Made by a program: the position numbers and the translations under genes. The notes below the pieces were generated by a model. That model was not told the DNA's origin. It saw only the letters and a program-made list of their open reading frames with translations, and ran no database searches. A DNA stretch of 64,000 nt. Source: a virus. How positions within the stretch are numbered: position 1 is the first letter of the stretch; the number at the start of each line of letters is the position of its first letter. Positions 1 through 64,000 of the stretch are shown in pieces. The stretch covers positions 1 through 64,000 of the IMG/VR virus record IMGVR_UViG_3300021389_001814. One strand, given 5' to 3'.

Positions 1-597
1 ATACTAAAGAAAGATCATAAACTTATTGAGAAATTCTTTATTTACCTAGATAAAGAAATTCAAGAATATATTGAAAACAAGATGGGCTTCTATATGAAGA
101 TAGAACTTGACCTTAGTGCGTTTTCAAAAGAACAATGTATGTTTATTGAAAATTCAAGAAATAAGAAAATTCTACTCCTAGAAAAATATCATTCTGCAAC
201 TATTGCTAAACTCTCGCGTGAGTTTCCTTTTAAACTAGACAATCTGCCTATCTCCGTTAAAGATTATTCCGATGAGGTTGATAATCTTTTTGGTTTTATT
301 TACAATCCGCAGATGAGCAGCTATCAAATTCGCGATCTTATAGCTGGAATTTCAAAAACAGACATATCAGATTTTAAAAATTTCATTACTGTTCTTATCT
401 ACATGCTAAATATTAGCAACCCTGCTACCAAACCATATGATACACATGCTTTTCGGACAATTGCAAAAATGTCTCGTTCTAGTTTCTTTGTTAAACCTCT
501 TAATCTAGACAAGAAGAAAATGAACGCGATTATCAAAAATATCGAAAATAAAGGAACAGCCCTTCCAGTAGCAGCTTTTAACGGATTGTTTACATGA
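1..597 (+). CDS. 3' part of an unidentified phage protein (5' end outside window)
   Basis: The reading frame is open from base 1 through to the TGA at 595-597, giving at least 198 residues. An in-frame ATG at 82 has no Shine-Dalgarno sequence, so the true start probably lies upstream of the window. No motif is recognised; the visible part is lysine-rich, mixed alpha/beta and without a membrane segment. The stop overlaps the start of the next gene as ATGA, so the two are translationally coupled. The partner encodes a VWA/metallopeptidase-like protein, and such proteins are often paired with MoxR/CobS-type AAA ATPases. This fragment could be the C-terminal part of one, but no Walker motif is visible here to prove it. 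Confidence 0.6.
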   Translation: MLKKDHKLIEKFFIYLDKEIQEYIENKMGFYMKIELDLSAFSKEQCMFIENSRNKKILLLEKYHSATIAKLSREFPFKLDNLPISVKDYSDEVDNLFGFIYNPQMSSYQIRDLIAGISKTDISDFKNFITVLIYMLNISNPATKPYDTHAFRTIAKMSRSSFFVKPLNLDKKKMNAIIKNIENKGTALPVAAFNGLFT

Positions 598-1898
598 GAG
601 ATGGCCAAGAGATAATTCAAGAATTGACCCCGTTCCTTAACAGGGTCAATTCAATCTTTTTTACGTTTATGCAGGATATGATGAAACCAGAATTTTCTGA
701 TCAGGTTCCCACAGCAGCAGTTATGTTTGCTAGAGACAGCGATGAAAATCCTTGCGTGAAATTTATATTTAATCCAGATTTTTGGGATAAATTAAATTAC
801 AACGAAAAGATTTTTGTTTTTATTCACGAAGTCCTGCATGTTTTGTTTTCACACGGAAAACGCGGTAGTGAATTTTTTGATTCTATTGATAAGAAAATTC
901 AATCGTATCCTTTGCTCAATGTAGCGATGGATATTTGTATCAATGAGATTATCCTTGAACAGTATCTTAGTGATATTCCCCGTTCCACTATGCCCACTAT
1001 AATGGAAATGATTTGTTTGATAGATAGTGTCTTTAAAGAACACAGTGACAAAATAGAGAAAGGAAAAAACTTTCAGTATTACTATCAAAAATATATTGAA
1101 ATTTTTGGCAAAGGTTCTATTCAAGAACTAGAAACACGTTCTATGGACACACATGGTTTCAATGATATTGATCCAGAACTTCTTGAAGAAATTGAAACCA
1201 TGATTGACGAAAAAATAAATGATGAAAAAGAAACCGAAGAGGCAGACTTAGACAATGACATGATTGCAAAGTCTTCTGACGGATATAGTATCAACAAAGG
1301 AGCAGTAAGCAATCATTCCGTCACGAGAGATGTTGTAAAACCCAAAACGTCTCTTGAAAAGTACTTTGACTTGGCGGTTTCTACTTCATTTCAGACAGCA
1401 CCACCTAAAATAAAAACGCAATGGTATGGCGTAAATCGCCGTAGTTCTGGTATTTTAAAAGATACAAAAATGAATTTACCAATTCGTCAGACGATAAACA
1501 AAAATAGTAAACACAAAGTATTAGCATATTGCGATGTTAGTGGCTCGTGCGAACAAGTTAGTAGAAAATTTATTTCTATGATAAATCAACTTAGTGAAAG
1601 TAAGTACGAAAAAGATATTTTTGTATTTGCTGACAGAGTATCTGAGTGTAGCATTTCTCAATCTGGCAAAATAAATTACGGGTATTCGGGTTGGGGAACA
1701 AACATACGCAACGTTCTTGATGATTTCAAAAAAGACAAGTTAGAAAAAAAATACGATGCAGTTTTTGTGCTAACAGATGGATTTTATAGTAACATACGAG
1801 GTCACAAAGATGATTATTTTTCAAACTGGCACTTTTTCATCATAGACAACGGAATAGAAAATTGTCCCATAAAGAGTAAAAGTTACACCATAAAATAA
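594..1898 (+). CDS. VWA-like protein with N-terminal HExxH metallopeptidase-like domain (DUF2201 type)
   Basis: 434 residues. The N-terminal half has a zinc-metallopeptidase-like HEVLH at residues 78-82 and a further His at 87, the layout of the DUF2201_N putative metallopeptidase domain. The middle (about 195-240) is acidic and low-complexity. The C-terminal third is a von Willebrand A-like fold: DVSGS near residue 310 fits the MIDAS metal site and LTDG near 390 a second conserved loop. In bacteria such proteins partner with MoxR-type AAA ATPases as chaperone or metal-insertion machines; the role in a phage is unknown. The start overlaps the preceding stop by 4 bases, and a strong terminator follows 14 bases after the stop. 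Peptidase activity is not established. Confidence 0.75.
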   Translation: MRDGQEIIQELTPFLNRVNSIFFTFMQDMMKPEFSDQVPTAAVMFARDSDENPCVKFIFNPDFWDKLNYNEKIFVFIHEVLHVLFSHGKRGSEFFDSIDKKIQSYPLLNVAMDICINEIILEQYLSDIPRSTMPTIMEMICLIDSVFKEHSDKIEKGKNFQYYYQKYIEIFGKGSIQELETRSMDTHGFNDIDPELLEEIETMIDEKINDEKETEEADLDNDMIAKSSDGYSINKGAVSNHSVTRDVVKPKTSLEKYFDLAVSTSFQTAPPKIKTQWYGVNRRSSGILKDTKMNLPIRQTINKNSKHKVLAYCDVSGSCEQVSRKFISMINQLSESKYEKDIFVFADRVSECSISQSGKINYGYSGWGTNIRNVLDDFKKDKLEKKYDAVFVLTDGFYSNIRGHKDDYFSNWHFFIIDNGIENCPIKSKSYTIK

Positions 1899-1911
1899 AT
1901 TATTACCATAG

Positions 1912-1937
1912 AAAACCCCTTCAAAAAGGGGTTTTTT
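1912..1937 (+). terminator. Rho-independent terminator after the VWA gene
   Basis: A perfect 10-bp stem (AAAACCCCTT / AAGGGGTTTT) with a CAAA loop ends in six T residues. It separates the VWA gene from the late-expressed tail sheath gene. The A-tract on the 5' side would let it work in both directions. Confidence 0.9.
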
Positions 1938-1948
1938 AAACGTTTTTG

Positions 1949-1955
1949 CTAAATA
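1949..1955 (+). promoter_or_regulatory. Possible late promoter of the tail sheath gene (CTAAATA variant)
   Basis: CTAAATA lies between the terminator and the gp18 start, 31 bases before the ATG. It matches the T4 late -10 octamer TATAAATA except at the 5' end. It is the only candidate in the interval. An AAGGAG ribosome site follows at about 1974. Confidence 0.4.
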
Positions 1956-1986
1956 CTTCTAAGAATAGTTCAAAGGAGTAATAACT

Positions 1987-4449
1987 ATGGCTGAAACATT
2001 AGTATCACCAGGAATTAGCGTATCCGTAGTTGACGAAAGCCAATACGCTTCACCTGGCACCGGAACGGTCCCTCTTATTGTATTAGCAACAAGAGAAAAT
2101 AAAGTTGATCCCACTGCTACCTTTGCAGATGGGATTGCACAATATACAAAAAAATCATTCGCTGGAGAAATCATTAGCGTAACATCACAGCGCGAGTTAA
2201 CCCAGTATTTTGGTAACGCCGCATTTAGAACAAGTGGCGGTGGTGTTGTAGAAGGCGACGAGACAAACGAATACGGGCTGTTGGCTGCATATTCATATCT
2301 AGGTCAGGGATCACGTGCTTATGTTCTTCGCGCCGATATCGATCTAGGACAACTGGAACCATCTGTAGTAGCACCAACTGGTCCGATTGACCCGCTTACA
2401 TACTGGATTGATCTTGATGCTGCTAAATGGGGAATTCACGAATATAATGGAACTACTGGTCGCTGGGATTATAAAATTCCGGTAGTAGTTGAATATGAAA
2501 CTGCTGGCACAACTACACCGTCTACATCTGTTGTAGAAAATGAATATGCAGTCCTTATACACAAAGATACGGGCGGCTCAGTAACATTTGATTACTTTGT
2601 TGGCGTAGGCGGTGGTATTCCTCTTTGGAATAAAATAACCGACGCAACTTTTGCACCACACTACGGTGTTCCATCTACACCGTCTGATGGAGATGTTTGG
2701 ATCAAAACCACTACTCCTAGCAATGGTATAACGATACCTCTTTATATTTCTGATTTGTCTGGGGTTTTCCAGAATGTAGATATTGTTGGGTCAAAGTTAG
2801 TAGCAGATTCTTCATACATTCCAGTTGATGGTTCGTCACTGACCGAACCAGCCTTTATTTCTGGTAACGTAGTTTTAGAAATAGATTCTGCAACAAATGA
2901 CGTAGTAGAATTAAAAATTGTAACAGTTGACGGAACTACAACTTTTAATTCTTTTGCAGCGGATACAACACTTTTAGTTCAAAATGATGAGCCAACTGGT
3001 GATCCTGAAGTTGGAACGATGTGGTATGATTCAACCATAGACGATTTGGACATTTATGTTAACGATGGTGGAAGCTGGGTTAACTTAGATAGTGATCAAA
3101 AAATTTATTCATCTACTGTTCCAAGTTTCCGTGCAGACGGGAATGCACTACAAGATGGAGATGTTTGGATAGATACAAACGAATCGGAATATCCCGTTCT
3201 TTACAAATTTAATTCTACTTCTTCTTCTTGGGAAATTCACGAAAATTCAGACCAGTCTAGTGAATATGGCGTATTGTTTTCTGATCTTTCAATAGAAAGC
3301 GGAACAACCGATATAACCGAATATGCAACACCACCAAGCCCAAATAACAACGCAGTGTTGTACCCAACAGGTATGCTTGCAGTTAATATGCCAAAAAGTG
3401 GAAACACCGTTAAAGTTTATAGTGAAGTTGAAATAGTTGATCCTCTTGATAGTGAATCTACTATAATCATTAGCGCATGGATTAATTCCGCTTCAAATAG
3501 TGTTGACGGAAGTGGTTCATTTGGAAGACTTGCACAGCACAAAGCAATCACTACTAGAATGCAAGCTGCCGTTGTTGGCAATGAAAATCTTCTAGAAGAA
3601 GTTTATAACTTTACTCTATTGGCTGCACCAAATTTCCCAGAACTAGCTGGAGAACTGATTGAACTTAATGTCAACCGTGGAGAAACTGGTTTTGTTATTC
3701 TTGATGCACCAATGAGAAAAAATCCATCAGAAGTCGTAAACTGGATGAATAATACCAATGTGTCCGAAGATGGCGAAAACGGTCTTCCGTCAAAAGGAAA
3801 TCCATATAGTGCGATATACTATCCAAGCCTTCGTACAACTACGCCAGATGGATTTACTACTACAGTCCCAGCATCACACGGAGCATTATACAAGTATGCA
3901 TATAACGACAATGTTGCGTATCCTTGGTTCGCTCCTGCTGGCCTAACTCGTGGCGTTGTTTCAAATGCAAGCGGAGTTGGATATCTAGATTCTACTTCTG
4001 GTGAATTTAGACCCGTATCACTAAGCAAAGGACAGCGCGATAGTCTTTACACGTCAAAGATTAACCCAATTGCGAACTTCCCAGCAGAAGGAATTGTTAT
4101 GTTTGGAAACAAGACACTTTACAATCAATCTTCTGCATTAGATCGCGTTAACGTTGCAAGATTGGTTGCATATTTGCGTGAAAGATTTGAAGTGATTGGC
4201 AGACCATTCTTGTTTGAACCAAACATCAAATCTACTCGTGATCGTGCTAAATCAACATATGAAAACTTTTTGTTTGATATTCTTGCAAAACGCGGTATTA
4301 CTGACTTTGCATGTGTGGTGGACGAAAGCAATAATACTCCTTTAAGAATTGATCGCAATGAATTGTGGATTGATATCGCCGTAGTGCCAACCAAAGCTAT
4401 CGAGTTTATCTATATTCCAATTCGTTTGGTCAATACTGGCGAAATATAA
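1987..4449 (+). CDS. 18: Tail sheath protein gp18, enlarged
   Basis: 820 residues, against about 659 in T4. The N-terminus (LVSPGISVSVVDES) and the C-terminal third (ARLVAYLRERFEVIGRPFLFEPN, then a basic/acidic C-terminal domain ending in RLVNTGEI) are typical of contractile tail sheath subunits, which polymerise around the tail tube and contract at injection. Between about residues 120 and 450 the protein carries extra beta-rich material with GDVWI, GTMWYDS and GDVWIDT modules like those in the fibre proteins further on; this is probably a surface-exposed insertion. It is a single-gene transcription unit between two terminators. The tube gene gp19, which follows gp18 in T4, is absent here. 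AAGGAG precedes the ATG. Confidence 0.93.
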   Translation: MAETLVSPGISVSVVDESQYASPGTGTVPLIVLATRENKVDPTATFADGIAQYTKKSFAGEIISVTSQRELTQYFGNAAFRTSGGGVVEGDETNEYGLLAAYSYLGQGSRAYVLRADIDLGQLEPSVVAPTGPIDPLTYWIDLDAAKWGIHEYNGTTGRWDYKIPVVVEYETAGTTTPSTSVVENEYAVLIHKDTGGSVTFDYFVGVGGGIPLWNKITDATFAPHYGVPSTPSDGDVWIKTTTPSNGITIPLYISDLSGVFQNVDIVGSKLVADSSYIPVDGSSLTEPAFISGNVVLEIDSATNDVVELKIVTVDGTTTFNSFAADTTLLVQNDEPTGDPEVGTMWYDSTIDDLDIYVNDGGSWVNLDSDQKIYSSTVPSFRADGNALQDGDVWIDTNESEYPVLYKFNSTSSSWEIHENSDQSSEYGVLFSDLSIESGTTDITEYATPPSPNNNAVLYPTGMLAVNMPKSGNTVKVYSEVEIVDPLDSESTIIISAWINSASNSVDGSGSFGRLAQHKAITTRMQAAVVGNENLLEEVYNFTLLAAPNFPELAGELIELNVNRGETGFVILDAPMRKNPSEVVNWMNNTNVSEDGENGLPSKGNPYSAIYYPSLRTTTPDGFTTTVPASHGALYKYAYNDNVAYPWFAPAGLTRGVVSNASGVGYLDSTSGEFRPVSLSKGQRDSLYTSKINPIANFPAEGIVMFGNKTLYNQSSALDRVNVARLVAYLRERFEVIGRPFLFEPNIKSTRDRAKSTYENFLFDILAKRGITDFACVVDESNNTPLRIDRNELWIDIAVVPTKAIEFIYIPIRLVNTGEI

Positions 4450-4468
4450 AATATTATAATACAAATTT

Positions 4469-4497
4469 AAAGGGCGGGATTAATCCTGCCCTTTTTC
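4469..4497 (+). terminator. Rho-independent terminator after gp18, possibly bidirectional
   Basis: An 11-bp stem (AAAGGGCGGGA paired with TCCTGCCCTTT, one G-T wobble) with a TTAA loop is followed by a T-run. It lies between the convergent gp18 and the small minus-strand gene, and may serve both. Confidence 0.85.
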
Positions 4498-4534
4498 TTT
4501 TGTCCAGATACTTTAATTTAAATTATTTGAGACT

Positions 4535-4861
4535 TTATTCAATAACTCTTTTAGTTTTTGAATCACCATGTAACTTTACCCCCTTGCCGCGAATAAGGTC
4601 TGCCATCACTTGCGGGTTTTCACAAGCAGATTGGTACAAAGTTTTTTCGTCAACATCACTCCAGAATACCCAAATTTCTGGACTACGATGCGGATTGAAT
4701 CTTGCACGTAATGTCATCTTATTGATAAGCGATGCAATTTCTTTTTGTGGGTCTTCTTCATCGTATAATGCTGCTTCGGCGCGATGATGGTCATCACATG
4801 TAATATCTATAATGCTTTCAAACCCTTCGTTATCAAAGAGTGTTATATATCTGAAACTCAT
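4535..4861 (-). CDS. Small hypothetical phage protein
   Basis: 108 residues, not recognised. It is soluble, acidic in the middle (DDHHRAEAALYDEEDP) and has two Trp residues in EIWVFWSD near residue 68. There is no signal peptide or membrane segment. It is convergent with gp18. It has no good late octamer upstream but has a sigma70-like promoter overlapping the end of the gene before it, so it may be an early or middle gene lying within late genes. An AAAGGA ribosome site is present. It could be an auxiliary host-modifying protein, but nothing in the sequence shows a function. Confidence 0.75.
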   Translation of the reverse strand: MSFRYITLFDNEGFESIIDITCDDHHRAEAALYDEEDPQKEIASLINKMTLRARFNPHRSPEIWVFWSDVDEKTLYQSACENPQVMADLIRGKGVKLHGDSKTKRVIE

Positions 4862-4891
4862 AGTGATTCCTTTTATTTGTTATATAGAATA

Positions 4892-4920
4892 AAAATACCA
4901 CAACAAAAGGAAGATGTCAA
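4892..4920 (-). promoter_or_regulatory. Candidate sigma70-type (early) promoter for the 108-residue gene
   Basis: Read on the minus strand: a perfect TTGACA -35 (4920-4915), a 17-base spacer, then TATTTT as -10 (4897-4892) preceded by an extended -10 TG. It points at the gene starting at 4861. It overlaps the 3' end of the upstream structural gene. Confidence 0.5.
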
Positions 4921-5657
4921 CCGATAATGAATCCATATCCGCCACCACCCGCAACAAACATTTTTAAATCATTTTCTAATTTTTCTAGTTCTGCTAGTGC
5001 ATCACTTCTTAGAGAATCTGCATTAAGCGTTGTTCCGCCTTGCGGGCCAGCAATAGTATTATATTTGCCACGGGCTTCTGCAAGCATAAGTTTGCTTTGT
5101 GATAATGCATAATCTTTTATCCATGGTCCTGCATATACGTCATTAAATAAATTCTCTTCTGGTCTATAATTATATATGTGAAGATAAACATCATCGTCGC
5201 TACGCATTCTGCGATGAATGAATAAGTTTTTAGTAACGCGATTAAAAGTGAAATTCAAATCCGCCCCGAACATTCTGCCCAATAATTCACGATGTTGTGC
5301 CAATGCGTCATATACTGCAAGGCCACCTGCACGACCACTGTGCATCATATACTGGTTTAAAAATTGTGCTTCAAATGGTTCGAAATCATAACTTGAGCCT
5401 GAGCTAACCCCTGTGCTTCTGCGGTAAATTTTTCTTACTTCAATAACTTCATCTGGTAGAGTATAATCAGTTTTTTCAACTTGGAGGGTCAAAGAAAGGA
5501 AGCTTTCTTCCACGGCGTTCTCACTACGCTGTCTATATTTTTCAAGAGACTTTGTTATTGCAAGATGATAGTCATCTGGGTCTAATTCTACATCTATCAT
5601 AGAGCCACCAAGGCGCTGTTCAATTTCTTTTATTATAGTATCGCGGGTTATAGCCAT
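4917..5657 (-). CDS. Virion structural protein, probable neck/head-tail connector component
   Basis: 246 residues. The N-terminus (ITRDTIIKEIEQRLGG, then a helical region with LEKYRQRSEN) and a beta segment DYTLPDEVIEVRKIYRR resemble a family of structural proteins in marine T4-like phages. The C-terminus ends in a glycine-rich GGGGYGFIIG after a helical ALAELEKLENDLKM. Residues 150-190 (NYRPEEN, WIKDYALSQSKLMLAEARGK) look like the helical core of connector/adaptor proteins. It is divergent from gp14, with back-to-back late promoters between them, which supports a late structural role. The assignment to the neck is inferred from resemblance and context. Confidence 0.6.
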   Translation of the reverse strand: MAITRDTIIKEIEQRLGGSMIDVELDPDDYHLAITKSLEKYRQRSENAVEESFLSLTLQVEKTDYTLPDEVIEVRKIYRRSTGVSSGSSYDFEPFEAQFLNQYMMHSGRAGGLAVYDALAQHRELLGRMFGADLNFTFNRVTKNLFIHRRMRSDDDVYLHIYNYRPEENLFNDVYAGPWIKDYALSQSKLMLAEARGKYNTIAGPQGGTTLNADSLRSDALAELEKLENDLKMFVAGGGGYGFIIG

Positions 5658-5680
5658 AAAGAATACTCCTATTATAGTAT

Positions 5681-5687
5681 TATTTAT
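5681..5687 (-). promoter_or_regulatory. Late promoter (ATAAATA) for the connector-like gene
   Basis: The T4 late-type core ATAAATA on the minus strand lies 24 bases upstream of the start at 5657, with AGGAG between. Three bases separate it from a plus-strand copy at 5691-5697. Confidence 0.65.
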
Positions 5688-5690
5688 TGA

Positions 5691-5697
5691 ATAAATA
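5691..5697 (+). promoter_or_regulatory. Late promoter (ATAAATA) for the gp14-gp15-Nudix operon
   Basis: ATAAATA on the plus strand lies 21 bases before the gp14 ATG, with AAGGAG between. It is back to back with the minus-strand motif at 5681-5687. Confidence 0.65.
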
Positions 5698-5718
5698 TAA
5701 AGATAAGGAGTTCACTCT

Positions 5719-6807
5719 ATGGCAAAATTAACTATGTGGAAACCACAAAAAACAAAAGACTATCATTATATGGATAGAATAATAAAAGAACAATTCTTTG
5801 TAGGAGGAACTGGCGCGTATATACATAAGTATATTGGCCCATATCAAACCGTGGATAAAAGCGATAAATCGCAACCAAACTACACTGAGGGAAATGAAAC
5901 TGATCCCATTACTGGAGAATTAACAAATCCAAACGGATGGGTCAATGAAACTAAAATTCAGGATTTGCTGTTCTTAGAAAATCGCGATAGAAAATATGAA
6001 GCTGATGTTTACGAATTGCGTGGTGTTTATAATGTCACCGATAATGATTTTGATTTAACACAGTTCGGCGTTTTTCTAACCAACGATACACTTTATATGA
6101 CATTTCATATAAATGACATGGTAGACACAATTGGTAGAAAATTGATGAGCGGCGACGTTATAGAATTGCCACATCTTGCAGATGATTTAGGATTAGAAAT
6201 AACAGAAAAGCCAATACCAAAATATTATGTTGTTCAAGATGCAAATCGTGGTGGTGAAGGATTTAGTCAAACTTGGTGGCCGCATATATGGAGAATTAAA
6301 ATGGGTCCAATAACTGATAGCCAAGAGTTTGCAGGAATTTTGAAAGAACCCGGAGAAAACGACAGGGATGAAGCAACCAAACTTTACAATCGTGTTTTGG
6401 ATGCAAACAAACAAGTAGTTCAATATGCCAAAGATAATGCAGAATCTTATACTACTAGTTTGGCAGAACATTTGTTTGGTTACGACGGAACAAGTAATTC
6501 AAATGAAGTAAGTTATGACTCTAACATTCCAACCGGAATATCATTTCCAAATGATCCAAATCAAGGAGACTATTTTGTTAGAACAGATTTTAATCCAAAT
6601 AGATTGTTTGTAAGACGTGGAACAAGATGGCACAGAATTTTTGACCAAACTGGCGCAGGAGATACTTGGGAACAAAAAACATTCAACGCTGGTGGTTTCG
6701 TTAATAACGAAGAACCAACTATGGCAACAAATGATAGAATTTTTGCAGAAAGACAAACTATTACCAATCCAGTTCCGCCGATTGTGGATAGCGAAGGGAG
6801 CGAATAA
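5719..6807 (+). CDS. 14: Neck protein, gp14-like
   Basis: 362 residues. The section with FLENRDRKYEADVYELRGVY, QFGVFLTNDTLYMTFHIND, GDVIELPHL and KYYVVQDANRG follows the beta-rich layout of T4-type neck proteins (gp14: a 'damaged/described fibre' region, then the GD.I..P motif). This class closes the portal and joins head and tail. Its place immediately before a clear gp15 matches the T4 order 14-15. The C-terminal part carries a GDYFVRTDFNPNRLFVRRG module and is longer than T4 gp14 (256 residues). The stop overlaps the gp15 start as TAATG. The family call rests on motif resemblance and gene order. Confidence 0.65.
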   Translation: MAKLTMWKPQKTKDYHYMDRIIKEQFFVGGTGAYIHKYIGPYQTVDKSDKSQPNYTEGNETDPITGELTNPNGWVNETKIQDLLFLENRDRKYEADVYELRGVYNVTDNDFDLTQFGVFLTNDTLYMTFHINDMVDTIGRKLMSGDVIELPHLADDLGLEITEKPIPKYYVVQDANRGGEGFSQTWWPHIWRIKMGPITDSQEFAGILKEPGENDRDEATKLYNRVLDANKQVVQYAKDNAESYTTSLAEHLFGYDGTSNSNEVSYDSNIPTGISFPNDPNQGDYFVRTDFNPNRLFVRRGTRWHRIFDQTGAGDTWEQKTFNAGGFVNNEEPTMATNDRIFAERQTITNPVPPIVDSEGSE

Positions 6808-8159
6808 TGCAGTATTTTTACGATAATCAGATTAGAAGATACCTTGCACAAGTTATTAGATTATTTTCAGACTTTAGTGTAAAAGTTGGTGACAGTGCTG
6901 ACGGACAGCCTATATTCAGAACAGTTCCAGTGAACTATGGTGATATGTCCAGAATGAGTTCTCACATTATGAAAAACAATAGCGAGAATGTTTTAACTAG
7001 TGCGCCATTTATTAGTATATACATAACTGACATTTCAATGGCAGGGAACCGTAGAACATATCAACAATTTACTCACAGTAGTTATATTACTGAAAAAAAG
7101 TTTGATGAAACTACAGGACAATATAGTAACGAACCTGGCGATAGATATGAAGTTATAAAACATAATCCAGTCCCATATGATATGAGCATTAGTGTTGATA
7201 TTTGGACTACAAACTTAGAACAAAAGTTTCAGCTTTTTGAACAAATATCTGCGCTTTACAATCCGCATATAAATTTGAAAACTAATAGTAGCCCCGTTGA
7301 TTGGAGTTCATTAAGCTATATGGAAATGGTTGGAAATAATTTTAGCGGAAGAAGTATTCCTAGCGGGGTAGATGATGTTATAGACGTTTTAACTTTTAAT
7401 TTTATGATTCCAATATACATAAACCCACCCGCAAAGATTAGAAGAGAACGACTAATTCATACAATTATAAGTAAGTTAGACGTAGTTGATAGTGAAAATA
7501 TAAACTACTTCAAACAGAAAGAAGATTTTGCATCGCAATTCACATCATATACTGTGATAACTGTAGAAAATTACAAGTTGCAATTTGACGAGAATCGTGT
7601 TACACTGATGTCAAAGACTGGTTCGAGTGTAAATCAGGATGGAACAAGTATAAGATGGGATGAATTAATTAAGTTGTATGAATGTGATATTAGAGAAAAT
7701 GTAAGTCAGATTCGTCTAAGAAGAACAGACGACATAACCGACGACTCGCAGGATATTATAGGAACTATAGCTATAGACGAAACTGATCCTCAAAAACTTA
7801 TTTTCAATGTAGACACCGATACTCTTCCTATAAACACATTAGGAACTATTGATTCTATCATAGAGCCAACACAGACATATCCTAGTGATGGAAACTTACC
7901 TGCTGCACAGACTGGCCAAAAGTATCTGATAACACATGAAACCGGAGAAAATGGATTATGGGGCGTAACTGCTAATCAAAACGATATAATACAATTCAAT
8001 GGCACAGAGTGGGAATTATTTTTTGATTCTAGTGAAAGCACTGGACCAGAGATAGTTTACGATACTAACACACAGGACCAATACGAATGGGACGGAACAG
8101 TATGGAAAAAAAGTTATGAAGGAATATATAATGCAGGATATTGGAGATTGTATCTATGA
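6807..8159 (+). CDS. 15: Proximal tail sheath stabilisation/tail terminator protein gp15
   Basis: 450 residues. The N-terminus (YFYDNQIRRYLAQVIRLFSD, then FRTVPVNYGDMSRM and NPVPYDMSISVDIWT) aligns by eye with T4 gp15: FYN..FRRY, RVPITYA, NPSPIKMIYELSIFT. gp15 forms the hexameric ring at the head-proximal end of the tail and docks onto the neck. The protein is much longer than T4 gp15 (272 residues). From about residue 240 it has an extra C-terminal region ending in WDGTVWKK-type modules. It is coupled to gp14 by TAATG and to the Nudix gene by ATGA. Confidence 0.85.
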   Translation: MQYFYDNQIRRYLAQVIRLFSDFSVKVGDSADGQPIFRTVPVNYGDMSRMSSHIMKNNSENVLTSAPFISIYITDISMAGNRRTYQQFTHSSYITEKKFDETTGQYSNEPGDRYEVIKHNPVPYDMSISVDIWTTNLEQKFQLFEQISALYNPHINLKTNSSPVDWSSLSYMEMVGNNFSGRSIPSGVDDVIDVLTFNFMIPIYINPPAKIRRERLIHTIISKLDVVDSENINYFKQKEDFASQFTSYTVITVENYKLQFDENRVTLMSKTGSSVNQDGTSIRWDELIKLYECDIRENVSQIRLRRTDDITDDSQDIIGTIAIDETDPQKLIFNVDTDTLPINTLGTIDSIIEPTQTYPSDGNLPAAQTGQKYLITHETGENGLWGVTANQNDIIQFNGTEWELFFDSSESTGPEIVYDTNTQDQYEWDGTVWKKSYEGIYNAGYWRLYL

Positions 8160-8635
8160 TTAGTGCAAGCGGTTGTTTGTTTTTGGCAATAGATACTGGA
8201 AGAGTTTGTTTGCAACTTAGAAGCGACAATTCTACATATAGCGGAACTTGGAGTTTTTGGGGAGGCAAACAGGAACAAAATGAAACACCATTTGAAACTC
8301 TTCTACGAGAACTAACCGAAGAAATTGGAATTATTCCAGATGTTGAAAAAGTTTATCCACTACATAAGTATATAAGCAGAGACAAAAATTTTGAATACAA
8401 TTCTTATGTTCTAACTGTGTATGAAGAATTTGTTCCACAGCTTAATGGCGAAAGTAGCGGCTATGCTTGGGTAGATATTGGCATCTACCCAAGACCACTA
8501 CATCGCGGAGCAAAGACTGTTTTGCTTAACAAGAAAATGACAGAAAAAATAAAGACTATCTTAAAGAATCAAAAAGAAAACAACGAAGATATCAACTATC
8601 TAGAAAATTTTTCAAAACCTAAAAAGATAGCCTAA
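8156..8635 (+). CDS. Nudix hydrolase
   Basis: 159 residues from the ATG at 8156. This start is preferred over the TTG at 8141 because it overlaps the gp15 stop as ATGA and has GGAGA 8 bases upstream. A complete Nudix box spans residues 37-59: G-x5-E-x7-RELTEEIGI, with the catalytic Glu residues of the metal site. Nudix enzymes hydrolyse nucleoside diphosphates linked to another group (NTPs, NDP-sugars, NADH, capped RNA); the substrate cannot be read from the sequence. It sits at the end of a late structural operon. Its last 24 bases overlap the 3' end of the convergent glycosyltransferase gene. Confidence 0.9.
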   Translation: MISASGCLFLAIDTGRVCLQLRSDNSTYSGTWSFWGGKQEQNETPFETLLRELTEEIGIIPDVEKVYPLHKYISRDKNFEYNSYVLTVYEEFVPQLNGESSGYAWVDIGIYPRPLHRGAKTVLLNKKMTEKIKTILKNQKENNEDINYLENFSKPKKIA

Positions 8636-9151
8636 ACCATTTGAAAAGTATTCTCTGCAATATATTTTTTCTTTATTAAAGTCGTGGAGCGTTTCTTGTT
8701 CACTTTGACGATTAGGGTCTGTAAATGTTGGCGTTTCTTTCCAATCAAACCCGTAAACTGATACATTTTTAGTTTCAAAATGCGAAAGCAAGTCTAACAC
8801 CATCAACCCAGTTGTTGGTGTTTCTATTTTCGATTTTACTTTTAAGTTATGTAGATAAACTGGATCATATACGGCGACGTGTGGAGCATCTACGGGAATC
8901 CAAGAAGCCATTTGTATTACAGTTTCGGGTTCTACTATATTCGCATTTTCATATTCACGATGTCTCCACATCGCCCATACATCAGTTCTTGAACCATGCG
9001 TTAGTTGTGAATCAAATCTTTCATACAGCATTGCCGCACGATTCATTCTGATTATTATATCGTGATTATCTATTTCTCCACCGTATCTTCTATTGAAAAG
9101 ATACTGTGCATTTCCTATTACCGCTATACTTTTATTCGTAAAATCTCTCAT
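8612..9151 (-). CDS. Sialyltransferase-like glycosyltransferase (GT29-type)
   Basis: 179 residues. IAVIGNAQYLFNR (9-21), then GGEIDNHDIIIRMNRA (24-39), matches the GT29 large sialylmotif pattern (VGNS...G..ID.H..V.R.N) that binds the nucleotide of CMP-sugar donors. A second cluster TPTTGLMVLDLL...VSVYGFDW (112-137) resembles the small sialylmotif. The protein is short, about a bare catalytic domain without a membrane anchor, as expected of cytosolic phage enzymes. The donor may not be CMP-sialic acid. It is the last gene of the operon beginning at 13644, with its start overlapping the preceding stop as ATGA. Confidence 0.75.
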   Translation of the reverse strand: MRDFTNKSIAVIGNAQYLFNRRYGGEIDNHDIIIRMNRAAMLYERFDSQLTHGSRTDVWAMWRHREYENANIVEPETVIQMASWIPVDAPHVAVYDPVYLHNLKVKSKIETPTTGLMVLDLLSHFETKNVSVYGFDWKETPTFTDPNRQSEQETLHDFNKEKIYCREYFSNGLGYLFRF

Positions 9152-9681
9152 TTAAATATAAACCATGTTGGATATTCACTCCAAACACTGTTTGGTTCGT
9201 GGCAATCAATAAGATGCAAATCTCTATTCACTTTTGAAGAAAAATCATTTACACATTTTTTAACAAGAGGCCAATTATCATGATAATCATCTCCTGCCAT
9301 TATTCCACTATTTTTTAATTTGGGATACCAATCACTAAATGTTTTTCCATTTTCTTCGCCAGTATGTGCATAGCCGTCTACATATATGAAATCGAAATAA
9401 TTGTCTGGGAATAATTCTAGAGCATTTTGAAACTTTAATTTTATTATAGTATTTCTATCACGATATGGCTCTAATCTTTTTATTACACGCTTATATTGGT
9501 CATCATCGTGTCCTCTGTCTCCTGCCCACATGTCTACGCTATAGTGATAATAGTTTTGTGTATTTCTCAAAACACGTTCGCTGAATTCACCTTCTGCAAC
9601 TCCGAGTTCTATGCCAACCCCATTGGGATTGGCAAATTTCATTACGTCTTCACGCTTGTTTAAAAAACTGTGTTTAATCAT
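9148..9681 (-). CDS. SAM-dependent methyltransferase (class I, Methyltransf_24-like)
   Basis: 177 residues. A Rossmann motif I GIELGVAEGEFSERVL (about 22-37), VDMWAG at the second strand, and YFDFIYVDGYAHTGE (about 104-118) followed by GIMAGDDYHD (about 136-145) are typical of the Methyltransf_24 family often found in glycan gene clusters. The acceptor is unknown; a sugar or protein hydroxyl/carboxyl is plausible. It overlaps the preceding gene by 8 bases (TAGGAAA ribosome site) and the following GT29 gene by ATGA, so it is translationally coupled on both sides. Confidence 0.82.
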   Translation of the reverse strand: MIKHSFLNKREDVMKFANPNGVGIELGVAEGEFSERVLRNTQNYYHYSVDMWAGDRGHDDDQYKRVIKRLEPYRDRNTIIKLKFQNALELFPDNYFDFIYVDGYAHTGEENGKTFSDWYPKLKNSGIMAGDDYHDNWPLVKKCVNDFSSKVNRDLHLIDCHEPNSVWSEYPTWFIFK

Positions 9682-12600
9682 TTATTTTCCTAAAATGAAA
9701 ATCACCATCTACATTTGTGTTTGAAAAGTTTGAAATTAATTCAAATCCGAACTTTTTCATATAATCTATTACTTTATCTTTATTTGGTGCGCCTATGTTA
9801 TATTCAACATGTTGTAATTCTATAATAACATCTTTACAATTGGATAAGCACTTTGTTGCACCCTTTAAAATATCAAGCTCTGAACCTTGGACGTCTATTT
9901 TTATAAAATCAGGCAAAGGCCAATTTCTTTTTTCCACAACAGTATCAAGTGTTGATGTTTTCTTTTTCACAATTTTATCTTTACCAAAAAGAATATTTGC
10001 ATCATTTGAATGTTTTGGGTTCTCTCGGTAATATGAGTTACCTCCAGGATGAATTTTATTTTCATAGAATTCTATAATTCTATCATCTTTATCAGAAAGA
10101 ACACCAATGTTATAATTTGGAAATCCCTTTTCTTGATATATTTCTTCCACGTCATCCATTGCCTCAAACAAGAAAAAGTTAGAATTATTCCATTTTTCTT
10201 TTGCTACTGAACACCAATGAGTTACGCATGAGCCAATATCATAAATGACTTTTGGTTCTATCGACATTTCATTAAGATAGTCAACATGTGTTTTTGGCAA
10301 TAATCTTTTATTAGACAGTGCTTTTAGACTTTTTTTTTCGTCAGATATGGAACTTATTTCCGCATTAGGGTTTTGGTCAACTATGAATTTTGTATTCCCA
10401 ATATGTTCACAATGTATACTGCTGTCTGCCCACAGTTTGAATCCATGCTTTCTTGCTTTGATAGCAAAATCAATATCTTCACTTATTGTGTCGCGATGAT
10501 TTAGTGCAGAATGGTATTCAAAGTGCGGATAAGGTATAGTTCTAAATACTTCACTTTTGATAAGAACACAACCAAACCCACATCCTGCTATCTCAACGAT
10601 ACCACGATTTTTAATTAATTCATATGGCATATTTGTGCATCCACCGTTTGGCGTATCCATATAAACCTCTAGTGTATGTGTATTTGGAATTCGCTGAATA
10701 TACAATCCACTAATTATATCTTTATCTGCTGCAATAAAGTTTCTTAGTGTATTTTTTGGAAGAACAATGTCACTATCTACAGAGAATAAGTAATCGTAAT
10801 GTTTCGCCCATTCTGCGATCAAGTTGCGAACCTGGTCTACGCGATACCCATAAAAGAATTGAAACTCAGTTTCATATCCTTCTGGAATATCCAAATCATA
10901 AAGAGATTTAAACGTTTCCGGTTCTATATATTTTGAAGTAGGTATTGCTATTAGTATTCGTTTTTTTCGTTGCATATGGGTTTCTTTTTTTATAGTTTGT
11001 TCTTTGATTACATTTTTTTCTGATTGCTTGCCTAAGTGCTCGGATAATTTAACTCCACTATTTTTGTTAAGTATCTTTGCTGCATTGCGACTTTGTTCAT
11101 CGCCATTTATTTTATAGTCATTTATTGGATTTATATCATTATAAGCATAAACAATTTCTTTTAGCGCAATTATATTGTCTGGATTGGCCCGCTCAATCAA
11201 ACTATAAAATACACTACCATCGCCACCAGCACGATACCATTCGCCATTTTCATCTTTGAATTCACTTTGGTCAATACTATTGATTAGAGATTTGCGGAAA
11301 GTTCTTAGGTGTGTGTATGGCATATTCCAGTTAAATTTGTGTTCGCGATAGGAACGATTTTGCTTTACACTTTCTGGATAATCTTGTGCTACAAGCGGAA
11401 TATTGTCTACTAGACTCCAACAGCTACCGTATGTGAACTCTGCTCCATAATTATAATAATCATTGTAAAGATGAAATAGTGTATTGTTGTTTACTAGCCA
11501 ATCATCACCATCCAATAGCATAACAATGTCATCATCTTCGCCGTGAATATCAATCGCAGTTATTTGGTTATATACTGCTCCACGATTTGTAAGATTCTTT
11601 TGTAGAGAAAATTTAGAACGAACTTCTGGTGGCAAACTATCTATTGTCTGTCGGGCAACTTCAAAACTATTATCAGTTGAACAATCATCAATCAAAACAT
11701 GTACGTAATTATCATAATCTTGTTGTGCCACACTAAGAATACAATTGCTAATATATTTTTCACAGTTATAAAAAGGTGATACAATTAGTATCCCGCGCTG
11801 CTTTCCAAAACTAATATATTCACGATAGTTTGGCATATTGTTAACTCTGCCAAAGACACGATTTACTTTTTGACTAATAATTTTAGCAACACGATAATCT
11901 TCTGCTGGTAAAAACTTTCCTAGCTTGTGGTGGAAAAATCTTTTCCATTCTATAGCAACACTATCCCATCCTGCAACATCGTGAACTACACTGCAATAAT
12001 TTTGCTTTTGTTGTAGTAAGTAAGGATTATTATACGCATCAACAGTCAGTTGAACAAATTGTTTTACTTGTCCTTCTTTGTTAATATATGGAAACAAATT
12101 GTTTGGTTCTATAGCAAAATCCATAGTATAACATGCGCCAGCAACAGCAGTTTCTTCAAGTGCGCCAAATTTTGTAGTTATCAGTGGCGTATTGTATAAA
12201 AGAGATTCTAGTGTAGATATTCCAAATGTTTCTGGAAATGCACCAGGATACAACATAAAAGTTGCGTTTGTAAGTATTTCAGCAATTTTTGGTTGAGGAA
12301 TCACATCCGTAAAAGTAATGTCTAGTTCTTTTAGTCTATCATCTTCTACCAATTTTCTAAGTGTTTTTTCTTGTGCATCTGGTTCTGCACCTTCGCGAAA
12401 ACGATAATATCCACCAATTACTGTAAGATGCGCCTGTGGTATTTGTTTTTTAACTTCTGGCCATATGTGTTCTAATAGAGGAACCAAACCCTTTGTCACA
12501 CTTGCATTATAAACAAAATGATTTCTATCTTTTTTGCTAAGGTCAACTTCATCTATATGTTTTACTGCGCCATTTCTTGTTTGAAATACTTTATGTTTAA

Positions 12601-13072
12601 GAACTTCATAGTTTCTTTTTTGACCGTGATCGCAGTTCAATACATAATCAGTATGAAAATCACTGAGTGTAAAAATATAATCTATTTCACCAGATAATGC
12701 CAAATTTTGAACATGTTGGTCTCCCTCACAAAAGGTATCGTGCAACCACAATGCTTTCATCTTTGCAGATTTCAAAAATGGATATCTATTTTTATTTAAA
12801 AATGGTTCTGCGGTTCTGCTAACAATAACTATATCATATTCTTCATTATGATTTGCTGCATTTGAATTATCAATATATCTAACACCATTATAAGTTCCTT
12901 CACTAGAATGTGTGCTATCATTGCAATTGTTGAATACAGTTACGTTAAATCCTAATTGTTGTAATTCTTTTGACATAAGAATGACAGCACTTTCGCTGCC
13001 ACCTAGTCCATTTTTTTCTAGCGTTGTGCCATCATAACACAATCCAATCTTATCACATATTGCTATTTTCAT
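9674..13072 (-). CDS. Four-domain glycan enzyme: GT4 + GT2 + GT2-like + FkbM methyltransferase
   Basis: 1132 residues. Domain 1 (about 1-395) is a GT4 glycosyltransferase with N-terminal GLGGSES and a C-terminal EX7E motif in PETFGISTLESLLYNTP. Domain 2 (about 428-650) is GT2, with DDCSTDNS and LDGDDW. Domain 3 (about 705-900) is another GT-A type domain with FSVDSDIVLP and ISEDIDFAIKARKHG. Domain 4 (about 930-1132) is an FkbM methyltransferase with IYDIGS and DFIKIDVQGSELDILKGA. A low-complexity linker (about 675-705) joins 2 and 3. Three transferases plus a methyltransferase on one chain could build and cap a short oligosaccharide. It starts on the stop of the oxygenase gene (TAATG). Confidence 0.88.
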   Translation of the reverse strand: MKIAICDKIGLCYDGTTLEKNGLGGSESAVILMSKELQQLGFNVTVFNNCNDSTHSSEGTYNGVRYIDNSNAANHNEEYDIVIVSRTAEPFLNKNRYPFLKSAKMKALWLHDTFCEGDQHVQNLALSGEIDYIFTLSDFHTDYVLNCDHGQKRNYEVLKHKVFQTRNGAVKHIDEVDLSKKDRNHFVYNASVTKGLVPLLEHIWPEVKKQIPQAHLTVIGGYYRFREGAEPDAQEKTLRKLVEDDRLKELDITFTDVIPQPKIAEILTNATFMLYPGAFPETFGISTLESLLYNTPLITTKFGALEETAVAGACYTMDFAIEPNNLFPYINKEGQVKQFVQLTVDAYNNPYLLQQKQNYCSVVHDVAGWDSVAIEWKRFFHHKLGKFLPAEDYRVAKIISQKVNRVFGRVNNMPNYREYISFGKQRGILIVSPFYNCEKYISNCILSVAQQDYDNYVHVLIDDCSTDNSFEVARQTIDSLPPEVRSKFSLQKNLTNRGAVYNQITAIDIHGEDDDIVMLLDGDDWLVNNNTLFHLYNDYYNYGAEFTYGSCWSLVDNIPLVAQDYPESVKQNRSYREHKFNWNMPYTHLRTFRKSLINSIDQSEFKDENGEWYRAGGDGSVFYSLIERANPDNIIALKEIVYAYNDINPINDYKINGDEQSRNAAKILNKNSGVKLSEHLGKQSEKNVIKEQTIKKETHMQRKKRILIAIPTSKYIEPETFKSLYDLDIPEGYETEFQFFYGYRVDQVRNLIAEWAKHYDYLFSVDSDIVLPKNTLRNFIAADKDIISGLYIQRIPNTHTLEVYMDTPNGGCTNMPYELIKNRGIVEIAGCGFGCVLIKSEVFRTIPYPHFEYHSALNHRDTISEDIDFAIKARKHGFKLWADSSIHCEHIGNTKFIVDQNPNAEISSISDEKKSLKALSNKRLLPKTHVDYLNEMSIEPKVIYDIGSCVTHWCSVAKEKWNNSNFFLFEAMDDVEEIYQEKGFPNYNIGVLSDKDDRIIEFYENKIHPGGNSYYRENPKHSNDANILFGKDKIVKKKTSTLDTVVEKRNWPLPDFIKIDVQGSELDILKGATKCLSNCKDVIIELQHVEYNIGAPNKDKVIDYMKKFGFELISNFSNTNVDGDFHFRKIND

Positions 13073-13644
13073 TATCTAAAACTCGGTCCTTCTACCCAAC
13101 TTACTAACGATTTTCTGGTTCCACCTGTTACTGTAGTTACACGATGACTCAAAAATGATGGAAAAACAAATACCGTTCCTTTTGTTCGTAATGCGTTTGG
13201 GTCTGGTTGCGGATACTGTGGGTCAAGTTCAAAGAACCCACCTTCGTAATCAGTCATACCATCGCTTAGTTGCATTATTACTGAAATTTTTCTATCATAT
13301 GGATTATTTGCATCCCAGAAAGTATCACTGTGCCATTCGTATTTACCAGCTTCGCTTCCATGATATTCCGTATATTGTATATCATTTACTGTATCTATAT
13401 GGAAACCGAAAGCGTTACGATTTGCCATTTGTGCAAAATCATATATTAATTCTTTTATCCATCTGCTTTCTGGATTATTGCCATGAACCCAACGAACATT
13501 ACTTTTCCTATAGCTGCTGTCTGGTCTGGTATTTTCTACGCCTAGCGCAGCTTCGTGAACTTGATATTTTTCACATTCTTGTATAATAGCATTGACCGTA
13601 TCATCACTTAGTTGATTCGGCCACATTTGCCACATTGCTTTCAT
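13072..13644 (-). CDS. 2OG-Fe(II) oxygenase (prolyl-4-hydroxylase-like)
   Basis: 190 residues, a single double-stranded beta-helix domain. The iron ligands are His105 and Asp107 (EWHSDTFW) and His167 (FLSHRV). Arg177 in GGTRKSLVSWVEG fits the 2-oxoglutarate carboxylate binder. GTVFVFPSFLSH is the usual strand before the distal His. Relatives in T4-like cyanophages and bacteria resemble PKHD-type and prolyl hydroxylases; the substrate here may be a protein side chain or a sugar. It is first in the operon, with AGGAG and both a sigma70-like and a late promoter upstream. It could hydroxylate the collagen-like fibres or modify a glycan; neither is proven. Confidence 0.85.
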   Translation of the reverse strand: MKAMWQMWPNQLSDDTVNAIIQECEKYQVHEAALGVENTRPDSSYRKSNVRWVHGNNPESRWIKELIYDFAQMANRNAFGFHIDTVNDIQYTEYHGSEAGKYEWHSDTFWDANNPYDRKISVIMQLSDGMTDYEGGFFELDPQYPQPDPNALRTKGTVFVFPSFLSHRVTTVTGGTRKSLVSWVEGPSFR

Positions 13645-13661
13645 ACTATTAACTCCTAAGT

Positions 13662-13668
13662 TATTTAT
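13662..13668 (-). promoter_or_regulatory. Late promoter motif (ATAAATA) before the glycan operon
   Basis: ATAAATA on the minus strand lies 18 bases upstream of the start at 13644, with AGGAG between. It lies just downstream of a sigma70 -10 element, so the operon may be transcribed in both early and late phases. Confidence 0.5.
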
Positions 13669-13672
13669 TAAT

Positions 13673-13701
13673 AGTATATATCATTTTTATGATTCTGTCA
13701 A
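13673..13701 (-). promoter_or_regulatory. Strong sigma70-type promoter of the glycan-modification operon
   Basis: On the minus strand: perfect TTGACA (13701-13696), exactly 17 bases, then TATACT (13678-13673). The start site would lie near 13666, about 20 bases before the oxygenase ATG. This is the best sigma70 match noticed in the window. Confidence 0.75.
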
Positions 13702-13708
13702 TATAAAA

Positions 13709-14005
13709 TTATATTTTTTTGTAAGTCATTATCCACGATTGAGTGGTTTCATCCCATTCGTAAATATCCTCTTCGTCGGGGAGAGGTGTTGGCGAATCCC
13801 AATATTTGTTAGTTTCATTCCAAATCCAACTATCAAATGGTTTTGGTGGACGAAACCCTTCGGTTTCTGTGTGAGTGTATCCTACACTAACATCGTCATA
13901 ATTATTATAAACAATCCAATGTCCATCCATATTGTTTACATAAGTGTCATCACAAACAATAGTATCAGTCACTATATTATTTTCTATTTTTGCCTCGTAT
14001 CTCAT
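13709..14005 (-). CDS. Small marine-phage virion-associated protein, function unknown
   Basis: 98 residues. It carries a signature seen in many marine phage proteins of the tail region: GFRPPKPFDSWIWNE (about 50-64), then PTPLPDEEDIYEWDETTQSW (about 72-91). An N-terminal beta motif (RYEAKIENNIVTDTIVCDD) precedes it. There is no signal or membrane segment. It is coupled to the preceding glycine-rich gene by ATGA and is the last gene of the fibre cluster. The role is unknown; a fibre chaperone or tip-capping protein is possible. No terminator follows. Confidence 0.7.
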   Translation of the reverse strand: MRYEAKIENNIVTDTIVCDDTYVNNMDGHWIVYNNYDDVSVGYTHTETEGFRPPKPFDSWIWNETNKYWDSPTPLPDEEDIYEWDETTQSWIMTYKKI

Positions 14006-14754
14006 TTTTTATACCTTACGTAGACACCGCCACTGGCACCAGATAAAGAACCAGAAGCACGAGCACCGCCGCTTCCAGAACCACTAATTCCGCCACCACT
14101 GCTTGCTCTACCTATTCCGGTTGCTCCCGTTCCGCCGCCAGCATAAGTATCATTTTGTCCTTTAAAATTTACTAATAGCGGGGAACCTCCGGTTGGTTGT
14201 CCGCCATTGCTTCCTGCTCCCCCGCCGCCGCCGCCGCGACGTGAATTCCCATTAGAACTTCCTACGCCATTTCCTCCCCTATTTCCTTGTCCAGAAATAC
14301 CAGAACCTCCAGTAAAAGCCAAAGATGTGGTGTAAGCAGCGCCGCCTCCGCCAGAACCTCCAGAGCTTCCAGAAGTCGTTGACCCGCCATTTCCTCCACC
14401 GCTTGATGTTAATCCATTAAATGAAGAAGAACCACCACTTCCGCCAACAGTTGTGTTATAAGTTCCAGAAGGCAATATTATGGGGTTTCCTATTGTATGC
14501 CGAACCCCGCCACCGCCGCCAGCGCCTGGAGCATATGTGTTACTTTGGCCAATGCTCCCTCCACGGCCTCCACCGCCTACGACCAAGTATTCCAAATCCG
14601 GATTATCTATATCGCCTTCTCGTATGATATTAATACTAGAAGAAGAAGAGAAACTGTGAACTTTGTATATTACTCCATTTATATTATGTTCTGATATTGC
14701 TCCGCCCGTGGCAATATGCTTTGGTTTTGATGAAATAACACTACAAATTAACAT
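14002..14754 (-). CDS. Glycine-rich tail adhesin
   Basis: 250 residues from the ATG at 14754, chosen because it overlaps the previous stop as TAATG with GGAG 10 bases upstream; a longer reading from 14781 would start inside the neighbour. After a short beta N-terminus, YLVVGGGG starts a domain made almost entirely of Gly, Ser and Asn (GGGGGVRHTIG, SGGGNGGST, RRGGGGGGAGS), ending in GGVYVRYKK. Such domains form polyglycine-II sandwiches in phage adhesins such as gp38 of the T4-like phage S16, where variable loops bind the receptor. It is probably a distal receptor-binding protein. The neighbours are collagen-like fibre genes. Confidence 0.75.
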   Translation of the reverse strand: MLICSVISSKPKHIATGGAISEHNINGVIYKVHSFSSSSSINIIREGDIDNPDLEYLVVGGGGRGGSIGQSNTYAPGAGGGGGVRHTIGNPIILPSGTYNTTVGGSGGSSSFNGLTSSGGGNGGSTTSGSSGGSGGGGAAYTTSLAFTGGSGISGQGNRGGNGVGSSNGNSRRGGGGGGAGSNGGQPTGGSPLLVNFKGQNDTYAGGGTGATGIGRASSGGGISGSGSGGARASGSLSGASGGVYVRYKK

Positions 14755-15221
14755 TATGCCAAATCTCCATATAGATACCATGTATTCGCGGCAAGCTTTG
14801 CAGCGGTTGCCATAGAATATTGAACCGCGAGTTGATTAGTTAATCCATTTCTTATCCTAACGGTCACGCCCGCTTCGCTTCCTATCGTAACAGAGCCAGT
14901 TCCATCCCGTGTAAAGTGGACAACTGTTCCTATCGGAAAGTCCAAAGTTGTATCATTTGGAATAGTATATGTGACTGTCGTAGAAGCAGTAGAAAACAGC
15001 ATACTGTTTGAATCTGTTAGAATTAATGTTCTGCTGACGGATACTGGTATTATTCCACCAATCGGAGAACCATTGAGTCCATCTTGTCCTGCTGTCCCTA
15101 TGCTGCCAGTGTATCCTAGACTCCCAAAAGAACCAGTATATCCGATTGCACCCTGAGAACCAGAATAACCAGTATCTCCGATAAAATCGCTTCCTAATAA
15201 ACTACTTAAACTTACTGCCAT
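14754..15221 (-). CDS. Short collagen-like tail fibre protein
   Basis: 155 residues. The N-terminus MAVSLSSLLGSDFIGDTG leads into collagen-like G-X-Y triplets (GYSGSQG, GYTGSFG, GYTGSIG) at about 16-55. A C-terminal beta domain (about 58-155) follows, with ILTDSNSMLFSTA, TYTIPNDT and GSVTIGSEAGVTVRI, resembling trimeric fibre heads. The same C-terminal layout recurs in the 561-residue fibre at 38270-39955 (TVTIPNYT, ITVSGASGVTIYRK). It is probably a homotrimeric fibre or whisker. It is translationally coupled to the glycine-rich gene downstream. Confidence 0.75.
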   Translation of the reverse strand: MAVSLSSLLGSDFIGDTGYSGSQGAIGYTGSFGSLGYTGSIGTAGQDGLNGSPIGGIIPVSVSRTLILTDSNSMLFSTASTTVTYTIPNDTTLDFPIGTVVHFTRDGTGSVTIGSEAGVTVRIRNGLTNQLAVQYSMATAAKLAANTWYLYGDLA

Positions 15222-15233
15222 ATTTTTATCCTT

Positions 15234-18200
15234 TTATGCCTGTGATTCGCTCCAAGTAATTCTAGCACTAGCATTGTATGGTGAATTTGCGCTAATATCA
15301 CTTGTATCACTTACCCTTACCGCAACAGTAAGAAGGTCGGGGCCATTTGGGAAAACACCATCTCCACCTAAAATACTATTACCCATGTCAGTAATTTCTC
15401 TCAAATCAAAGTTTGATGCTGCCGATAATCTTCTTCCGGTAGAATCCTCGGTTCCGCCAGATGCACGGAAACTAAATATTTCAGTTCCACCAATAACAAC
15501 ATCGCCTTGTTGATGTGTTATAAGATTTGACAGAGATGGGTCTTGAACATTGCTAAATCCAATATTACTTAGATTTCCGTTAAGTATTAGAGCAACCTCA
15601 CTATCATGGGAAAGAACCATACCAACTTCGTTCAATTTAAGTTGCATTCTATTAATAATTTCTCTTTCTCCAAGATTTCCGGTAATACCGTTATCAACAC
15701 TTGGCGCAAGTCTAATACTAATCAGTGGAATAGTAGATTTAGACAAATCAGTTCCATCTCCACCGCTTGCTGGTTGTCCAATACTGACAGCCGTTCCACT
15801 AGCAACAACAGGATAATTAGAAGGAGTATTAAACTGTGTTGTCAAGTATATATAAACACGATAGCTTGAACCACTGTATGTTGCGCTATCAACCACCTGT
15901 CCATTTAATTGTTCGTTAACGGTATATAACGATGTTCCGGTAGTAAATTTACTTGCATCCGATGATGCAAAAGATAAACGAACATACCAATCGTATGACC
16001 TTTTGTCTCGGTTCCATTGTCTATCCAATACAGAATTAGCGTTTGTAGTTGCACTAAGTCCCTGACCGTTAGTGAACGAAAGATTATTTGATGCTGCCGT
16101 GAACAAATATGCTTTATCGTCATTGAATGTTCCGTCCATGATGACTGATGTTCCCCAGTGGAATAGATTTGGTACATATGTTGCGGTATCGGTATTTTCA
16201 ATTTCATATCTTGCTGGAATGTTACCAGAACGCATATAAGCTTCTGTGAGTTTATTGTTGTGAACAAACTCATGAACATATTTGACGTGACCTTTTCTAT
16301 CTTTGAAACCGAAACGAATTTTACCAGCACCATACCAGCTATAGTCCATATATGCCATCTGTATTTTTGTTACATCTAAATCAAATCCGCTAGGACCATT
16401 TCCGTCACATCTATCTAAATTCCATTCGCTTTGTGGAATTTTTGTGTCTACTGTTTTAGTAAGTACAACTCCATTGGCAGACACACCTTTGTATGCTGGT
16501 TGAATAACTGCTTCTGTTCTACTTTTTATTTTTGTAACTTTATAGGTCTGACCTCTAATTACAATGGTTTCTCCCTGAGAAAGTTGTCCACTAAAGTTTG
16601 TTCCATTTCCTAACAATAAATTAGAATTATTGATCACAGTTCCGGTTCCGCTAACTTGTTGTGTTGAACTACGACGAACTGCGTATATTTGGCTACCATC
16701 GTATTCATAAAAGAAACCATTTTGGAAATCAAACATACCCGCACGAACAGCACTTCCAGTCCATCCATTAATATTAAAAGATATTAGACCTCTTGGAATT
16801 GATGTTGTAGGAATAGATAACAATTCATACGTGAATACAAATTCATCTTGGACTGTATCTACTACATAATCTCCATTATATTCCGTATCTAAACTGTCTC
16901 TAATGGTTACACTATTGTTAGTAGTCAATCCATGTGGGTATTTTGTTCTTACTGTTACAGTTGTTCCGTTTGAAAATATGTCTTCTACCAATATAGGAGG
17001 ATTAAAGTTTATAGCTAGAGAAACTTGAATACCTTTACCCGACTGATAGCGGAAATATTTACGAGTTTGTCTAACGATTTGACTATAAGGACTTGTTCCA
17101 GCATTGATTTCAACACCGCCATCAAATGGCCTATGCAATGTTGCGCCATCTGGTCTGACATACAGTGCAGTAGGGACCATCAATTTAGTAGCAGCAGAAG
17201 TAAAGCTAGGCGCTTCTGTTAATACCATTTCCACATCGTCAACAACAGTAGACACTGTAAATTCTTCTAGTCTTCCTGGGGTCGTTCCATCATTTACTAT
17301 TAATATCTTATCTCCAGATTTATAATATGTTTTAAAAATGCTGCCAGTATCCCCAATTATAGTTTTTGAATTTTCAGTAACACTTATATCTTCTGGGACA
17401 GGAATGAGACCGTTTACAGATTCTGATGAAAATACGTGTATTTCACCAGAAGTTACACTAGCCCAATCAATTAATATAAAAGAATTTACAAGTATGTCAT
17501 CCGGCGATGCTGCAATTCTTATATAATTTGGGTCTTCAACAAATGCATAATATGTAGTATTATCAACTAGGCCAGGCAAATCGGCATTTCCGTTATTACT
17601 GTAAATTATTGGAGTGTAATTAGCAAGGTTATGATAACTAGGAAAATAGAAATGGTCGGTTACGGTTTGGTCATCAACCACAATTCCTACCCGTTTCGAA
17701 TCTGCTCTGAAGGGTAATTCAAATGTCATAGTAGTTTCGTTAGGAACATCGGTAACAGCATACACACCATCAGCAGTTCCATATTGATTTCCAACATCTT
17801 GGAATATAATTGTTTCTGTTCCGCTGTTGGTCAGATTCAATTCAGTTCCTATATCATTTTTCAATCTAAATCTATTATTCGAAATAACATCTACATTATA
17901 TTCGCCAAGCAAATCAAGGGACGGGTATGAGTAATCGCTCGCTAGTCTTTCTAGTATTCTGGTATCCAAATTACCGATATATGTACTGTCAATATTTATT
18001 GCATCTGGAACCCTAAGTGCAACAACTACATTCACATAGTCAGTCATAGAACCATATAAGAATGTATAATGGTTGTTTGTACCACGGGTAGATACGGGTT
18101 TATTAAATGTTCCGCTATCCCATGCATTTTTTCTAAGAACTATATTGTAAAATAAGAAACTATCTCTTCCTGTGGTCTGAAAATATTGAGCAGTTCTTGC

Positions 18201-20783
18201 ATAACGAATATCAGTAGTAACTGCTCCTTCTGTTGTATAAACTGCAGGATTTACCGTTCCTGCAAACTGATTTAATATCCCAGATGCATAATTAGAATTC
18301 ACAACAAAATACATTCTAGTGTCATGTGCGATATTTTCCGGACCAATTATTAATGTGCTAAAATATGGAATAGTTTTGTCAACCACATAAGATTCTCCAA
18401 TTATTTTGAATCCCCTTCCTTGCATTCCTAATCCTGTTCCCAAATCTTCAACATTTCCTGTAAACATATTAGAAAAGTTTGTAGCATTGTTTAAACTATA
18501 AGCTCCATATTGAGAGCTAACATATCCTTCAAGATACGCATAATTTATGGTGCTGGAGGTTTCCATTCCAGTATTAAAAATTTGCCTAGCATTTGGTCCA
18601 TTCATATACATATCTGTATATGTCTGGCTTGTTGCTGTTTCCGATTCTGCTATAAAATCTTCTATCCCGCTATTAATAATTTGATAAAGTGTTTCAACAT
18701 CAGAATCCGATGCAGTATATGTAATGTCACCAGTTTCGGCAGTTGGGAGAACACCCAAAGCTTCAACATCTATTTTTAGTCTACTATCATTTGACAGACC
18801 ATGATTTTCTATATAAAAACTGTTTTTAGTTTGTTTTTCAACTATAGCAGTTAAATCATACACCCCAGAAGCATCATGAACTCTATATGCAGTGGAACCG
18901 CTTTTTATTCTGAATCTATCATTTGAAACTATTTCTATGGTGTCTACAGAAGAATCCGTTATATTTACAGGATTGTAAACTGACGTATAATTGTTAACAA
19001 CTGTGGTCGAACGTGTTGGGGTATTTCCGCTAGTGGTTGCCCAAGCAATGCTCTGGCCATCTTCAAGTCCATGATCTTGTATGTAAAACGTATCACGTTC
19101 TGTATCATAATTTAGAGGAATAAAGAACATTTCTCCGCGACCGAAATTATAGGTTCCGTTAGACCAATAATAAGACAGGTTTCTGTACAAATAAGTAGTA
19201 GCAAAAGACACATTATTCGCTCTAAATGTATCTTGGCCTGTATAACGAGTTATATCTTCAATGAAATTAAATGTATTTGGCGAAGCACCGTTATCAGGTA
19301 TTGTCATGTCTGCGTCATAACGAGGACTGTAATATGGTTTGTTCCAAACAACATCGTAGCTGCTAGTTCCATACCAAGCAGTATTAGTGCCTTTAAAAAA
19401 TAGAGGAAGGAAATCTGGCCTTGATCTCATTTTTCCGTAGCCATTGGCTCTCAAATCCCATCCTGATCCTGATCCAAAGCGATGCCCTGGTGTTCTCCAA
19501 TATTCATTATAACGCCTATACACAGAGTCTGCATTACTTATTTCATATGCAATCATGAATTGTCCGCGACCAAAATTGTAGGTTCCGGCTGAAGTGATTG
19601 TTATAGGACTTCCGTTAAATGTTGCTTTTAATTGAAAATCGTCAGTTGTTGGATTTGTGATATAATATACATCAAAACTCGATAACCCACCAATTGAAGT
19701 ATCTCCTGCGGGCTTTATATATAAAACACAATCGTCTTCCCTAAATTCGTGGCCTTCCCAAAGTATTCTATCGTTTGCCACATCTACGTCAGCGGCAAGT
19801 ATCTTTTTACTATAAGCGCCAACCAGTTGTTTCGTTTCGGTAAGGCTACCATTTACTGATTGTGTATCAGATACCGTATCTTGTGGGTCAACATAAGGTT
19901 CGCCATCGGGCGCATTGCTTGTGGTAACATCGTCCAAAACAAGTGTTCTGGGGCTTACTGTATTAAGAAGATAAAAGCTTGATCCTGCCTTAAACCCATG
20001 TTCATATGGTGTAGTGATAGTAATAGTAGATGGTGTCAGTGTATCGGTTGTCATTCCGTTTTCTTCTGCATAAGCAACTCTACTACCCGTATAAAATTCA
20101 CCAGGTATAATGGTAGTATAAGGCCCGCTTATTGTTGCTACCCGAGATTGTAGTTTTCTTGCTTTATAAGTGAAACTAAAGTCGTCTACGATACTACTAA
20201 CTAGATATTTTCCTTCTGCAGTATTGGAATCCAATCCATTAACATCAATTGGCGAACCTTTAGACAATCCATGCGGCTGATTGAAATCTACACGAATAAC
20301 ATCAGAACCATTTATAGAAGAAACTTTTTGAAGACCAATAATAGATTGTCCAGTAGAATAAAAACTAGGAACATTGTTTAGTAATTCAAGTGTTTCCCAT
20401 TTTGAATTTTGCAGGCCATATTCAAAATCGGTGTCAATTAGGTTTTCTGGATTACTGACTCGAATTTTACTAACTGGGTCAATAAAAGATTCACTAAATT
20501 CAACTTCTTGATGATCGTGGTCAATAAAGATTTGCAAATGGTCGGTGTCTTGTGCACCAAGTGCTACTACATCTGCAACTAGGTTAATTATAGTATATTC
20601 GTTATCATCATGTGTTATGCTGTTGTAACCAAAATTTGGGTCACCAAAATTATAGATTACTTTATTTATGGTGACATCTGTTATTAATAGAAATTTTTCA
20701 GGAAATATTTTTTCCTTAATAGTAATAGTTCCATTAGCAGTGTCAAAAGTATAATTGTCTATAAAAAGTTTTCTCTTAGCCAT
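15234..20783 (-). CDS. Giant virion structural protein (1849 residues), tail/baseplate-associated
   Basis: The largest gene of the window. The N-terminus (MAKRKLFIDNYTFDTANGTITI) is followed by many beta modules of about 60 residues built around an HGL or HNL turn (QPHGLSKG, YEHGFKAG, QDHGLEDG, ENHGLSND, YPHGLTTN) with endings such as DEFVFTYEL. Around residues 1440-1530 it has the domain shared with the two other giant proteins (GNGPSG, then SWYGAG). The C-terminus has a beta domain ending in YNASARITWSES. It resembles giant structural proteins of marine T4-like phages and probably forms part of the baseplate periphery or a long fibre. An AAGGAT ribosome site is present. There is no enzymatic motif. 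Confidence 0.75.
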   Translation of the reverse strand: MAKRKLFIDNYTFDTANGTITIKEKIFPEKFLLITDVTINKVIYNFGDPNFGYNSITHDDNEYTIINLVADVVALGAQDTDHLQIFIDHDHQEVEFSESFIDPVSKIRVSNPENLIDTDFEYGLQNSKWETLELLNNVPSFYSTGQSIIGLQKVSSINGSDVIRVDFNQPHGLSKGSPIDVNGLDSNTAEGKYLVSSIVDDFSFTYKARKLQSRVATISGPYTTIIPGEFYTGSRVAYAEENGMTTDTLTPSTITITTPYEHGFKAGSSFYLLNTVSPRTLVLDDVTTSNAPDGEPYVDPQDTVSDTQSVNGSLTETKQLVGAYSKKILAADVDVANDRILWEGHEFREDDCVLYIKPAGDTSIGGLSSFDVYYITNPTTDDFQLKATFNGSPITITSAGTYNFGRGQFMIAYEISNADSVYRRYNEYWRTPGHRFGSGSGWDLRANGYGKMRSRPDFLPLFFKGTNTAWYGTSSYDVVWNKPYYSPRYDADMTIPDNGASPNTFNFIEDITRYTGQDTFRANNVSFATTYLYRNLSYYWSNGTYNFGRGEMFFIPLNYDTERDTFYIQDHGLEDGQSIAWATTSGNTPTRSTTVVNNYTSVYNPVNITDSSVDTIEIVSNDRFRIKSGSTAYRVHDASGVYDLTAIVEKQTKNSFYIENHGLSNDSRLKIDVEALGVLPTAETGDITYTASDSDVETLYQIINSGIEDFIAESETATSQTYTDMYMNGPNARQIFNTGMETSSTINYAYLEGYVSSQYGAYSLNNATNFSNMFTGNVEDLGTGLGMQGRGFKIIGESYVVDKTIPYFSTLIIGPENIAHDTRMYFVVNSNYASGILNQFAGTVNPAVYTTEGAVTTDIRYARTAQYFQTTGRDSFLFYNIVLRKNAWDSGTFNKPVSTRGTNNHYTFLYGSMTDYVNVVVALRVPDAINIDSTYIGNLDTRILERLASDYSYPSLDLLGEYNVDVISNNRFRLKNDIGTELNLTNSGTETIIFQDVGNQYGTADGVYAVTDVPNETTMTFELPFRADSKRVGIVVDDQTVTDHFYFPSYHNLANYTPIIYSNNGNADLPGLVDNTTYYAFVEDPNYIRIAASPDDILVNSFILIDWASVTSGEIHVFSSESVNGLIPVPEDISVTENSKTIIGDTGSIFKTYYKSGDKILIVNDGTTPGRLEEFTVSTVVDDVEMVLTEAPSFTSAATKLMVPTALYVRPDGATLHRPFDGGVEINAGTSPYSQIVRQTRKYFRYQSGKGIQVSLAINFNPPILVEDIFSNGTTVTVRTKYPHGLTTNNSVTIRDSLDTEYNGDYVVDTVQDEFVFTYELLSIPTTSIPRGLISFNINGWTGSAVRAGMFDFQNGFFYEYDGSQIYAVRRSSTQQVSGTGTVINNSNLLLGNGTNFSGQLSQGETIVIRGQTYKVTKIKSRTEAVIQPAYKGVSANGVVLTKTVDTKIPQSEWNLDRCDGNGPSGFDLDVTKIQMAYMDYSWYGAGKIRFGFKDRKGHVKYVHEFVHNNKLTEAYMRSGNIPARYEIENTDTATYVPNLFHWGTSVIMDGTFNDDKAYLFTAASNNLSFTNGQGLSATTNANSVLDRQWNRDKRSYDWYVRLSFASSDASKFTTGTSLYTVNEQLNGQVVDSATYSGSSYRVYIYLTTQFNTPSNYPVVASGTAVSIGQPASGGDGTDLSKSTIPLISIRLAPSVDNGITGNLGEREIINRMQLKLNEVGMVLSHDSEVALILNGNLSNIGFSNVQDPSLSNLITHQQGDVVIGGTEIFSFRASGGTEDSTGRRLSAASNFDLREITDMGNSILGGDGVFPNGPDLLTVAVRVSDTSDISANSPYNASARITWSESQA

Positions 20784-20792
20784 TTTTAATCC

Positions 20793-21041
20793 TTATGATA
20801 GCGCGATTGCAAAAGCAATTGCACTTGTGTCCGTTTTTGCTTCCCATTTTTCGGTTTCAGCATTATATATTAGAGATGCACCATCCGTGAGTCCTGTGGT
20901 ATCTATATTATCAGAACTATCTTCTAGGTCTTCCCTTAAACTCCATCTTTGCCCATCCCAAACCCACGTATTACTATCTACAGTATATGTAAAACTTCCA
21001 TCGGTTGGTTGTCCAGTTGTATCAGGAAAACTTAGTGCCAT
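20793..21041 (-). CDS. Small fibre protein made mainly of the MAxxFP N-terminal module
   Basis: 82 residues. The first 40 (MALSFPDTTGQ, then TWVWDGQRWSL) are the same N-terminal module that starts four larger fibre proteins in the window. The rest (TDGASLIYNAETEKWEAKTD) is a second small beta module, and the C-terminus AIAFAIALS resembles the tails of the collagen-like fibres (SVAMSILFG, AIAMTIVFGG). It could be an anchor or adaptor, or a fibre that has lost its shaft. It has its own late promoter at 21060. Confidence 0.7.
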   Translation of the reverse strand: MALSFPDTTGQPTDGSFTYTVDSNTWVWDGQRWSLREDLEDSSDNIDTTGLTDGASLIYNAETEKWEAKTDTSAIAFAIALS

Positions 21042-21059
21042 TTTTTATCTCCATTATTA

Positions 21060-21067
21060 TATTTATA
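21060..21067 (-). promoter_or_regulatory. Late promoter TATAAATA
   Basis: A perfect minus-strand TATAAATA lies 19 bases upstream of the start at 21041, with GGAG between. An overlapping GATAAATA lies at 21066-21073, inside the end of the preceding gene. Confidence 0.75.
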
Positions 21068-21068
21068 T

Positions 21069-22448
21069 TTATCCAAAAAGAATACTCATTGCAACACTGA
21101 ACCCACGATTCCCACTAGCCGCACTTCCAGTATAACCAACTGAACCTACGTTTGTTATGACTTGCCATATTGAACCATCATATACAAATTCAGCTTTACT
21201 TTGTCCTATATCTAAAAGCAAATCGTCATTTATTATGTCTTCAATTTGATTTCCGTTTCTTCCAACCGTGAGTGGATTTGTGGACCAATCACCGCCATCT
21301 GCAATCATGACAAAATCTCCCACACTAGGAGATGGTGGAAGATTTATAGTAAAAGAACCACCAGTAGTGTCTGCAATTATACCATCTTTATTCTGCGAAG
21401 TTATTCCGTCATCGGTTACTGTGTATACTTTCCAATTATATACCTGACCAATGCTTCCGTTATAACCACGACTTCCTGCATATCCGGATATTCCAAGACT
21501 TCCGGTATATCCACGAATGCCTTGCGGTCCGGTTGCACCCAACCAAGTTCCGTCATAATAAACATTCAAACTTGCATCATTTGAATTGAACCACAAATAT
21601 CCGTTTGTTAAGTTTGGGTTAATTGGTGCGGTATCTGTTACTTGTGCACTAAATCCACGGCTACCACTATATCCGGTGCTTCCGGTATAACCTATTCCTT
21701 TACTTCCTGTATATCCTAGTTCGCCTTTTGGTCCAATTGGTCCACTGACAACTACCCATTGACTTGTATCACCATCATCATAATATACTTTTAATGTTCC
21801 GTCTTCGGTGTCAAACCACATTTGACCATTAACTGGAGTAAGTGGTGGTGAATTTAGTGTTTCAGTTACGGTTCCGTCATCGCCACGACTTCCGGTAAAT
21901 CCCAAGTCTCCTTGCGATCCACGGCTTCCAGTATAACCAAATTCTCCACGACTACCAAGATACCCACGAGAACCAGCGTATCCAACATTTCCCTGAATGC
22001 CTTGCGAACCTATAAAACCTGTGTCACCTCTGCTGCCAGTGAAACCTATGCTTCCGGTGTATCCTAGTGTTCCTCGTGAACCTATAAAACCAGTAATACC
22101 ACGACTGCCCGTGTATCCTGCCCCAGTGCTTCCAGTATATCCTAGTATTCCTTGTGAACCTATAAACCCAGTAATACCACGGCTACCAGTGTACCCTGCA
22201 CCTGCTGGACCTTGTAATCCACGACTGCCAGTATATCCTAAAACACCTTGACTGCCAGTATACCCATCCCCTGTTCCAAAAGATATACTACCAAGAAATC
22301 CTAATCCTACAAAATTTCCATCACTGTCTATAACAAGTTTTGAATTAACTTTGAGACTATTAATATCTAATGATGGTGAAGATATTTTTAAATCTTCACC
22401 ATCATTTGTTTCAATTTCGTTAGTAGGATGTTTTATATTAATTGCCAT
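21069..22448 (-). CDS. Collagen-like tail fibre protein (459 residues)
   Basis: The N-terminus (1-60) has ISSPSLDINSLKVNSKLVID, a typical fibre anchor. Then come long runs of G-X-Y triplets (GYTGSQG, GYTGSRG, GITGFIG) at about 61-205. Two spacer modules follow (GQMWFDTEDGTLKVYYDD and GYLWFNSNDASLNVYYDG), more triplets, then a C-terminal beta module (IIADTTGGSFTINLP, then AEFVYDGSIWQVITNVG) and a final GYTGS segment. It is presumably a trimer with triple-helical shaft. No Shine-Dalgarno sequence precedes the ATG. The late octamer is so close (22454-22461) that its transcript would begin about at the ATG. Confidence 0.82.
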   Translation of the reverse strand: MAINIKHPTNEIETNDGEDLKISSPSLDINSLKVNSKLVIDSDGNFVGLGFLGSISFGTGDGYTGSQGVLGYTGSRGLQGPAGAGYTGSRGITGFIGSQGILGYTGSTGAGYTGSRGITGFIGSRGTLGYTGSIGFTGSRGDTGFIGSQGIQGNVGYAGSRGYLGSRGEFGYTGSRGSQGDLGFTGSRGDDGTVTETLNSPPLTPVNGQMWFDTEDGTLKVYYDDGDTSQWVVVSGPIGPKGELGYTGSKGIGYTGSTGYSGSRGFSAQVTDTAPINPNLTNGYLWFNSNDASLNVYYDGTWLGATGPQGIRGYTGSLGISGYAGSRGYNGSIGQVYNWKVYTVTDDGITSQNKDGIIADTTGGSFTINLPPSPSVGDFVMIADGGDWSTNPLTVGRNGNQIEDIINDDLLLDIGQSKAEFVYDGSIWQVITNVGSVGYTGSAASGNRGFSVAMSILFG

Positions 22449-22453
22449 ATATA

Positions 22454-22461
22454 TATTTATA
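22454..22461 (-). promoter_or_regulatory. Late promoter TATAAATA immediately before a start codon
   Basis: A minus-strand TATAAATA ends 5 bases before the ATG at 22448. If transcription begins at the distance usual for T4 late promoters, the mRNA would be leaderless or nearly so. Confidence 0.6.
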
Positions 22462-22906
22462 TTGGCTTAACAGGCCACTCTACTGTTTCTGGAAATCCTT
22501 GTTGATCGGTTATATCACGCAATGCTTGGCGATATTCTGCCATTTCTGCTGCTAGTGTAACGTCGCTTAAAGCAAGATAATCAGTTTCTGACAACAATTG
22601 ATTTCTTTGACTTCTTATACTATTGGCTTTTACTTCTATCCATTCCGCAATTTCAGTTTGAGTTTTTTCAACTACGTTCCAAATTTTAGTCCAGTTTCCA
22701 CTTTCATCTTGAACAAACCCACCGTCTTTTAATTTTTGTGTTTTTTTATCATAAGTTGGCTGTTCTTGTTGTATATATGGATACACATCAAATCTTGCTA
22801 ATATCTCATTTGATATTGTTTTTGGAAATGATACGTTTTTATTATCACGGCGCAATTTTCCGATTGTATAAATTTCGGGTTCACCGTTTGTTAGTTTGAT
22901 ATACAT
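22457..22906 (-). CDS. Tail-fibre assembly chaperone-like protein, paralogue 1
   Basis: 149 residues. The C-terminal half (about 85-149) has RNQLLSETDYLALSD, then AEYRQALRDITDQQGFP and EWPVKPI, the signature of phage tail assembly chaperone proteins (PF16778-like; R..LL.ETD...YRQ.LRD......W...P). The N-terminal half starts like a fibre-associated beta module (YIKLTNGEPEIYTIGKLRRDN). Such proteins help fold or attach fibres and are usually encoded next to their fibre. Two paralogues lie at 26227-26652 and 31237-31710. AGGAG precedes the start. Confidence 0.8.
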   Translation of the reverse strand: MYIKLTNGEPEIYTIGKLRRDNKNVSFPKTISNEILARFDVYPYIQQEQPTYDKKTQKLKDGGFVQDESGNWTKIWNVVEKTQTEIAEWIEVKANSIRSQRNQLLSETDYLALSDVTLAAEMAEYRQALRDITDQQGFPETVEWPVKPI

Positions 22907-22907
22907 T

Positions 22908-23669
22908 TTATTCTCCTATTAGATTGAGTGCTACTTGACTGCCTTGAAAACCGCCAAACTCTGTAACAGTGCCAGTGATAGTTTGCGAAGTTGCTAATGC
23001 AGCAGGATTGCCTATAAGAGCAGTTGTTCTCAAGTTATCGTAGCTTCCTGTTGAAAATATGTTTGCACTGTAGATTTTTGCAAATCCATCGCCAGTATCA
23101 ATTGAAAGACTTCCAGCATTTCTGTTATCACTGGTATTTACCTGCGCCATAAACAGTGCAGGAGTTCTGTTTAGAGTAAGACCAGTAGAAGGATAGTTGA
23201 TTGATAAATTGTTGCTTTGGGCACTTTGTCCTACCAACTCCACTGACGAAACTCCAGTGGCTGCAAATGCTTGAAATGTTCTGCGACCTGCACCGTTTGC
23301 TTGCAGTCCCGGCCCTGTCACACCAAACGCACCGTGACTTGACAAGGTACTGCCGCTGGTAACAAAAACGCTGTGTTCAAAGCCTCCCGATGTTCTATTG
23401 TAGTTAGCATAGATATATGTGCTTGCAGAAGTAGCAGTTGAAGAAGTAGCAACTCCGATAGTGTCTGATGTCGGAGAAGTGCCATCCCACCAGGTTGACA
23501 CTTGCATTATTACAGTATATGCACTTGACTTCCAAGCTGTGGGTATTGTAACAAACTCCCAATCAGTGTCCCAGATATATGTATTAAGTGTTATGTTAGT
23601 AGAATCTACAAAAATACTAGATTCTAAGGCACTGGACCCTGCTGCACCAATTGCACTATGAAATAACAT
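22908..23669 (-). CDS. Virion-associated protein of unknown function (fibre tip?)
   Basis: 253 residues, not recognised. It is beta-rich with many Ser, Thr, Gly and Asn (STATSASTYIYANYNRTSGG), which is typical of fibre or receptor-binding domains. The N-terminus MLFHSAIGAAG and C-terminus GSQVALNLIGE are short and hydrophobic. The start overlaps the stop of the collagen-like gene upstream (TAATG). A chaperone-like gene follows 1 base downstream. This collagen shaft / tip-like / chaperone order suggests that it is the distal domain of the fibre encoded just before. Confidence 0.6.
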   Translation of the reverse strand: MLFHSAIGAAGSSALESSIFVDSTNITLNTYIWDTDWEFVTIPTAWKSSAYTVIMQVSTWWDGTSPTSDTIGVATSSTATSASTYIYANYNRTSGGFEHSVFVTSGSTLSSHGAFGVTGPGLQANGAGRRTFQAFAATGVSSVELVGQSAQSNNLSINYPSTGLTLNRTPALFMAQVNTSDNRNAGSLSIDTGDGFAKIYSANIFSTGSYDNLRTTALIGNPAALATSQTITGTVTEFGGFQGSQVALNLIGE

Positions 23670-24220
23670 TACGATCCATCTCCCACTAAAGCGCCATAAA
23701 CTGTGCCATTAACTTTCCATAATGCTATAACTGTATAATTTCCACTATCTGGCCATGCTGGCGCAGAACCACCATTATTAACCCATTCTACAGTTGTCCA
23801 AGTTGTTACGCTTCCACTACCGCTATTATCATTAATCATTAGTGTAACAACTTCTCCATCAACAAAATTTGTTACATCAATAGTTCTACTTGCTCCCAAT
23901 GCGGTCAGATACTGTATACTTCCATTTGCTGGTTCAATAGTAATAGTGGCAGCATCAGTTAGTGCGAAAGTTTGTTCTTGTATTGATCCCGTAAATATCG
24001 CTTCACTTGAATTAAAAGAACCAGTGCTACCAGTGTATCCCAACGTTCCTTGCGATCCAGTATATCCTGCGCCAGTGCTACCAGTGTATCCCAACGTTCC
24101 TTGCGATCCTTGCGATCCAGTATATCCTGCGCCAGTGCTACCAGTGTATCCCAAATTGCCTTGGGAACCAGTATATCCAGTATATGTTTGGTTCAAAAAG
24201 TCATTTAAATTTATTGTCAT
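23669..24220 (-). CDS. Short collagen-like tail fibre protein (183 residues)
   Basis: The N-terminus (INLNDFLNQTYTGYTGSQG) goes straight into collagen-like triplets (GYTGSTGAGYTGSQG repeated) to about residue 70. The C-terminal beta module (about 72-183) has FTGSIQEQTFALTD, then TWTTVEWVNNGG and VIALWKVNGTVYGALVGDG, a C-terminal module shared with at least four other fibres. The repeat DNA is nearly perfect in tandem, so the shaft length is probably variable. GGAG lies 9 bases before the ATG, and there is a late motif at 24242. Confidence 0.8.
   Translation of the reverse strand: MTINLNDFLNQTYTGYTGSQGNLGYTGSTGAGYTGSQGSQGTLGYTGSTGAGYTGSQGTLGYTGSTGSFNSSEAIFTGSIQEQTFALTDAATITIEPANGSIQYLTALGASRTIDVTNFVDGEVVTLMINDNSGSGSVTTWTTVEWVNNGGSAPAWPDSGNYTVIALWKVNGTVYGALVGDGS
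24021..24154 (-). repeat. Tandem repeat in the collagen-like shaft (51/60-bp units)
   Basis: Three copies start at 24021, 24072 and 24132, with periods of 51 and 60 bases. The second copy contains an extra 9-base duplication (TTGCGATCC twice), i.e. three extra residues in frame. The third copy ends in divergent sequence. Confidence 0.85.
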
Positions 24221-24241
24221 ATGTGTTTCTCCAGATATAAG

Positions 24242-24248
24242 TATTTAT
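24242..24248 (-). promoter_or_regulatory. Late promoter motif ATAAATA
   Basis: Minus-strand ATAAATA lies 22 bases upstream of the start at 24220. It overlaps the stop region of the preceding gene and is followed by GGAG. Confidence 0.6.
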
Positions 24249-25291
24249 TGTATTTTTTCAACAATTTGAAGGATTATAGTTCCACTAATAGACGAACCAT
24301 CGTAAATTTGTGTAATATTAGAAAATTGGTTATTACTCCAATCGGCATAGTAAAAATTTTTATCTGCTTGAAAATATATCCTGCTTTCATTTTCTATCCA
24401 AAAAATCGCTCTTATTTCGGAACTAGCGTTGGGAATATCGGAAAATGTTATATTATCTAAAGAAGAAGTTCCGAAACCAGTTCCTTGTGTGTACTGAATT
24501 GCTTCAATCGTCCCAGTTGTAGTTATCCAAAAAATAGTATCACCAGCATCATTAACAATAGCAGGAAAGTTGAAAACAGAAGTTGTATGTATTCTAACTG
24601 TGCCGAAACCAGTAGTATCGTCCCATTCGTAAACATATATTGCATTTTGCCAATCAACCACGATAACATGTGAATCGTCTTTAAACCAATAAGGTTCAGT
24701 TGCTACATAATCTTGAGATGGTTTTGATGCAGGATTAGAATACAATGATCCTACTGTTCCAGTTGTTTGGTTAAAACTATAAAAATATAATATATTAGTT
24801 GCACCTGTGAAACTTGACAAAACTGTTCCAGAATTATTAAAAGAAACTGTTGCAAAAGTTCCGGTACTGTATGGTCCTATATATGACCCAACTCCTACAG
24901 AATCTGTATAATTCCACAAATATATTGCACTCAAATCCCCAGACGTAGCAATATATTTCCCATTTGGAGAAAATGCGCCACTCTGTGATCTGTTGCCACC
25001 TGTACTTGAAGTTAAACCAGTGCTTAATTCTCCACTGTTTTTGTCGAAATTTAAAGGCAACACATAAGGAGTACCATTATACCTTATCATGGCTACTGCA
25101 TTTTGTTCAGGGTTCATTTGTAAATCATATATATAAATGTCGTTGTTATAAGTTGAAATATTGCCAGTATCTATCGAATTGCCATTTTCTATCAATGTCG
25201 AAGAAATAACATTTGAAGAAACATTAATCCATATTAATGCAATAGGAGACCCAGAAACACTAGATGCTCTTAAAATTTTACTACGAATCAT
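24245..25291 (-). CDS. WD40/beta-propeller-like virion protein
   Basis: 348 residues from the ATG at 25291, which overlaps the upstream stop as TAATG; the longer reading from 25342 lies inside the neighbour's 3' end. About six blade-like repeats occur, e.g. GAFSPNGKYIATSGDLSAIY, ATVSFNNSGTVLSSF, PYWFKDDSHVIVVDWQNAIY and FWIENESRIYFQADKNF, each with a beta hairpin around a G/N turn and a W/Y-rich outer strand. Propellers commonly bind proteins or sugars. The context between collagen fibres suggests a receptor-binding head. It differs in sequence from the other propeller fibres at 31735-35373 and 35398-36666. Confidence 0.7.
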   Translation of the reverse strand: MIRSKILRASSVSGSPIALIWINVSSNVISSTLIENGNSIDTGNISTYNNDIYIYDLQMNPEQNAVAMIRYNGTPYVLPLNFDKNSGELSTGLTSSTGGNRSQSGAFSPNGKYIATSGDLSAIYLWNYTDSVGVGSYIGPYSTGTFATVSFNNSGTVLSSFTGATNILYFYSFNQTTGTVGSLYSNPASKPSQDYVATEPYWFKDDSHVIVVDWQNAIYVYEWDDTTGFGTVRIHTTSVFNFPAIVNDAGDTIFWITTTGTIEAIQYTQGTGFGTSSLDNITFSDIPNASSEIRAIFWIENESRIYFQADKNFYYADWSNNQFSNITQIYDGSSISGTIILQIVEKIQ

Positions 25292-26196
25292 TATGCAACA
25301 TCTCCGACATATGCAGCATAAAGTGTAGTTCCGACTTTCCAAAATTCTATAACACTATAACCAGTTGTAGCTAGTGTTGGGCCACTTCCTCCCACCCAAG
25401 ATGTTCCAGTTGGCCAAGTAATTACATATCCAGTAGCATCTACCGTCATAAGAGTAATATATTCTCCACTTAATAGTGAATCTGTATATGTAGTATCTGC
25501 CGCAATTGTTTGCGTTTGTATTGTGCCATTACTTGCATCTAATGATGGAGTTGCACCTTCTGTAGTCAAATCATAGACCTGTTCTGCAACTGCACCAGTA
25601 AAACTAATATCCGTATTAAATGTGCTTGGTATGACACCTTCTGGTCCTTGGCTTCCAGCATATCCCAATGTCCCTTGTGAACCTATGAATCCGATTTCTC
25701 CCTGACTTCCAGTATAACCAATATCTCCTTGTTTGCCGATATTAGTCAATACCTGCCACGTTGTTCCATCATATATAAATTCTACCCTTATTCCACTTAT
25801 ATTAAGAATAAAATCGTCGCTGATTCCTTCAATTGTTTCTAAACTGGTAAGATTTCTAGCAACGGTGAGAGGGTTTGTTTCCCAACTTGCCCCATCGGTG
25901 ATTTCTACTATGCTTCCAACGCTAGGACTTTCTGGCAAATAAACGGTAAAAGAACCACCACTAGTATCTGCGATTATAGAATCAGTATTTTGCAATTGAT
26001 ATATTGAAGTCTTTAGACTCCAATTCATAGTACCACGACTACCAGTGTATCCGTTACTTCCGGTATATCCATTACTTCCAGTATATCCTATGGGAATAGT
26101 ATTTTCTAGCGCCCAGTATGTTCCGGTCCATGTATATGTTTTGCCAGAATATTCATATGTTGTTGCTATATTCGGGTCTGGAAAGTTTAATGGCAT
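25291..26196 (-). CDS. Modular collagen-like tail fibre protein (301 residues)
   Basis: It starts with the shared N-terminal module (MPLNFPDPN, then YTWTGTYWALEN, 1-35). Short triplets (GYTGSNG three times) follow, then the ADTSGGSFTVYLP beta module (about 70-150), a second collagen stretch (GYTGSQGEIGFIGSQG), and the shared C-terminal module (FTGAVAEQVYDLTT, then WPTGTSWVGG and VIEFWKVGTTLYAAYVGD). It is therefore a complete anchor-shaft-head fibre in miniature. It is coupled by TAATG to the propeller gene downstream and has a perfect late promoter upstream. Confidence 0.82.
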   Translation of the reverse strand: MPLNFPDPNIATTYEYSGKTYTWTGTYWALENTIPIGYTGSNGYTGSNGYTGSRGTMNWSLKTSIYQLQNTDSIIADTSGGSFTVYLPESPSVGSIVEITDGASWETNPLTVARNLTSLETIEGISDDFILNISGIRVEFIYDGTTWQVLTNIGKQGDIGYTGSQGEIGFIGSQGTLGYAGSQGPEGVIPSTFNTDISFTGAVAEQVYDLTTEGATPSLDASNGTIQTQTIAADTTYTDSLLSGEYITLMTVDATGYVITWPTGTSWVGGSGPTLATTGYSVIEFWKVGTTLYAAYVGDVA

Positions 26197-26224
26197 TTGT
26201 AAATCCTCAATATATTATTATAGT

Positions 26225-26232
26225 ATTTATAT
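26225..26232 (-). promoter_or_regulatory. Late promoter TATAAATA
   Basis: A perfect minus-strand octamer lies 28 bases before the start at 26196. It overlaps the last codons of the preceding chaperone-like gene. GAGG precedes the ATG. Confidence 0.75.
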
Positions 26233-26652
26233 TGGTTTAGTTGGCCAAACTACATTCCATGGGTCAATATCATTCAAGTTATTATATAAATCTCGCAATT
26301 CTTGACGATAGGCTACATAATTTGGATCAATCGCAATGCCCGTTTCTATTGCTTTGATTACCTTATAATCGGTTTCAGCTAATAATCTATCGCATTCTCT
26401 TCTTAATTCATCCCAACGCGCCATTATCTCACTATCATTAGGCGATCTGACAACCCATTGCACATTTTCACCATCCCATTCCAGTTTGTTGGGATATTCT
26501 GCAATAGGGGGATTTTCGACTTGAACGTAGCCCGCATCTACGATTTCTTGTTCTGTGAATGTTGTGCGGTCTGATCTAATTTTTCCATTTGATAGTCGAA
26601 TCATATGCGGAATTTGATTTGGATATTCTCGGTTTTTTGTATATAATGTCAT
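26227..26652 (-). CDS. Tail-fibre assembly chaperone-like protein, paralogue 2
   Basis: 141 residues. The C-terminal signature RRECDRLLAETDYKVI, then YVAYRQELRDLYNN and VVWPTKPI matches paralogues 1 and 3. The N-terminal part differs (NREYPNQIPHMIRLSNGKIRSDRTTFTEQEIVDAGY), so specificity for the cognate fibre may lie there. The start overlaps the stop of the upstream 254-residue protein as ATGA, suggesting co-production with that putative fibre tip. Confidence 0.8.
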   Translation of the reverse strand: MTLYTKNREYPNQIPHMIRLSNGKIRSDRTTFTEQEIVDAGYVQVENPPIAEYPNKLEWDGENVQWVVRSPNDSEIMARWDELRRECDRLLAETDYKVIKAIETGIAIDPNYVAYRQELRDLYNNLNDIDPWNVVWPTKPI

Positions 26653-27413
26653 AGCCTACATAGTCCTGTTATTGTGTTTTCTTCTAATGCCGCGCCAGTA
26701 GAAGGCGTTATTTCTGTTGTTGAAGATAGTGGATTGGTGTTATAGCCATATGTTAACCATTCACCCGACCCGTAATCAAATGACCCGTCGTTTCCGAAAT
26801 TTGGCAGAGTGCCTGTTGAAGAATTCTGCGAACTGGTAACTGATATTGCCCAACTTCCCCCACCAGTGTTGAGCGTTACATTATTCGGGGTTCCAGCAAA
26901 CGCATTTCCGGTATAATCAATAGTGTTTGAAGTAACCGGAGACGTAAAAGAAACCAATCCTGTATGATACATACTATTTTGGTAATTTATGCTATAGGAC
27001 GAAGTTGTTCCAAGTGAGCCGTTATCAACAATTCTAAAATACGTTATAGCGTGTAAATATATGGTGGGGTTTGTAGTATTCAAAGTTTGATATTCTACCG
27101 GAGTCATTTCAATCCCACCCAAGATGAAGGAATTGAAATTCACGGGTGTTACACTTGCGTTAGTAATTGATCCGACAATAATCCATATTTCTCTGTCAGA
27201 ATGTGCGGTTCCCAAATTTATTGTTCCGCTTACAGAAGTGCTTGCGTGTATTGGATGTGCACCAGTTCCTTGAAATCCATAAGGAGTTACAAACTTCGTA
27301 GACCAAACACTTCGTCTATTGTAAACATATTGGTCCACCAAGTTCCAAACACCGTTTGGTCTCGTGTCTGCGGTTGGTGTTATGTCTTTTCCTATGAGTT
27401 TACCGTTTGTCAT
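26649..27413 (-). CDS. Virion-associated protein of unknown function (fibre tip?)
   Basis: 254 residues, not recognised. It is beta-rich and Ser/Thr/Asn-rich (TSSQNSSTGTLPNFGNDGS), with no enzymatic motif. The N-terminus has TADTRPNGVWNLVDQYVYNRRSVW, and the middle reads IWIIVGSITNASVTPVNF. It is encoded between a LamG-containing protein and a chaperone-like gene, with ATGA overlaps on both sides. This position parallels the 253-residue protein at 22908-23669, of similar size and also followed by a chaperone-like gene, although the sequences are not obviously related. Confidence 0.6.
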   Translation of the reverse strand: MTNGKLIGKDITPTADTRPNGVWNLVDQYVYNRRSVWSTKFVTPYGFQGTGAHPIHASTSVSGTINLGTAHSDREIWIIVGSITNASVTPVNFNSFILGGIEMTPVEYQTLNTTNPTIYLHAITYFRIVDNGSLGTTSSYSINYQNSMYHTGLVSFTSPVTSNTIDYTGNAFAGTPNNVTLNTGGGSWAISVTSSQNSSTGTLPNFGNDGSFDYGSGEWLTYGYNTNPLSSTTEITPSTGAALEENTITGLCRL

Positions 27414-28633
27414 GATATTTTATACACCTGAAGTCCGTCCCACCATATGCTACTTCCCGTCCCTCCTGTTTGCGGACCATCTAGCCTAAGCTGAATATAC
27501 CTCACATCTGAGTTATTGATAGTGAAACTGGTTTTGATCTCTTTCCATTCTGTATCAAATTGAACCGTTCCCTGTTTTATATCACCACCTGTATTAGCCC
27601 AAATGCCATCAGCCCTTGTCCCAAATAGGTAAATTTGACCATCTACCAATCCTGTTTGACCTGCCTTTACTAATACTCTCATTTCCCACGTCTCTCCGGT
27701 TACTGCCGGTGCGATATTCCATGTGTATCCTCCGATGTTAGAATATGTTCCAACTTGAGGATCATTTCCGTCTCCAGTAATATCCATTCTCATTGGTATT
27801 CCTCCGAATGGAGAATCAGTAACTGAAGAATCTCTAGATATGTTACAATTTAATCCAGTTGTGATAGCTCCGTCTCGACCAACCCACCCGTAAATATCTA
27901 TTGGATTGCCTACTAGATTGAATTTATTAGCGGAACCCCGCCATAACGGTATTGAATTATAATAAGTAGAAGACAAATTCCAAATACCACTTTGCGCTGT
28001 TTGAATGATATTTTCTGTTGAATTCGCCAATTGATTTCCATAAAAAGTCAACACAGAAGCGCCTGATGTGCCAGCACTCCAAACTGTAGATGGTTCTCCA
28101 GTAGGCCCGTCATTAGTGGTTGCAAGATAGTTTCCTGCGTTTGATCCAGACCAATTACCATTCTCAAGAGAACTACCGTTAGTAGTTAATCTTTCTCCTT
28201 TTAGCATTCCGTCTATCCAAAGTCTTACTCTACCCGGATTTGTTTGAAATTCCCAAACAACATTATGAACTTGATTGTCCATTGGGAAATCCGTGATATC
28301 TAAAACTGCAGCATTTGTCGTGCTACCACTTAGGGAAACGCCATCTCCAGCCCTGACCCTAAAAACGGTTCCCCCATCACGCAAACCAACCCAACATCCA
28401 GTTCCTGAACCTCCCATTTTGAAGATTTGGCCATCTGCTGGTGATGATGAAAATAAAACGTCACACGAAAAAACCGCATTTTGTCCACGTTCAGTTGACG
28501 TATATGAAGTAAATGTGGACGCAACACTTTCGGTATAAGTGGTGGTCAAATCTTCGCCCCAAACAGTAATAGTTTCGGACAACGCATAGTCAGGAGAATC
28601 CCCAACAATACCGCCAAACCCTCTCCACAACAT
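27410..28633 (-). CDS. LamG-like lectin plus carbohydrate-binding-module virion protein
   Basis: 407 residues. Residues about 45-170 look like a concanavalin A/LamG jelly roll: VFSCDVLFSSSPADGQIFKM, WVGLRDGGTVFRVRAGDG and HNVVWEFQTNPGRVRLWIDG. Residues about 225-407 resemble a CBM4/9-type module: WEMRVLVKAGQTG, then WKEIKTSFTINNSDVRYIQL and WWDGLQVYKIS. Together they suggest binding of surface polysaccharide. The start overlaps the previous stop as TAATG and the end overlaps the next start as ATGA. It has no catalytic residues of a glycosidase that can be recognised, so it is a binder rather than a depolymerase. Confidence 0.68.
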   Translation of the reverse strand: MLWRGFGGIVGDSPDYALSETITVWGEDLTTTYTESVASTFTSYTSTERGQNAVFSCDVLFSSSPADGQIFKMGGSGTGCWVGLRDGGTVFRVRAGDGVSLSGSTTNAAVLDITDFPMDNQVHNVVWEFQTNPGRVRLWIDGMLKGERLTTNGSSLENGNWSGSNAGNYLATTNDGPTGEPSTVWSAGTSGASVLTFYGNQLANSTENIIQTAQSGIWNLSSTYYNSIPLWRGSANKFNLVGNPIDIYGWVGRDGAITTGLNCNISRDSSVTDSPFGGIPMRMDITGDGNDPQVGTYSNIGGYTWNIAPAVTGETWEMRVLVKAGQTGLVDGQIYLFGTRADGIWANTGGDIKQGTVQFDTEWKEIKTSFTINNSDVRYIQLRLDGPQTGGTGSSIWWDGLQVYKIS

Positions 28634-29004
28634 TATACAGTATCCGTAATTATTTCATAAGAACATACTGCCTGCAAATCGCCATCTGCACTAGCAATTC
28701 CTTGAAGCAAGTCATCTTCTTCTAAATAAATGCCCATATCTTTTGATACTGCAATCAATGTAGAATTTGCAGGAACAGTAATAGTAGATGCTAACGCAAC
28801 CGTAGTTGTTCCGCCTCTTATGATGTTTATAGTAACAGCGGCGTCATTTATTCCGTCTATATTTGAGACTACTACCGAGTTTATTTTGTATACACTTCCA
28901 CTAGCAGCAGAATTGCTCGTAATAGTATCCCCAACAGTTGTTAAATCTGTTAAATCAATTTTTGCAGTTATCGTTGTTACATTTACTATATTAGGTGCTG
29001 CCAT
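28633..29004 (-). CDS. Small conserved marine-phage virion protein
   Basis: 123 residues. The pattern NVTTITAKIDLTDLT, YKINSVVVSNIDGINDAAV, STITVPANSTLIAVSKD and IYLEEDDLLQ is that of a small beta-sandwich structural protein common next to fibre genes in marine phages. It may decorate the tail or be a fibre accessory domain. It opens the LamG/tip/chaperone operon behind a late motif at 29031 and has AAGGA before the ATG. Confidence 0.7.
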   Translation of the reverse strand: MAAPNIVNVTTITAKIDLTDLTTVGDTITSNSAASGSVYKINSVVVSNIDGINDAAVTINIIRGGTTTVALASTITVPANSTLIAVSKDMGIYLEEDDLLQGIASADGDLQAVCSYEIITDTV

Positions 29005-29030
29005 CTTTAATCAATCCTTTATTATTATTA

Positions 29031-29037
29031 TATTTAT
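29031..29037 (-). promoter_or_regulatory. Late promoter motif ATAAATA
   Basis: Minus-strand GATAAATATAA lies 27 bases before the start at 29004. The 60-base gap 29005-29064 holds nothing else recognisable. Confidence 0.6.
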
Positions 29038-29064
29038 CCGAAAAATAAACAAATGCTTTCATAG

Positions 29065-30639
29065 TTAACCTCCAAAAACAATTGTCATTGCAATGGCTTT
29101 ACCAGTAACATCGGCAGTCGGTCCTTGGCTTCCGGTGTATCCAACATCTCCCTTTTCACCAATGTTGCTTATAACTTGCCAAGTTGTTCCATCATATATA
29201 AATTCAGTTCTATTACTTCCGATATCAAGTATTATGTCGTCACTAACACCTTCAATAGTAGAACCATTTCTTAAAATTGTTAATGGATTAATTGACCAAT
29301 TGCTTGCATCTGCAAACACAACTGTATTTCCTTGTAAGGGCGATGCTGGCAAACTTATACTAAAACTTGCACTGCTTGTATCTGCTAATATTGCTTCTAA
29401 GTTACTTGCAACATACAAATCGTTTGTGTTGTCTAAATAGACCCAATCGTGGAATTTCCCAGTAGAACCTACAAACCCGGTAATCCCGCGACTTCCAGTA
29501 TACCCTATGTTTCCTTGACTACCACTATATCCACGTAATCCTCTTGGTCCGGTAGCACCTACCCAAGTTTCATCATAATAAACATTCAAACTCGCATCTG
29601 TTGAATTAAACCATAAATACCCATTTGAAATATCAGGAGTTGACGGTGCCGTGTCAGTTACTTGTGCACTAAATCCGCGACTACCACTATATCCGACACT
29701 TCCGCTATATCCTTGACTTCCAGCGAAACCAATTTCACCTTGTGGACCAATTGGTCCACTAACAACTACCCATTGCGTCGTGTCGCCATCGTCGTAATAT
29801 ACTTTCAGAGACCCATCTTCAGTGTCAAACCACATTTGACCATTAACTGGATTACTAGGCGGGGAGCTAAGTGTTTCAGTTAATATACCAGTTATACCCT
29901 TACTTCCACTGAATCCGCGACTTCCGATATATCCAATACTTCCGGCATAACCTTGGCTACCTTGGAAACCTTGCGAACCATTAAACCCCTGACTTCCAGT
30001 CCATCCTTGTGAACCAGTATATCCTATTATACCTTGACTTCCGGTATATCCCTGACTACCTTGGAAACCTTGCGAACCATTAAACCCCTGACTTCCAGTC
30101 CATCCTTGTGAACCAGTATATCCTATTATACCTTGACTTCCGGTATATCCCTGACTACCTTGGAAACCTTGACTTCCGGTCCATCCTTGTGAACCAGTGT
30201 ATCCTTGACTTCCTGCCCATCCTTGTGAACCAGTATATCCTATTATACCCTGACTTCCGGTGTATCCCTGCGAACCCGTATATCCGCGAGAACCAGTATA
30301 AGCACGACTGCCAGTATATCCAATTATTCCCTGAGAACCAGTATATCCCTGCGACCCATTAAACCCCTGACTTCCGGTGTATCCCTGCGAACCAGTATAT
30401 GCACGAGAACCAGTATACCCCAATATACCCTGACTTCCAATGAAACCAGTTATACCCTGACTTCCGCTGAACCCACGAATACCACCATAGGGCAAACTGG
30501 CCCAATCAGTAACACCATCGCCTATTTTAAATTGTCTAGTATCAGTTTCTAATGCTATTTCGCCAACGGCTAAAACTGGATTTGCATCATTCCATTCAAA
30601 TTGGGTTCCGCGTCTAAATTGAAATTGAATAAACGCCAT
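29065..30639 (-). CDS. Collagen-like tail fibre with Mtd_N-type anchor (524 residues)
   Basis: The start at 30639 is preferred because it overlaps the upstream stop as TAATG with GGAGG upstream; a longer reading from 30657 lies within the neighbour. The N-terminus (FQFRRGTQFEW, then VLAVGEIALETDTRQFKIGD) matches the Mtd_N-type fibre anchor. Collagen-like triplets with GYTGSQG, GWTGSQG, GFNGSQG and GFQGSQG fill about 55-245. The GQMWFDTEDGSLKVYYDD and GYLWFNS spacers, more triplets, an ADTSSASFSISLP beta module and a short tail (AIAMTIVFGG) follow. It contains a perfect 99-bp tandem duplication. Confidence 0.85.
   Translation of the reverse strand: MAFIQFQFRRGTQFEWNDANPVLAVGEIALETDTRQFKIGDGVTDWASLPYGGIRGFSGSQGITGFIGSQGILGYTGSRAYTGSQGYTGSQGFNGSQGYTGSQGIIGYTGSRAYTGSRGYTGSQGYTGSQGIIGYTGSQGWAGSQGYTGSQGWTGSQGFQGSQGYTGSQGIIGYTGSQGWTGSQGFNGSQGFQGSQGYTGSQGIIGYTGSQGWTGSQGFNGSQGFQGSQGYAGSIGYIGSRGFSGSKGITGILTETLSSPPSNPVNGQMWFDTEDGSLKVYYDDGDTTQWVVVSGPIGPQGEIGFAGSQGYSGSVGYSGSRGFSAQVTDTAPSTPDISNGYLWFNSTDASLNVYYDETWVGATGPRGLRGYSGSQGNIGYTGSRGITGFVGSTGKFHDWVYLDNTNDLYVASNLEAILADTSSASFSISLPASPLQGNTVVFADASNWSINPLTILRNGSTIEGVSDDIILDIGSNRTEFIYDGTTWQVISNIGEKGDVGYTGSQGPTADVTGKAIAMTIVFGG
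29962..30159 (-). repeat. Perfect 99-bp tandem duplication in a fibre shaft
   Basis: Copies 29962-30060 and 30061-30159 are identical base for base, encoding 33 residues (11 G-X-Y triplets) each. A third partial copy starts at 30160 and diverges after about 10 bases. Confidence 0.92.
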
Positions 30640-30932
30640 TAAGAAACACCTCCGCAATTAATATTAAATCCTACAGAAAAATCTGTATAAGGTGTTCCTG
30701 CATCATAAATTATTGGACTTGGCGCACCCACACTTCCGGTATAACCACGGCTTCCGGTATATCCAAATCCACCTGTTCCGCCGCCACCAGTGGATACCAG
30801 TTCCCAGTTTCCATCACCAGTTCCAATTAATAATTGTTTTGTTTCAGTGTCATAATATAATCTATCTTTGTCAATTTTTAAATTGTCAAGTAATAAATTT
30901 TTGTTTGTAGACCAGATTTTTAAAACAGGCAT
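30639..30932 (-). CDS. Small fibre-associated protein with short collagen-like segment
   Basis: 97 residues. The N-terminus (VLKIWSTNKNLLLDNLKIDKD) and RLYYDTETKQLLIGTGDGNWELV (23-45) form a small anchor beta module like the Mtd_N type (DTxxxxLxIGDG). It is followed by GGGGTGG, two collagen-like triplet groups (GYTGSRGYTGSVG) and a C-terminus FSVGFNINCGGVS that resembles the tails of the long collagen fibres. It is probably a miniature fibre or whisker. It is coupled to the 524-residue fibre through TAATG. Confidence 0.7.
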   Translation of the reverse strand: MPVLKIWSTNKNLLLDNLKIDKDRLYYDTETKQLLIGTGDGNWELVSTGGGGTGGFGYTGSRGYTGSVGAPSPIIYDAGTPYTDFSVGFNINCGGVS

Positions 30933-30937
30933 AGAAC

Positions 30938-31174
30938 TTAATCCTCCTGTTCGCCATCTTCATCCAAAAACTCATCCTGAAGCAATTCACTGGCAACTTT
31001 AGATTCTTTACCAAGACCTGCTTTTGCCAATTCTAATTTTTGTTGAAGGGGAGGAACCATTACCTCTTTTTCATCATTGGTTTCAGATGAATTATCCATA
31101 TCTACATCGACTTCGCCATTTTCTCCAAAGCGAATGTTTATTGGGATATTAATTGCGAATTCACGGTATCTCAT
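30938..31174 (-). CDS. Small acidic phage protein, unknown function
   Basis: 78 residues. RYREFAINIPINIRFGE (2-18) precedes an acidic stretch and a conserved-looking VMVPPLQQKLELAKAGLGKE (40-59), then an acidic tail (DEFLDEDGEQED). Similar short proteins occur near tail genes in marine T4-like phages; no function is known to me. Codons 2-5 can pair with an upstream sequence (31218-31228). It has a late motif at 31205 and AAAGGA before the ATG. Confidence 0.65.
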   Translation of the reverse strand: MRYREFAINIPINIRFGENGEVDVDMDNSSETNDEKEVMVPPLQQKLELAKAGLGKESKVASELLQDEFLDEDGEQED

Positions 31175-31228
31175 TTATAATTATCCTTTTAAGTATACTA
31201 GTTATATTTATTAAAAAGATACCGTGAT
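31161..31228 (-). other. 11-bp inverted repeat spanning a gene start and its late promoter
   Basis: TCACGGTATCT (31161-31171) and its exact complement AGATACCGTGA (31218-31228) flank a 46-base interval with the ATG, ribosome site and late ATAAATA. Read-through mRNA from upstream could fold over codons 2-5. mRNA started at the late promoter would lack the upstream arm. Confidence 0.55.
31205..31211 (-). promoter_or_regulatory. Late promoter motif ATAAATA
   Basis: Minus-strand ATAAATATAAC lies 31 bases before the start at 31174, inside the loop of the inverted repeat 31161-31228. Confidence 0.6.
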
Positions 31229-31236
31229 TTATTTCA

Positions 31237-31710
31237 TTAGGGTTTTGTTGGCCAAGTTACTGCATACGGAAAGTTTTCTTGTTTAGGAATATCTCTTAAC
31301 GCTTGACGATAATCTTTCCATTCTTGTGGAACACTGATACCATCTTCAAGATATTTAATAGGAACCCAATCGGTCTCAGTAAGATTTTCGTCTCTTATGG
31401 AACGAATTTTATTTTCCAATGCAAGTTTTTCGCTATCAATAGTTTCCTGCGATTTTTGAATAGTATCCCATCCTACAATCCAATTATTATCTTTTAATAC
31501 TGGTGTAGATTTTTTAGAAAGTATCTGTGTGATACTGTCATAATCTGGTTTAACATCCTCGTAAACAGGACGAACATTTTTTTGTATTAAGAATGTGTTA
31601 TTCAATACTTTTGGAAAGCTTGTATTTTTATTGTCTGCGCGAAACATATCCAAAGTATAAGGATACTGTTCTATTTCCCCTGCATTATTTAGTTTTACAA
31701 AAAGTAACAT
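31237..31710 (-). CDS. Tail-fibre assembly chaperone-like protein, paralogue 3
   Basis: 157 residues. RDENLTETDWVPIKYL, then EWKDYRQALRDIPKQENFP and VTWPTKP give the same C-terminal signature as the paralogues at 22457 and 26227. The N-terminal half (LLFVKLNNAGEIEQYPYTLD, then FRADNKNTSFPKVLN) is closest to paralogue 1 (LRRDNKNVSFPKTIS). It follows the large propeller fibre gene, its likely client. The AAGGAGATAAATATATG arrangement gives a strong ribosome site. Confidence 0.82.
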   Translation of the reverse strand: MLLFVKLNNAGEIEQYPYTLDMFRADNKNTSFPKVLNNTFLIQKNVRPVYEDVKPDYDSITQILSKKSTPVLKDNNWIVGWDTIQKSQETIDSEKLALENKIRSIRDENLTETDWVPIKYLEDGISVPQEWKDYRQALRDIPKQENFPYAVTWPTKP

Positions 31711-31731
31711 ATATTTATCTCCTTATACATA

Positions 31732-31738
31732 TATTTAT
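31732..31738 (-). promoter_or_regulatory. Late promoter motif ATAAATA for chaperone-like gene 3
   Basis: Minus-strand AATAAATATATG lies 21 bases before the start at 31710 and overlaps the end of the propeller fibre gene. A second ATAAATA (31712-31718) sits between ribosome site and ATG, too close to act as promoter. Confidence 0.55.
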
Positions 31739-34700
31739 TGTGGATTATCTGAATTTTTTATTTTTTCTAAACCGTATATACGATTTCCATTGTCCGAAAC
31801 ATATAATTCTACAATGGTACTACTTCCTCTTGCTGGTATCTGCGGTGGGCTATCATTTTCCCAATTTATACCAGTTGGCCATATGATCATAGGACTATAT
31901 GTTGCAATTGTGTATGAATATATAGAATTATTACCGTCTCCCAACATAAACATTTTTGATCCGCTATAATCAAATCCAACATCTGCCATAGGTATAGTAG
32001 GAACTGCGGTAAATGCTTTTCCATCATAAGATGCAGTTGTTATGTCCCACGGCGTTGACATTGTGAATTGGAATATATCGTCACGGTCTAGACCATAAAT
32101 AAACAATTTATCACCTAGTGGACTTATATAGAATGTTGTAAGATTTCTTTCATTCACATCTATTCTAAAATGTTCTTGGAATACTGCGGTTTGAGAATTG
32201 TCTATACTACTCAAGTCCCACGCGGTGTTTAAAACGTATTCCACGACGGTATTATCGTATGTTCCCATTACATACAATCTTGTTCCATCTGGCTTGAATT
32301 GTATTTTTGTATATGGGTCAATCGTGTAATTTACATTGATATCCGCAAAATAGGCGTCATAAGGATATGTTTTTCCTCGGCCCCAAACTATGCGAACCGC
32401 GCCATCGCCGCCGTCAGTTGTTCCAGAAGTATTTCTATCGTCACTTCTTGCACCATACCCAAAAACGGCGGATGCTAGTGTTCCATTTGATACATTTATG
32501 GAACCATTTCCGCCGTTTCCGCCATTATACACGCCAGCAGCACCGTCACTGCCAATTCCATAGATTCCGACAGCGCCACCGACGCCGCCAAGGTATCCAT
32601 TGGAACCACCGCCGCCACCGCCGCCTGCCCCGCCAGCACCAGCAGTAGCTAATCCAGTATAAAAGCCACCATTGCCGCCATTTCCAAGATATCCTCCGGC
32701 ACCACCACCGCCACTTGCAAATGAAGAAGATGTGCTACTACTCCCATTTCCTCCATTTCCGCCACCGTCACCGACATATGTGCCGCCAGTGTACCGATTT
32801 GCACCACTGCCCAATACTGTGCCAGTCGTCGTAAAATAACTAGCTCCGCCAGAATTTGAAGAATTGGATAAATATACACCTGCACCGCCTGCACCCACCA
32901 CAACAGTATACGATTGTCCTGGAATAACAGGTATGTCATTTTTCCAACCAAGCCCGCCGCCGCCACCAGAACGAGCGTAATAGGCATCTCCCGCGACACC
33001 ACCGCCGCCGCCGCCTATACATACTGCGCTAACACTAGTAACTCCATTCGGACAAGTCCAGCTATAAGTTCCGGGTGTTGTGTAAATTGCTTCACCATGG
33101 TAGTCTGCTGGATTTGGAAGTGTAACCGTAGTCCCAGAATATGATTGACCGCCTGAATCAAATCCCAATTCCCACGCAATATCTAAATCATATTGACTAA
33201 TTGTTCCATTGGCAGAACCAATCGCATACAATATAGTTCCATCTTCATTAAACATAAATCCACTAGAATTACTATCCTGTAAACCAACATTTAAGAAACC
33301 ACTAGGACCAGATGCAGATATAGAAGACAAATCATATTGTATATCACAATTGTATTGTAGTATTATAGGGCTTATGTTTCCAAGAACATAAAGTCTGAAT
33401 CCATCTTTGCCCCATCTAAATGCGATAATATCTTCATCCCCTGCTTTCGTTGTTGGGTTAAATGTTATTCCATCACTGCTATAATTTTCTAAATCCCATT
33501 CACCATAATCAATATCATATTGATATACGCGGTCGGTGTTATAATCACATAGATATAGATGCTCTCCATCTGGGCTTACGCAGATATCACTAAATGTAGT
33601 CCCGCCTATTCCACTAAATTCTATCGTTTTTCCAGTAAAAGATGCAGTGCTAACACGGAAAGGCGTAGACAATCTAAATTGACTTACGCTCTTTAATGTT
33701 CGGTCCATAATAAACATATGGCGTCCATCTTCGGTGAACGATATACCATGAAAACTTATGCCATATGTTGTTCCTAAGTTGTAACTATATGTATTTGTTA
33801 AAGTTTTGTTTCCTAGAGTCCATGGAGCATCTAGCACATACTGATATACAATTTCACTTATTCCTAAAATATAAAAATTTAGTCCATCGCTACTAAACCA
33901 CATTCCATATGGGATACTTTCTTGTGCGCCAATATAACCATTATCTACATACGATGCAGTTGTTATATCCCAAGGGGTTGACATTAAATACATTCTAACA
34001 CGGTCAGTACTTGTTCCAACAATATAAAAATATTTTCCATCGGGCGAGACGTATATCGCAGTAGGAGAAGTTTCTGCGGAACCTATATAAAATTCTTTAT
34101 GTTGATATCTTGCACTAGTTATATCCCAAGGCGTATTTAAAACATAATAATGAACCTTATCGTCGTTACTTGAAACTGCATACATCCTAGTTCCATCATG
34201 AGTGACAAATAACCCTTCAATTGTTTCCATATGTTTATTCATGCTATAATAACCAGAATATGATGCACTAGAAACTGTCCAATCAGTTATGGTATATTTG
34301 TGTATTCGGTAATTCGAAGATTCTGCATAAAACATTTCTGTTCCATCAGGATTAAAGAACACACTTCTTCCAGCAGTAGAAATACTAGCAAAACTATAAC
34401 TATCGTCTGCGCCAGCACTTCCTAAAATATTCCAAGCAGAATTTAAGTCATACATATAAACACGATCTGTTGCCCCGCCAAATACATATAATTTTAATCC
34501 ATCGCTTTGTCTAATATACATTTGTATGGGAGAACTATCTTCCGCAGTAACCGACAATTCTTGGAAAACATAACTTAATGGGGTAGGACTGCCATCAGAG
34601 AAAACCCATGCAGTATTAAGAGAATATTGAAAAATCTTGTTTTCGCTATCAGAAAGTAAGAACATAGTTTTTCCGGCAGAATAATGTCCATCATCTCTAA

Positions 34701-35373
34701 AGTATACACTTTGTAAATTTGTTCCTTGAACGCTCGCGTCGTATGATTCGTCTGGCGTAATAAAATTACCACTAGTTATATCCCAAGCAGTTGAAAGAAT
34801 AACGTGATAAACAAATTGAGTATTATTTGTCAAGTATGCGTGTAATCCATCATTGCTAATATATAATCCATTCACTCCGCTTATTGCGGAAACACTTGCA
34901 ACTTTATCTATCGTGTTTATATCCCATGGATCACTTAGTGCACCACTTTGTATTTGTCCAATATTATCAACTAAGAATATTTTTGTTCCATCTGGAGAAA
35001 AAAACATGTGATCTACACTAGTTTCCAAAAATTCGCTATAAAGATTAGTGCTACCCTTATAAACACTAGTATCAATATCCATTTCACCGATGTTACCATT
35101 TCGTTCCATAGTGATACTTAATTTTGAGCTTTTGTTTTGTGGGATATTTTGTAGACGCAATCTTGAACCAATATTTGTATCCAAGTCTATTCTGGCATTG
35201 TTTCCATTTGCAATATCAATATCCACGTTTATAGTATTGGAACCATAATCCTGCGATGTGGTACTGAATGTTTGTTGTGTTAGTGACCAGCTTTCACCGT
35301 TCCAAGTAAAAACTGTATTATTAGCAGTGAAGGTTTCACCTACTGTTGGATTGCTTGGAAAATTGATTGCCAT
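31735..35373 (-). CDS. Large fibre protein: beta-propeller blades with an inserted glycine-rich domain
   Basis: 1212 residues. Residues 1-35 are the shared anchor module (MAINFPSNPTVGE, then FTWNGESWSL). From about 120 to 770 there is a long series of blade repeats of the type FFSPDGTKIFLV...YQYDLDTAWDI. A glycine-rich domain (about 785-1000; GGGGGGVAG, GAGGAGGGGGGGSNG, ending AVRIVWGRG) is inserted. Further blades follow (FKPDGTRLYVMGTYDNTVVE). The C-terminus is the shared WPTGINWEND...IVELYVSDNG module. Propellers and polyglycine sandwiches are both receptor-binding folds, so this is probably a main adhesin. Chaperone-like gene 3 follows. Confidence 0.78.
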   Translation of the reverse strand: MAINFPSNPTVGETFTANNTVFTWNGESWSLTQQTFSTTSQDYGSNTINVDIDIANGNNARIDLDTNIGSRLRLQNIPQNKSSKLSITMERNGNIGEMDIDTSVYKGSTNLYSEFLETSVDHMFFSPDGTKIFLVDNIGQIQSGALSDPWDINTIDKVASVSAISGVNGLYISNDGLHAYLTNNTQFVYHVILSTAWDITSGNFITPDESYDASVQGTNLQSVYFRDDGHYSAGKTMFLLSDSENKIFQYSLNTAWVFSDGSPTPLSYVFQELSVTAEDSSPIQMYIRQSDGLKLYVFGGATDRVYMYDLNSAWNILGSAGADDSYSFASISTAGRSVFFNPDGTEMFYAESSNYRIHKYTITDWTVSSASYSGYYSMNKHMETIEGLFVTHDGTRMYAVSSNDDKVHYYVLNTPWDITSARYQHKEFYIGSAETSPTAIYVSPDGKYFYIVGTSTDRVRMYLMSTPWDITTASYVDNGYIGAQESIPYGMWFSSDGLNFYILGISEIVYQYVLDAPWTLGNKTLTNTYSYNLGTTYGISFHGISFTEDGRHMFIMDRTLKSVSQFRLSTPFRVSTASFTGKTIEFSGIGGTTFSDICVSPDGEHLYLCDYNTDRVYQYDIDYGEWDLENYSSDGITFNPTTKAGDEDIIAFRWGKDGFRLYVLGNISPIILQYNCDIQYDLSSISASGPSGFLNVGLQDSNSSGFMFNEDGTILYAIGSANGTISQYDLDIAWELGFDSGGQSYSGTTVTLPNPADYHGEAIYTTPGTYSWTCPNGVTSVSAVCIGGGGGGVAGDAYYARSGGGGGLGWKNDIPVIPGQSYTVVVGAGGAGVYLSNSSNSGGASYFTTTGTVLGSGANRYTGGTYVGDGGGNGGNGSSSTSSSFASGGGGAGGYLGNGGNGGFYTGLATAGAGGAGGGGGGGSNGYLGGVGGAVGIYGIGSDGAAGVYNGGNGGNGSINVSNGTLASAVFGYGARSDDRNTSGTTDGGDGAVRIVWGRGKTYPYDAYFADINVNYTIDPYTKIQFKPDGTRLYVMGTYDNTVVEYVLNTAWDLSSIDNSQTAVFQEHFRIDVNERNLTTFYISPLGDKLFIYGLDRDDIFQFTMSTPWDITTASYDGKAFTAVPTIPMADVGFDYSGSKMFMLGDGNNSIYSYTIATYSPMIIWPTGINWENDSPPQIPARGSSTIVELYVSDNGNRIYGLEKIKNSDNPQ

Positions 35374-35397
35374 ATTTTATTATATCCTTTGAACATA

Positions 35398-36666
35398 TTA
35401 TATATTATTTATTATCTGTCTAGCATAGTAAGTAATGCCATTATCTGGTGTTTGCATTTCGTATAATGCAGAGTTATTTAAATCTGGCGTATCAGGGGTA
35501 GTGTCGTATTCCCATTTTACATTTTCAGGCCAAATTACATCACACACTGAATCCACGGTTACATTTGACGAACTATATTGATTAACTTGTTGCGAACTAT
35601 TCAAATAATACATTTTTGAACCATCACTATTAAATTCAAAACTATACATATTATTGGATAATATATTGTTTTCATTAGAATTTAATCTTACTAAACTTGC
35701 AGTAGACACCTGCCACTGTTCTGATAATTCGTATTGACGAAATTCATTAGTATTTCTATCCGATATAAACATATATCGTCCATCTTCTGAGAATCTTATT
35801 TTACTGTATGCAATGGTGGGATTATTTCCTATTATTTTAAATGTTCCGACTAGCGTGGAACCACCGCTAAAATCAAAATTCGAATTTAATTCATATTGCC
35901 AGATAGCATCTGCGCTAGTTTGACCAACTTCATAAATATATAAATAATCTCCATTTGTGGAAAACGTGAAACTATTAAATGCAGAACTGGCGAATGCCAA
36001 ATAGGTGGAAAAAGTCGGATTCGTTATATCCCATGGAGAAGACAAATCGTATTCATTTATAGCGTTTGCACTGGTTCCTCCAGTAACGTATAATTTTAGT
36101 CCGTCATTGGATATGCAAAAATCTGACAGGTCAGTTACATTCAATGTTCCTGTAAGACTGGTAGATACCGTAGATGTTCCTATACTAGTTAAATCAAATG
36201 GATTTCCTAGCTCATATCGTCTTACAGCTTCAACTTCTCTTTCCAATACATAAAGATATTCTCCGCCTGTAACTGGTCCACCAAATTTAAAACTAAATAC
36301 ACTGTATACTGATAAATCTTCTGTTTGTATATTATCATATACTAAATTGTTAATATCATAACTTGTGATATTAGTATCACTATAATCGCCAGTTGTGTTA
36401 ATTTTTACGAAAAATCTTGAATTAGTATCGCCAGAAGATACATTTTCAAAATTTATGGCAGTAGTCGTAGAAACATCTATATCAAAAAAGTTTGCATTTG
36501 ATAAATCCAAAATTGCATCATTGTCTACATCGGGCGTGACATTTTCTTTTCTAACAATATAGGAACGACGAATTGGTTGCCATTTTTTACCATCATATTC
36601 GTAAAAATATGAACCTTCTTGGTGTATATCTCCTAGCGTGGGTGATGTAGGGAAATTAAGAGCCAT
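35398..36666 (-). CDS. Beta-propeller tail fibre protein (422 residues)
   Basis: It starts with the shared anchor module (MALNFPTSPTLGDI, then YEYDGKKWQPI). Residues about 40-110 are a beta domain also seen in the 1212-residue fibre. From about 110 to 360 there are blade repeats (EYLYVLEREVEAVRRYELGN, DFCISNDGLKLYVTGG, FSEDGRYMFISDRNTNEFRQ, FNSDGSKMYYLNSSQQVNQY). The C-terminus holds the shared module (IWPENVKWEYDTTP, then ALYEMQTPDNG). It looks like a shorter paralogue of the 1212-residue protein, encoded immediately upstream of it. A late motif lies within its 3' end and serves the next gene. Confidence 0.76.
   Translation of the reverse strand: MALNFPTSPTLGDIHQEGSYFYEYDGKKWQPIRRSYIVRKENVTPDVDNDAILDLSNANFFDIDVSTTTAINFENVSSGDTNSRFFVKINTTGDYSDTNITSYDINNLVYDNIQTEDLSVYSVFSFKFGGPVTGGEYLYVLEREVEAVRRYELGNPFDLTSIGTSTVSTSLTGTLNVTDLSDFCISNDGLKLYVTGGTSANAINEYDLSSPWDITNPTFSTYLAFASSAFNSFTFSTNGDYLYIYEVGQTSADAIWQYELNSNFDFSGGSTLVGTFKIIGNNPTIAYSKIRFSEDGRYMFISDRNTNEFRQYELSEQWQVSTASLVRLNSNENNILSNNMYSFEFNSDGSKMYYLNSSQQVNQYSSSNVTVDSVCDVIWPENVKWEYDTTPDTPDLNNSALYEMQTPDNGITYYARQIINNI
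35406..35412 (-). promoter_or_regulatory. Late promoter motif ATAAATA for the 1212-residue fibre gene
   Basis: Minus-strand AATAAATAATA lies 32 bases upstream of the start at 35373, overlapping the last codons of the preceding gene. AAAGGA follows. Confidence 0.6.
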
Positions 36667-36677
36667 CGTTTATTCCT

Positions 36678-38258
36678 TTATCCATTGTAAATCGTATCTG
36701 CAATAAGTATTCCATCAAACTTATAAAATTCTATTATTTGAGAAGAATTTGTATCAACGCTAGGCGCAAACCCATTTGCCCAAAGAATTTGAGTTGGCCA
36801 ATTTATGCTATAATTTACTTCTCCATTGTTATTTAATTTTAACAAAAAGTTGTCTGTTCCAATAACGCTAGTTATATCAACGGTATATTCTGGGTTAACT
36901 ATAACACGCTGATAATCAGTTAGTGTTCCTTTTTCAAGCTGTGCGCCCCATACATACATTCCTTTTGTAGAATCCCCATCATATATCAGTTGTTGGGAAT
37001 CATTTTCAGTATAAATGAATGCATAATGGTATCCTATAAACCCAGTCTTTCCAGTTATAGAAACGCGATACCAACCATTTGGTTCTTCTGTTATAGCAGA
37101 GTCAGATATCACGGCATTTCCTACGCTATCAACTCCCCCAGTAACCGTATTTACTGTTAAACTTCCGAAATCGAATTCAGCATCAATAAATGAATTAAAT
37201 GTGTTTGTTGCAATTCTAATCATACCATATCGTCTTTGTTGTTTTTTAACATAAAACGAAAGAGTGTAATCTTGATTTATATCATCTACCGTATGATTAT
37301 AAACCAAATAGTATGAAACCCCGGTTCCGTTGGTTTCTAGAATTAAGTCACCAGTGAGTGTATTATCTGGTGCTAGAATAGTATCTTTTGTTATAGTTGT
37401 GTTTGCTTTGAACCAAACATTGTTTTCAAATTCTTGTGTATATATTAATTTATTTTTATATCCGGGTCTATAATAATCACTAAGTTCGCCTTCTTCAAGA
37501 ACTGCTCCCCAAACATACAAACCAGAACTGCCATCACCATTATAAGCAGAATATACATCATTTCCTGTAGTTGCATTTTCTATTATACGAAATTGCGTAC
37601 TATAATATATTCCATTTGACGCTGCTGATGCAGTTATCCAGCATCTATACCAATCATTGCCAACATTTTCTACCCCAGCACTATAATCCCCAGATACAGC
37701 AATATGCGCAACTTCGGTATCAAGATTGAAGGCAACTCCTATGTAATTACCATATATTACATTATTCAATACCATTCCAAAATGTCTGTTACCAGAAGAC
37801 CTTTTGACGTATACACTATGCGTATATTTTTTTCCTGCGTTATACGGACCGCCATATTTTTGAAAATATCGTGCAACGCTTGCAGTAGAATCCTCTGTTA
37901 TCAAGTCAGCAGTTGTGTTACCATCTATCGCTACTGCTTGATTCAGTGTCACACTTCCATACAATACACTACTAAACGTGAACCAACTATTTCCAGACAA
38001 ATCTTCCGGAAAATCCCAAAAATTATATTTTTTTCCAATATCATATTCTACAAAATTATAAAGATTGGTATTAACCGATATTTTAGGAATATCATTATCA
38101 GTTAATTCATATCTTTTGTAATCAGTAAATTCACTTGAAATTAAACTGTTATTTTCAATTGGACCAGTGATCCATTTTTTTCCATTCCACTTATAAATCT
38201 TTTCACCAAATGAATATATCTGGCCAAGTGTTGGATTATTTGGAAAATTTATTGCCAT
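36678..38258 (-). CDS. Tail fibre protein with two tandem carbohydrate-binding-like modules
   Basis: 526 residues. The shared anchor module (MAINFPNNPTLGQI, then YKWNGKKWITG) is followed by two copies of a jelly-roll module of about 175 residues. Copy 1 (about 75-265) has YTHSVYVKRSSGNRHFGMVL, NDWYRCWITA and GLYVWGAVLEEGELSDYYRP. Copy 2 (about 270-455) has YTLSFYVKKQQRRYGMIRI, NGWYRVSITG and GMYVWGAQLEKGTLTDYQRV. Such modules are common in phage fibres and are related to CBM-type lectins. The C-terminus is the shared module with NWPTQILWANG and IIEFYKFDG. The duplicated domains would raise avidity for a glycan. Confidence 0.76.
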   Translation of the reverse strand: MAINFPNNPTLGQIYSFGEKIYKWNGKKWITGPIENNSLISSEFTDYKRYELTDNDIPKISVNTNLYNFVEYDIGKKYNFWDFPEDLSGNSWFTFSSVLYGSVTLNQAVAIDGNTTADLITEDSTASVARYFQKYGGPYNAGKKYTHSVYVKRSSGNRHFGMVLNNVIYGNYIGVAFNLDTEVAHIAVSGDYSAGVENVGNDWYRCWITASAASNGIYYSTQFRIIENATTGNDVYSAYNGDGSSGLYVWGAVLEEGELSDYYRPGYKNKLIYTQEFENNVWFKANTTITKDTILAPDNTLTGDLILETNGTGVSYYLVYNHTVDDINQDYTLSFYVKKQQRRYGMIRIATNTFNSFIDAEFDFGSLTVNTVTGGVDSVGNAVISDSAITEEPNGWYRVSITGKTGFIGYHYAFIYTENDSQQLIYDGDSTKGMYVWGAQLEKGTLTDYQRVIVNPEYTVDITSVIGTDNFLLKLNNNGEVNYSINWPTQILWANGFAPSVDTNSSQIIEFYKFDGILIADTIYNG

Positions 38259-38269
38259 ATTTTATATCC

Positions 38270-39955
38270 TTATCCTAAGTCGCCAGTTAATACCCATTCA
38301 TTCTCGTCAATTTTTGTAACACGAATAACACTGTATTGACCAGATGTTCTTGGAGTTGTTCCACTTTTTCTATAAATGGTAACGCCGCTTGCGCCGCTCA
38401 CTGTAATAGTTGCGCTGTTAAATTGCATTATATGAAATGTTGTTCCAACTGAAAATTGAGTATTTGTATAATTTGGGATGGTCACAGTTGTTGGATTAAT
38501 AGTATTGAAAGCAAAAATCTTACCGTTATCGCCCACTTGTGGTGTTAATGACGTTGCATTGGTTTTTTCACTTTGCGTGATATAATTCCCAGGAACACCT
38601 TGCGGACCCTGTTTTCCACTGACAACTACCCATTGACTTGTATCACCATCATTATAATAAACACTTAATGTTGCATCATCTGGGTCAAACCACAATTTTC
38701 CTACAATTTCTTCTGGTGTAGTTGTAATATCTGTCAGTGTTCCTGTGAGACCGCGAGAACCAGTAAATCCGGTATCACCGTCGTTTCCAGTAGAACCAGT
38801 AAATCCGATAGAACCGGACTCTCCGACCGGACCCTGCGGTCCACTCGTTACAACCCACTGCGGACTACCATCTCCATCATCATAATATACGCTCAATGTT
38901 CCATCAGTAGTATCAAACCACATATGTCCTGTGAGAACAGATTTTGATTCTGTTGGGTCTGTTTCGCCAACGTCTGCGCGAAAACCTTGAGAACCACTAT
39001 ATCCTAAGCTTCCATTAAATCCACGAATACCGCTAGAACCAACAAACCCTACATCACCTTTGTTTGCAACTTGCTGCCAAGTTGACCCATCATAGAAAAA
39101 TTCTATTCTACTATTTGAAACATTTGCATTATACGTTTGCGATGCTCCTTCTATGAGTTCGCCAGTACCAGCGTCTATAGTTAAAGGATTGAGTCCCCAA
39201 TTTGCACCATCCATAAATGTAACAACATCGCCAAATTCTGGCGGATTAGGAAGATTTACAGTAAAAGAACCACCGCTAGTATTTGCAATTATTGCTTGTA
39301 AGTCATTTGAATTATATCCACCATTTGCTACTGTTAGGTAAATCCAATCAGCGAATCCACCTTTTGCACCTGTATCTCCTTTTTTGCCAATGTTTGTTAA
39401 TATTTGCCAGGTGTCTCCGTCATAAATAAATTCTACTCTAATTCCAGTAATGTTTAAAGTAAAATTATCTGCAAGTCCTTCTATTGTTTCTAATGAAATT
39501 AGATTTCTAGACACAGTTAATGGATTTAATTCCCAATCAGCACCATCTGTTATTTCTACAATTGAACCAACTGTTGGCGATTGTGGAAGATATAACGTAA
39601 ATGATCCACCGCTGGTGTCTGCAATAATTGCTTCTAAATTTTCCATTTGATAGTCTGAAGTTTTTAAACTCCAGTTCATAGCACCACGAGAACCAGTGTA
39701 TCCTATTATTCCCTGACTTCCAGTATATCCTTGTGAACCATTAAAACCTCGACTTCCAGTATATCCCTGACTACCAGTCCATCCTTGGCTACCCGTAAAT
39801 CCTTGGCTACCTGTAAATCCTTGAATTCCTTGACTGCCTGTATATCCACGTGATCCAGTATATGCACGAGAACCAGTATAGCCAATTATACCCTGTGAGC
39901 CTGTGAAGCCAACAAAACTAGTTCCCAAAAAATCACTAACATTAATAGTTGCCAT
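38270..39955 (-). CDS. Collagen-like tail fibre protein (561 residues)
   Basis: The N-terminus ATINVSDFLGTSFVGFTGSQG parallels the starts of the 155- and 183-residue fibres (SLLGSDFIGDTG, DFLNQTYTGYTG). Collagen-like triplets (GYTGSRA, GWTGSQG, GFTGSQG) run to about 95. Two successive beta modules follow (IIADTSGGSFTLYLP and IIANTSGGSFTVNLP), then triplets with GHMWFDTTDGTLSVYYDD and GKLWFDPDDATLSVYYND spacers. The C-terminal head (FNTINPTTVTIPNYTNTQ, then ITVSGASGVTIYRK and WVLTGDLG) resembles that of the 155-residue fibre. It is probably a long trimeric fibre. Confidence 0.83.
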   Translation of the reverse strand: MATINVSDFLGTSFVGFTGSQGIIGYTGSRAYTGSRGYTGSQGIQGFTGSQGFTGSQGWTGSQGYTGSRGFNGSQGYTGSQGIIGYTGSRGAMNWSLKTSDYQMENLEAIIADTSGGSFTLYLPQSPTVGSIVEITDGADWELNPLTVSRNLISLETIEGLADNFTLNITGIRVEFIYDGDTWQILTNIGKKGDTGAKGGFADWIYLTVANGGYNSNDLQAIIANTSGGSFTVNLPNPPEFGDVVTFMDGANWGLNPLTIDAGTGELIEGASQTYNANVSNSRIEFFYDGSTWQQVANKGDVGFVGSSGIRGFNGSLGYSGSQGFRADVGETDPTESKSVLTGHMWFDTTDGTLSVYYDDGDGSPQWVVTSGPQGPVGESGSIGFTGSTGNDGDTGFTGSRGLTGTLTDITTTPEEIVGKLWFDPDDATLSVYYNDGDTSQWVVVSGKQGPQGVPGNYITQSEKTNATSLTPQVGDNGKIFAFNTINPTTVTIPNYTNTQFSVGTTFHIMQFNSATITVSGASGVTIYRKSGTTPRTSGQYSVIRVTKIDENEWVLTGDLG

Positions 39956-39979
39956 ACAGTTCTCCTACTTTATTATACT

Positions 39980-39986
39980 TATTTAT
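39980..39986 (-). promoter_or_regulatory. Late promoter motif ATAAATA
   Basis: Minus-strand GATAAATAAG lies 25 bases upstream of the start at 39955, followed by AGGAG. It touches the stop codon of the preceding gene. Confidence 0.6.
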
Positions 39987-40714
39987 CATTCTATAATTAT
40001 CCAAAATGCTATCTGTATTGTTGGGTCACTTCCGCTAACACCATACACCGTATTAATAGGATCATTATTTGGGCCATTCCAAATTTTATACTGACTTGCG
40101 ACATAATCAAAATTACTATGATCAACAACCTGATCCGAACTTGGATTTGAAGTTGCAGCAAATGTTGTACTATTTGTATAAAAATAATGAAAAGAAATAG
40201 CACCCTGATCTGGATTAATAGTTGGTGAATTTATAGATATATTAGTATTAGTTGAGTTCGAAAAATCATAATTTCCATAAAAAACGTCCGTTATAGTATT
40301 TCCGTCCAAGTTCCTAAAAATATATAGCTGATCATAATCATTTACAGTCGGAGAACTAATAAAACTTATATTAGTTCCTCGATCTGAAATTTCAAATTTT
40401 TTAAATGATGCAGCAATTCTATAGGCACTAAAAGAATAATCACCGACCAATGTCCACCCAGGCTGTGTTCCAAAAACAACATTTACGGCTGACATTTCTA
40501 GCAATATTCCAAAATGTGTATCATCTACATAATTTGGTATAGCCCCGCCTGTGTCATTTGTAAAACTTATGATCTCAACGAGTTCAATTTGAATGGGTGG
40601 TGCGAATCCATAAACAAGTTCGCTACCATAATAAACCCTATCTGCTAGTGAATTTCCTACATATAAATCATCTGGATATGTGTTTCCAAATCTAAATTTT
40701 GTAACTTCTGCCAT
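39986..40714 (-). CDS. Fibre-associated protein of unknown function (242 residues)
   Basis: The N-terminus (VTKFRFGNTYPDDLYVGNSLADRVYYGSE is a short beta module of the kind that attaches small adhesins in marine phages). From about residue 45 there is a jelly-roll-like region (TNDTGGAIPNYVDDTHFGIL, then GDYSFSAYRIAASFKKFE and QLYIFRNLDGNTITDV) with Asn/Ser/Thr-rich strands. The C-terminus IQIAFWIIIE is hydrophobic but too short for a transmembrane segment. It is encoded between two long collagen-like fibres and may be the receptor-binding tip of one of them. No enzyme motif is seen. Confidence 0.6.
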   Translation of the reverse strand: MAEVTKFRFGNTYPDDLYVGNSLADRVYYGSELVYGFAPPIQIELVEIISFTNDTGGAIPNYVDDTHFGILLEMSAVNVVFGTQPGWTLVGDYSFSAYRIAASFKKFEISDRGTNISFISSPTVNDYDQLYIFRNLDGNTITDVFYGNYDFSNSTNTNISINSPTINPDQGAISFHYFYTNSTTFAATSNPSSDQVVDHSNFDYVASQYKIWNGPNNDPINTVYGVSGSDPTIQIAFWIIIE

Positions 40715-40719
40715 TCACT

Positions 40720-42837
40720 TTATCCCGATACTATATATAATATATTTGCCGATGGGGTCAACGCATCGTATTCTGTTTGTGTAACAATTCTTATATCACT
40801 AATATCAGTAGTAAGTTGTCCTTTACTTCCAGTATATCCAGATTCGCCCTTTTCACCAATGTTCGAAACTAGTTGCCATGTTGTACCGTCATAAACGAAG
40901 TCATTTCTAGATTCACCAATATCAAAAACGAAATCTAATTCTAATCCTTCAATGGTTTCCAGTGATACTGGATTTCTTGCAACAGTTAGAGGATTATCGC
41001 TCCAATTTGCACCATCAATGAAAAGAACAGCATCACCGTCGTTTGGTGTTTCTGGCAAATAAACAGTAAAAGAACCTCCGCTTGTATTTGCAATAATACC
41101 TTCAATGTTATTAGTAACATAACCATCGTCCGTTACATCCAAGTATGACCAATTTGCAAATCCACCATCATTGCCTCTTGATCCAGTATATCCTATACTT
41201 CCCGTGTATCCGTCTACACCGTCTACACCATCAGAACCTGCAACACCTTGACTACCAACGAACCCAACGCTTCCCGTGTATCCTATACTTCCGGTGTATC
41301 CTATACTTCCCACAAATCCAGTATCACCTTGAATACCTTGGGAACCTATAAAACCTGTGTCGCCTTTACTACCAGTGTAACCTATGCTACCAGTATACCC
41401 ATCACGTCCAATTATACCATCTAGCCCACGGGAACCAGTGTACCCCAGTTCGCCTCGCGAACCCGTGTATCCTTCACCGCTTGAACCAGTATATCCCAAT
41501 TCGCCCTGAATACCTTGGCTACCAGAAAATCCCGTATCTCCGCGACTACCAGTATAACCTTGGCTACCTGTAAATCCTAAATCACCGCTTGAACCAGTAT
41601 AACCTACGCTACCTATAAATCCATCAACACCGTCTGTTCCAGAAGACCCTCGTGAACCAGTGTATCCTATACTTCCTGTATATCCTATACTTCCTGTGAA
41701 ACCAACAGCGCCGAAATCACCAGAATCACCCTTTTCGCCTCGTGAACCAGTATAGCCGATACTTCCTGAAAATCCGGTTTCACCCTGAATTCCTTGTACG
41801 CCCTGAGAACCAGCAAATCCGGTATCGCCTTTGCTACCAGTATAACCTACGCTACCAGTATATCCTATAGAACCAGCTTCACCCGACAAACCTTGGCTAC
41901 CAGTGAAACCTATGCTTCCTGTGTATCCTAGTTCACCCTGAATACCACGACTACCAGCAAATCCAACGGTTCCTCTTGAACCAGTATAGCCAACACTACC
42001 AGCAAATCCTGTTTCGCCTTGGATACCATGGCTACCTGTAAAACCAATACTACCAGTATAACCAACACTACCAGTATATCCCAATGTTCCCCTAGAACCT
42101 ACAAATCCAGAAATACCTTGGCTACCAGTATATCCGATAGAGCCAGTGTATCCCAATTCACCTTGCAGACCCTGAGTACCAGTACTACCAGCATATCCGG
42201 CTTCACCTTTGCTACCAGTATAACCAACACTGCCAGTATATCCTATTTCACCCTGAGTTCCTTGACTGCCAACAAATCCAACAATACCTTGTGATCCGGT
42301 GTATCCAATGCTGCCAGTATATCCTAGTTGACCTTGATCACCTTGAATACCACGACTACCACTATATCCAGTTGCACCTTGGCTACCAGAGTAGCCGACA
42401 CTGCCAGTATATCCCTGACTTCCGGTATAGCCTATAAATCTACCAGCATCTTGCCATTGTGTTCCATTCCAAATATAAATGTGTTCATCGGATGCAACAA
42501 TATAGGCATCGCCAATTGTATTTCCAGTAGCTGGCAAATCCCCAACAGTTGGCAATACATCTAAAACAAACAATCCTTTGCCTTGTGAACCAGTATATCC
42601 GATAGAACCAGTGAATCCTAAATCGCCGCGCGAACCAGCAAATCCTCGTGAACCCGTATATCCAGTTGCATCAATCCAATACCTGCTTCCATCCAAATCG
42701 CCAGCAAGTATTTTTCCATCACCAGATGGTAAACCTAAATCCGGTTCTGCATTGTCGAGACTAAGAAACTCATAGCGTTCTGGATCAGCTTCTGCACTCG
42801 GCGTTTTTCTTATTCTATCAGATAATAGCTTTGACAT
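40720..42837 (-). CDS. Long collagen-like tail fibre protein (705 residues)
   Basis: The N-terminus (LLSDRIRKTPSAEADPERYE, then LSLDNAEPDLGLPSGDG and GSRYWID) is a fibre anchor typical of marine T4-like phages. A small beta insert follows (about 75-130, AYIVASDEHIYIWNGTQW). Collagen-like triplets (GYTGSIG, GYTGSRG, GFAGSQG, interspersed with acidic GDTG, GETG and GEKG) fill about 132-570, the longest shaft in the window. An IIANTSGGSFTVYLP beta module and a short C-terminal segment with TEYDALTPSANILYIVSG end the protein. Charged triplets may set the helix register. Confidence 0.85.
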   Translation of the reverse strand: MSKLLSDRIRKTPSAEADPERYEFLSLDNAEPDLGLPSGDGKILAGDLDGSRYWIDATGYTGSRGFAGSRGDLGFTGSIGYTGSQGKGLFVLDVLPTVGDLPATGNTIGDAYIVASDEHIYIWNGTQWQDAGRFIGYTGSQGYTGSVGYSGSQGATGYSGSRGIQGDQGQLGYTGSIGYTGSQGIVGFVGSQGTQGEIGYTGSVGYTGSKGEAGYAGSTGTQGLQGELGYTGSIGYTGSQGISGFVGSRGTLGYTGSVGYTGSIGFTGSHGIQGETGFAGSVGYTGSRGTVGFAGSRGIQGELGYTGSIGFTGSQGLSGEAGSIGYTGSVGYTGSKGDTGFAGSQGVQGIQGETGFSGSIGYTGSRGEKGDSGDFGAVGFTGSIGYTGSIGYTGSRGSSGTDGVDGFIGSVGYTGSSGDLGFTGSQGYTGSRGDTGFSGSQGIQGELGYTGSSGEGYTGSRGELGYTGSRGLDGIIGRDGYTGSIGYTGSKGDTGFIGSQGIQGDTGFVGSIGYTGSIGYTGSVGFVGSQGVAGSDGVDGVDGYTGSIGYTGSRGNDGGFANWSYLDVTDDGYVTNNIEGIIANTSGGSFTVYLPETPNDGDAVLFIDGANWSDNPLTVARNPVSLETIEGLELDFVFDIGESRNDFVYDGTTWQLVSNIGEKGESGYTGSKGQLTTDISDIRIVTQTEYDALTPSANILYIVSG

Positions 42838-42839
42838 TA

Positions 42840-43304
42840 TTATTCTACTCCGATGTGTTCGTTAGTTGCTTTTTCTTCCGCTGATGACCATACATTAAAT
42901 ATATTGTCAACTTCTGCGCGAACTTGAATTCTATCTCCATTGGCACTGTTTGCATCTCTTTTAAAAATACTTCTACCTTGTAGTGGAATAAACGCAGTAT
43001 CTTCTTTTGGCACATAAACTTTTGCCATTTCAATAATTGTTCCATCTTCTTTTACAAGTTGAACTTCTATCCATCTTGTTACTGTGTCTTTGTTTTTCGC
43101 AGCAAGTGGCGTTAAAAAGAAAATTTCACCGGGCCTAATTGCACGGGTAGTATCAAGTGGGTCTCTTGTTGCGTAACGATTTGATGTATCTGGTATAGAA
43201 AAATCGGAAGATTCTGCTATAGTGACATAATCTGTAGTTACTGTATTTGATGTAACGCTGATTGGTCGTCCAGTAGATGGTGTGCGGCACGTAATTCTAG
43301 CCAT
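42840..43304 (-). CDS. Virion structural protein (154 residues)
   Basis: A small beta-rich protein. ARITCRTPSTGRP starts it, followed by ATRDPLDTTRAIRPGEIFFL, TRWIEVQLVKEDGTII and MAKVYVPKEDTAFIPLQGRSIF. It resembles small structural proteins located beside fibre/baseplate genes in marine T4-like phages. It has no signal or membrane segments. It is packed between the 847-residue and 705-residue fibre genes with 2-base gaps, so it is part of one transcript. It may be a baseplate-to-fibre adaptor; there is no direct evidence. Confidence 0.68.
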   Translation of the reverse strand: MARITCRTPSTGRPISVTSNTVTTDYVTIAESSDFSIPDTSNRYATRDPLDTTRAIRPGEIFFLTPLAAKNKDTVTRWIEVQLVKEDGTIIEMAKVYVPKEDTAFIPLQGRSIFKRDANSANGDRIQVRAEVDNIFNVWSSAEEKATNEHIGVE

Positions 43305-43306
43305 AA

Positions 43307-45850
43307 TTAAAAACTCCTTGCAATTGCTGCTCTAGTTGCAATTCTGTTAACTGCGGTATCAAACGGCGGTCCGCTAAGTTCACCAGTATCTGCATTTATT
43401 TCCATTCCGCCAATAAATAATGCGGAACCTTTGTCGTCTTGTCCACTAGCAATAACTTGTCCACGATCCAATTCTAGAATACTTTCTTGTATTGTGTTTT
43501 GGTTATTAACTGGTGGTATTTTTGTAAGCGCAACACCAGCCATAATACCAGTCCAAGTGTGGCCTATTGCGGTAATCGTAGAAGGCTCACTTTGTTTAGT
43601 TGGATTCATTATTGTTTTTGTTATTGCGTTTATTGTTTCATTTATAATATCTGCTGTATCTGGGCCGGTATTTATATCTACAGATATTATTGAAATTATC
43701 TGATCTCTCATATATTCCCAAGAATATATGAATGCACCCAATAGTGTTTTGTTTTCTACATTTATGTATCGTAGAACATCGTTGGTAATATCATTAGTAT
43801 TGTTTATAATAAGATCGTATGAATCTTTGTAATCTGCGCTTACCCAATCTGTTGCAGGCAATAGTTTGACTGGTGGTGTTCCGTCGCTACTTATTGTTCC
43901 AATTATATCATCAATTCTTGATAGTACAAAGGCCACGCCATCCCCAGTTACGGCATCTGCTGTGAAATATCCAGAAATTATATTTTTCAACTCACTGTAT
44001 GCTGCGAGTGTTGCTGCCTTCTCGCCTGTTCCTAACTGAGACTGGGTTCCGACGAAATATGCAATTGCGGCATTGTAAGTTTCAAGATTTCCACCATATG
44101 TCAAATCATAAGTAATTGCATCTATAATATAACCAACATCTCGTCTACAAGCGACTGCATCATAAGTGAAAGACGTAGTGAATGGAGATATATTTCCACT
44201 TATTTGGGCTGCAATCCAAGTATCCAAATCATCTTGAATTTCTGTTTTGTTTGTGGTTAACGAGACTCTTGCATCCCCGTATCCAATCAGATAGGTATTA
44301 TTATATCCAGTCGGATAAGAATACGCATATGGGTCTGCTGCAGTTGTTCCATTTTGTATTATATCTAATAATTCCGTAAATAGTGCATTTGATCTTGAAA
44401 GCGAAACAGAGTCGCTAGGATTTATATAAGATTCCAATACTTGTTGCTGTCGTGTTATTGCTTGAATGGTAACATCTAATTGATCATTAACTACTTTGCT
44501 TGCATTTTGTCTATAATACGCCAATCCTGCATTTATTGTTCTAACATTACTGTCGAACATAATGTCATAGGCAATTGCCTGATTGATCAATAGAGTGTCA
44601 CGATAGCATTTATCATAATCATATGACGCTTCTACAAACGCCCTGTTTCCAGTTGTATCAAAAAATCCTTTGGCAAAATCTTTTACAGGAGTTTCATCAG
44701 CAGTTTGCAACATCCACACCAATGATTGAATAAACAATCCGGCATCTCTCTCTGTTAAAGTTTCATAGTCAGATGGCCAATCTGTGGTGAAACTATTATT
44801 ATTTAAATCAGTTATTAATCCTGATATTATCAAGTCGGTTGCGGTGTTTATTAGCTGCGCAGAACTTTCGTCAACGGTTAAAGAAACTGTGGCGCTTACA
44901 TTATATGGAACAATTAAATCTCTTGTCCCTTTTGCCACAAGAGTATAATCTCCGAATTGTGTTGAACATGCTGAAAGAATAATTTGACCACCATCAATGG
45001 CATAAAAATGTTTATGCGCCCATAGACTTATAGCATTAACTGCGTTTATTAGTGCGCCATTTTTTGCACAATATCCGATACCATTGTGTGATACTGGTGT
45101 TGCTCCCCACGTCATAATGTTTGGGAATATGCTATCTGGGTCCAATACCGAGGCATCTGCGAGAACAACCCCGCCACCACGACCAGCCAATGGATTTCCA
45201 TTTTCTCTATCAAGCGGAGGTGCAATTGTAGTCCAATATGGCACAGTTCTGACTGCAATTTTATGCGCATAAGGAACTCTTGTTATTTTTGCGCCTGGTC
45301 TGAACACAACAGCAAATCCTTCGGTCGGATTTTCTAAATCGTCTAATCTCCAATTTTCAAAAATTATACCTTCTAAAAAGCAACCAGAACCAAGTCTAAA
45401 AACATTTCTTTCTTCAAACCCTGAAATCGGCCTTACAAATACACTCCGGTGGACTGCTTGAATAACTGTGTTATCTGGAACATCTAGGTGTCCTTCTGTT
45501 TCATATATGCCAGGGCCAATTTTTATAAGAGTTAACCCATTTCTAAGTTCTGCGGCCAATAATGCGGCTTCTATGGTTCCAAAAGCAGCACCCCATGTGT
45601 CACCATCGTTTGAATCGCTTCCTAATTTTTGAACATATATTGTATTTTCTACTGGACCAGATGAGGGGAATTCTACTATTTCTTCTTCTGTTACAGTTTG
45701 CTGAATTTCGGTATCAAAATATTCTTTAAATGTTTTTAAAAATATTTTTCCATCATAGGTATTAACTGCGAATTCACCCAATTCCAAATCACTTAATAGT
45801 GGAATTTTACCGTTTACACCAGATTGTTTTTGAATTATTTGTGATGACAT
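43307..45850 (-). CDS. Tail fibre protein with beta-helix (847 residues)
   Basis: The N-terminus (IIQKQSGVNGKIPLLSDLELGEFAVNTYDGKIFLK) is an Mtd_N-type anchor. Residues about 65-330 read as a right-handed beta-helix in the style of pectate-lyase-like fibres (TIYVQKLGSDSNDGDTW, then LTLIKIGPGIYETEGHLDVP and IFENWRLDDLENPTEGF). The C-terminal half is helical, with two copies of a C.RD...I....YD motif (KCYRDTLLINQAIAYDI, ACRRDVGYIIDAITYDLTYGG), also found in the 1284-residue protein. No catalytic residues are recognised, so binding rather than polysaccharide cleavage is the cautious call. Confidence 0.75.
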   Translation of the reverse strand: MSSQIIQKQSGVNGKIPLLSDLELGEFAVNTYDGKIFLKTFKEYFDTEIQQTVTEEEIVEFPSSGPVENTIYVQKLGSDSNDGDTWGAAFGTIEAALLAAELRNGLTLIKIGPGIYETEGHLDVPDNTVIQAVHRSVFVRPISGFEERNVFRLGSGCFLEGIIFENWRLDDLENPTEGFAVVFRPGAKITRVPYAHKIAVRTVPYWTTIAPPLDRENGNPLAGRGGGVVLADASVLDPDSIFPNIMTWGATPVSHNGIGYCAKNGALINAVNAISLWAHKHFYAIDGGQIILSACSTQFGDYTLVAKGTRDLIVPYNVSATVSLTVDESSAQLINTATDLIISGLITDLNNNSFTTDWPSDYETLTERDAGLFIQSLVWMLQTADETPVKDFAKGFFDTTGNRAFVEASYDYDKCYRDTLLINQAIAYDIMFDSNVRTINAGLAYYRQNASKVVNDQLDVTIQAITRQQQVLESYINPSDSVSLSRSNALFTELLDIIQNGTTAADPYAYSYPTGYNNTYLIGYGDARVSLTTNKTEIQDDLDTWIAAQISGNISPFTTSFTYDAVACRRDVGYIIDAITYDLTYGGNLETYNAAIAYFVGTQSQLGTGEKAATLAAYSELKNIISGYFTADAVTGDGVAFVLSRIDDIIGTISSDGTPPVKLLPATDWVSADYKDSYDLIINNTNDITNDVLRYINVENKTLLGAFIYSWEYMRDQIISIISVDINTGPDTADIINETINAITKTIMNPTKQSEPSTITAIGHTWTGIMAGVALTKIPPVNNQNTIQESILELDRGQVIASGQDDKGSALFIGGMEINADTGELSGPPFDTAVNRIATRAAIARSF

Positions 45851-45882
45851 ACTTCTTTATCCTATTATATTGATGTTTATAG

Positions 45883-45890
45883 TATTTATA
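45883..45890 (-). promoter_or_regulatory. Late promoter TATAAATA
   Basis: A perfect minus-strand octamer lies 32 bases before the start at 45850, followed by AGGA. It overlaps the stop region of the preceding gene. Confidence 0.75.
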
Positions 45891-45893
45891 CTA

Positions 45894-46379
45894 TTAATAT
45901 GTTCCGCCTTCTATTCTTCCTTCAAACAGTGTGGCAGTCACGGTTCCGTCAACATCTATTTCACTTTGTGGGTCTATTTTATTAAATCCTACATAACCAG
46001 TATCGCTATCAACAAAAACAGATGCGTTTGTTATACTATTTCCAGTAAAAGTTGGATTCATATAATATCCACTGTTTGTAAATGATGCAGTTATGCTTCC
46101 AGCATTATAAACGTTTATCACGTCTTCTGTGCCATCATTTTCTATTTTTACACCAGTATCTAAATCATCATTTAATATGAAATTACCAATTGGCATCCAA
46201 TTTGTTTCATCTTTTACTTCAAACACGCCCTTTTCACTATTATACCTCATTGAACCAACGTATTCGCTTGCGCGTTCAGCAGTATTACCAACAGGCAATA
46301 CAATATTACCAGTCATAGAGTATTCAACTTCGTTTGTTTTTGAAACAATCTGATTTATTTGATATGTTACTAATGACAT
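45894..46379 (-). CDS. Small fibre/baseplate-associated structural protein (161 residues)
   Basis: GNIVLPVGNTAERASEYVGSMRYNSEKGVFEV (about 24-55) is a beta module common in phage fibre proteins (LP.G..AER....G..RYN....FE). It is followed by GVKIENDGTEDVINVYNAGS and a C-terminal MNPTFTGNSITNASVFVDSDTGYVGF, VDGTVTATLFEGRIEGG, typical of trimeric fibre segments. It is divergent from the plus-strand structural gene, with facing late promoters. It is probably a minor fibre or collar protein. Confidence 0.68.
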   Translation of the reverse strand: MSLVTYQINQIVSKTNEVEYSMTGNIVLPVGNTAERASEYVGSMRYNSEKGVFEVKDETNWMPIGNFILNDDLDTGVKIENDGTEDVINVYNAGSITASFTNSGYYMNPTFTGNSITNASVFVDSDTGYVGFNKIDPQSEIDVDGTVTATLFEGRIEGGTY

Positions 46380-46402
46380 AAAAATTCTCCTAACAATATA
46401 AC

Positions 46403-46409
46403 TATTTAT
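46403..46409 (-). promoter_or_regulatory. Late promoter motif ATAAATA, half of a divergent pair
   Basis: Minus-strand GATAAATAG lies 24 bases upstream of the start at 46379, with AGGAG after it. Two bases separate it from the plus-strand octamer at 46412. Confidence 0.65.
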
Positions 46410-46411
46410 CC

Positions 46412-46419
46412 TATAAATA
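46412..46419 (+). promoter_or_regulatory. Late promoter TATAAATA, half of a divergent pair
   Basis: A perfect plus-strand octamer lies 25 bases before the GTG start at 46445. It is the mirror of the minus-strand motif at 46403-46409. Confidence 0.78.
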
Positions 46420-46444
46420 CTAAAATAGATTAGGAGAAGTGATC

Positions 46445-48679
46445 GTGGCCAATAAATATGTGAATTTCGGATTCAGAAGAGATAAGAACCTGTCAGATTC
46501 CACAAGTGGGAGAAATGTATTAGCAAATATACTAGACAACTTGGCAATTAGCCAAAATGAATCATTTGTTCCAGAAGACATTTATGTTATAAATGGGTTA
46601 AAGGGAACTAATATAACAACCAACGATTTTACTCAATTGGCAAACACGCATGAACTAGTATATGATACAGACATACAGTCAATTATTTCAGCAAGGCCAC
46701 ATGTCACACTTAATGATAGGATAGCGAATTATAAAGTTTTCACGGGAGACCCAGTATATGGCCCAGGGGGAACTGGACTAGAAGCTATTGCAATCCCACA
46801 ATCAAATATAGTAAATTCAATAGACAATACAACAAACGGTGATACAATTTTTACAGACGACGACAATGTTGTTGAACCTTTTGTTTTTTGGGATGACGGT
46901 ATATTTAATTTTAGCAATTATATTTATCCAACATTTGTAGATCAAAAAGGCATGTTACAATGGAATGGATACTTTACTCCTAATTTTGCAACCATAAACA
47001 ATTCTATAGAGGTAAGCACTACTGGGTTTGTATTAATAGAAGAAAATAGAGAAGATACAGTAGATGGCTGGGTTACTAAACTATTTTTATACGAAAAAGA
47101 ACATCAGATATCATTGGATGTACCTTCTGAAATTACTACAAATGTAATAGATTTGGGAGATGACTTTATATTTGCTTTTGTAGGTCAAACTATAAATGAA
47201 TTTCCAAATGTAATTATAACGAACATTAATCCAGACAATAATACAATAATATTAGACCAAGATATAACTCTTTTTGCTGGTATAAATTTACTGACATTAA
47301 ATAGCAATATAGGCGAAGATGATTTAAGAAGTACGTTTAGGTTATTAAGCCTTTCAAAAAACGAAAAAATAAGAATAAGAATAACCGTTTGGTGGCCAGA
47401 CGATTTACCATCTGGCCAATTTTATAATAACCGAACAATAAGATTTGACTATCTGGGCAACACTGGAGGAAACTCAGCGCCTTTTCCATATTTTAGTACA
47501 ACTTCTGAAAATGCAGACTTTAGTAATTCGCCAGAAAAAATAGAATTATTTATAGATTCTAGATTAAGCGGAACCAATGATTATACCGAAGATGATTTTT
47601 TTGTTGCTAACAAGTTATTGATAACTTATCAACCGCCACTTCTTATGTCAGAAAAAGTAATATATGAAAATAAAACAACTGCATCATATTATGGGAGAAA
47701 ACATGTAATTGCACCAAGCGATATATTCTCAACATGTAAAGAAGGAGATTGGTTGCTCGTATCTGACGAAAGTGATCAAAATGCAAAAGCTTATAAAATA
47801 GAAGAAATAAGAAGCCAATCGTCTGTATTTTTAAAAGAAGAAATAGATTTAATAGGGCCATATCCGCAAGAATTTAGTTTCCGTGTAGTAAAAAATTCCG
47901 GGCTTGTTGGCATATATTACCAACAAACAAATTCGGTGTTTTCTTTAATAGATAATTTTAGCTCAGAAAATGTGAATTTTTCTTTAGATGATTTGCGAAG
48001 TGACCACATATTTTGTTTTGCATCTGTTTTTGAAGGTGTAAATACTGATTTTTATAGATTGAATAATATAAATTATTCAACAGGCGCGTATGAATATCAG
48101 AATTTTCAAAGTCTTCCCGACAATCTTTCTGGACTATATGGGTTAGTATTTGTCTACTCCGACAAGGGATTAGAGGATAGAAGTAAAGAAGCATTTTGTC
48201 AAGGAGTATTATCAAAGGAATTAACACAAATAGCATCCTCTGGAACAAATATATTAAGTGTAACAAATACTACTGGATTAGAATTAGACGATTATGTGCA
48301 ATTATCTGGATTTATTGAAAATGGAACACAAATAGATAGTTTGGACGAAATTAATAATACAGTTACTCTTAAAAATTCAACAACACCTATAATAACATCG
48401 GATATCCCAAACGGAACTACTATAACAGTTTCTCCAGATTCTGTAAACCGAGAACAATGTTCCGTTGTTCTGAACACTGCCCCACCATTTGAGGGGACAG
48501 ATACCGGACTAAAGACACAATCATCTAGTTCTGGTGTATGGGCAAATGAAATAAAATATGATAATATGAATTTAACTACATCTAATCCAACTGAAGAACT
48601 GCTAAGTGCATCAAACAATTATACAAAAACAATAGATATTATATGCGCAGGAGCTAATTATAAATTACTTATTCAGTAA
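46445..48679 (+). CDS. Virion structural protein (744 residues), probably baseplate/tail-associated
   Basis: The GTG at 46445 is chosen over the GTG at 46439, which lies only 2 bases from the AGGAG; the later start has normal spacing (8) and gives ANKYVNFGFRRDKNLSDST, the usual start of a structural protein family in marine T4-like phages. The protein is long and beta-rich with ETISLD-like strands, e.g. FRLLSLSKNEKIRIRITVWWPDD and SGTNILSVTNTTGLELDDYV. It is the only plus-strand gene in the 47-kb fibre region. Its end overlaps the convergent 317-residue gene by 11 bases. The exact role is unknown. Confidence 0.72.
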   Translation: MANKYVNFGFRRDKNLSDSTSGRNVLANILDNLAISQNESFVPEDIYVINGLKGTNITTNDFTQLANTHELVYDTDIQSIISARPHVTLNDRIANYKVFTGDPVYGPGGTGLEAIAIPQSNIVNSIDNTTNGDTIFTDDDNVVEPFVFWDDGIFNFSNYIYPTFVDQKGMLQWNGYFTPNFATINNSIEVSTTGFVLIEENREDTVDGWVTKLFLYEKEHQISLDVPSEITTNVIDLGDDFIFAFVGQTINEFPNVIITNINPDNNTIILDQDITLFAGINLLTLNSNIGEDDLRSTFRLLSLSKNEKIRIRITVWWPDDLPSGQFYNNRTIRFDYLGNTGGNSAPFPYFSTTSENADFSNSPEKIELFIDSRLSGTNDYTEDDFFVANKLLITYQPPLLMSEKVIYENKTTASYYGRKHVIAPSDIFSTCKEGDWLLVSDESDQNAKAYKIEEIRSQSSVFLKEEIDLIGPYPQEFSFRVVKNSGLVGIYYQQTNSVFSLIDNFSSENVNFSLDDLRSDHIFCFASVFEGVNTDFYRLNNINYSTGAYEYQNFQSLPDNLSGLYGLVFVYSDKGLEDRSKEAFCQGVLSKELTQIASSGTNILSVTNTTGLELDDYVQLSGFIENGTQIDSLDEINNTVTLKNSTTPIITSDIPNGTTITVSPDSVNREQCSVVLNTAPPFEGTDTGLKTQSSSSGVWANEIKYDNMNLTTSNPTEELLSASNNYTKTIDIICAGANYKLLIQ

Positions 48680-49622
48680 GTAATAGGTAATATAATTCGC
48701 CATTTACCATAACTGGTATTTTATGAGTTGCATCTATACTTGTTGACGGAATCGTAGTGACAGTTGGACCTGTTATATCTGGGTCAGTTAAAAATATATT
48801 TCCAACTGTCATTTGCGTTGATTGGGTAGTATTATAACCGCCGTTAGTGGTTGTGTCCCAAGGGTTTGTATTGTCGCCAAATGCCCGTAACGGGTTCAAT
48901 TCTTCAGATATAATATATACGCCAGAATCTGTATCTTCTAGCGTTTCTTGTATTTGGACTTTATTTCCAAATTCGTCCAAGTTTAAAACTTTTACACTGC
49001 CTTCAATTTCTAGTTTATCATATAATAAGTTTTCTTTATTTAATAATATAGAATTGCTTTTCTTGTATATATAATTGTTAACAACATTATCAATTTCTGT
49101 TATCAACGAGTTTATAGAATATTGTCCATAAATATCAGTTATATTTTCTGTTCCGGATTCCGATACAACGCTGGCGGCAGACAATTCGGTTTGATTTGAA
49201 TCATTTGATGTTTTAGTTGGTGGATATCTATCTGGAGATAAATTTAATATATTTTCGTATGTGACTGAATCATTTCTTACCATATCACCAGTAGGAATAT
49301 ACGAAGACCCATTTACTCTTCTAAGTTTAAATTTATCAAGTCCGTTTGATTCGTACACATACGCGGTTATCCCATCTACTTGAATTTTATTATTATTTGC
49401 AAATGGTATTATTGTAGCGTTTGTCAATATTATAAGTTCACCATCTAATTCATACTCATCTGAGTATATTGTGCTAGTATTTCTAAAATTGTTAATAAAC
49501 AATTCAATATCTGCAGATGCCCCAACACCGGATTCGGAAGTAAGGTTGTCAAGAATTAATCTGTCTTTTCCGGCAGTATCGCTTTCGTTTAGTGCGCGTT
49601 TTATGATGTGTCCTATAGCCAT
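48669..49622 (-). CDS. Virion structural protein (317 residues)
   Basis: The N-terminus AIGHIIKRALNESDTAGKDR is helical and positively charged. It is followed by LILDNLTSESGVGASADIEL and beta strands (ELIILTNATIIPFANNNKIQ). The C-terminus GNIFLTDPDITGPTVTTIP, then THKIPVMVNGELYYLLLTE ends in a compact beta unit like the terminal part of baseplate-attached fibres. It is not recognised beyond being structural. It is the last gene of the minus-strand LRR/giant-protein transcript and overlaps the plus-strand gene by 11 bases. Confidence 0.65.
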   Translation of the reverse strand: MAIGHIIKRALNESDTAGKDRLILDNLTSESGVGASADIELFINNFRNTSTIYSDEYELDGELIILTNATIIPFANNNKIQVDGITAYVYESNGLDKFKLRRVNGSSYIPTGDMVRNDSVTYENILNLSPDRYPPTKTSNDSNQTELSAASVVSESGTENITDIYGQYSINSLITEIDNVVNNYIYKKSNSILLNKENLLYDKLEIEGSVKVLNLDEFGNKVQIQETLEDTDSGVYIISEELNPLRAFGDNTNPWDTTTNGGYNTTQSTQMTVGNIFLTDPDITGPTVTTIPSTSIDATHKIPVMVNGELYYLLLTE

Positions 49623-49623
49623 G

Positions 49624-51990
49624 TTATAACAATATGCTCCAATTTTGTGTATTTCTCAAAAATTCTATTTTTTGATTTACTGTTTCGTCAGAATTTATAT
49701 CCGCAAGATTATAGTTATTTCCTAAAAGATTGACACGAACGTTAGCTCTGTTACGCAAATTCCAATTTTCATACAAATCATCTATTATAGACTTTATAGA
49801 TGAAGTAGTTAAATTATTGTTGGCAATATTTAAATCTCTTAATTCAGTATTTTCTACAAATGAACCACTATTATAAAAATCAAATGAATTGTTAGAGTAG
49901 TTTAATATTTGAATTCTAGGACAACCGGACATTGATGTAATCGGACCACTTAAATTATTTGAATAAACATACAATCTTCTTAGATTTGCACAAAGTAATT
50001 CTGGAAAAATATTGATAGAATCGCTTTGTAAGTTATTTCTGGAAATATCTATTACTAATATGTTTTGTAAAGATATGTTAGGGACATTTCCAGAAAATTC
50101 TGAATTCATCAAATACAAGTATCGCAATAATATATTTTCATCAAAATTTGGAATTATCCCTGACAAACTGGTATTGGTTATGTATATTCTGAACAAGTCT
50201 GTGTTTCTAGAAAAATCTGGGAGTGGCCCAGTTATATTTCTATTACTATAAGCATACACATTTTTCAAATTTGGCGTATTATAGAATGTTTGACTTTCGA
50301 AAAAATCACCACTATAAAGAGAGCCAGCTATATATAAATTTTGTAAGTTTTGCGCAGTAGCAAAGGTGGCATTTTCAAGAGAACCACTCAACCGTGTCCA
50401 TCTTAAATCAGCAGTTGTTAGTGAGTCTAGTCCAGAAAATACTTGTGCAATATCACCTTCTGCGTCTGTTGCGTATATCGTAATTTTTTCAAGAGAAGGA
50501 CAATTTGCTATTTTTCCAACGAATGATTTATCTCCAGTGAGATTTCTACTATAAGTATGTTCGTAATAAGTCAGATTATTTTGATTACTCATATCAATTA
50601 TATTATGAGGATTACTGCTACTTTTAAAATACGTCATGTTGGTTGAAGAAACCCGCAATTCGGTGCTACCAAGATATTCTTCGCTCAACTCAGTTATATT
50701 ATTCAAATGTATATCTAAAATTTTTAAGTTTGTTGCCTCAGCTATAGAAACTTCAAGTTTTCTAAATCGTTGGTTCTGTATCCTGTATTCCTCTATCGTG
50801 CTAGAATTTACAACTGGTGTTTCGTCAACATATTCCATAAATCTTTGACTTCCGCCGTAATAGTATGAATTCATAGTAACGGATTTCAAGCTGGTCAAAG
50901 AAGATAAATCCAATAATTCATTATAATCAAAACATCCACTAATGTTTAAGGTTTCAAGTGTATTTGGTATTCTAGATATTTGTTCAGATAATGTCAAATC
51001 TGTTCTAGTTAAATTATTTCCAAGTATGTTTAATACACGTAGCGAAGGCGCTATACTATCAAAATTTGGCATTTCTCTTAAATCATTATTTGAAAAGTCT
51101 ACCTGTATAAGAGAATCCATCGTTGTTAGCGGAAATTCAGATATGTTCATAGAAGGCATAAGTATTTTTGTTATTCTACTAGGAACATAATAGAATTCAA
51201 TATTTCTCTCGCGCGATGCAATATCTTGAAATTGTAAAGTAAAAGTAGAACTTACATTTTCGTATTCGTATTCTATATTATTTTCAGTGTTTTGAACTCT
51301 CCACGATGGGCTTATGATACCATCAGGATTCACATTTATAGAAAACGATGCAGACTTAAAGAACCCTGTAAACGATAGAGGAATTCCTCTCATTGCATAG
51401 AATTTTTGAACAGTTCCATTTATTTCCATTTCTACTAAATGTGTTGCTACTTCTGCAGAATATCTTATAGGAGATGGAGTATGCGTAGTATTCAATCCTG
51501 TGACCCTTAGTTTACTCTGGGACGTAATAGTATCTGGTATTATTTCCAAATCACCTCCATAAAAAATGGGAGAAGTTGGTGTTGGGGGATTGTCAAAAGA
51601 AGACCAAGAAGAAACGCGACTAGTAGAAATGTCAGATGACTTTATTTCAACATTTTCAAAATCTATATACTTATATTTTATAGCTTTTGCGGCTAGTCTA
51701 GAATTTGCATTTAGATTAGAAGGTTGTGGGTCTTTTGCTATAGGAAATTCTTCTAAAATTTGTATATATCTATTTGTTGCAAAATCCAAACTTATAAGTT
51801 CTTTTTTTACATCCACCTCTAATCCGCTTATAGTTTTTATATCATTGCTGGATACGCCGACCTCATTTATGCCTCTAATTATGTTTACATCATCAATGTC
51901 TATCCCTATATTGCTAAGTGATACACGAGTATCCTCAATATCGTTAAGGTAGTTAGAGGTATTTAACCCATAGTAAAATTTTGAAGCCAT
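49624..51990 (-). CDS. Leucine-rich-repeat tail fibre/adhesin protein
   Basis: 788 residues. An N-terminal region (1-290) has DFATNRYIQILEEFPIAKDP and a beta part with GIPLSFTGFFKSASFSINV. From about 290 to 770 there are leucine-rich repeats: LIQVDFSNNDLREMP, LRVLNILGNNLTRTD, LETLNISGCFDY, LKILDIHLNNITELS, LRYLYLMNSEFSGNVPN, LVIDISRNNLQSDS, LRDLNIANNNLTTSS. The L..L...NN.L.G..P spacing is that of solenoid LRRs. They form curved binding surfaces for proteins, lipids or glycans. Its place between giant structural genes suggests a virion adhesin. The start overlaps the previous stop as TAATG. Confidence 0.82.
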   Translation of the reverse strand: MASKFYYGLNTSNYLNDIEDTRVSLSNIGIDIDDVNIIRGINEVGVSSNDIKTISGLEVDVKKELISLDFATNRYIQILEEFPIAKDPQPSNLNANSRLAAKAIKYKYIDFENVEIKSSDISTSRVSSWSSFDNPPTPTSPIFYGGDLEIIPDTITSQSKLRVTGLNTTHTPSPIRYSAEVATHLVEMEINGTVQKFYAMRGIPLSFTGFFKSASFSINVNPDGIISPSWRVQNTENNIEYEYENVSSTFTLQFQDIASRERNIEFYYVPSRITKILMPSMNISEFPLTTMDSLIQVDFSNNDLREMPNFDSIAPSLRVLNILGNNLTRTDLTLSEQISRIPNTLETLNISGCFDYNELLDLSSLTSLKSVTMNSYYYGGSQRFMEYVDETPVVNSSTIEEYRIQNQRFRKLEVSIAEATNLKILDIHLNNITELSEEYLGSTELRVSSTNMTYFKSSSNPHNIIDMSNQNNLTYYEHTYSRNLTGDKSFVGKIANCPSLEKITIYATDAEGDIAQVFSGLDSLTTADLRWTRLSGSLENATFATAQNLQNLYIAGSLYSGDFFESQTFYNTPNLKNVYAYSNRNITGPLPDFSRNTDLFRIYITNTSLSGIIPNFDENILLRYLYLMNSEFSGNVPNISLQNILVIDISRNNLQSDSINIFPELLCANLRRLYVYSNNLSGPITSMSGCPRIQILNYSNNSFDFYNSGSFVENTELRDLNIANNNLTTSSIKSIIDDLYENWNLRNRANVRVNLLGNNYNLADINSDETVNQKIEFLRNTQNWSILL

Positions 51991-54900
51991 TATTGTTCCC
52001 TCATAGTTACGCTCAAGCTTATATCACCACTTGCAGAAATGTCAGAAGCAGAAAATACATATGCGATGTTATTTCTAAGACCTCTTGTTATATATTTTCT
52101 ATCTGACCCAAATATATTATTCATATTAATTTTATTTACTATGTTTTGATCGGCAAAGGTAGTATACACAGTTGTCCCCGGTCTTAATGGTTGTGTTGTT
52201 TGCGTGTCAAATCTTACATAGCTGTTCTCTCCAACGTCGTTGAAATTCGTTGGCGTAAGTGCAGAAGAAGAGTTTCCGCTATTAACCACATATGAAATTG
52301 GATTATCTAATTCATCAACGGAAACACTGCTGGTTATCCATGTTGGACTGTATGAATAATTCCCAGTCTGTATTAACTCTTCTATAACAATTCCATTTAT
52401 TTTTGCATAATCATACATTCCGATAATAGGATACAGATATTGTGATTCAAATTTTAGGTTTTTCTGTTGTTTTTCAAATTTATAAGAAAATAAAGGATTT
52501 CCACTAGGGTCAGTAGAATTTAATAAAAAGTTACTTTCTAACGAAACAAGTTTAACTTGTATTTCTGTCCCATTTGAGATTGAACTAGTGTCACCAGAAA
52601 CAAGATAATAATACTTTGTGACTTCTATTAAGTTTTCAACGACAGTTTCACTCTGTAATACAGATTCAACAATTATATCGGTTATTTGCCCATTGACGCC
52701 TATATTAATATATCCGACATCATTTTCTGATATACTTGGTGCCAGTCCAGAACTCTGAAAATACAACCTAGTAAATGGCGAATCTGCCTGAACGTCGGTA
52801 ACGGTATAATTTTCAATCTTTACTTCCCCATAAAGTTCAGAAATTTTTCCGGTGTCTGACCCATTGGGATTTGGCAATCTCGGATCAATATCGTATTTTG
52901 TCCCATATCCTGGTCCCCATTCTGTATATTCAGCACCATTTTTATTTAGATTTTCTGTATCATGACTATAATGCATAGATATACGGTCGTTCATTATATC
53001 GTATTTTTCTTCATTTATTCCAAAACGAAGTTCATCACTTTCTACGCTAGTTTCGGGATCAACTACGGTAACAATAGCTGGTTCCTTGTCAGTTACTGAA
53101 ATTCTAAAATCGGAAAAATGTCTATTATTGTAGGAAGGATCGCGTGAAATCGGGTTTAGCCAATGTATTTTAAATTTATTGCTTGATATTTTTTCAGGAG
53201 AAGCCAAAAGTGCATCATTGCCGCCAGTCAATCTTCCCGAAAATAGTTGCAAACTTGGGTCTAATTCAGTTCCATCAGTAAGTTGAACAAGGTCTCCCAA
53301 CTCGCGTTCCACCTCTTGATAACGCAAATCGCCCTGTCTTGATTTTCTAAGGATACTTGCTTCTCCCGTAGTAACACTATTTTGATCAAGTTTTATATAA
53401 CAATTATATAACCCATCTGATATTATTTTTTTATAATCGTCTTCTTCAGTAAAAGATTCAGGTGCTTGTATAGTAACACGGTCTCTTGTCTCATTTACTA
53501 AAAGAGTTACTTCTCTGCTTTTTGTATTTATCTGATTGTGCAAACTTGGATTATAACAATAATGTTGCCCACTTGGCGAACATATTATTTCTTTTAAGTT
53601 TATTTTTACAGGTTCAGTGGTTCTTATTTCTAAATCGTTTGGATATGATATTGACTTGTTTAAAATAGGAAAGCCGTCACTATTATAAATGTATTCTTTT
53701 GGCATAAGCGCGATAATGCCAGTATCTGTGTCAAAAGTTTTTGTGTCAGATGAAACTGAATTTATTTTAAGTGTTCCTTCATCGCCGCCATCAATGTAAT
53801 AAGATGCACCATATTTATAGATGTACATTGGCTCATTTACATATTGGGTATCACGAATATACATAGAATATTTAAACTTAAATTCTGGATTTTTCAAACA
53901 TGGTTGTCCTAATCCGTTTTCAATTACTAGAGTGTGAATTAACACCCATCTTGCACCATCATTTCCAGTGGGAATATAAGCATAAAATTTTGCACCAATT
54001 GCGCCATACCAACCAAATTCAATCTTATACATAGTAACATTTTGATTATCGAGAATATACCCACTTGGCCCATTTCCGTCCAAGCTATCACCATTAAATC
54101 TACTTCGTGGTATATTTAACTCGTATAATGGTTGTGAATTGTTTAAATCATTTACATAAACAGATTTTTCTTCGCTTGCACTAAAACCCAATCTTTCTTC
54201 CATCCCAGGATTTCCATTGAACAAACTAATAGTGCTCCTACGAACGATGTTAAATTGTGAACCTTTTATTTGGAACATATACTGATCTGTATCGTTTGAT
54301 GCGCCCCATTCTATAATATTACTAAGAGATTCTGTTGTTGTTTTTGCACGAACTCCAAAAGTAAATCCACTGATTCTTCCTGGCTGATAACGATATGATT
54401 TTTGGCTTTGTAAAATACCATAGTAAGACGATATATTGCTTTGTCCAAGACGAGTAATATTGGCAGTTTCTAATATTCCCTGATACAAATCAATTCTAGA
54501 ATTGAACCCACTAAACGGCGACACATATTCTTGATTTATTATATCGGTATATGTTTGTGTGAATCTTTCTATTTGGTCCATAGCATATTGGAAATTATCT
54601 TCATCGTATTTTACATCATAAAACAGAGTATCTCCAAAGAATCCATTAGAATTTAACCCATATTGGGATATGGGTATTTCCTGATCATTGCTGTCAACTA
54701 TAGTAACAAAATCTCCTAAAAAGTTATTTTCTGCATATTTTTCATATCCATTTATAAAAAAATAATTATATAGTAATTTTCCAATAGCAATAAATCTTAT
54801 ATATTCTACGAATGTATTTTCATTATATCTTCCAACACCTCCCCATTTTGGACCAAATGGGAATGAATATTGAACTGGATATGCACGGAACGCCAGTGCC

Positions 54901-55361
54901 TGTTCTTCAGTATATTCCTTAAATTCGACGCCTGTTCTTTCCCCATGTATCGGATTTACTCTATTATACCATTCTGAAGGATAATATAGAGGAGAATTAA
55001 AAGTATAATAATCCCAATCATCTGTGTTTATTCCATAGGTAGAAACATCGCTAAACAAACTTAACTGTAACTCTGCACGAGGAACGCCTAGAATTGAGGA
55101 ACTGACTTCGCTAGTAATTGCAAACTGTTCTTCAACTGCCAAATTATTTATATTAGCAAAATCACTTCCATTGTTTATATGAACGGGGGCAGAACTATCC
55201 TCACTAAGAAAAACAAAGCTTTCACTTTGTTCGTTAGTGTAAAGTATGTTTCCAGCATTATCACGCAATGGTGTTCCGCTATTAATATCGTATAGCGGAA
55301 CAAAACTTTTTTGTAATGGCGCTGGGACTTTATCAAATCCCAGTTTGATTTGTTTACTCAT
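51990..55361 (-). CDS. Giant virion structural protein (1123 residues), paralogue of the 1284-residue protein
   Basis: The N-terminus (SKQIKLGFDKVPAPLQKSFV, then GTPLRDNAGNILYTNEQS) is an attachment-like segment. Residues about 75-110 (VLGVPRAELQLSLFSDVSTYGINTDDW) match the paralogue. KSYRYQPGRISGFTFGV begins a shared core that continues with SRFNGDSLDGNGPSGY, FGWYGAIGAKF near residue 451, GARWVLIHTL and YKYGASYYIDGGDEGTLKI. The C-terminus has SARVSDPSG-like beta strands and SGDISLSVTMREQ. It is probably a baseplate-peripheral or fibre-anchoring protein. It is separated by one base from the paralogue. Confidence 0.75.
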   Translation of the reverse strand: MSKQIKLGFDKVPAPLQKSFVPLYDINSGTPLRDNAGNILYTNEQSESFVFLSEDSSAPVHINNGSDFANINNLAVEEQFAITSEVSSSILGVPRAELQLSLFSDVSTYGINTDDWDYYTFNSPLYYPSEWYNRVNPIHGERTGVEFKEYTEEQALAFRAYPVQYSFPFGPKWGGVGRYNENTFVEYIRFIAIGKLLYNYFFINGYEKYAENNFLGDFVTIVDSNDQEIPISQYGLNSNGFFGDTLFYDVKYDEDNFQYAMDQIERFTQTYTDIINQEYVSPFSGFNSRIDLYQGILETANITRLGQSNISSYYGILQSQKSYRYQPGRISGFTFGVRAKTTTESLSNIIEWGASNDTDQYMFQIKGSQFNIVRRSTISLFNGNPGMEERLGFSASEEKSVYVNDLNNSQPLYELNIPRSRFNGDSLDGNGPSGYILDNQNVTMYKIEFGWYGAIGAKFYAYIPTGNDGARWVLIHTLVIENGLGQPCLKNPEFKFKYSMYIRDTQYVNEPMYIYKYGASYYIDGGDEGTLKINSVSSDTKTFDTDTGIIALMPKEYIYNSDGFPILNKSISYPNDLEIRTTEPVKINLKEIICSPSGQHYCYNPSLHNQINTKSREVTLLVNETRDRVTIQAPESFTEEDDYKKIISDGLYNCYIKLDQNSVTTGEASILRKSRQGDLRYQEVERELGDLVQLTDGTELDPSLQLFSGRLTGGNDALLASPEKISSNKFKIHWLNPISRDPSYNNRHFSDFRISVTDKEPAIVTVVDPETSVESDELRFGINEEKYDIMNDRISMHYSHDTENLNKNGAEYTEWGPGYGTKYDIDPRLPNPNGSDTGKISELYGEVKIENYTVTDVQADSPFTRLYFQSSGLAPSISENDVGYINIGVNGQITDIIVESVLQSETVVENLIEVTKYYYLVSGDTSSISNGTEIQVKLVSLESNFLLNSTDPSGNPLFSYKFEKQQKNLKFESQYLYPIIGMYDYAKINGIVIEELIQTGNYSYSPTWITSSVSVDELDNPISYVVNSGNSSSALTPTNFNDVGENSYVRFDTQTTQPLRPGTTVYTTFADQNIVNKINMNNIFGSDRKYITRGLRNNIAYVFSASDISASGDISLSVTMREQ

Positions 55362-55362
55362 A

Positions 55363-58300
55363 TTACTGCTCTTCCCAAGTAGTTCCTATTCCAATAGTCC
55401 CGCTGCTGGCGATACTTGACAGATTTATTTCATCATCACTATCTACTGCATAATAAAGAGTTTCTGCAACATTTGTCAGAGGATACGACAGATATTCTTT
55501 ATTATAATCAAAATAAGAAGCCAAGTCCATATGCTCTGTTCCTGGTTGTATATAAAGTGTAGCAATAATAGAACCAGTGTTTGGGATAGGGACTTGGGAA
55601 TCTGTTGAAATAACAACAGAACTCAATCCTTCTTTTTCTTCTGTTATTTTTGTTGTTCCAGATAGATCGGTTCCAATTGGGTCAAATCGTTTATCTGCCA
55701 AGAAATCACCAGTTATAATAACAGTTCCATTGTATGTTTCTTTCAACTCAAAATAATAATCATTTCCAAGTTTATAAATTTTTCCAAATACAGTTATAGA
55801 TTCTGTTTCTCCAAGAGTCGCGCGGAACCACCCATATATTTCTTCTCCATCTGCTAGATATGTTGAAGAAGATGTGTCTAGTACATTTCTTTCAGATGTA
55901 ATTGTGAAATCACTATCAAGAGTAAATGTTCCAGTTGGGACTACGTTCGTTTGGAATATAGGAGTTTTCTTCATTCTTAGACGGAATGGATCACTGCTTC
56001 CAATATTAATAGTTGACAATTTGGTAGGATAAACCTGAACACGATTTCTTACTTTTTGTCCCTGTTTACTTACTATTTCTTCTTTTGTTTCTATTCCGTA
56101 AACAGTGTTCGCTCTATCTGGTATAAGTCTTATATTTACAGTATCGCTTGGCTGTCTTGATAGATACAGTTTCGTGGCATCTGCAAAAATAACACGTATA
56201 TTTTGGTCTGTTCTATTATTCGTTTTTATTTTTGAATTCATAAAGAATGTATTATCTGGAAAATTTGCTATTCCAGATGTATCAATCGAATTATCAACGG
56301 AGCTAAATGTTCCGGCAGATGCGTCAAAAATTCTACCATACACTTCGGCAAGTTCGTCATTGTTGTGACTATAAAGTCTTACGGTTCCACGGTCTCCGCC
56401 GTCAATATAATAAGATGCGCCATACTTAACAATATAGTGACTGTCATTTCCATAACCGTAGTTTTCAGTTTCTGCGTCGCCATATGACAATTCATCCCCG
56501 CCGCCATAAACATTATATGTTATTGGAAGGGTAGCATTCCCAAGTGATGATATTTTTAATTGATTTGATGCTCGTAAATGATGAACACGAACCCATCTTG
56601 CCTCTCCATTACTTACAGGAACATATGCCAAGAACAATGCACCAACCGCGCCATACCAACTAAATTCAATTTTAAGCATGGTGACTTTTGTAAAGTCAAA
56701 ATCATAAGCACTAGTAGTCGTTTCTTGTGTTCCCAATTCGTTAAGGACAGGCTGCCCAGGTCTAACTTTGCCACTTGTTCCTACGGCAACATCGCTATAC
56801 ACTAATTTATTTTCTTCACCATTTAACTGGTCAGTGCTGAATCTACTTCTTGGTACACGATATTCGTATACGCCGTAATATTCTGGTTTTACATTATTTT
56901 TTATCCAGTTTATATATTCTGGAACAAAGTTTACGCTATCTATCTGTGCAGCAAGTGTGATTGCATTTTCCGAAGTAGATGTATCAATTGCAGTATCAAT
57001 AAACCCTATATGCTGGTCTTCTGTTGATTTTGGTAGTATACCAGTTTCACTATACATATACGGGAACATAGCGCCCGCTGGATAAGGGTCTCCGTCTGGA
57101 TACGAACCATTTGCAATATAAGTAGTAGGGTCATAATCTTTGGGGAATACAAACGGGTTAACCAATTGAAAACTTACTTCTTGTGTGCTACTATGCGTTA
57201 AAACGTTTCCATCTTCATCTTCTAGGTCAAATACTGTTCCGCGATTATCATAAATTGTGCCAACTTTATATAATCCACCATCTTGCAAATCTACACTTAA
57301 TTGTGCTCCACCGTTTTCTGTGAATAATTTTATATGTTGACCGAACGTAACAGTTCCGCTTGTTAATTTAAATCGGTTTGATGCTTGTGCAAATCCTTTT
57401 ATTCTTACTTTTTCTTTTAAAAGGGAAGGGTCAAACACAGCAGCATGAACGAGAAGTAGGCCATCACGTAACAGTATTGCGTTTCCAGCAATTCCTCTAT
57501 CCCCGTAAATTGTGTTATTCGTGTCTTCAACGCTAAAATTGTTTATTATAAGGTTGGCGAGTGATAAGAATTTTGTCTCAATTGTAGCACTTACCGTTCC
57601 AATAAAATAAGTATCATTCAAGTCTGTTTGAATTTTATCTCTTAGGTGCGTATGGCGAGAAATTTCTGCTGGCAATCCGCCTTCTAACTGACTGTAGACA
57701 GTTAGATCATTTGAACTGTTTGTATTATAGAACATACTTGCATTGTATTTTGTCGCAGCATTTCCGCCACTAATTATGTCGTCACGGTAGCCTTCGCAAA
57801 CATATACCATATCGCGAATACATTTGTCTTTAATTACCTGAATTCTTTCATCGGCAGTAGAACCATACGGATATGATGCTCCTGGGTCCGTGTATGTCAA
57901 TACTAAACCACCATCGTCGTATTCGTTAACATAATATGCCCAGTAATATTTTCTACTATCAAAAACAGTATCCAACCGAGATTTTGTTCCAAAAGCGGTA
58001 GGTGCTGGATAACTTACGCTCGTGTCAATACTATTAAAGAATGTTATAGTTATATCTATTAGGTCAGAAAGTTTGCTGACACCACTTGCAGCCATATCTG
58101 CAAAGTTAGTATATCCTCCATCAACAATTGCTTTCATTTTGGTATACATATAGTGTTCAAACTTGCCTTTTGCATTTGCCACAGCTTCACTAGTTTCAAA
58201 ATTTCTAGTATTAAAACTTGTATGACCATCACTGTTATATAGCATGTCAAGCAAATAAACTTCAATCCAATAATTAACATCGCGAGGACATTTTGCGGTT

Positions 58301-59217
58301 ACTGTGTCTATTTGTGTTTGTGTTGGTGTTCCGCCATAAACAACCGTAGCAAAGTCGGTATAGAAATCCCCAGAATACGTATATCCTGCCCCAAACGCTG
58401 GGTCTGCCGCAGCATAATCAGTTTCTACAGTAGAGATAACTTCGTCAATAAATTCAAAACGATATGCTTCTAATATTGATTTATCTTTTAGATATAATGT
58501 ACTCGCTGATATGTTAGTATTTGGTGCTTTTCCTGATATACGATAATCATCTAACTGGTCCACGGTTATTACATCGGTTTGTGCATTTACATCACTTCCG
58601 CGTAGTGTAGTTCCAGAAACTCCAAAAGTGCTGGCAGGGGATTTATACAGGCTTTGTGTTCTACGAACAGTAGTAAAATTATCGTCTTCACCACTTTGAC
58701 GAGTTTCCCAATAATAACCATCATAGTTATCGTAAATTCCATATTTTCTTATTACTGGATTTTTTGCAAATGCAAGCCGACTAACGGTTGATTTGATGCC
58801 AAATGTTGCGGCGCTGACACGACCGGGCTGATACCTAAAGAATCTTTTTGATGTTAGAATACTATTTTCATTTCTAGGTGCGTCAATTCTTGCACCAGCT
58901 TCTTCTGGAATATGCTTAATTCCAAATCCTTCAACATAATTGCTTGGATTAGTTGACCATTCGCTTGGATTTACATCATATGTATTAACGTCTGCAAAAA
59001 TGCCCAATGCAACCTCTGCACGAGGAATTCCTAATAGTGATAATGCAACCTCACTTTGAATTTTGTTTTGTTCAACAACTGGTATGGCATTTTCTGGTTG
59101 GTTAGAAACATAGACCGGAATAGATTTTTCTGGCGGTTGTTTGCCAGGTTTAACTGGTGTAGTTCTTCCTACACTTACAACACTGCTGTTGTTATTGATG
59201 TTAGTTATACTGCTCAT
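55363..59217 (-). CDS. Giant virion structural protein (1284 residues), paralogue of the 1123-residue protein
   Basis: It begins with SVGRTTPVKPGKQPPEKSIP and the shared LLGIPRAEVALGIFADVNTYD. The shared core includes KRFFRYQPGRVSAATFGI, SRFSTDQLNGE, FSWYGAVGALF near residue 854, ARWVRVHHLR and KYGASYYIDGGDRGT. An insertion of about 250-500 holds two CxRD motifs (KCPRDVNYWIEVYLLDMLYN, KCIRDMVYVCEGYRDDI) also seen in the 847-residue fibre. The C-terminus is beta (INLSSIASSGTIGIGTTWEEQ). The end of the gene before it overlaps its start as ATGA. It is probably a baseplate/fibre-attachment protein produced with its paralogue. Confidence 0.75.
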   Translation of the reverse strand: MSSITNINNNSSVVSVGRTTPVKPGKQPPEKSIPVYVSNQPENAIPVVEQNKIQSEVALSLLGIPRAEVALGIFADVNTYDVNPSEWSTNPSNYVEGFGIKHIPEEAGARIDAPRNENSILTSKRFFRYQPGRVSAATFGIKSTVSRLAFAKNPVIRKYGIYDNYDGYYWETRQSGEDDNFTTVRRTQSLYKSPASTFGVSGTTLRGSDVNAQTDVITVDQLDDYRISGKAPNTNISASTLYLKDKSILEAYRFEFIDEVISTVETDYAAADPAFGAGYTYSGDFYTDFATVVYGGTPTQTQIDTVTAKCPRDVNYWIEVYLLDMLYNSDGHTSFNTRNFETSEAVANAKGKFEHYMYTKMKAIVDGGYTNFADMAASGVSKLSDLIDITITFFNSIDTSVSYPAPTAFGTKSRLDTVFDSRKYYWAYYVNEYDDGGLVLTYTDPGASYPYGSTADERIQVIKDKCIRDMVYVCEGYRDDIISGGNAATKYNASMFYNTNSSNDLTVYSQLEGGLPAEISRHTHLRDKIQTDLNDTYFIGTVSATIETKFLSLANLIINNFSVEDTNNTIYGDRGIAGNAILLRDGLLLVHAAVFDPSLLKEKVRIKGFAQASNRFKLTSGTVTFGQHIKLFTENGGAQLSVDLQDGGLYKVGTIYDNRGTVFDLEDEDGNVLTHSSTQEVSFQLVNPFVFPKDYDPTTYIANGSYPDGDPYPAGAMFPYMYSETGILPKSTEDQHIGFIDTAIDTSTSENAITLAAQIDSVNFVPEYINWIKNNVKPEYYGVYEYRVPRSRFSTDQLNGEENKLVYSDVAVGTSGKVRPGQPVLNELGTQETTTSAYDFDFTKVTMLKIEFSWYGAVGALFLAYVPVSNGEARWVRVHHLRASNQLKISSLGNATLPITYNVYGGGDELSYGDAETENYGYGNDSHYIVKYGASYYIDGGDRGTVRLYSHNNDELAEVYGRIFDASAGTFSSVDNSIDTSGIANFPDNTFFMNSKIKTNNRTDQNIRVIFADATKLYLSRQPSDTVNIRLIPDRANTVYGIETKEEIVSKQGQKVRNRVQVYPTKLSTINIGSSDPFRLRMKKTPIFQTNVVPTGTFTLDSDFTITSERNVLDTSSSTYLADGEEIYGWFRATLGETESITVFGKIYKLGNDYYFELKETYNGTVIITGDFLADKRFDPIGTDLSGTTKITEEKEGLSSVVISTDSQVPIPNTGSIIATLYIQPGTEHMDLASYFDYNKEYLSYPLTNVAETLYYAVDSDDEINLSSIASSGTIGIGTTWEEQ

Positions 59218-61418
59218 AATACAAATCCTTTAGCCATTATAAATTTATTTATTATAGTTATATTTCCGAGAGATTCGGTATTTTGTCCTATGCTGACAAT
59301 ATTACCCTCATATCTTATAACTACTTCTGTTAGTCCTGCGGTCGTACTTAGTGAATATATCTCACCGATTTCACTAACGCCACTATCGAGTTGGAAGCCA
59401 TCGTGGCCTTCAATTAATACGGGTGCACCCACATAAAGGTATCTTGCATCTTGAACAAGTATTTTATAATCATATTGCTGCGTTTGTATTTCTCCTGCTA
59501 CTGACCCAAGTGGTATTATAGTCCCTGCGGGGACATATTCCTCTAATAATGCACGGTAAACGATGCCTTCGTGATTTCCATTTACTTGTCTCATATCAGT
59601 TACAGAATAATCATTAATAATAGAATTTACACTCAATTGAGGTATTGCAAATTTGAAATCACCTTCTTCTGGAATTACTTCAGAATCTATTACATTGCTT
59701 ATAGTAATATCTGTCAATTGCTCATACAGTCGTTCTATACCATCACTTGTTTTTTCAAGTTTCCATACATCATATTGAACATTATTTCTTTCATGCGAAA
59801 CAATATCAAATGGCTCACCGTTTTCGCTATATGACATAACACTGCTTTGAAATGGTGTGTTATTTTCTAGTATTATGTTTACACTATCATATTCGCTATT
59901 AAGTATATCTGGGTTAGGCAATAATTCATCTGCTGGACCCATTAAAACATTTGGAGACGATATAAAAAATCTGCTACCATAAATGTATACTCCGGTCCCA
60001 CAATTTTCTATTATATTATTCAATACTACACCTTTGTAACTTAAACTAAAATTTAAGTAGTTTGAAAAATTATTAAATCCGTTTCCACTTACAATAATAT
60101 CGGTTGAATTATTTGCCACAATAGGACTAAAGTCATATCGGTCACTTAGTGCACTATCACGTATTTCACTGTCTGTTATTTTGAATCTATTTGAATATGG
60201 TGCATAAACCCCACCGCCGATTACATTATATATTCTATTTTTATTCAGAACACATTGGTTACTTTCAAACCCTAAATTAACCGCGTAATTCATTTGTTCA
60301 GAAGATTCGTCTGATGCCAAAACTTGTTCTAGCATGTTTCCGTCTATGTCAAAATCTATCAACGATACTTTTGGATTGTTTGCAGTAGTATCACAATTAA
60401 GCATTATATTATCTACTGTTCCATCACGATAAACACTCCATGGAAGTTTTTTTAATTTTGATAGATTTGGGACACCGCTTATTGCGAAATCATCTGGTAT
60501 TACAAGGCCAGATACCGCATAAGTTTTTCCACCAAGATTTAGATTTTTTAGATTATAATCGTTATATAACGTATCTATTCTAGTTTGTAATAGCTCGGTG
60601 TCATCGTGAGATATATTAACAACCAAATTTCCAGTATCTGCCACAATGTCTTCTGTTAAAAAGATGGTGTTACCAATATAATCAACTGCTTCTATGGTTG
60701 CATCCGTCCATCCTTTTTTCGGACTAGTGGGTGGAGTTGTGGGGACATGCACAATGCTATCAGGATAAGTATTATCTCCTATATTTTTCCCAGACCATGC
60801 GGTATAATCAAAAGTGTAGTAATCAATATAAGATTGTTGATAATCTTTTGGACCAAGAACCGCACAAAGTTTATAGTTACTGGCATCGCCAACACTTCTG
60901 TAAACAAGAATTGCATTATTTTCGTTTGGGGTATTTGTGAATGTAAGCTTTATAAATCTTTCAACAGAAAATTCATCAATTGGAAATAAAACATTAATGC
61001 TATATGCGCCGCTTGATTGTGATATTAGACCATTAGTTAAATCAAAATCTGCTATCTTATAATAAAATGACGTAGAACTAAATGGGTCATCTAGTGTGCT
61101 TGGTGGGGAATATAACTGGATTGTAGTATTTGGTGTATCTAGCGTTTGACTAAATCCTTGCGGAGATGCATTATAAATTCTAATTTTATCACCACTATTA
61201 AAATTGTTAACAAATTCAACATTTTCTAGCGTTTTTGAAAGAGAACCAGTTAAATCAGTAAAGATAGCACTACACTTAGTTATACTATCATTCTGAGGGG
61301 GTTGTCCAACAAATCCGCTTACGAGCAAGTCACCGTTAACTTGCATATTACCAGTAGATTCAATATCACCATCAACGAATAAATCTTGGCTTAATCTGGT
61401 CTGATTATTATTAGCCAT
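59214..61418 (-). CDS. Tail fibre/baseplate protein with parallel beta-helix (734 residues)
   Basis: The N-terminus (NQTRLSQDLFVDGDIESTGNMQVNGDLLVSG) is an anchor with short beta turns typical of phage fibres. Residues about 290-500 read as right-handed beta-helix rungs (NLGGKTYAVSGLVIPDDF, NQCVLNKNRIYNVIGGGVYA, TDIIVSGNGFNNFSNYLNFS, KGVVLNNIIENCGTGVYIYG). The C-terminus (GTIIPLGSVAGEIQTQQYDY, LYVGAPVLIEGHDGF) is a compact beta domain. Beta-helix fibres may bind or cut polysaccharide; no catalytic pair can be pointed to. AGGAG and a perfect late promoter precede it, with a sigma70-like promoter further up. Confidence 0.76.
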   Translation of the reverse strand: MANNNQTRLSQDLFVDGDIESTGNMQVNGDLLVSGFVGQPPQNDSITKCSAIFTDLTGSLSKTLENVEFVNNFNSGDKIRIYNASPQGFSQTLDTPNTTIQLYSPPSTLDDPFSSTSFYYKIADFDLTNGLISQSSGAYSINVLFPIDEFSVERFIKLTFTNTPNENNAILVYRSVGDASNYKLCAVLGPKDYQQSYIDYYTFDYTAWSGKNIGDNTYPDSIVHVPTTPPTSPKKGWTDATIEAVDYIGNTIFLTEDIVADTGNLVVNISHDDTELLQTRIDTLYNDYNLKNLNLGGKTYAVSGLVIPDDFAISGVPNLSKLKKLPWSVYRDGTVDNIMLNCDTTANNPKVSLIDFDIDGNMLEQVLASDESSEQMNYAVNLGFESNQCVLNKNRIYNVIGGGVYAPYSNRFKITDSEIRDSALSDRYDFSPIVANNSTDIIVSGNGFNNFSNYLNFSLSYKGVVLNNIIENCGTGVYIYGSRFFISSPNVLMGPADELLPNPDILNSEYDSVNIILENNTPFQSSVMSYSENGEPFDIVSHERNNVQYDVWKLEKTSDGIERLYEQLTDITISNVIDSEVIPEEGDFKFAIPQLSVNSIINDYSVTDMRQVNGNHEGIVYRALLEEYVPAGTIIPLGSVAGEIQTQQYDYKILVQDARYLYVGAPVLIEGHDGFQLDSGVSEIGEIYSLSTTAGLTEVVIRYEGNIVSIGQNTESLGNITIINKFIMAKGFVL

Positions 61419-61442
61419 TGCGAAACTCCTATATTATTATAG

Positions 61443-61450
61443 TATTTATA
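61443..61450 (-). promoter_or_regulatory. Late promoter TATAAATA
   Basis: A perfect minus-strand octamer lies 24 bases before the start at 61418, followed by AGGAG. Confidence 0.75.
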
Positions 61451-61452
61451 AT

Positions 61453-61518
61453 TTAAGGAGCAGTGTATTCAAATACTAGATTTCCACAATCCCAGTATCT
61501 ACGATAAGTCATAGGCAT
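61453..61518 (-). CDS. Possible 21-codon leader peptide
   Basis: An ATG-to-TAA frame (21 codons, or 19 from the second ATG at 61512) encodes a peptide with YRRYWDCGNLVFEYTAP near its end. It begins at the expected start site of the sigma70-like promoter just upstream and has no Shine-Dalgarno sequence, so translation would have to be leaderless. Length alone makes chance likely. Confidence 0.2.
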   Translation of the reverse strand: MPMTYRRYWDCGNLVFEYTAP

Positions 61519-61519
61519 A

Positions 61520-61548
61520 TTTATATCACAGAAGGAACTCTATGTCAA
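61520..61548 (-). promoter_or_regulatory. Sigma70-type promoter between gp23 and the beta-helix fibre gene
   Basis: On the minus strand: perfect TTGACA (61548-61543), 17 bases, TATAAA (61525-61520). The -10 also reads as TATAAATA (61525-61518), so this site could be used by host sigma70 early and by the phage late sigma later. The interval 61419-61610 otherwise holds only the late promoter at 61443, the small frame and the terminator. Confidence 0.6.
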
Positions 61549-61562
61549 CGATTTATAAAAGA

Positions 61563-61584
61563 AAAACGGCCCGAAGGCCGTTTT
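61563..61584 (-). terminator. Rho-independent terminator after gp23
   Basis: A perfect 9-bp stem AAAACGGCC/GGCCGTTTT; on the minus-strand RNA the loop is the very stable UUCG tetraloop, followed by a U-run. It lies 27 bases after the gp23 stop and insulates the fibre genes from capsid transcription. Confidence 0.92.
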
Positions 61585-61610
61585 CCACTATCTTTGCTGT
61601 GTCTTCTCTA

Positions 61611-62777
61611 TTAGGAGAATGATAGATTTGCAGTAGTAACTTCAATCTTGTTTAGGTAGTCAGCAGCGTTGCCAAGTGAGCTTGCGCTGTTTGACAATTC
61701 AACATAACCGTAACGAGTCATGAAACCAACAACTGGTTCTAGAGTATTTGGATCAAGAACAGTTCCGGTGCTCATTAGAGGAACATATGGGCAGTAGAAT
61801 GCAGCCGCATCGCTTTCGCTCTGACCTTTATAACCAACTAGAATATCATCGTTAGTTGCATACTGGTTTACATAAACTTTCATAGTGTTGTTTAGAGTTC
61901 CAACTAGCTTAGTGTTCGTTGGAGCTTCAAATGCACCTTCAGTAGTTCTTGCAAATGCACTAGTCGTTGCAGACTGTAGAACAGTTAGGATGCTTGGACT
62001 AACAACTATCCAGTTACCAGCACCACGGCGCGTTCTTGCCGCGATGTCGTTTGCTGCTTTGTTGATGATAACCGCAAGTGCAGCATGTTCGTCACCAACG
62101 AAAGTTGCAGTTCCGCTAACAGCACCTTGGTCAAAGGTATACGCGGAGCCACCAGCTAGGCTTGAAAGTGATGCAAGAATTTCTTGGTCAATTTCAGTAG
62201 TGATTTCTTGTGCAAGAGCAGCCATGATTTCTGCTTCAACATCGATTCCGTGCATCGCTTGTGCGTCTTGCGCGGATTCAAAAGTCCAACGTGCGCTCAA
62301 CTTACGTGATTTTGCTTCAACCGTCTGCTTAACGATCTGGATGTTCAACTTGCGACCAACCTGACCTTCAAGGGTACTAGTAGATGACGGTTTTCCGTTA
62401 GGGAAGGACGCGCCATTTCCTGAATAACCATTTGCAATTGCGAATGGACTTAGTGCTTCCTGACCAGCAGTAACACCAGCAGCACTTTCTGCATAGCGAA
62501 CACGTAGAGTGTGAATTTGTCCAACGGGACCAGTCATTGGTTGAACACCAATTAGTTCGTTGGCAATAACAGTTGGCATAACACGACGAATAACAGGTAG
62601 AATTACCTTGTTTAGTGTCGCGATGTTACCTGCCATAGTTGCGCCTGCAGTTGCGCTTTCAGTTAGGTTTCTTCTTGTATTTTCCAATACAGATTCCATA
62701 ACTACTTTTTTATTTCCTGTCAGCCCGTCAGTTAGTGCTTCTTTAGTAGCTGACCAATGTTCAAATAGGTTTGCCAT
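61611..62777 (-). CDS. 23: Major capsid protein gp23
   Basis: 388 residues, against 521 in T4 and usually about 450 or more in cyanophages. IATLNKVILPVIRRVMPTVIANELIGVQPMTGPVG (about 53-87) is the gp23 signature, with KARKLSARWTFE-type (KSRKLSARWTFESAQD) and GNWIVVSPSILTVLQ further on, and PYVPLMSTGTVLDPNTLEPVVGFMTRYGY near the C-terminus. Residues 37-41 (NLTE|S) fit the (L/I)XE prohead-protease cleavage site, so the first 40 residues would be removed on maturation. It lies directly downstream of scaffold gp22 as in T4. A weak late motif TATAAACG overlaps the gp22 stop (62794-62801). AAGGAGA precedes the ATG. Confidence 0.96.
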   Translation of the reverse strand: MANLFEHWSATKEALTDGLTGNKKVVMESVLENTRRNLTESATAGATMAGNIATLNKVILPVIRRVMPTVIANELIGVQPMTGPVGQIHTLRVRYAESAAGVTAGQEALSPFAIANGYSGNGASFPNGKPSSTSTLEGQVGRKLNIQIVKQTVEAKSRKLSARWTFESAQDAQAMHGIDVEAEIMAALAQEITTEIDQEILASLSSLAGGSAYTFDQGAVSGTATFVGDEHAALAVIINKAANDIAARTRRGAGNWIVVSPSILTVLQSATTSAFARTTEGAFEAPTNTKLVGTLNNTMKVYVNQYATNDDILVGYKGQSESDAAAFYCPYVPLMSTGTVLDPNTLEPVVGFMTRYGYVELSNSASSLGNAADYLNKIEVTTANLSFS

Positions 62778-62796
62778 TTTTATATCTCCTTAGCGT

Positions 62797-63897
62797 TTAT
62801 AATCCGGCTAATTTTCTAATTCTAATAATTTCGGCGGAACCTTCAGTCTCTGGCTGGGTTCGTGAAGCTCTATCACCAGTGACAACGGTTTTGCCTTCGG
62901 TTAGCTTTGCCTTATTTTTTGAAGTTGTGGGTTTACTTTCATTTAATACAGTCGGTAAGTATTTGTCGAAAGTATCACGTAGCTTTTCAGTTTTTACACT
63001 TTCAAGCAGCGATACCATAACTTCGCGTTGACTTTTGTTTAATGGGGACAACATTTCATTCATGATAGCTTTACGATTGCTCAAATCGCGAACGATTGTA
63101 GCGGAACGTTTGGCTTCCATAATTGCTTTATCCTTTTCTTCAAGAGTTTTGGCGCTTTCTTGTAACTTAGATTCAGTGAATTTAAGCTTTTTAGAAAGCT
63201 TAGAAATTTGTGTTCCTTCTGAAAGGGCACTAGTCATAAATTCAGTTGCAAAAGTTTCGAAAATCTTTCTACCAAATTTATTTTCTTTTGCAGTTTTAAT
63301 GTCTTCTTTTAGGACATTAATTTCACCACGAAGAGAATTCTCGATAAGTTTTTCTGTTCTTGCAGCAGCTTTCTTTATGAACTGAGAACGGGCTTCTTCA
63401 ATAACACGCTTTCCTTCTTTAGCCATATGGACACGCTGTTCTACCAACGCTTTTTTGTCAATATGGAATTCGTTTAGTTCTTCTGTCAATTTTGCCAAAA
63501 CAAATTTTTCTAGGTTGGCAACATTGTTTTTTTGCTGGTTTCTATCTTCGTTAAGTTCAGCAATTTCTTTCTTCAGCGATTCGTTGATGTGTTTGTCAAG
63601 AATTTTTGCATGTTCATGAATAGATTTGCGATATGCAACTCTATCTTCTTGTAGTGCTTTTTTATCTTGAGTAAATTCATTCAACTCTTCTTTGATAACA
63701 TCAGTAAGCATAGCATCCATTGCTTCAACAATTTGTGCTTTGTCATTTTCATAACGCGCAGCAAATTCTTCACGCAACTCAGCAGCGATTTCTTCGCGCA
63801 TATCAGATACTTTTGCTTCCCAAGCTTCAGAAATGTTTGCTTTGACTTCATCTGATAGAAACTCGGAGTTCATTATATTTTCGAATGTTTTATTCAT
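62797..63897 (-). CDS. 22: Prohead core scaffolding protein gp22
   Basis: 366 residues from the ATG at 63897; an ATG at 63900 lies too close to the GGGAG site (3 bases against 6). The protein is almost entirely charged helix with coiled-coil character (EEIAAELREEFAARYENDKA, IAELNEDRNQQKNN, LEEKDKAIMEAKRSA). The C-terminus IIRIRKLAGL is typical of gp22 of marine T4-like phages. Several LXE tripeptides (ALSEG, KLTEG) fit digestion by the prohead protease during maturation. gp22 forms the scaffold core on which gp23 assembles. It sits directly upstream of gp23 and starts on the stop of the preceding gene. Confidence 0.9.
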   Translation of the reverse strand: MNKTFENIMNSEFLSDEVKANISEAWEAKVSDMREEIAAELREEFAARYENDKAQIVEAMDAMLTDVIKEELNEFTQDKKALQEDRVAYRKSIHEHAKILDKHINESLKKEIAELNEDRNQQKNNVANLEKFVLAKLTEELNEFHIDKKALVEQRVHMAKEGKRVIEEARSQFIKKAAARTEKLIENSLRGEINVLKEDIKTAKENKFGRKIFETFATEFMTSALSEGTQISKLSKKLKFTESKLQESAKTLEEKDKAIMEAKRSATIVRDLSNRKAIMNEMLSPLNKSQREVMVSLLESVKTEKLRDTFDKYLPTVLNESKPTTSKNKAKLTEGKTVVTGDRASRTQPETEGSAEIIRIRKLAGL

Positions 63898-64000
63898 CAT
63901 TTTCTCCCAAGGTCTCTAATGAAATTCACAGCCTCATTTTGGAGGTGCTTTTGTGCACTTGGGTCATACTTCGCAGCATTTGCAGCGTCCCAAATGACAT
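63897..64000 (-). CDS. C-terminal fragment of the gene before gp22 (gp21 protease expected here)
   Basis: An open frame runs from the window edge to a TGA at 63899-63897 and encodes 33 residues ending in NEAVNFIRDLGRK. The stop overlaps the gp22 start as ATGATGA, the usual coupling in this genome. In T4-like genomes the prohead protease gp21 precedes gp22, so this may be its C-terminus. The fragment carries no catalytic motif, and a small prohead core protein is equally possible. Confidence 0.6.
   Translation of the reverse strand, partial: VIWDAANAAKYDPSAQKHLQNEAVNFIRDLGRK

Follow-up and report, generated by a model that had tools for sequence, protein, structure and literature searches.

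In the window analysed here, the whole stretch of 64,000 nucleotides belonging to a virus contig of 68,466 bases, several fibre proteins resemble one another at their ends and differ in their middle parts, which raises the question of where in such proteins the variable domains are exchanged. A sequence-only reading had proposed that middle domains are swapped between a putative docking base at the N-terminus and a putative trimer-closing end at the C-terminus. Swapping itself is borne out by nucleotide breakpoints in relatives, but the evidence supports an exchange site inside the C-terminal domain and not between two end caps. It is probable that the fibre group of this jumbo T4-superfamily phage shares a C-terminal frame with one loop which takes whole domains, and that these are gained, lost or exchanged by recombination. 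The major capsid (67–70%) and sheath proteins (61611–62777 and 1987–4449) are close to those of the jumbo T4-superfamily phages PA5oct, Callisto, Atu_ph07 and Phosso, and given this grouping, the contig probably represents only part of a much larger genome.

The similarity of the protein ends was examined using leave-one-out HMM profiles run against 500 ORFs. Trained on four of the N-terminal parts, a profile recovered the fifth every time (E = 8e-11 to 3.5e-3), and the C-terminal parts were recovered with E = 3e-13 to 7e-6, which indicates that both similarities are genuine. The weakest recoveries were those of 25291–26196 (E = 3.5e-3) and 20793–21041 for the N-module and that of 35398–36666 for the C-terminal part. 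The motifs by which the ends had been described hold as a similarity, but not to the letter: the N-terminal start is MPLNFP in 25291 and MALSFP in 20793, and the C-terminal motif is looser than given, with WTTVEW in 23669 and WPENVKW in 35398. Both ends are present in only four proteins (25291, 31735, 35398 and 36678), 20793 being a lone N-module and 23669 having the C-domain only. At least two C-type ends exist in the window, as 38270 and 14754 share another than that of the five proteins; this distinct end of 14754–15221 and 38270–39955, ..QYSxxxxxKxxxNxWxLxGDL (phrog_21978), is a second fibre-end type.

The middle parts had been regarded as unrelated. The collagen, propeller and spike-fibre types do differ; however, beta-propellers (Pfam Lactonase/SGL) are found in 31735 as well as in 35398, so the middles of these two are not unrelated. 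Their assignment to the beta-propellers (Lactonase/SGL clans) is given by blade repeats found with Pfam and, for 35398, by the fold found with AlphaFold2 and Foldseek. Gly-X-Y repeats (Pfam Collagen) occur in 23669, 25291, 21069 and 38270, and are not listed for 31735, 35398 and 36678. Another shuffled unit, about 80 aa long, IADTSGGSFTxYLPxxPxxG...NPLTVxRN...EFIYDGTTWQV, lies between collagen stretches in five proteins (21069–22448, 25291–26196, 29065–30657, 38270–39955, where it occurs twice, and 40720–42837).

The C-type end had been taken for a whole module, and it turned out to be just the second half of a beta domain of about 95 aa. Whole proteins of 118–150 aa are uninterrupted versions of this domain, and since bare proteins of 118 aa exist (for example, 7863–8213 of contig L148), the two halves make one domain without an insert. 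All ORFs were searched with two half-profiles, trained on just 54 short uninterrupted proteins. The halves were profiled separately, from short proteins, because propeller blades masqueraded as the first half in an iterated profile of the domain, which was dropped. The second half was found in 305 proteins; the domain is contiguous in 179 of them, interrupted in 97 and undecided in 29. These counts are not independent, and 76 of the 97 split proteins were collected by a scan that started from propeller proteins; where the C motif was the seed, only 3 of 127 proteins had the split layout. None of the 305 scored as both contiguous and split, and in the 97 split proteins the first half lies 233–525 aa upstream with nothing adjacent to the second.

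The insertion point is one hairpin loop, between the '..F.LEVTG' strand and the 'TITWP..' strand, and in 257 of 273 proteins no more than 15 residues separate the end of the domain from the C-terminus. The commonest inserts are propeller repeats of about 262 or about 525 residues, and DUF7483 (PF24299) and LamG-like inserts occupy the same loop, so that three unrelated insert types are found at a single site. The bare frame had no match in Pfam or NCBIfam and no PDB relative by sequence, and its Foldseek fold matches were weak, the best being the Pa223 capsid spike (E = 0.019), with T4 gp9 at E = 0.044. Alignments of the five N- or C-modules of the window were too divergent to serve as scan queries, and scans of viral contigs with single proteins gave one relative for 36678 and none for 35398. 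The scan of cellular genomes returned propellers alone, the frame being absent. In Patescibacteria and archaeal MAGs (L345–L351) the same kind of propeller repeats occurs, and the fibre frame is absent from them. A literature search found nothing directly on this domain or on propeller inserts in tail fibres.

As listed in Table 1, the fibres of the window show three layouts: the C-domain is split in 35398–36666 and 31735–35373, it is uninterrupted in 23669 and 25291, and extra domains precede it in 36678. In both split proteins its first half sits just behind the N-module, and the module edge had therefore been drawn at the wrong position. When the residues of 35398 up to 95 were joined with those from 376, the domain score increased from 17.5 to 40.1 bits, and none of 30 shuffled prefixes exceeded 27.9. 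The AlphaFold2 model of 35398 has a pLDDT of 82.7, its Foldseek matches among solved structures are propellers, and among viral proteins it is matched best by gp51 of Lentibacter phage ICBM2. In this protein of an isolate, the first half precedes the propeller with 20.8 bits, and the second half follows it weakly. The joined halves of 31735 scored 39.2 bits versus 24.7 alone, with a maximum of 34.9 for the shuffles; its first half is weak. For 36678, which does not show an insertion, joining gave no gain (45.1 to 49.6 bits; shuffles 51.5). Insertion of its spike-fibre domains in a second loop was considered and is unsupported, the joined-halves test being negative. The two spike-fibre stretches resemble parts of tail proteins in other phages, and this GTA-type domain (NF048003) is here combined with the N-module and the C-domain.

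Table 1. Positions of the fibre modules and of the adjoining chaperone gene in the window.
Feature	Position	Strand	Basis
N-module (MALNFPTSPTLGDIHQEG..YEYDGKKW), fibre 35398–36666	36574..36666	-	leave-one-out HMM, E 3e-8
C-domain first half, 35398–36666	36382..36516	-	21.0 bits, profile of relatives' first halves
Beta-propeller within C-domain loop, 35398–36666	35545..36369	-	AlphaFold2, Foldseek
C-domain second half, 35398–36666	35401..35544	-	leave-one-out HMM, half-profiles, joined-halves test
N-module, fibre 31735–35373	35281..35373	-	leave-one-out HMM
C-domain first half (weaker), 31735–35373	35095..35235	-	4–5 bits alone, at expected place
Insert of about 1065 aa, propeller repeats flanking a glycine-rich domain, 31735–35373	31903..35094	-	Pfam SGL, Lactonase, Gly_rich_2
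Gly_rich_2 in insert, 31735–35373	32383–33081	-	Pfam
C-domain second half, 31735–35373	31738..31902	-	leave-one-out HMM, half-profiles
N-module, fibre 36678–38258	38166..38258	-	leave-one-out HMM
Two GTA-type spike-fibre domains (NF048003), 36678–38258	36921..38015	-	NCBIfam E 8e-54, two stretches
C-domain behind middle domains, first strand unrecognisable, 36678–38258	36681..36917	-	leave-one-out HMM
N-module, fibre 25291–26196	26107..26196	-	leave-one-out HMM, E 3.5e-3, weakest
Uninterrupted C-domain behind collagen repeats, 25291–26196	25294..25569	-	adjacent halves 20.1 + 31.6 bits
Uninterrupted C-domain behind collagen repeats, without N-module, 23669–24220	23672..23965	-	adjacent halves 36.1 + 37.0 bits
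N-module, short protein without C-domain, 20793–21041	20937..21041	-	leave-one-out HMM
Tail fibre assembly chaperone, downstream of fibre block	31237..31710	-	PHROG tail fiber assembly families; same neighbour in relatives

The layouts of 25291 and 36678 can be read as linear fibres in which domains are swapped between an intact N-terminal cap and an intact C-terminal cap, and some relatives have propellers ahead of an intact C-domain (for example, 8954–10096 of L149). However, the C-domain itself is split in the 97 relatives and in 35398 and 31735, and the breakpoints described below fall inside it. Swapping between two intact caps is unlikely, and for the propeller proteins such a layout is already contradicted.

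The breakpoints were read in nucleotide comparisons of relatives, among which near-identical metagenomic contigs differ by the insert alone. In the syntenic metagenomic contigs L130 and L207, which are 92–98% identical in nucleotides, one gene has a propeller in L130 only (799 nt, against 19 nt in L207), and a second gene has one in L207 only (814 nt, against 22 nt in L130). Other pairs in which the insert is present on one side have similar frame halves, with nucleotide identities of 95% and 96% (L146/L183), 98% and 89% (L144/L173), 91% and 96% (L138/L157), and 97% and 86% (L148/L206). Seven gain/loss pairs were read at the codon level, and in every one the breakpoints lie inside the loop: the identity ends in the turn behind the '(E)VTG' or 'LLL' strand and restarts at the 'TITWP' or 'TITYP' codons. 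In three further pairs the insert is replaced: the inserts have no nucleotide similarity between frame halves of 98% and 97% (L127/L133), are similar across 170 of 804 nt between halves of 99% and 99% (L131/L135), and, in the case of DUF7483, are similar across 114 of 972 nt between halves of 97% and 97% (L210/L216). The converse was found in L157/L208, where the insert is 99% identical over 785 nt and the frames are just 78–80% identical.

Pair comparisons leave the direction of change unpolarised, and the bare forms could accordingly be deletion derivatives, which lost an original insert by recombination and acquired no new domain. Three unrelated domain types at one site, dissimilar inserts in near-identical frames and the empty frame of distant phages, such as Escherichia Justusliebigvirus, all argue against this, and we regard it as very unlikely. 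The nucleotide evidence comes nearly all from metagenomic contigs, so assembly error is possible for any single case, and near-identical frames are the type of repeat that confuses assemblers. Assembly chimeras mimicking the presence and absence of inserts are nevertheless an extremely improbable account of the pattern, since the junctions lie at the borders of frame and insert and not within identical stretches, the open reading frames are kept, several contig pairs repeat the pattern with synteny on both sides, and the isolate protein ICBM2 gp51 has the split layout.

The protein identities of 76 single-propeller proteins give a corresponding picture. The two frame halves correlate with rho = 0.61, and the correlations of the halves with the insert are 0.22 and 0.45. 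In 69 protein pairs the identity of each frame half reaches 80% or more; their median insert identity is 48%, compared with 43% for all pairs, and in 43 of these 69 the inserts are less than 50% identical. That each module evolves together with its own middle domain is thus not what the relatives show, because nucleotide breakpoints are present in them. Cassette trading between adjacent genes of one contig is not supported, as inserts of the same contig have a median identity of 44% against 43%; since they are no more alike, the replacements seem to be drawn from other phages and not from the neighbouring gene. An alignment of module DNA, which had been suggested for locating breakpoints, places them within the loop in relatives; in the window itself the module DNA is only 38–66% identical and shows no recent exchange, so any exchange there is old.

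The N-module, about 31 aa long, behaves differently from a fixed partner of the C-domain. Relatives were collected from IMG/VR with a DNA pattern for MA-x-NFP-xx-P-xxx-G. Among the matches listed (236 by profile), the motif is at the protein start 187 times and elsewhere 49 times, a ratio that is biased because the pattern demands ATG. Also among the matches listed, 14 of 153 complete N-module proteins carry the C-domain, and the C-termini of the remainder form many clusters and 52 singletons. Conversely, seven or more kinds of N-terminus occur among the C-domain proteins. These two observations suggest that the N-module is a widespread, mostly terminal hairpin without a fixed partner; N-module-like hairpins are also seen internally in other proteins. 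In the C-terminal part of the head/neck structural protein 5719–6807, at residues of about 274–286, there is a weak N-module-like motif (GISFPNDPNQGDYFVRTD..), which alone is a chance-level match, yet is mirrored in L014, L054 and L002.

As is expected for trimeric phage tail fibres, an assembly chaperone adjoins the fibre genes. Its paralogues are 22457–22906 and 26227–26652, and each of the three different copies lies close to its own fibre block. The relative L038 has glycosyltransferase and chaperone neighbours as in the window; in it, one bare frame precedes two frames with propellers, and all three have the N-module. Near the collagen-like fibres of the window, 9674–13072 is a large gene which reads as two glycosyltransferase parts and a methyltransferase part, and 13072–13644, a 2OG-Fe(II) oxygenase, adjoins many of these fibres. 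It is possible that the oxygenase and glycosyltransferase genes modify collagen repeats or host glycans.

The closest parallel is the evolved Dit (evoDit) of lactococcal skunaviruses, in which an internal carbohydrate-binding insert separates long from classical forms and alters adsorption; many insert groups are known, and the entire plain form can be aligned with the ends of the enlarged one (PMC10688798, PMC6669499). The present frame likewise exists in a plain and an enlarged form, of which the latter aligns with the former at its ends. However, the evoDit scaffold is the Dit ring protein of the siphophage baseplate with carbohydrate-binding modules as inserts, whereas the present scaffold is a C-terminal fibre domain of T4-like and other phages with propeller, DUF7483 and LamG inserts; it had no Pfam, NCBIfam or PDB match, and no Dit was among the Foldseek matches listed. 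Judged by these sequence comparisons, the frame appears to work like evoDit, and, since its scaffold differs from Dit, not to be a member of it. The tail fibres of Alteromonas phages A5/V22 carry a duplicated knob domain, inserted at a single site, and have a chaperone whose hairpin is longer to match (PMC10579305). They share with the window the adjoining of tail fibre and chaperone, but unrelated domains alternate here in one loop. The host recognition cluster of pelagimyophages and cyanomyophages, T4-like marine phages, contains hypervariable fibre genes, collagen and concanavalin-like domains and glycosyltransferases (PMC7029224); the parts of that account consulted describe variability at the gene level, and not a shared frame with a loop cassette.

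The mechanism we propose is as follows. The C-terminal beta domain acts as a frame common to a group of tail or baseplate fibres, and its loop accepts a propeller of five-blade size, a double propeller, DUF7483 or LamG. Recombination in the conserved frame DNA would replace the insert without disturbing attachment and assembly, the frame, the N-terminal part and the assembly chaperone staying while the inserts change. By analogy with established phage-fibre biology, the frame may lie at the distal end of a trimeric fibre and trimerise at its tip, with the insert reaching the host surface. The inserts may thus bind surface sugars or proteins of the host, and their exchange may change the host range. 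As one loop takes differing and probably host-gripping domains, one fibre frame can carry different grips.

We would give an even chance to a more general proposal, that the loop of this widespread C-terminal frame is a hot spot for adhesin domains of unrelated folds, swapped between phages through frame recombination, with host recognition changing fast while virion attachment and the chaperone remain constant. The exchange site of a probable host-binding part is fixed here to within a few codons, in a domain without a Pfam or NCBIfam match or a solved sequence relative. This would provide a second, independent case of the evolved-Dit principle on a different scaffold, and a testable rule for finding the receptor-binding domains of uncultured phages, which is to search between the two frame halves.
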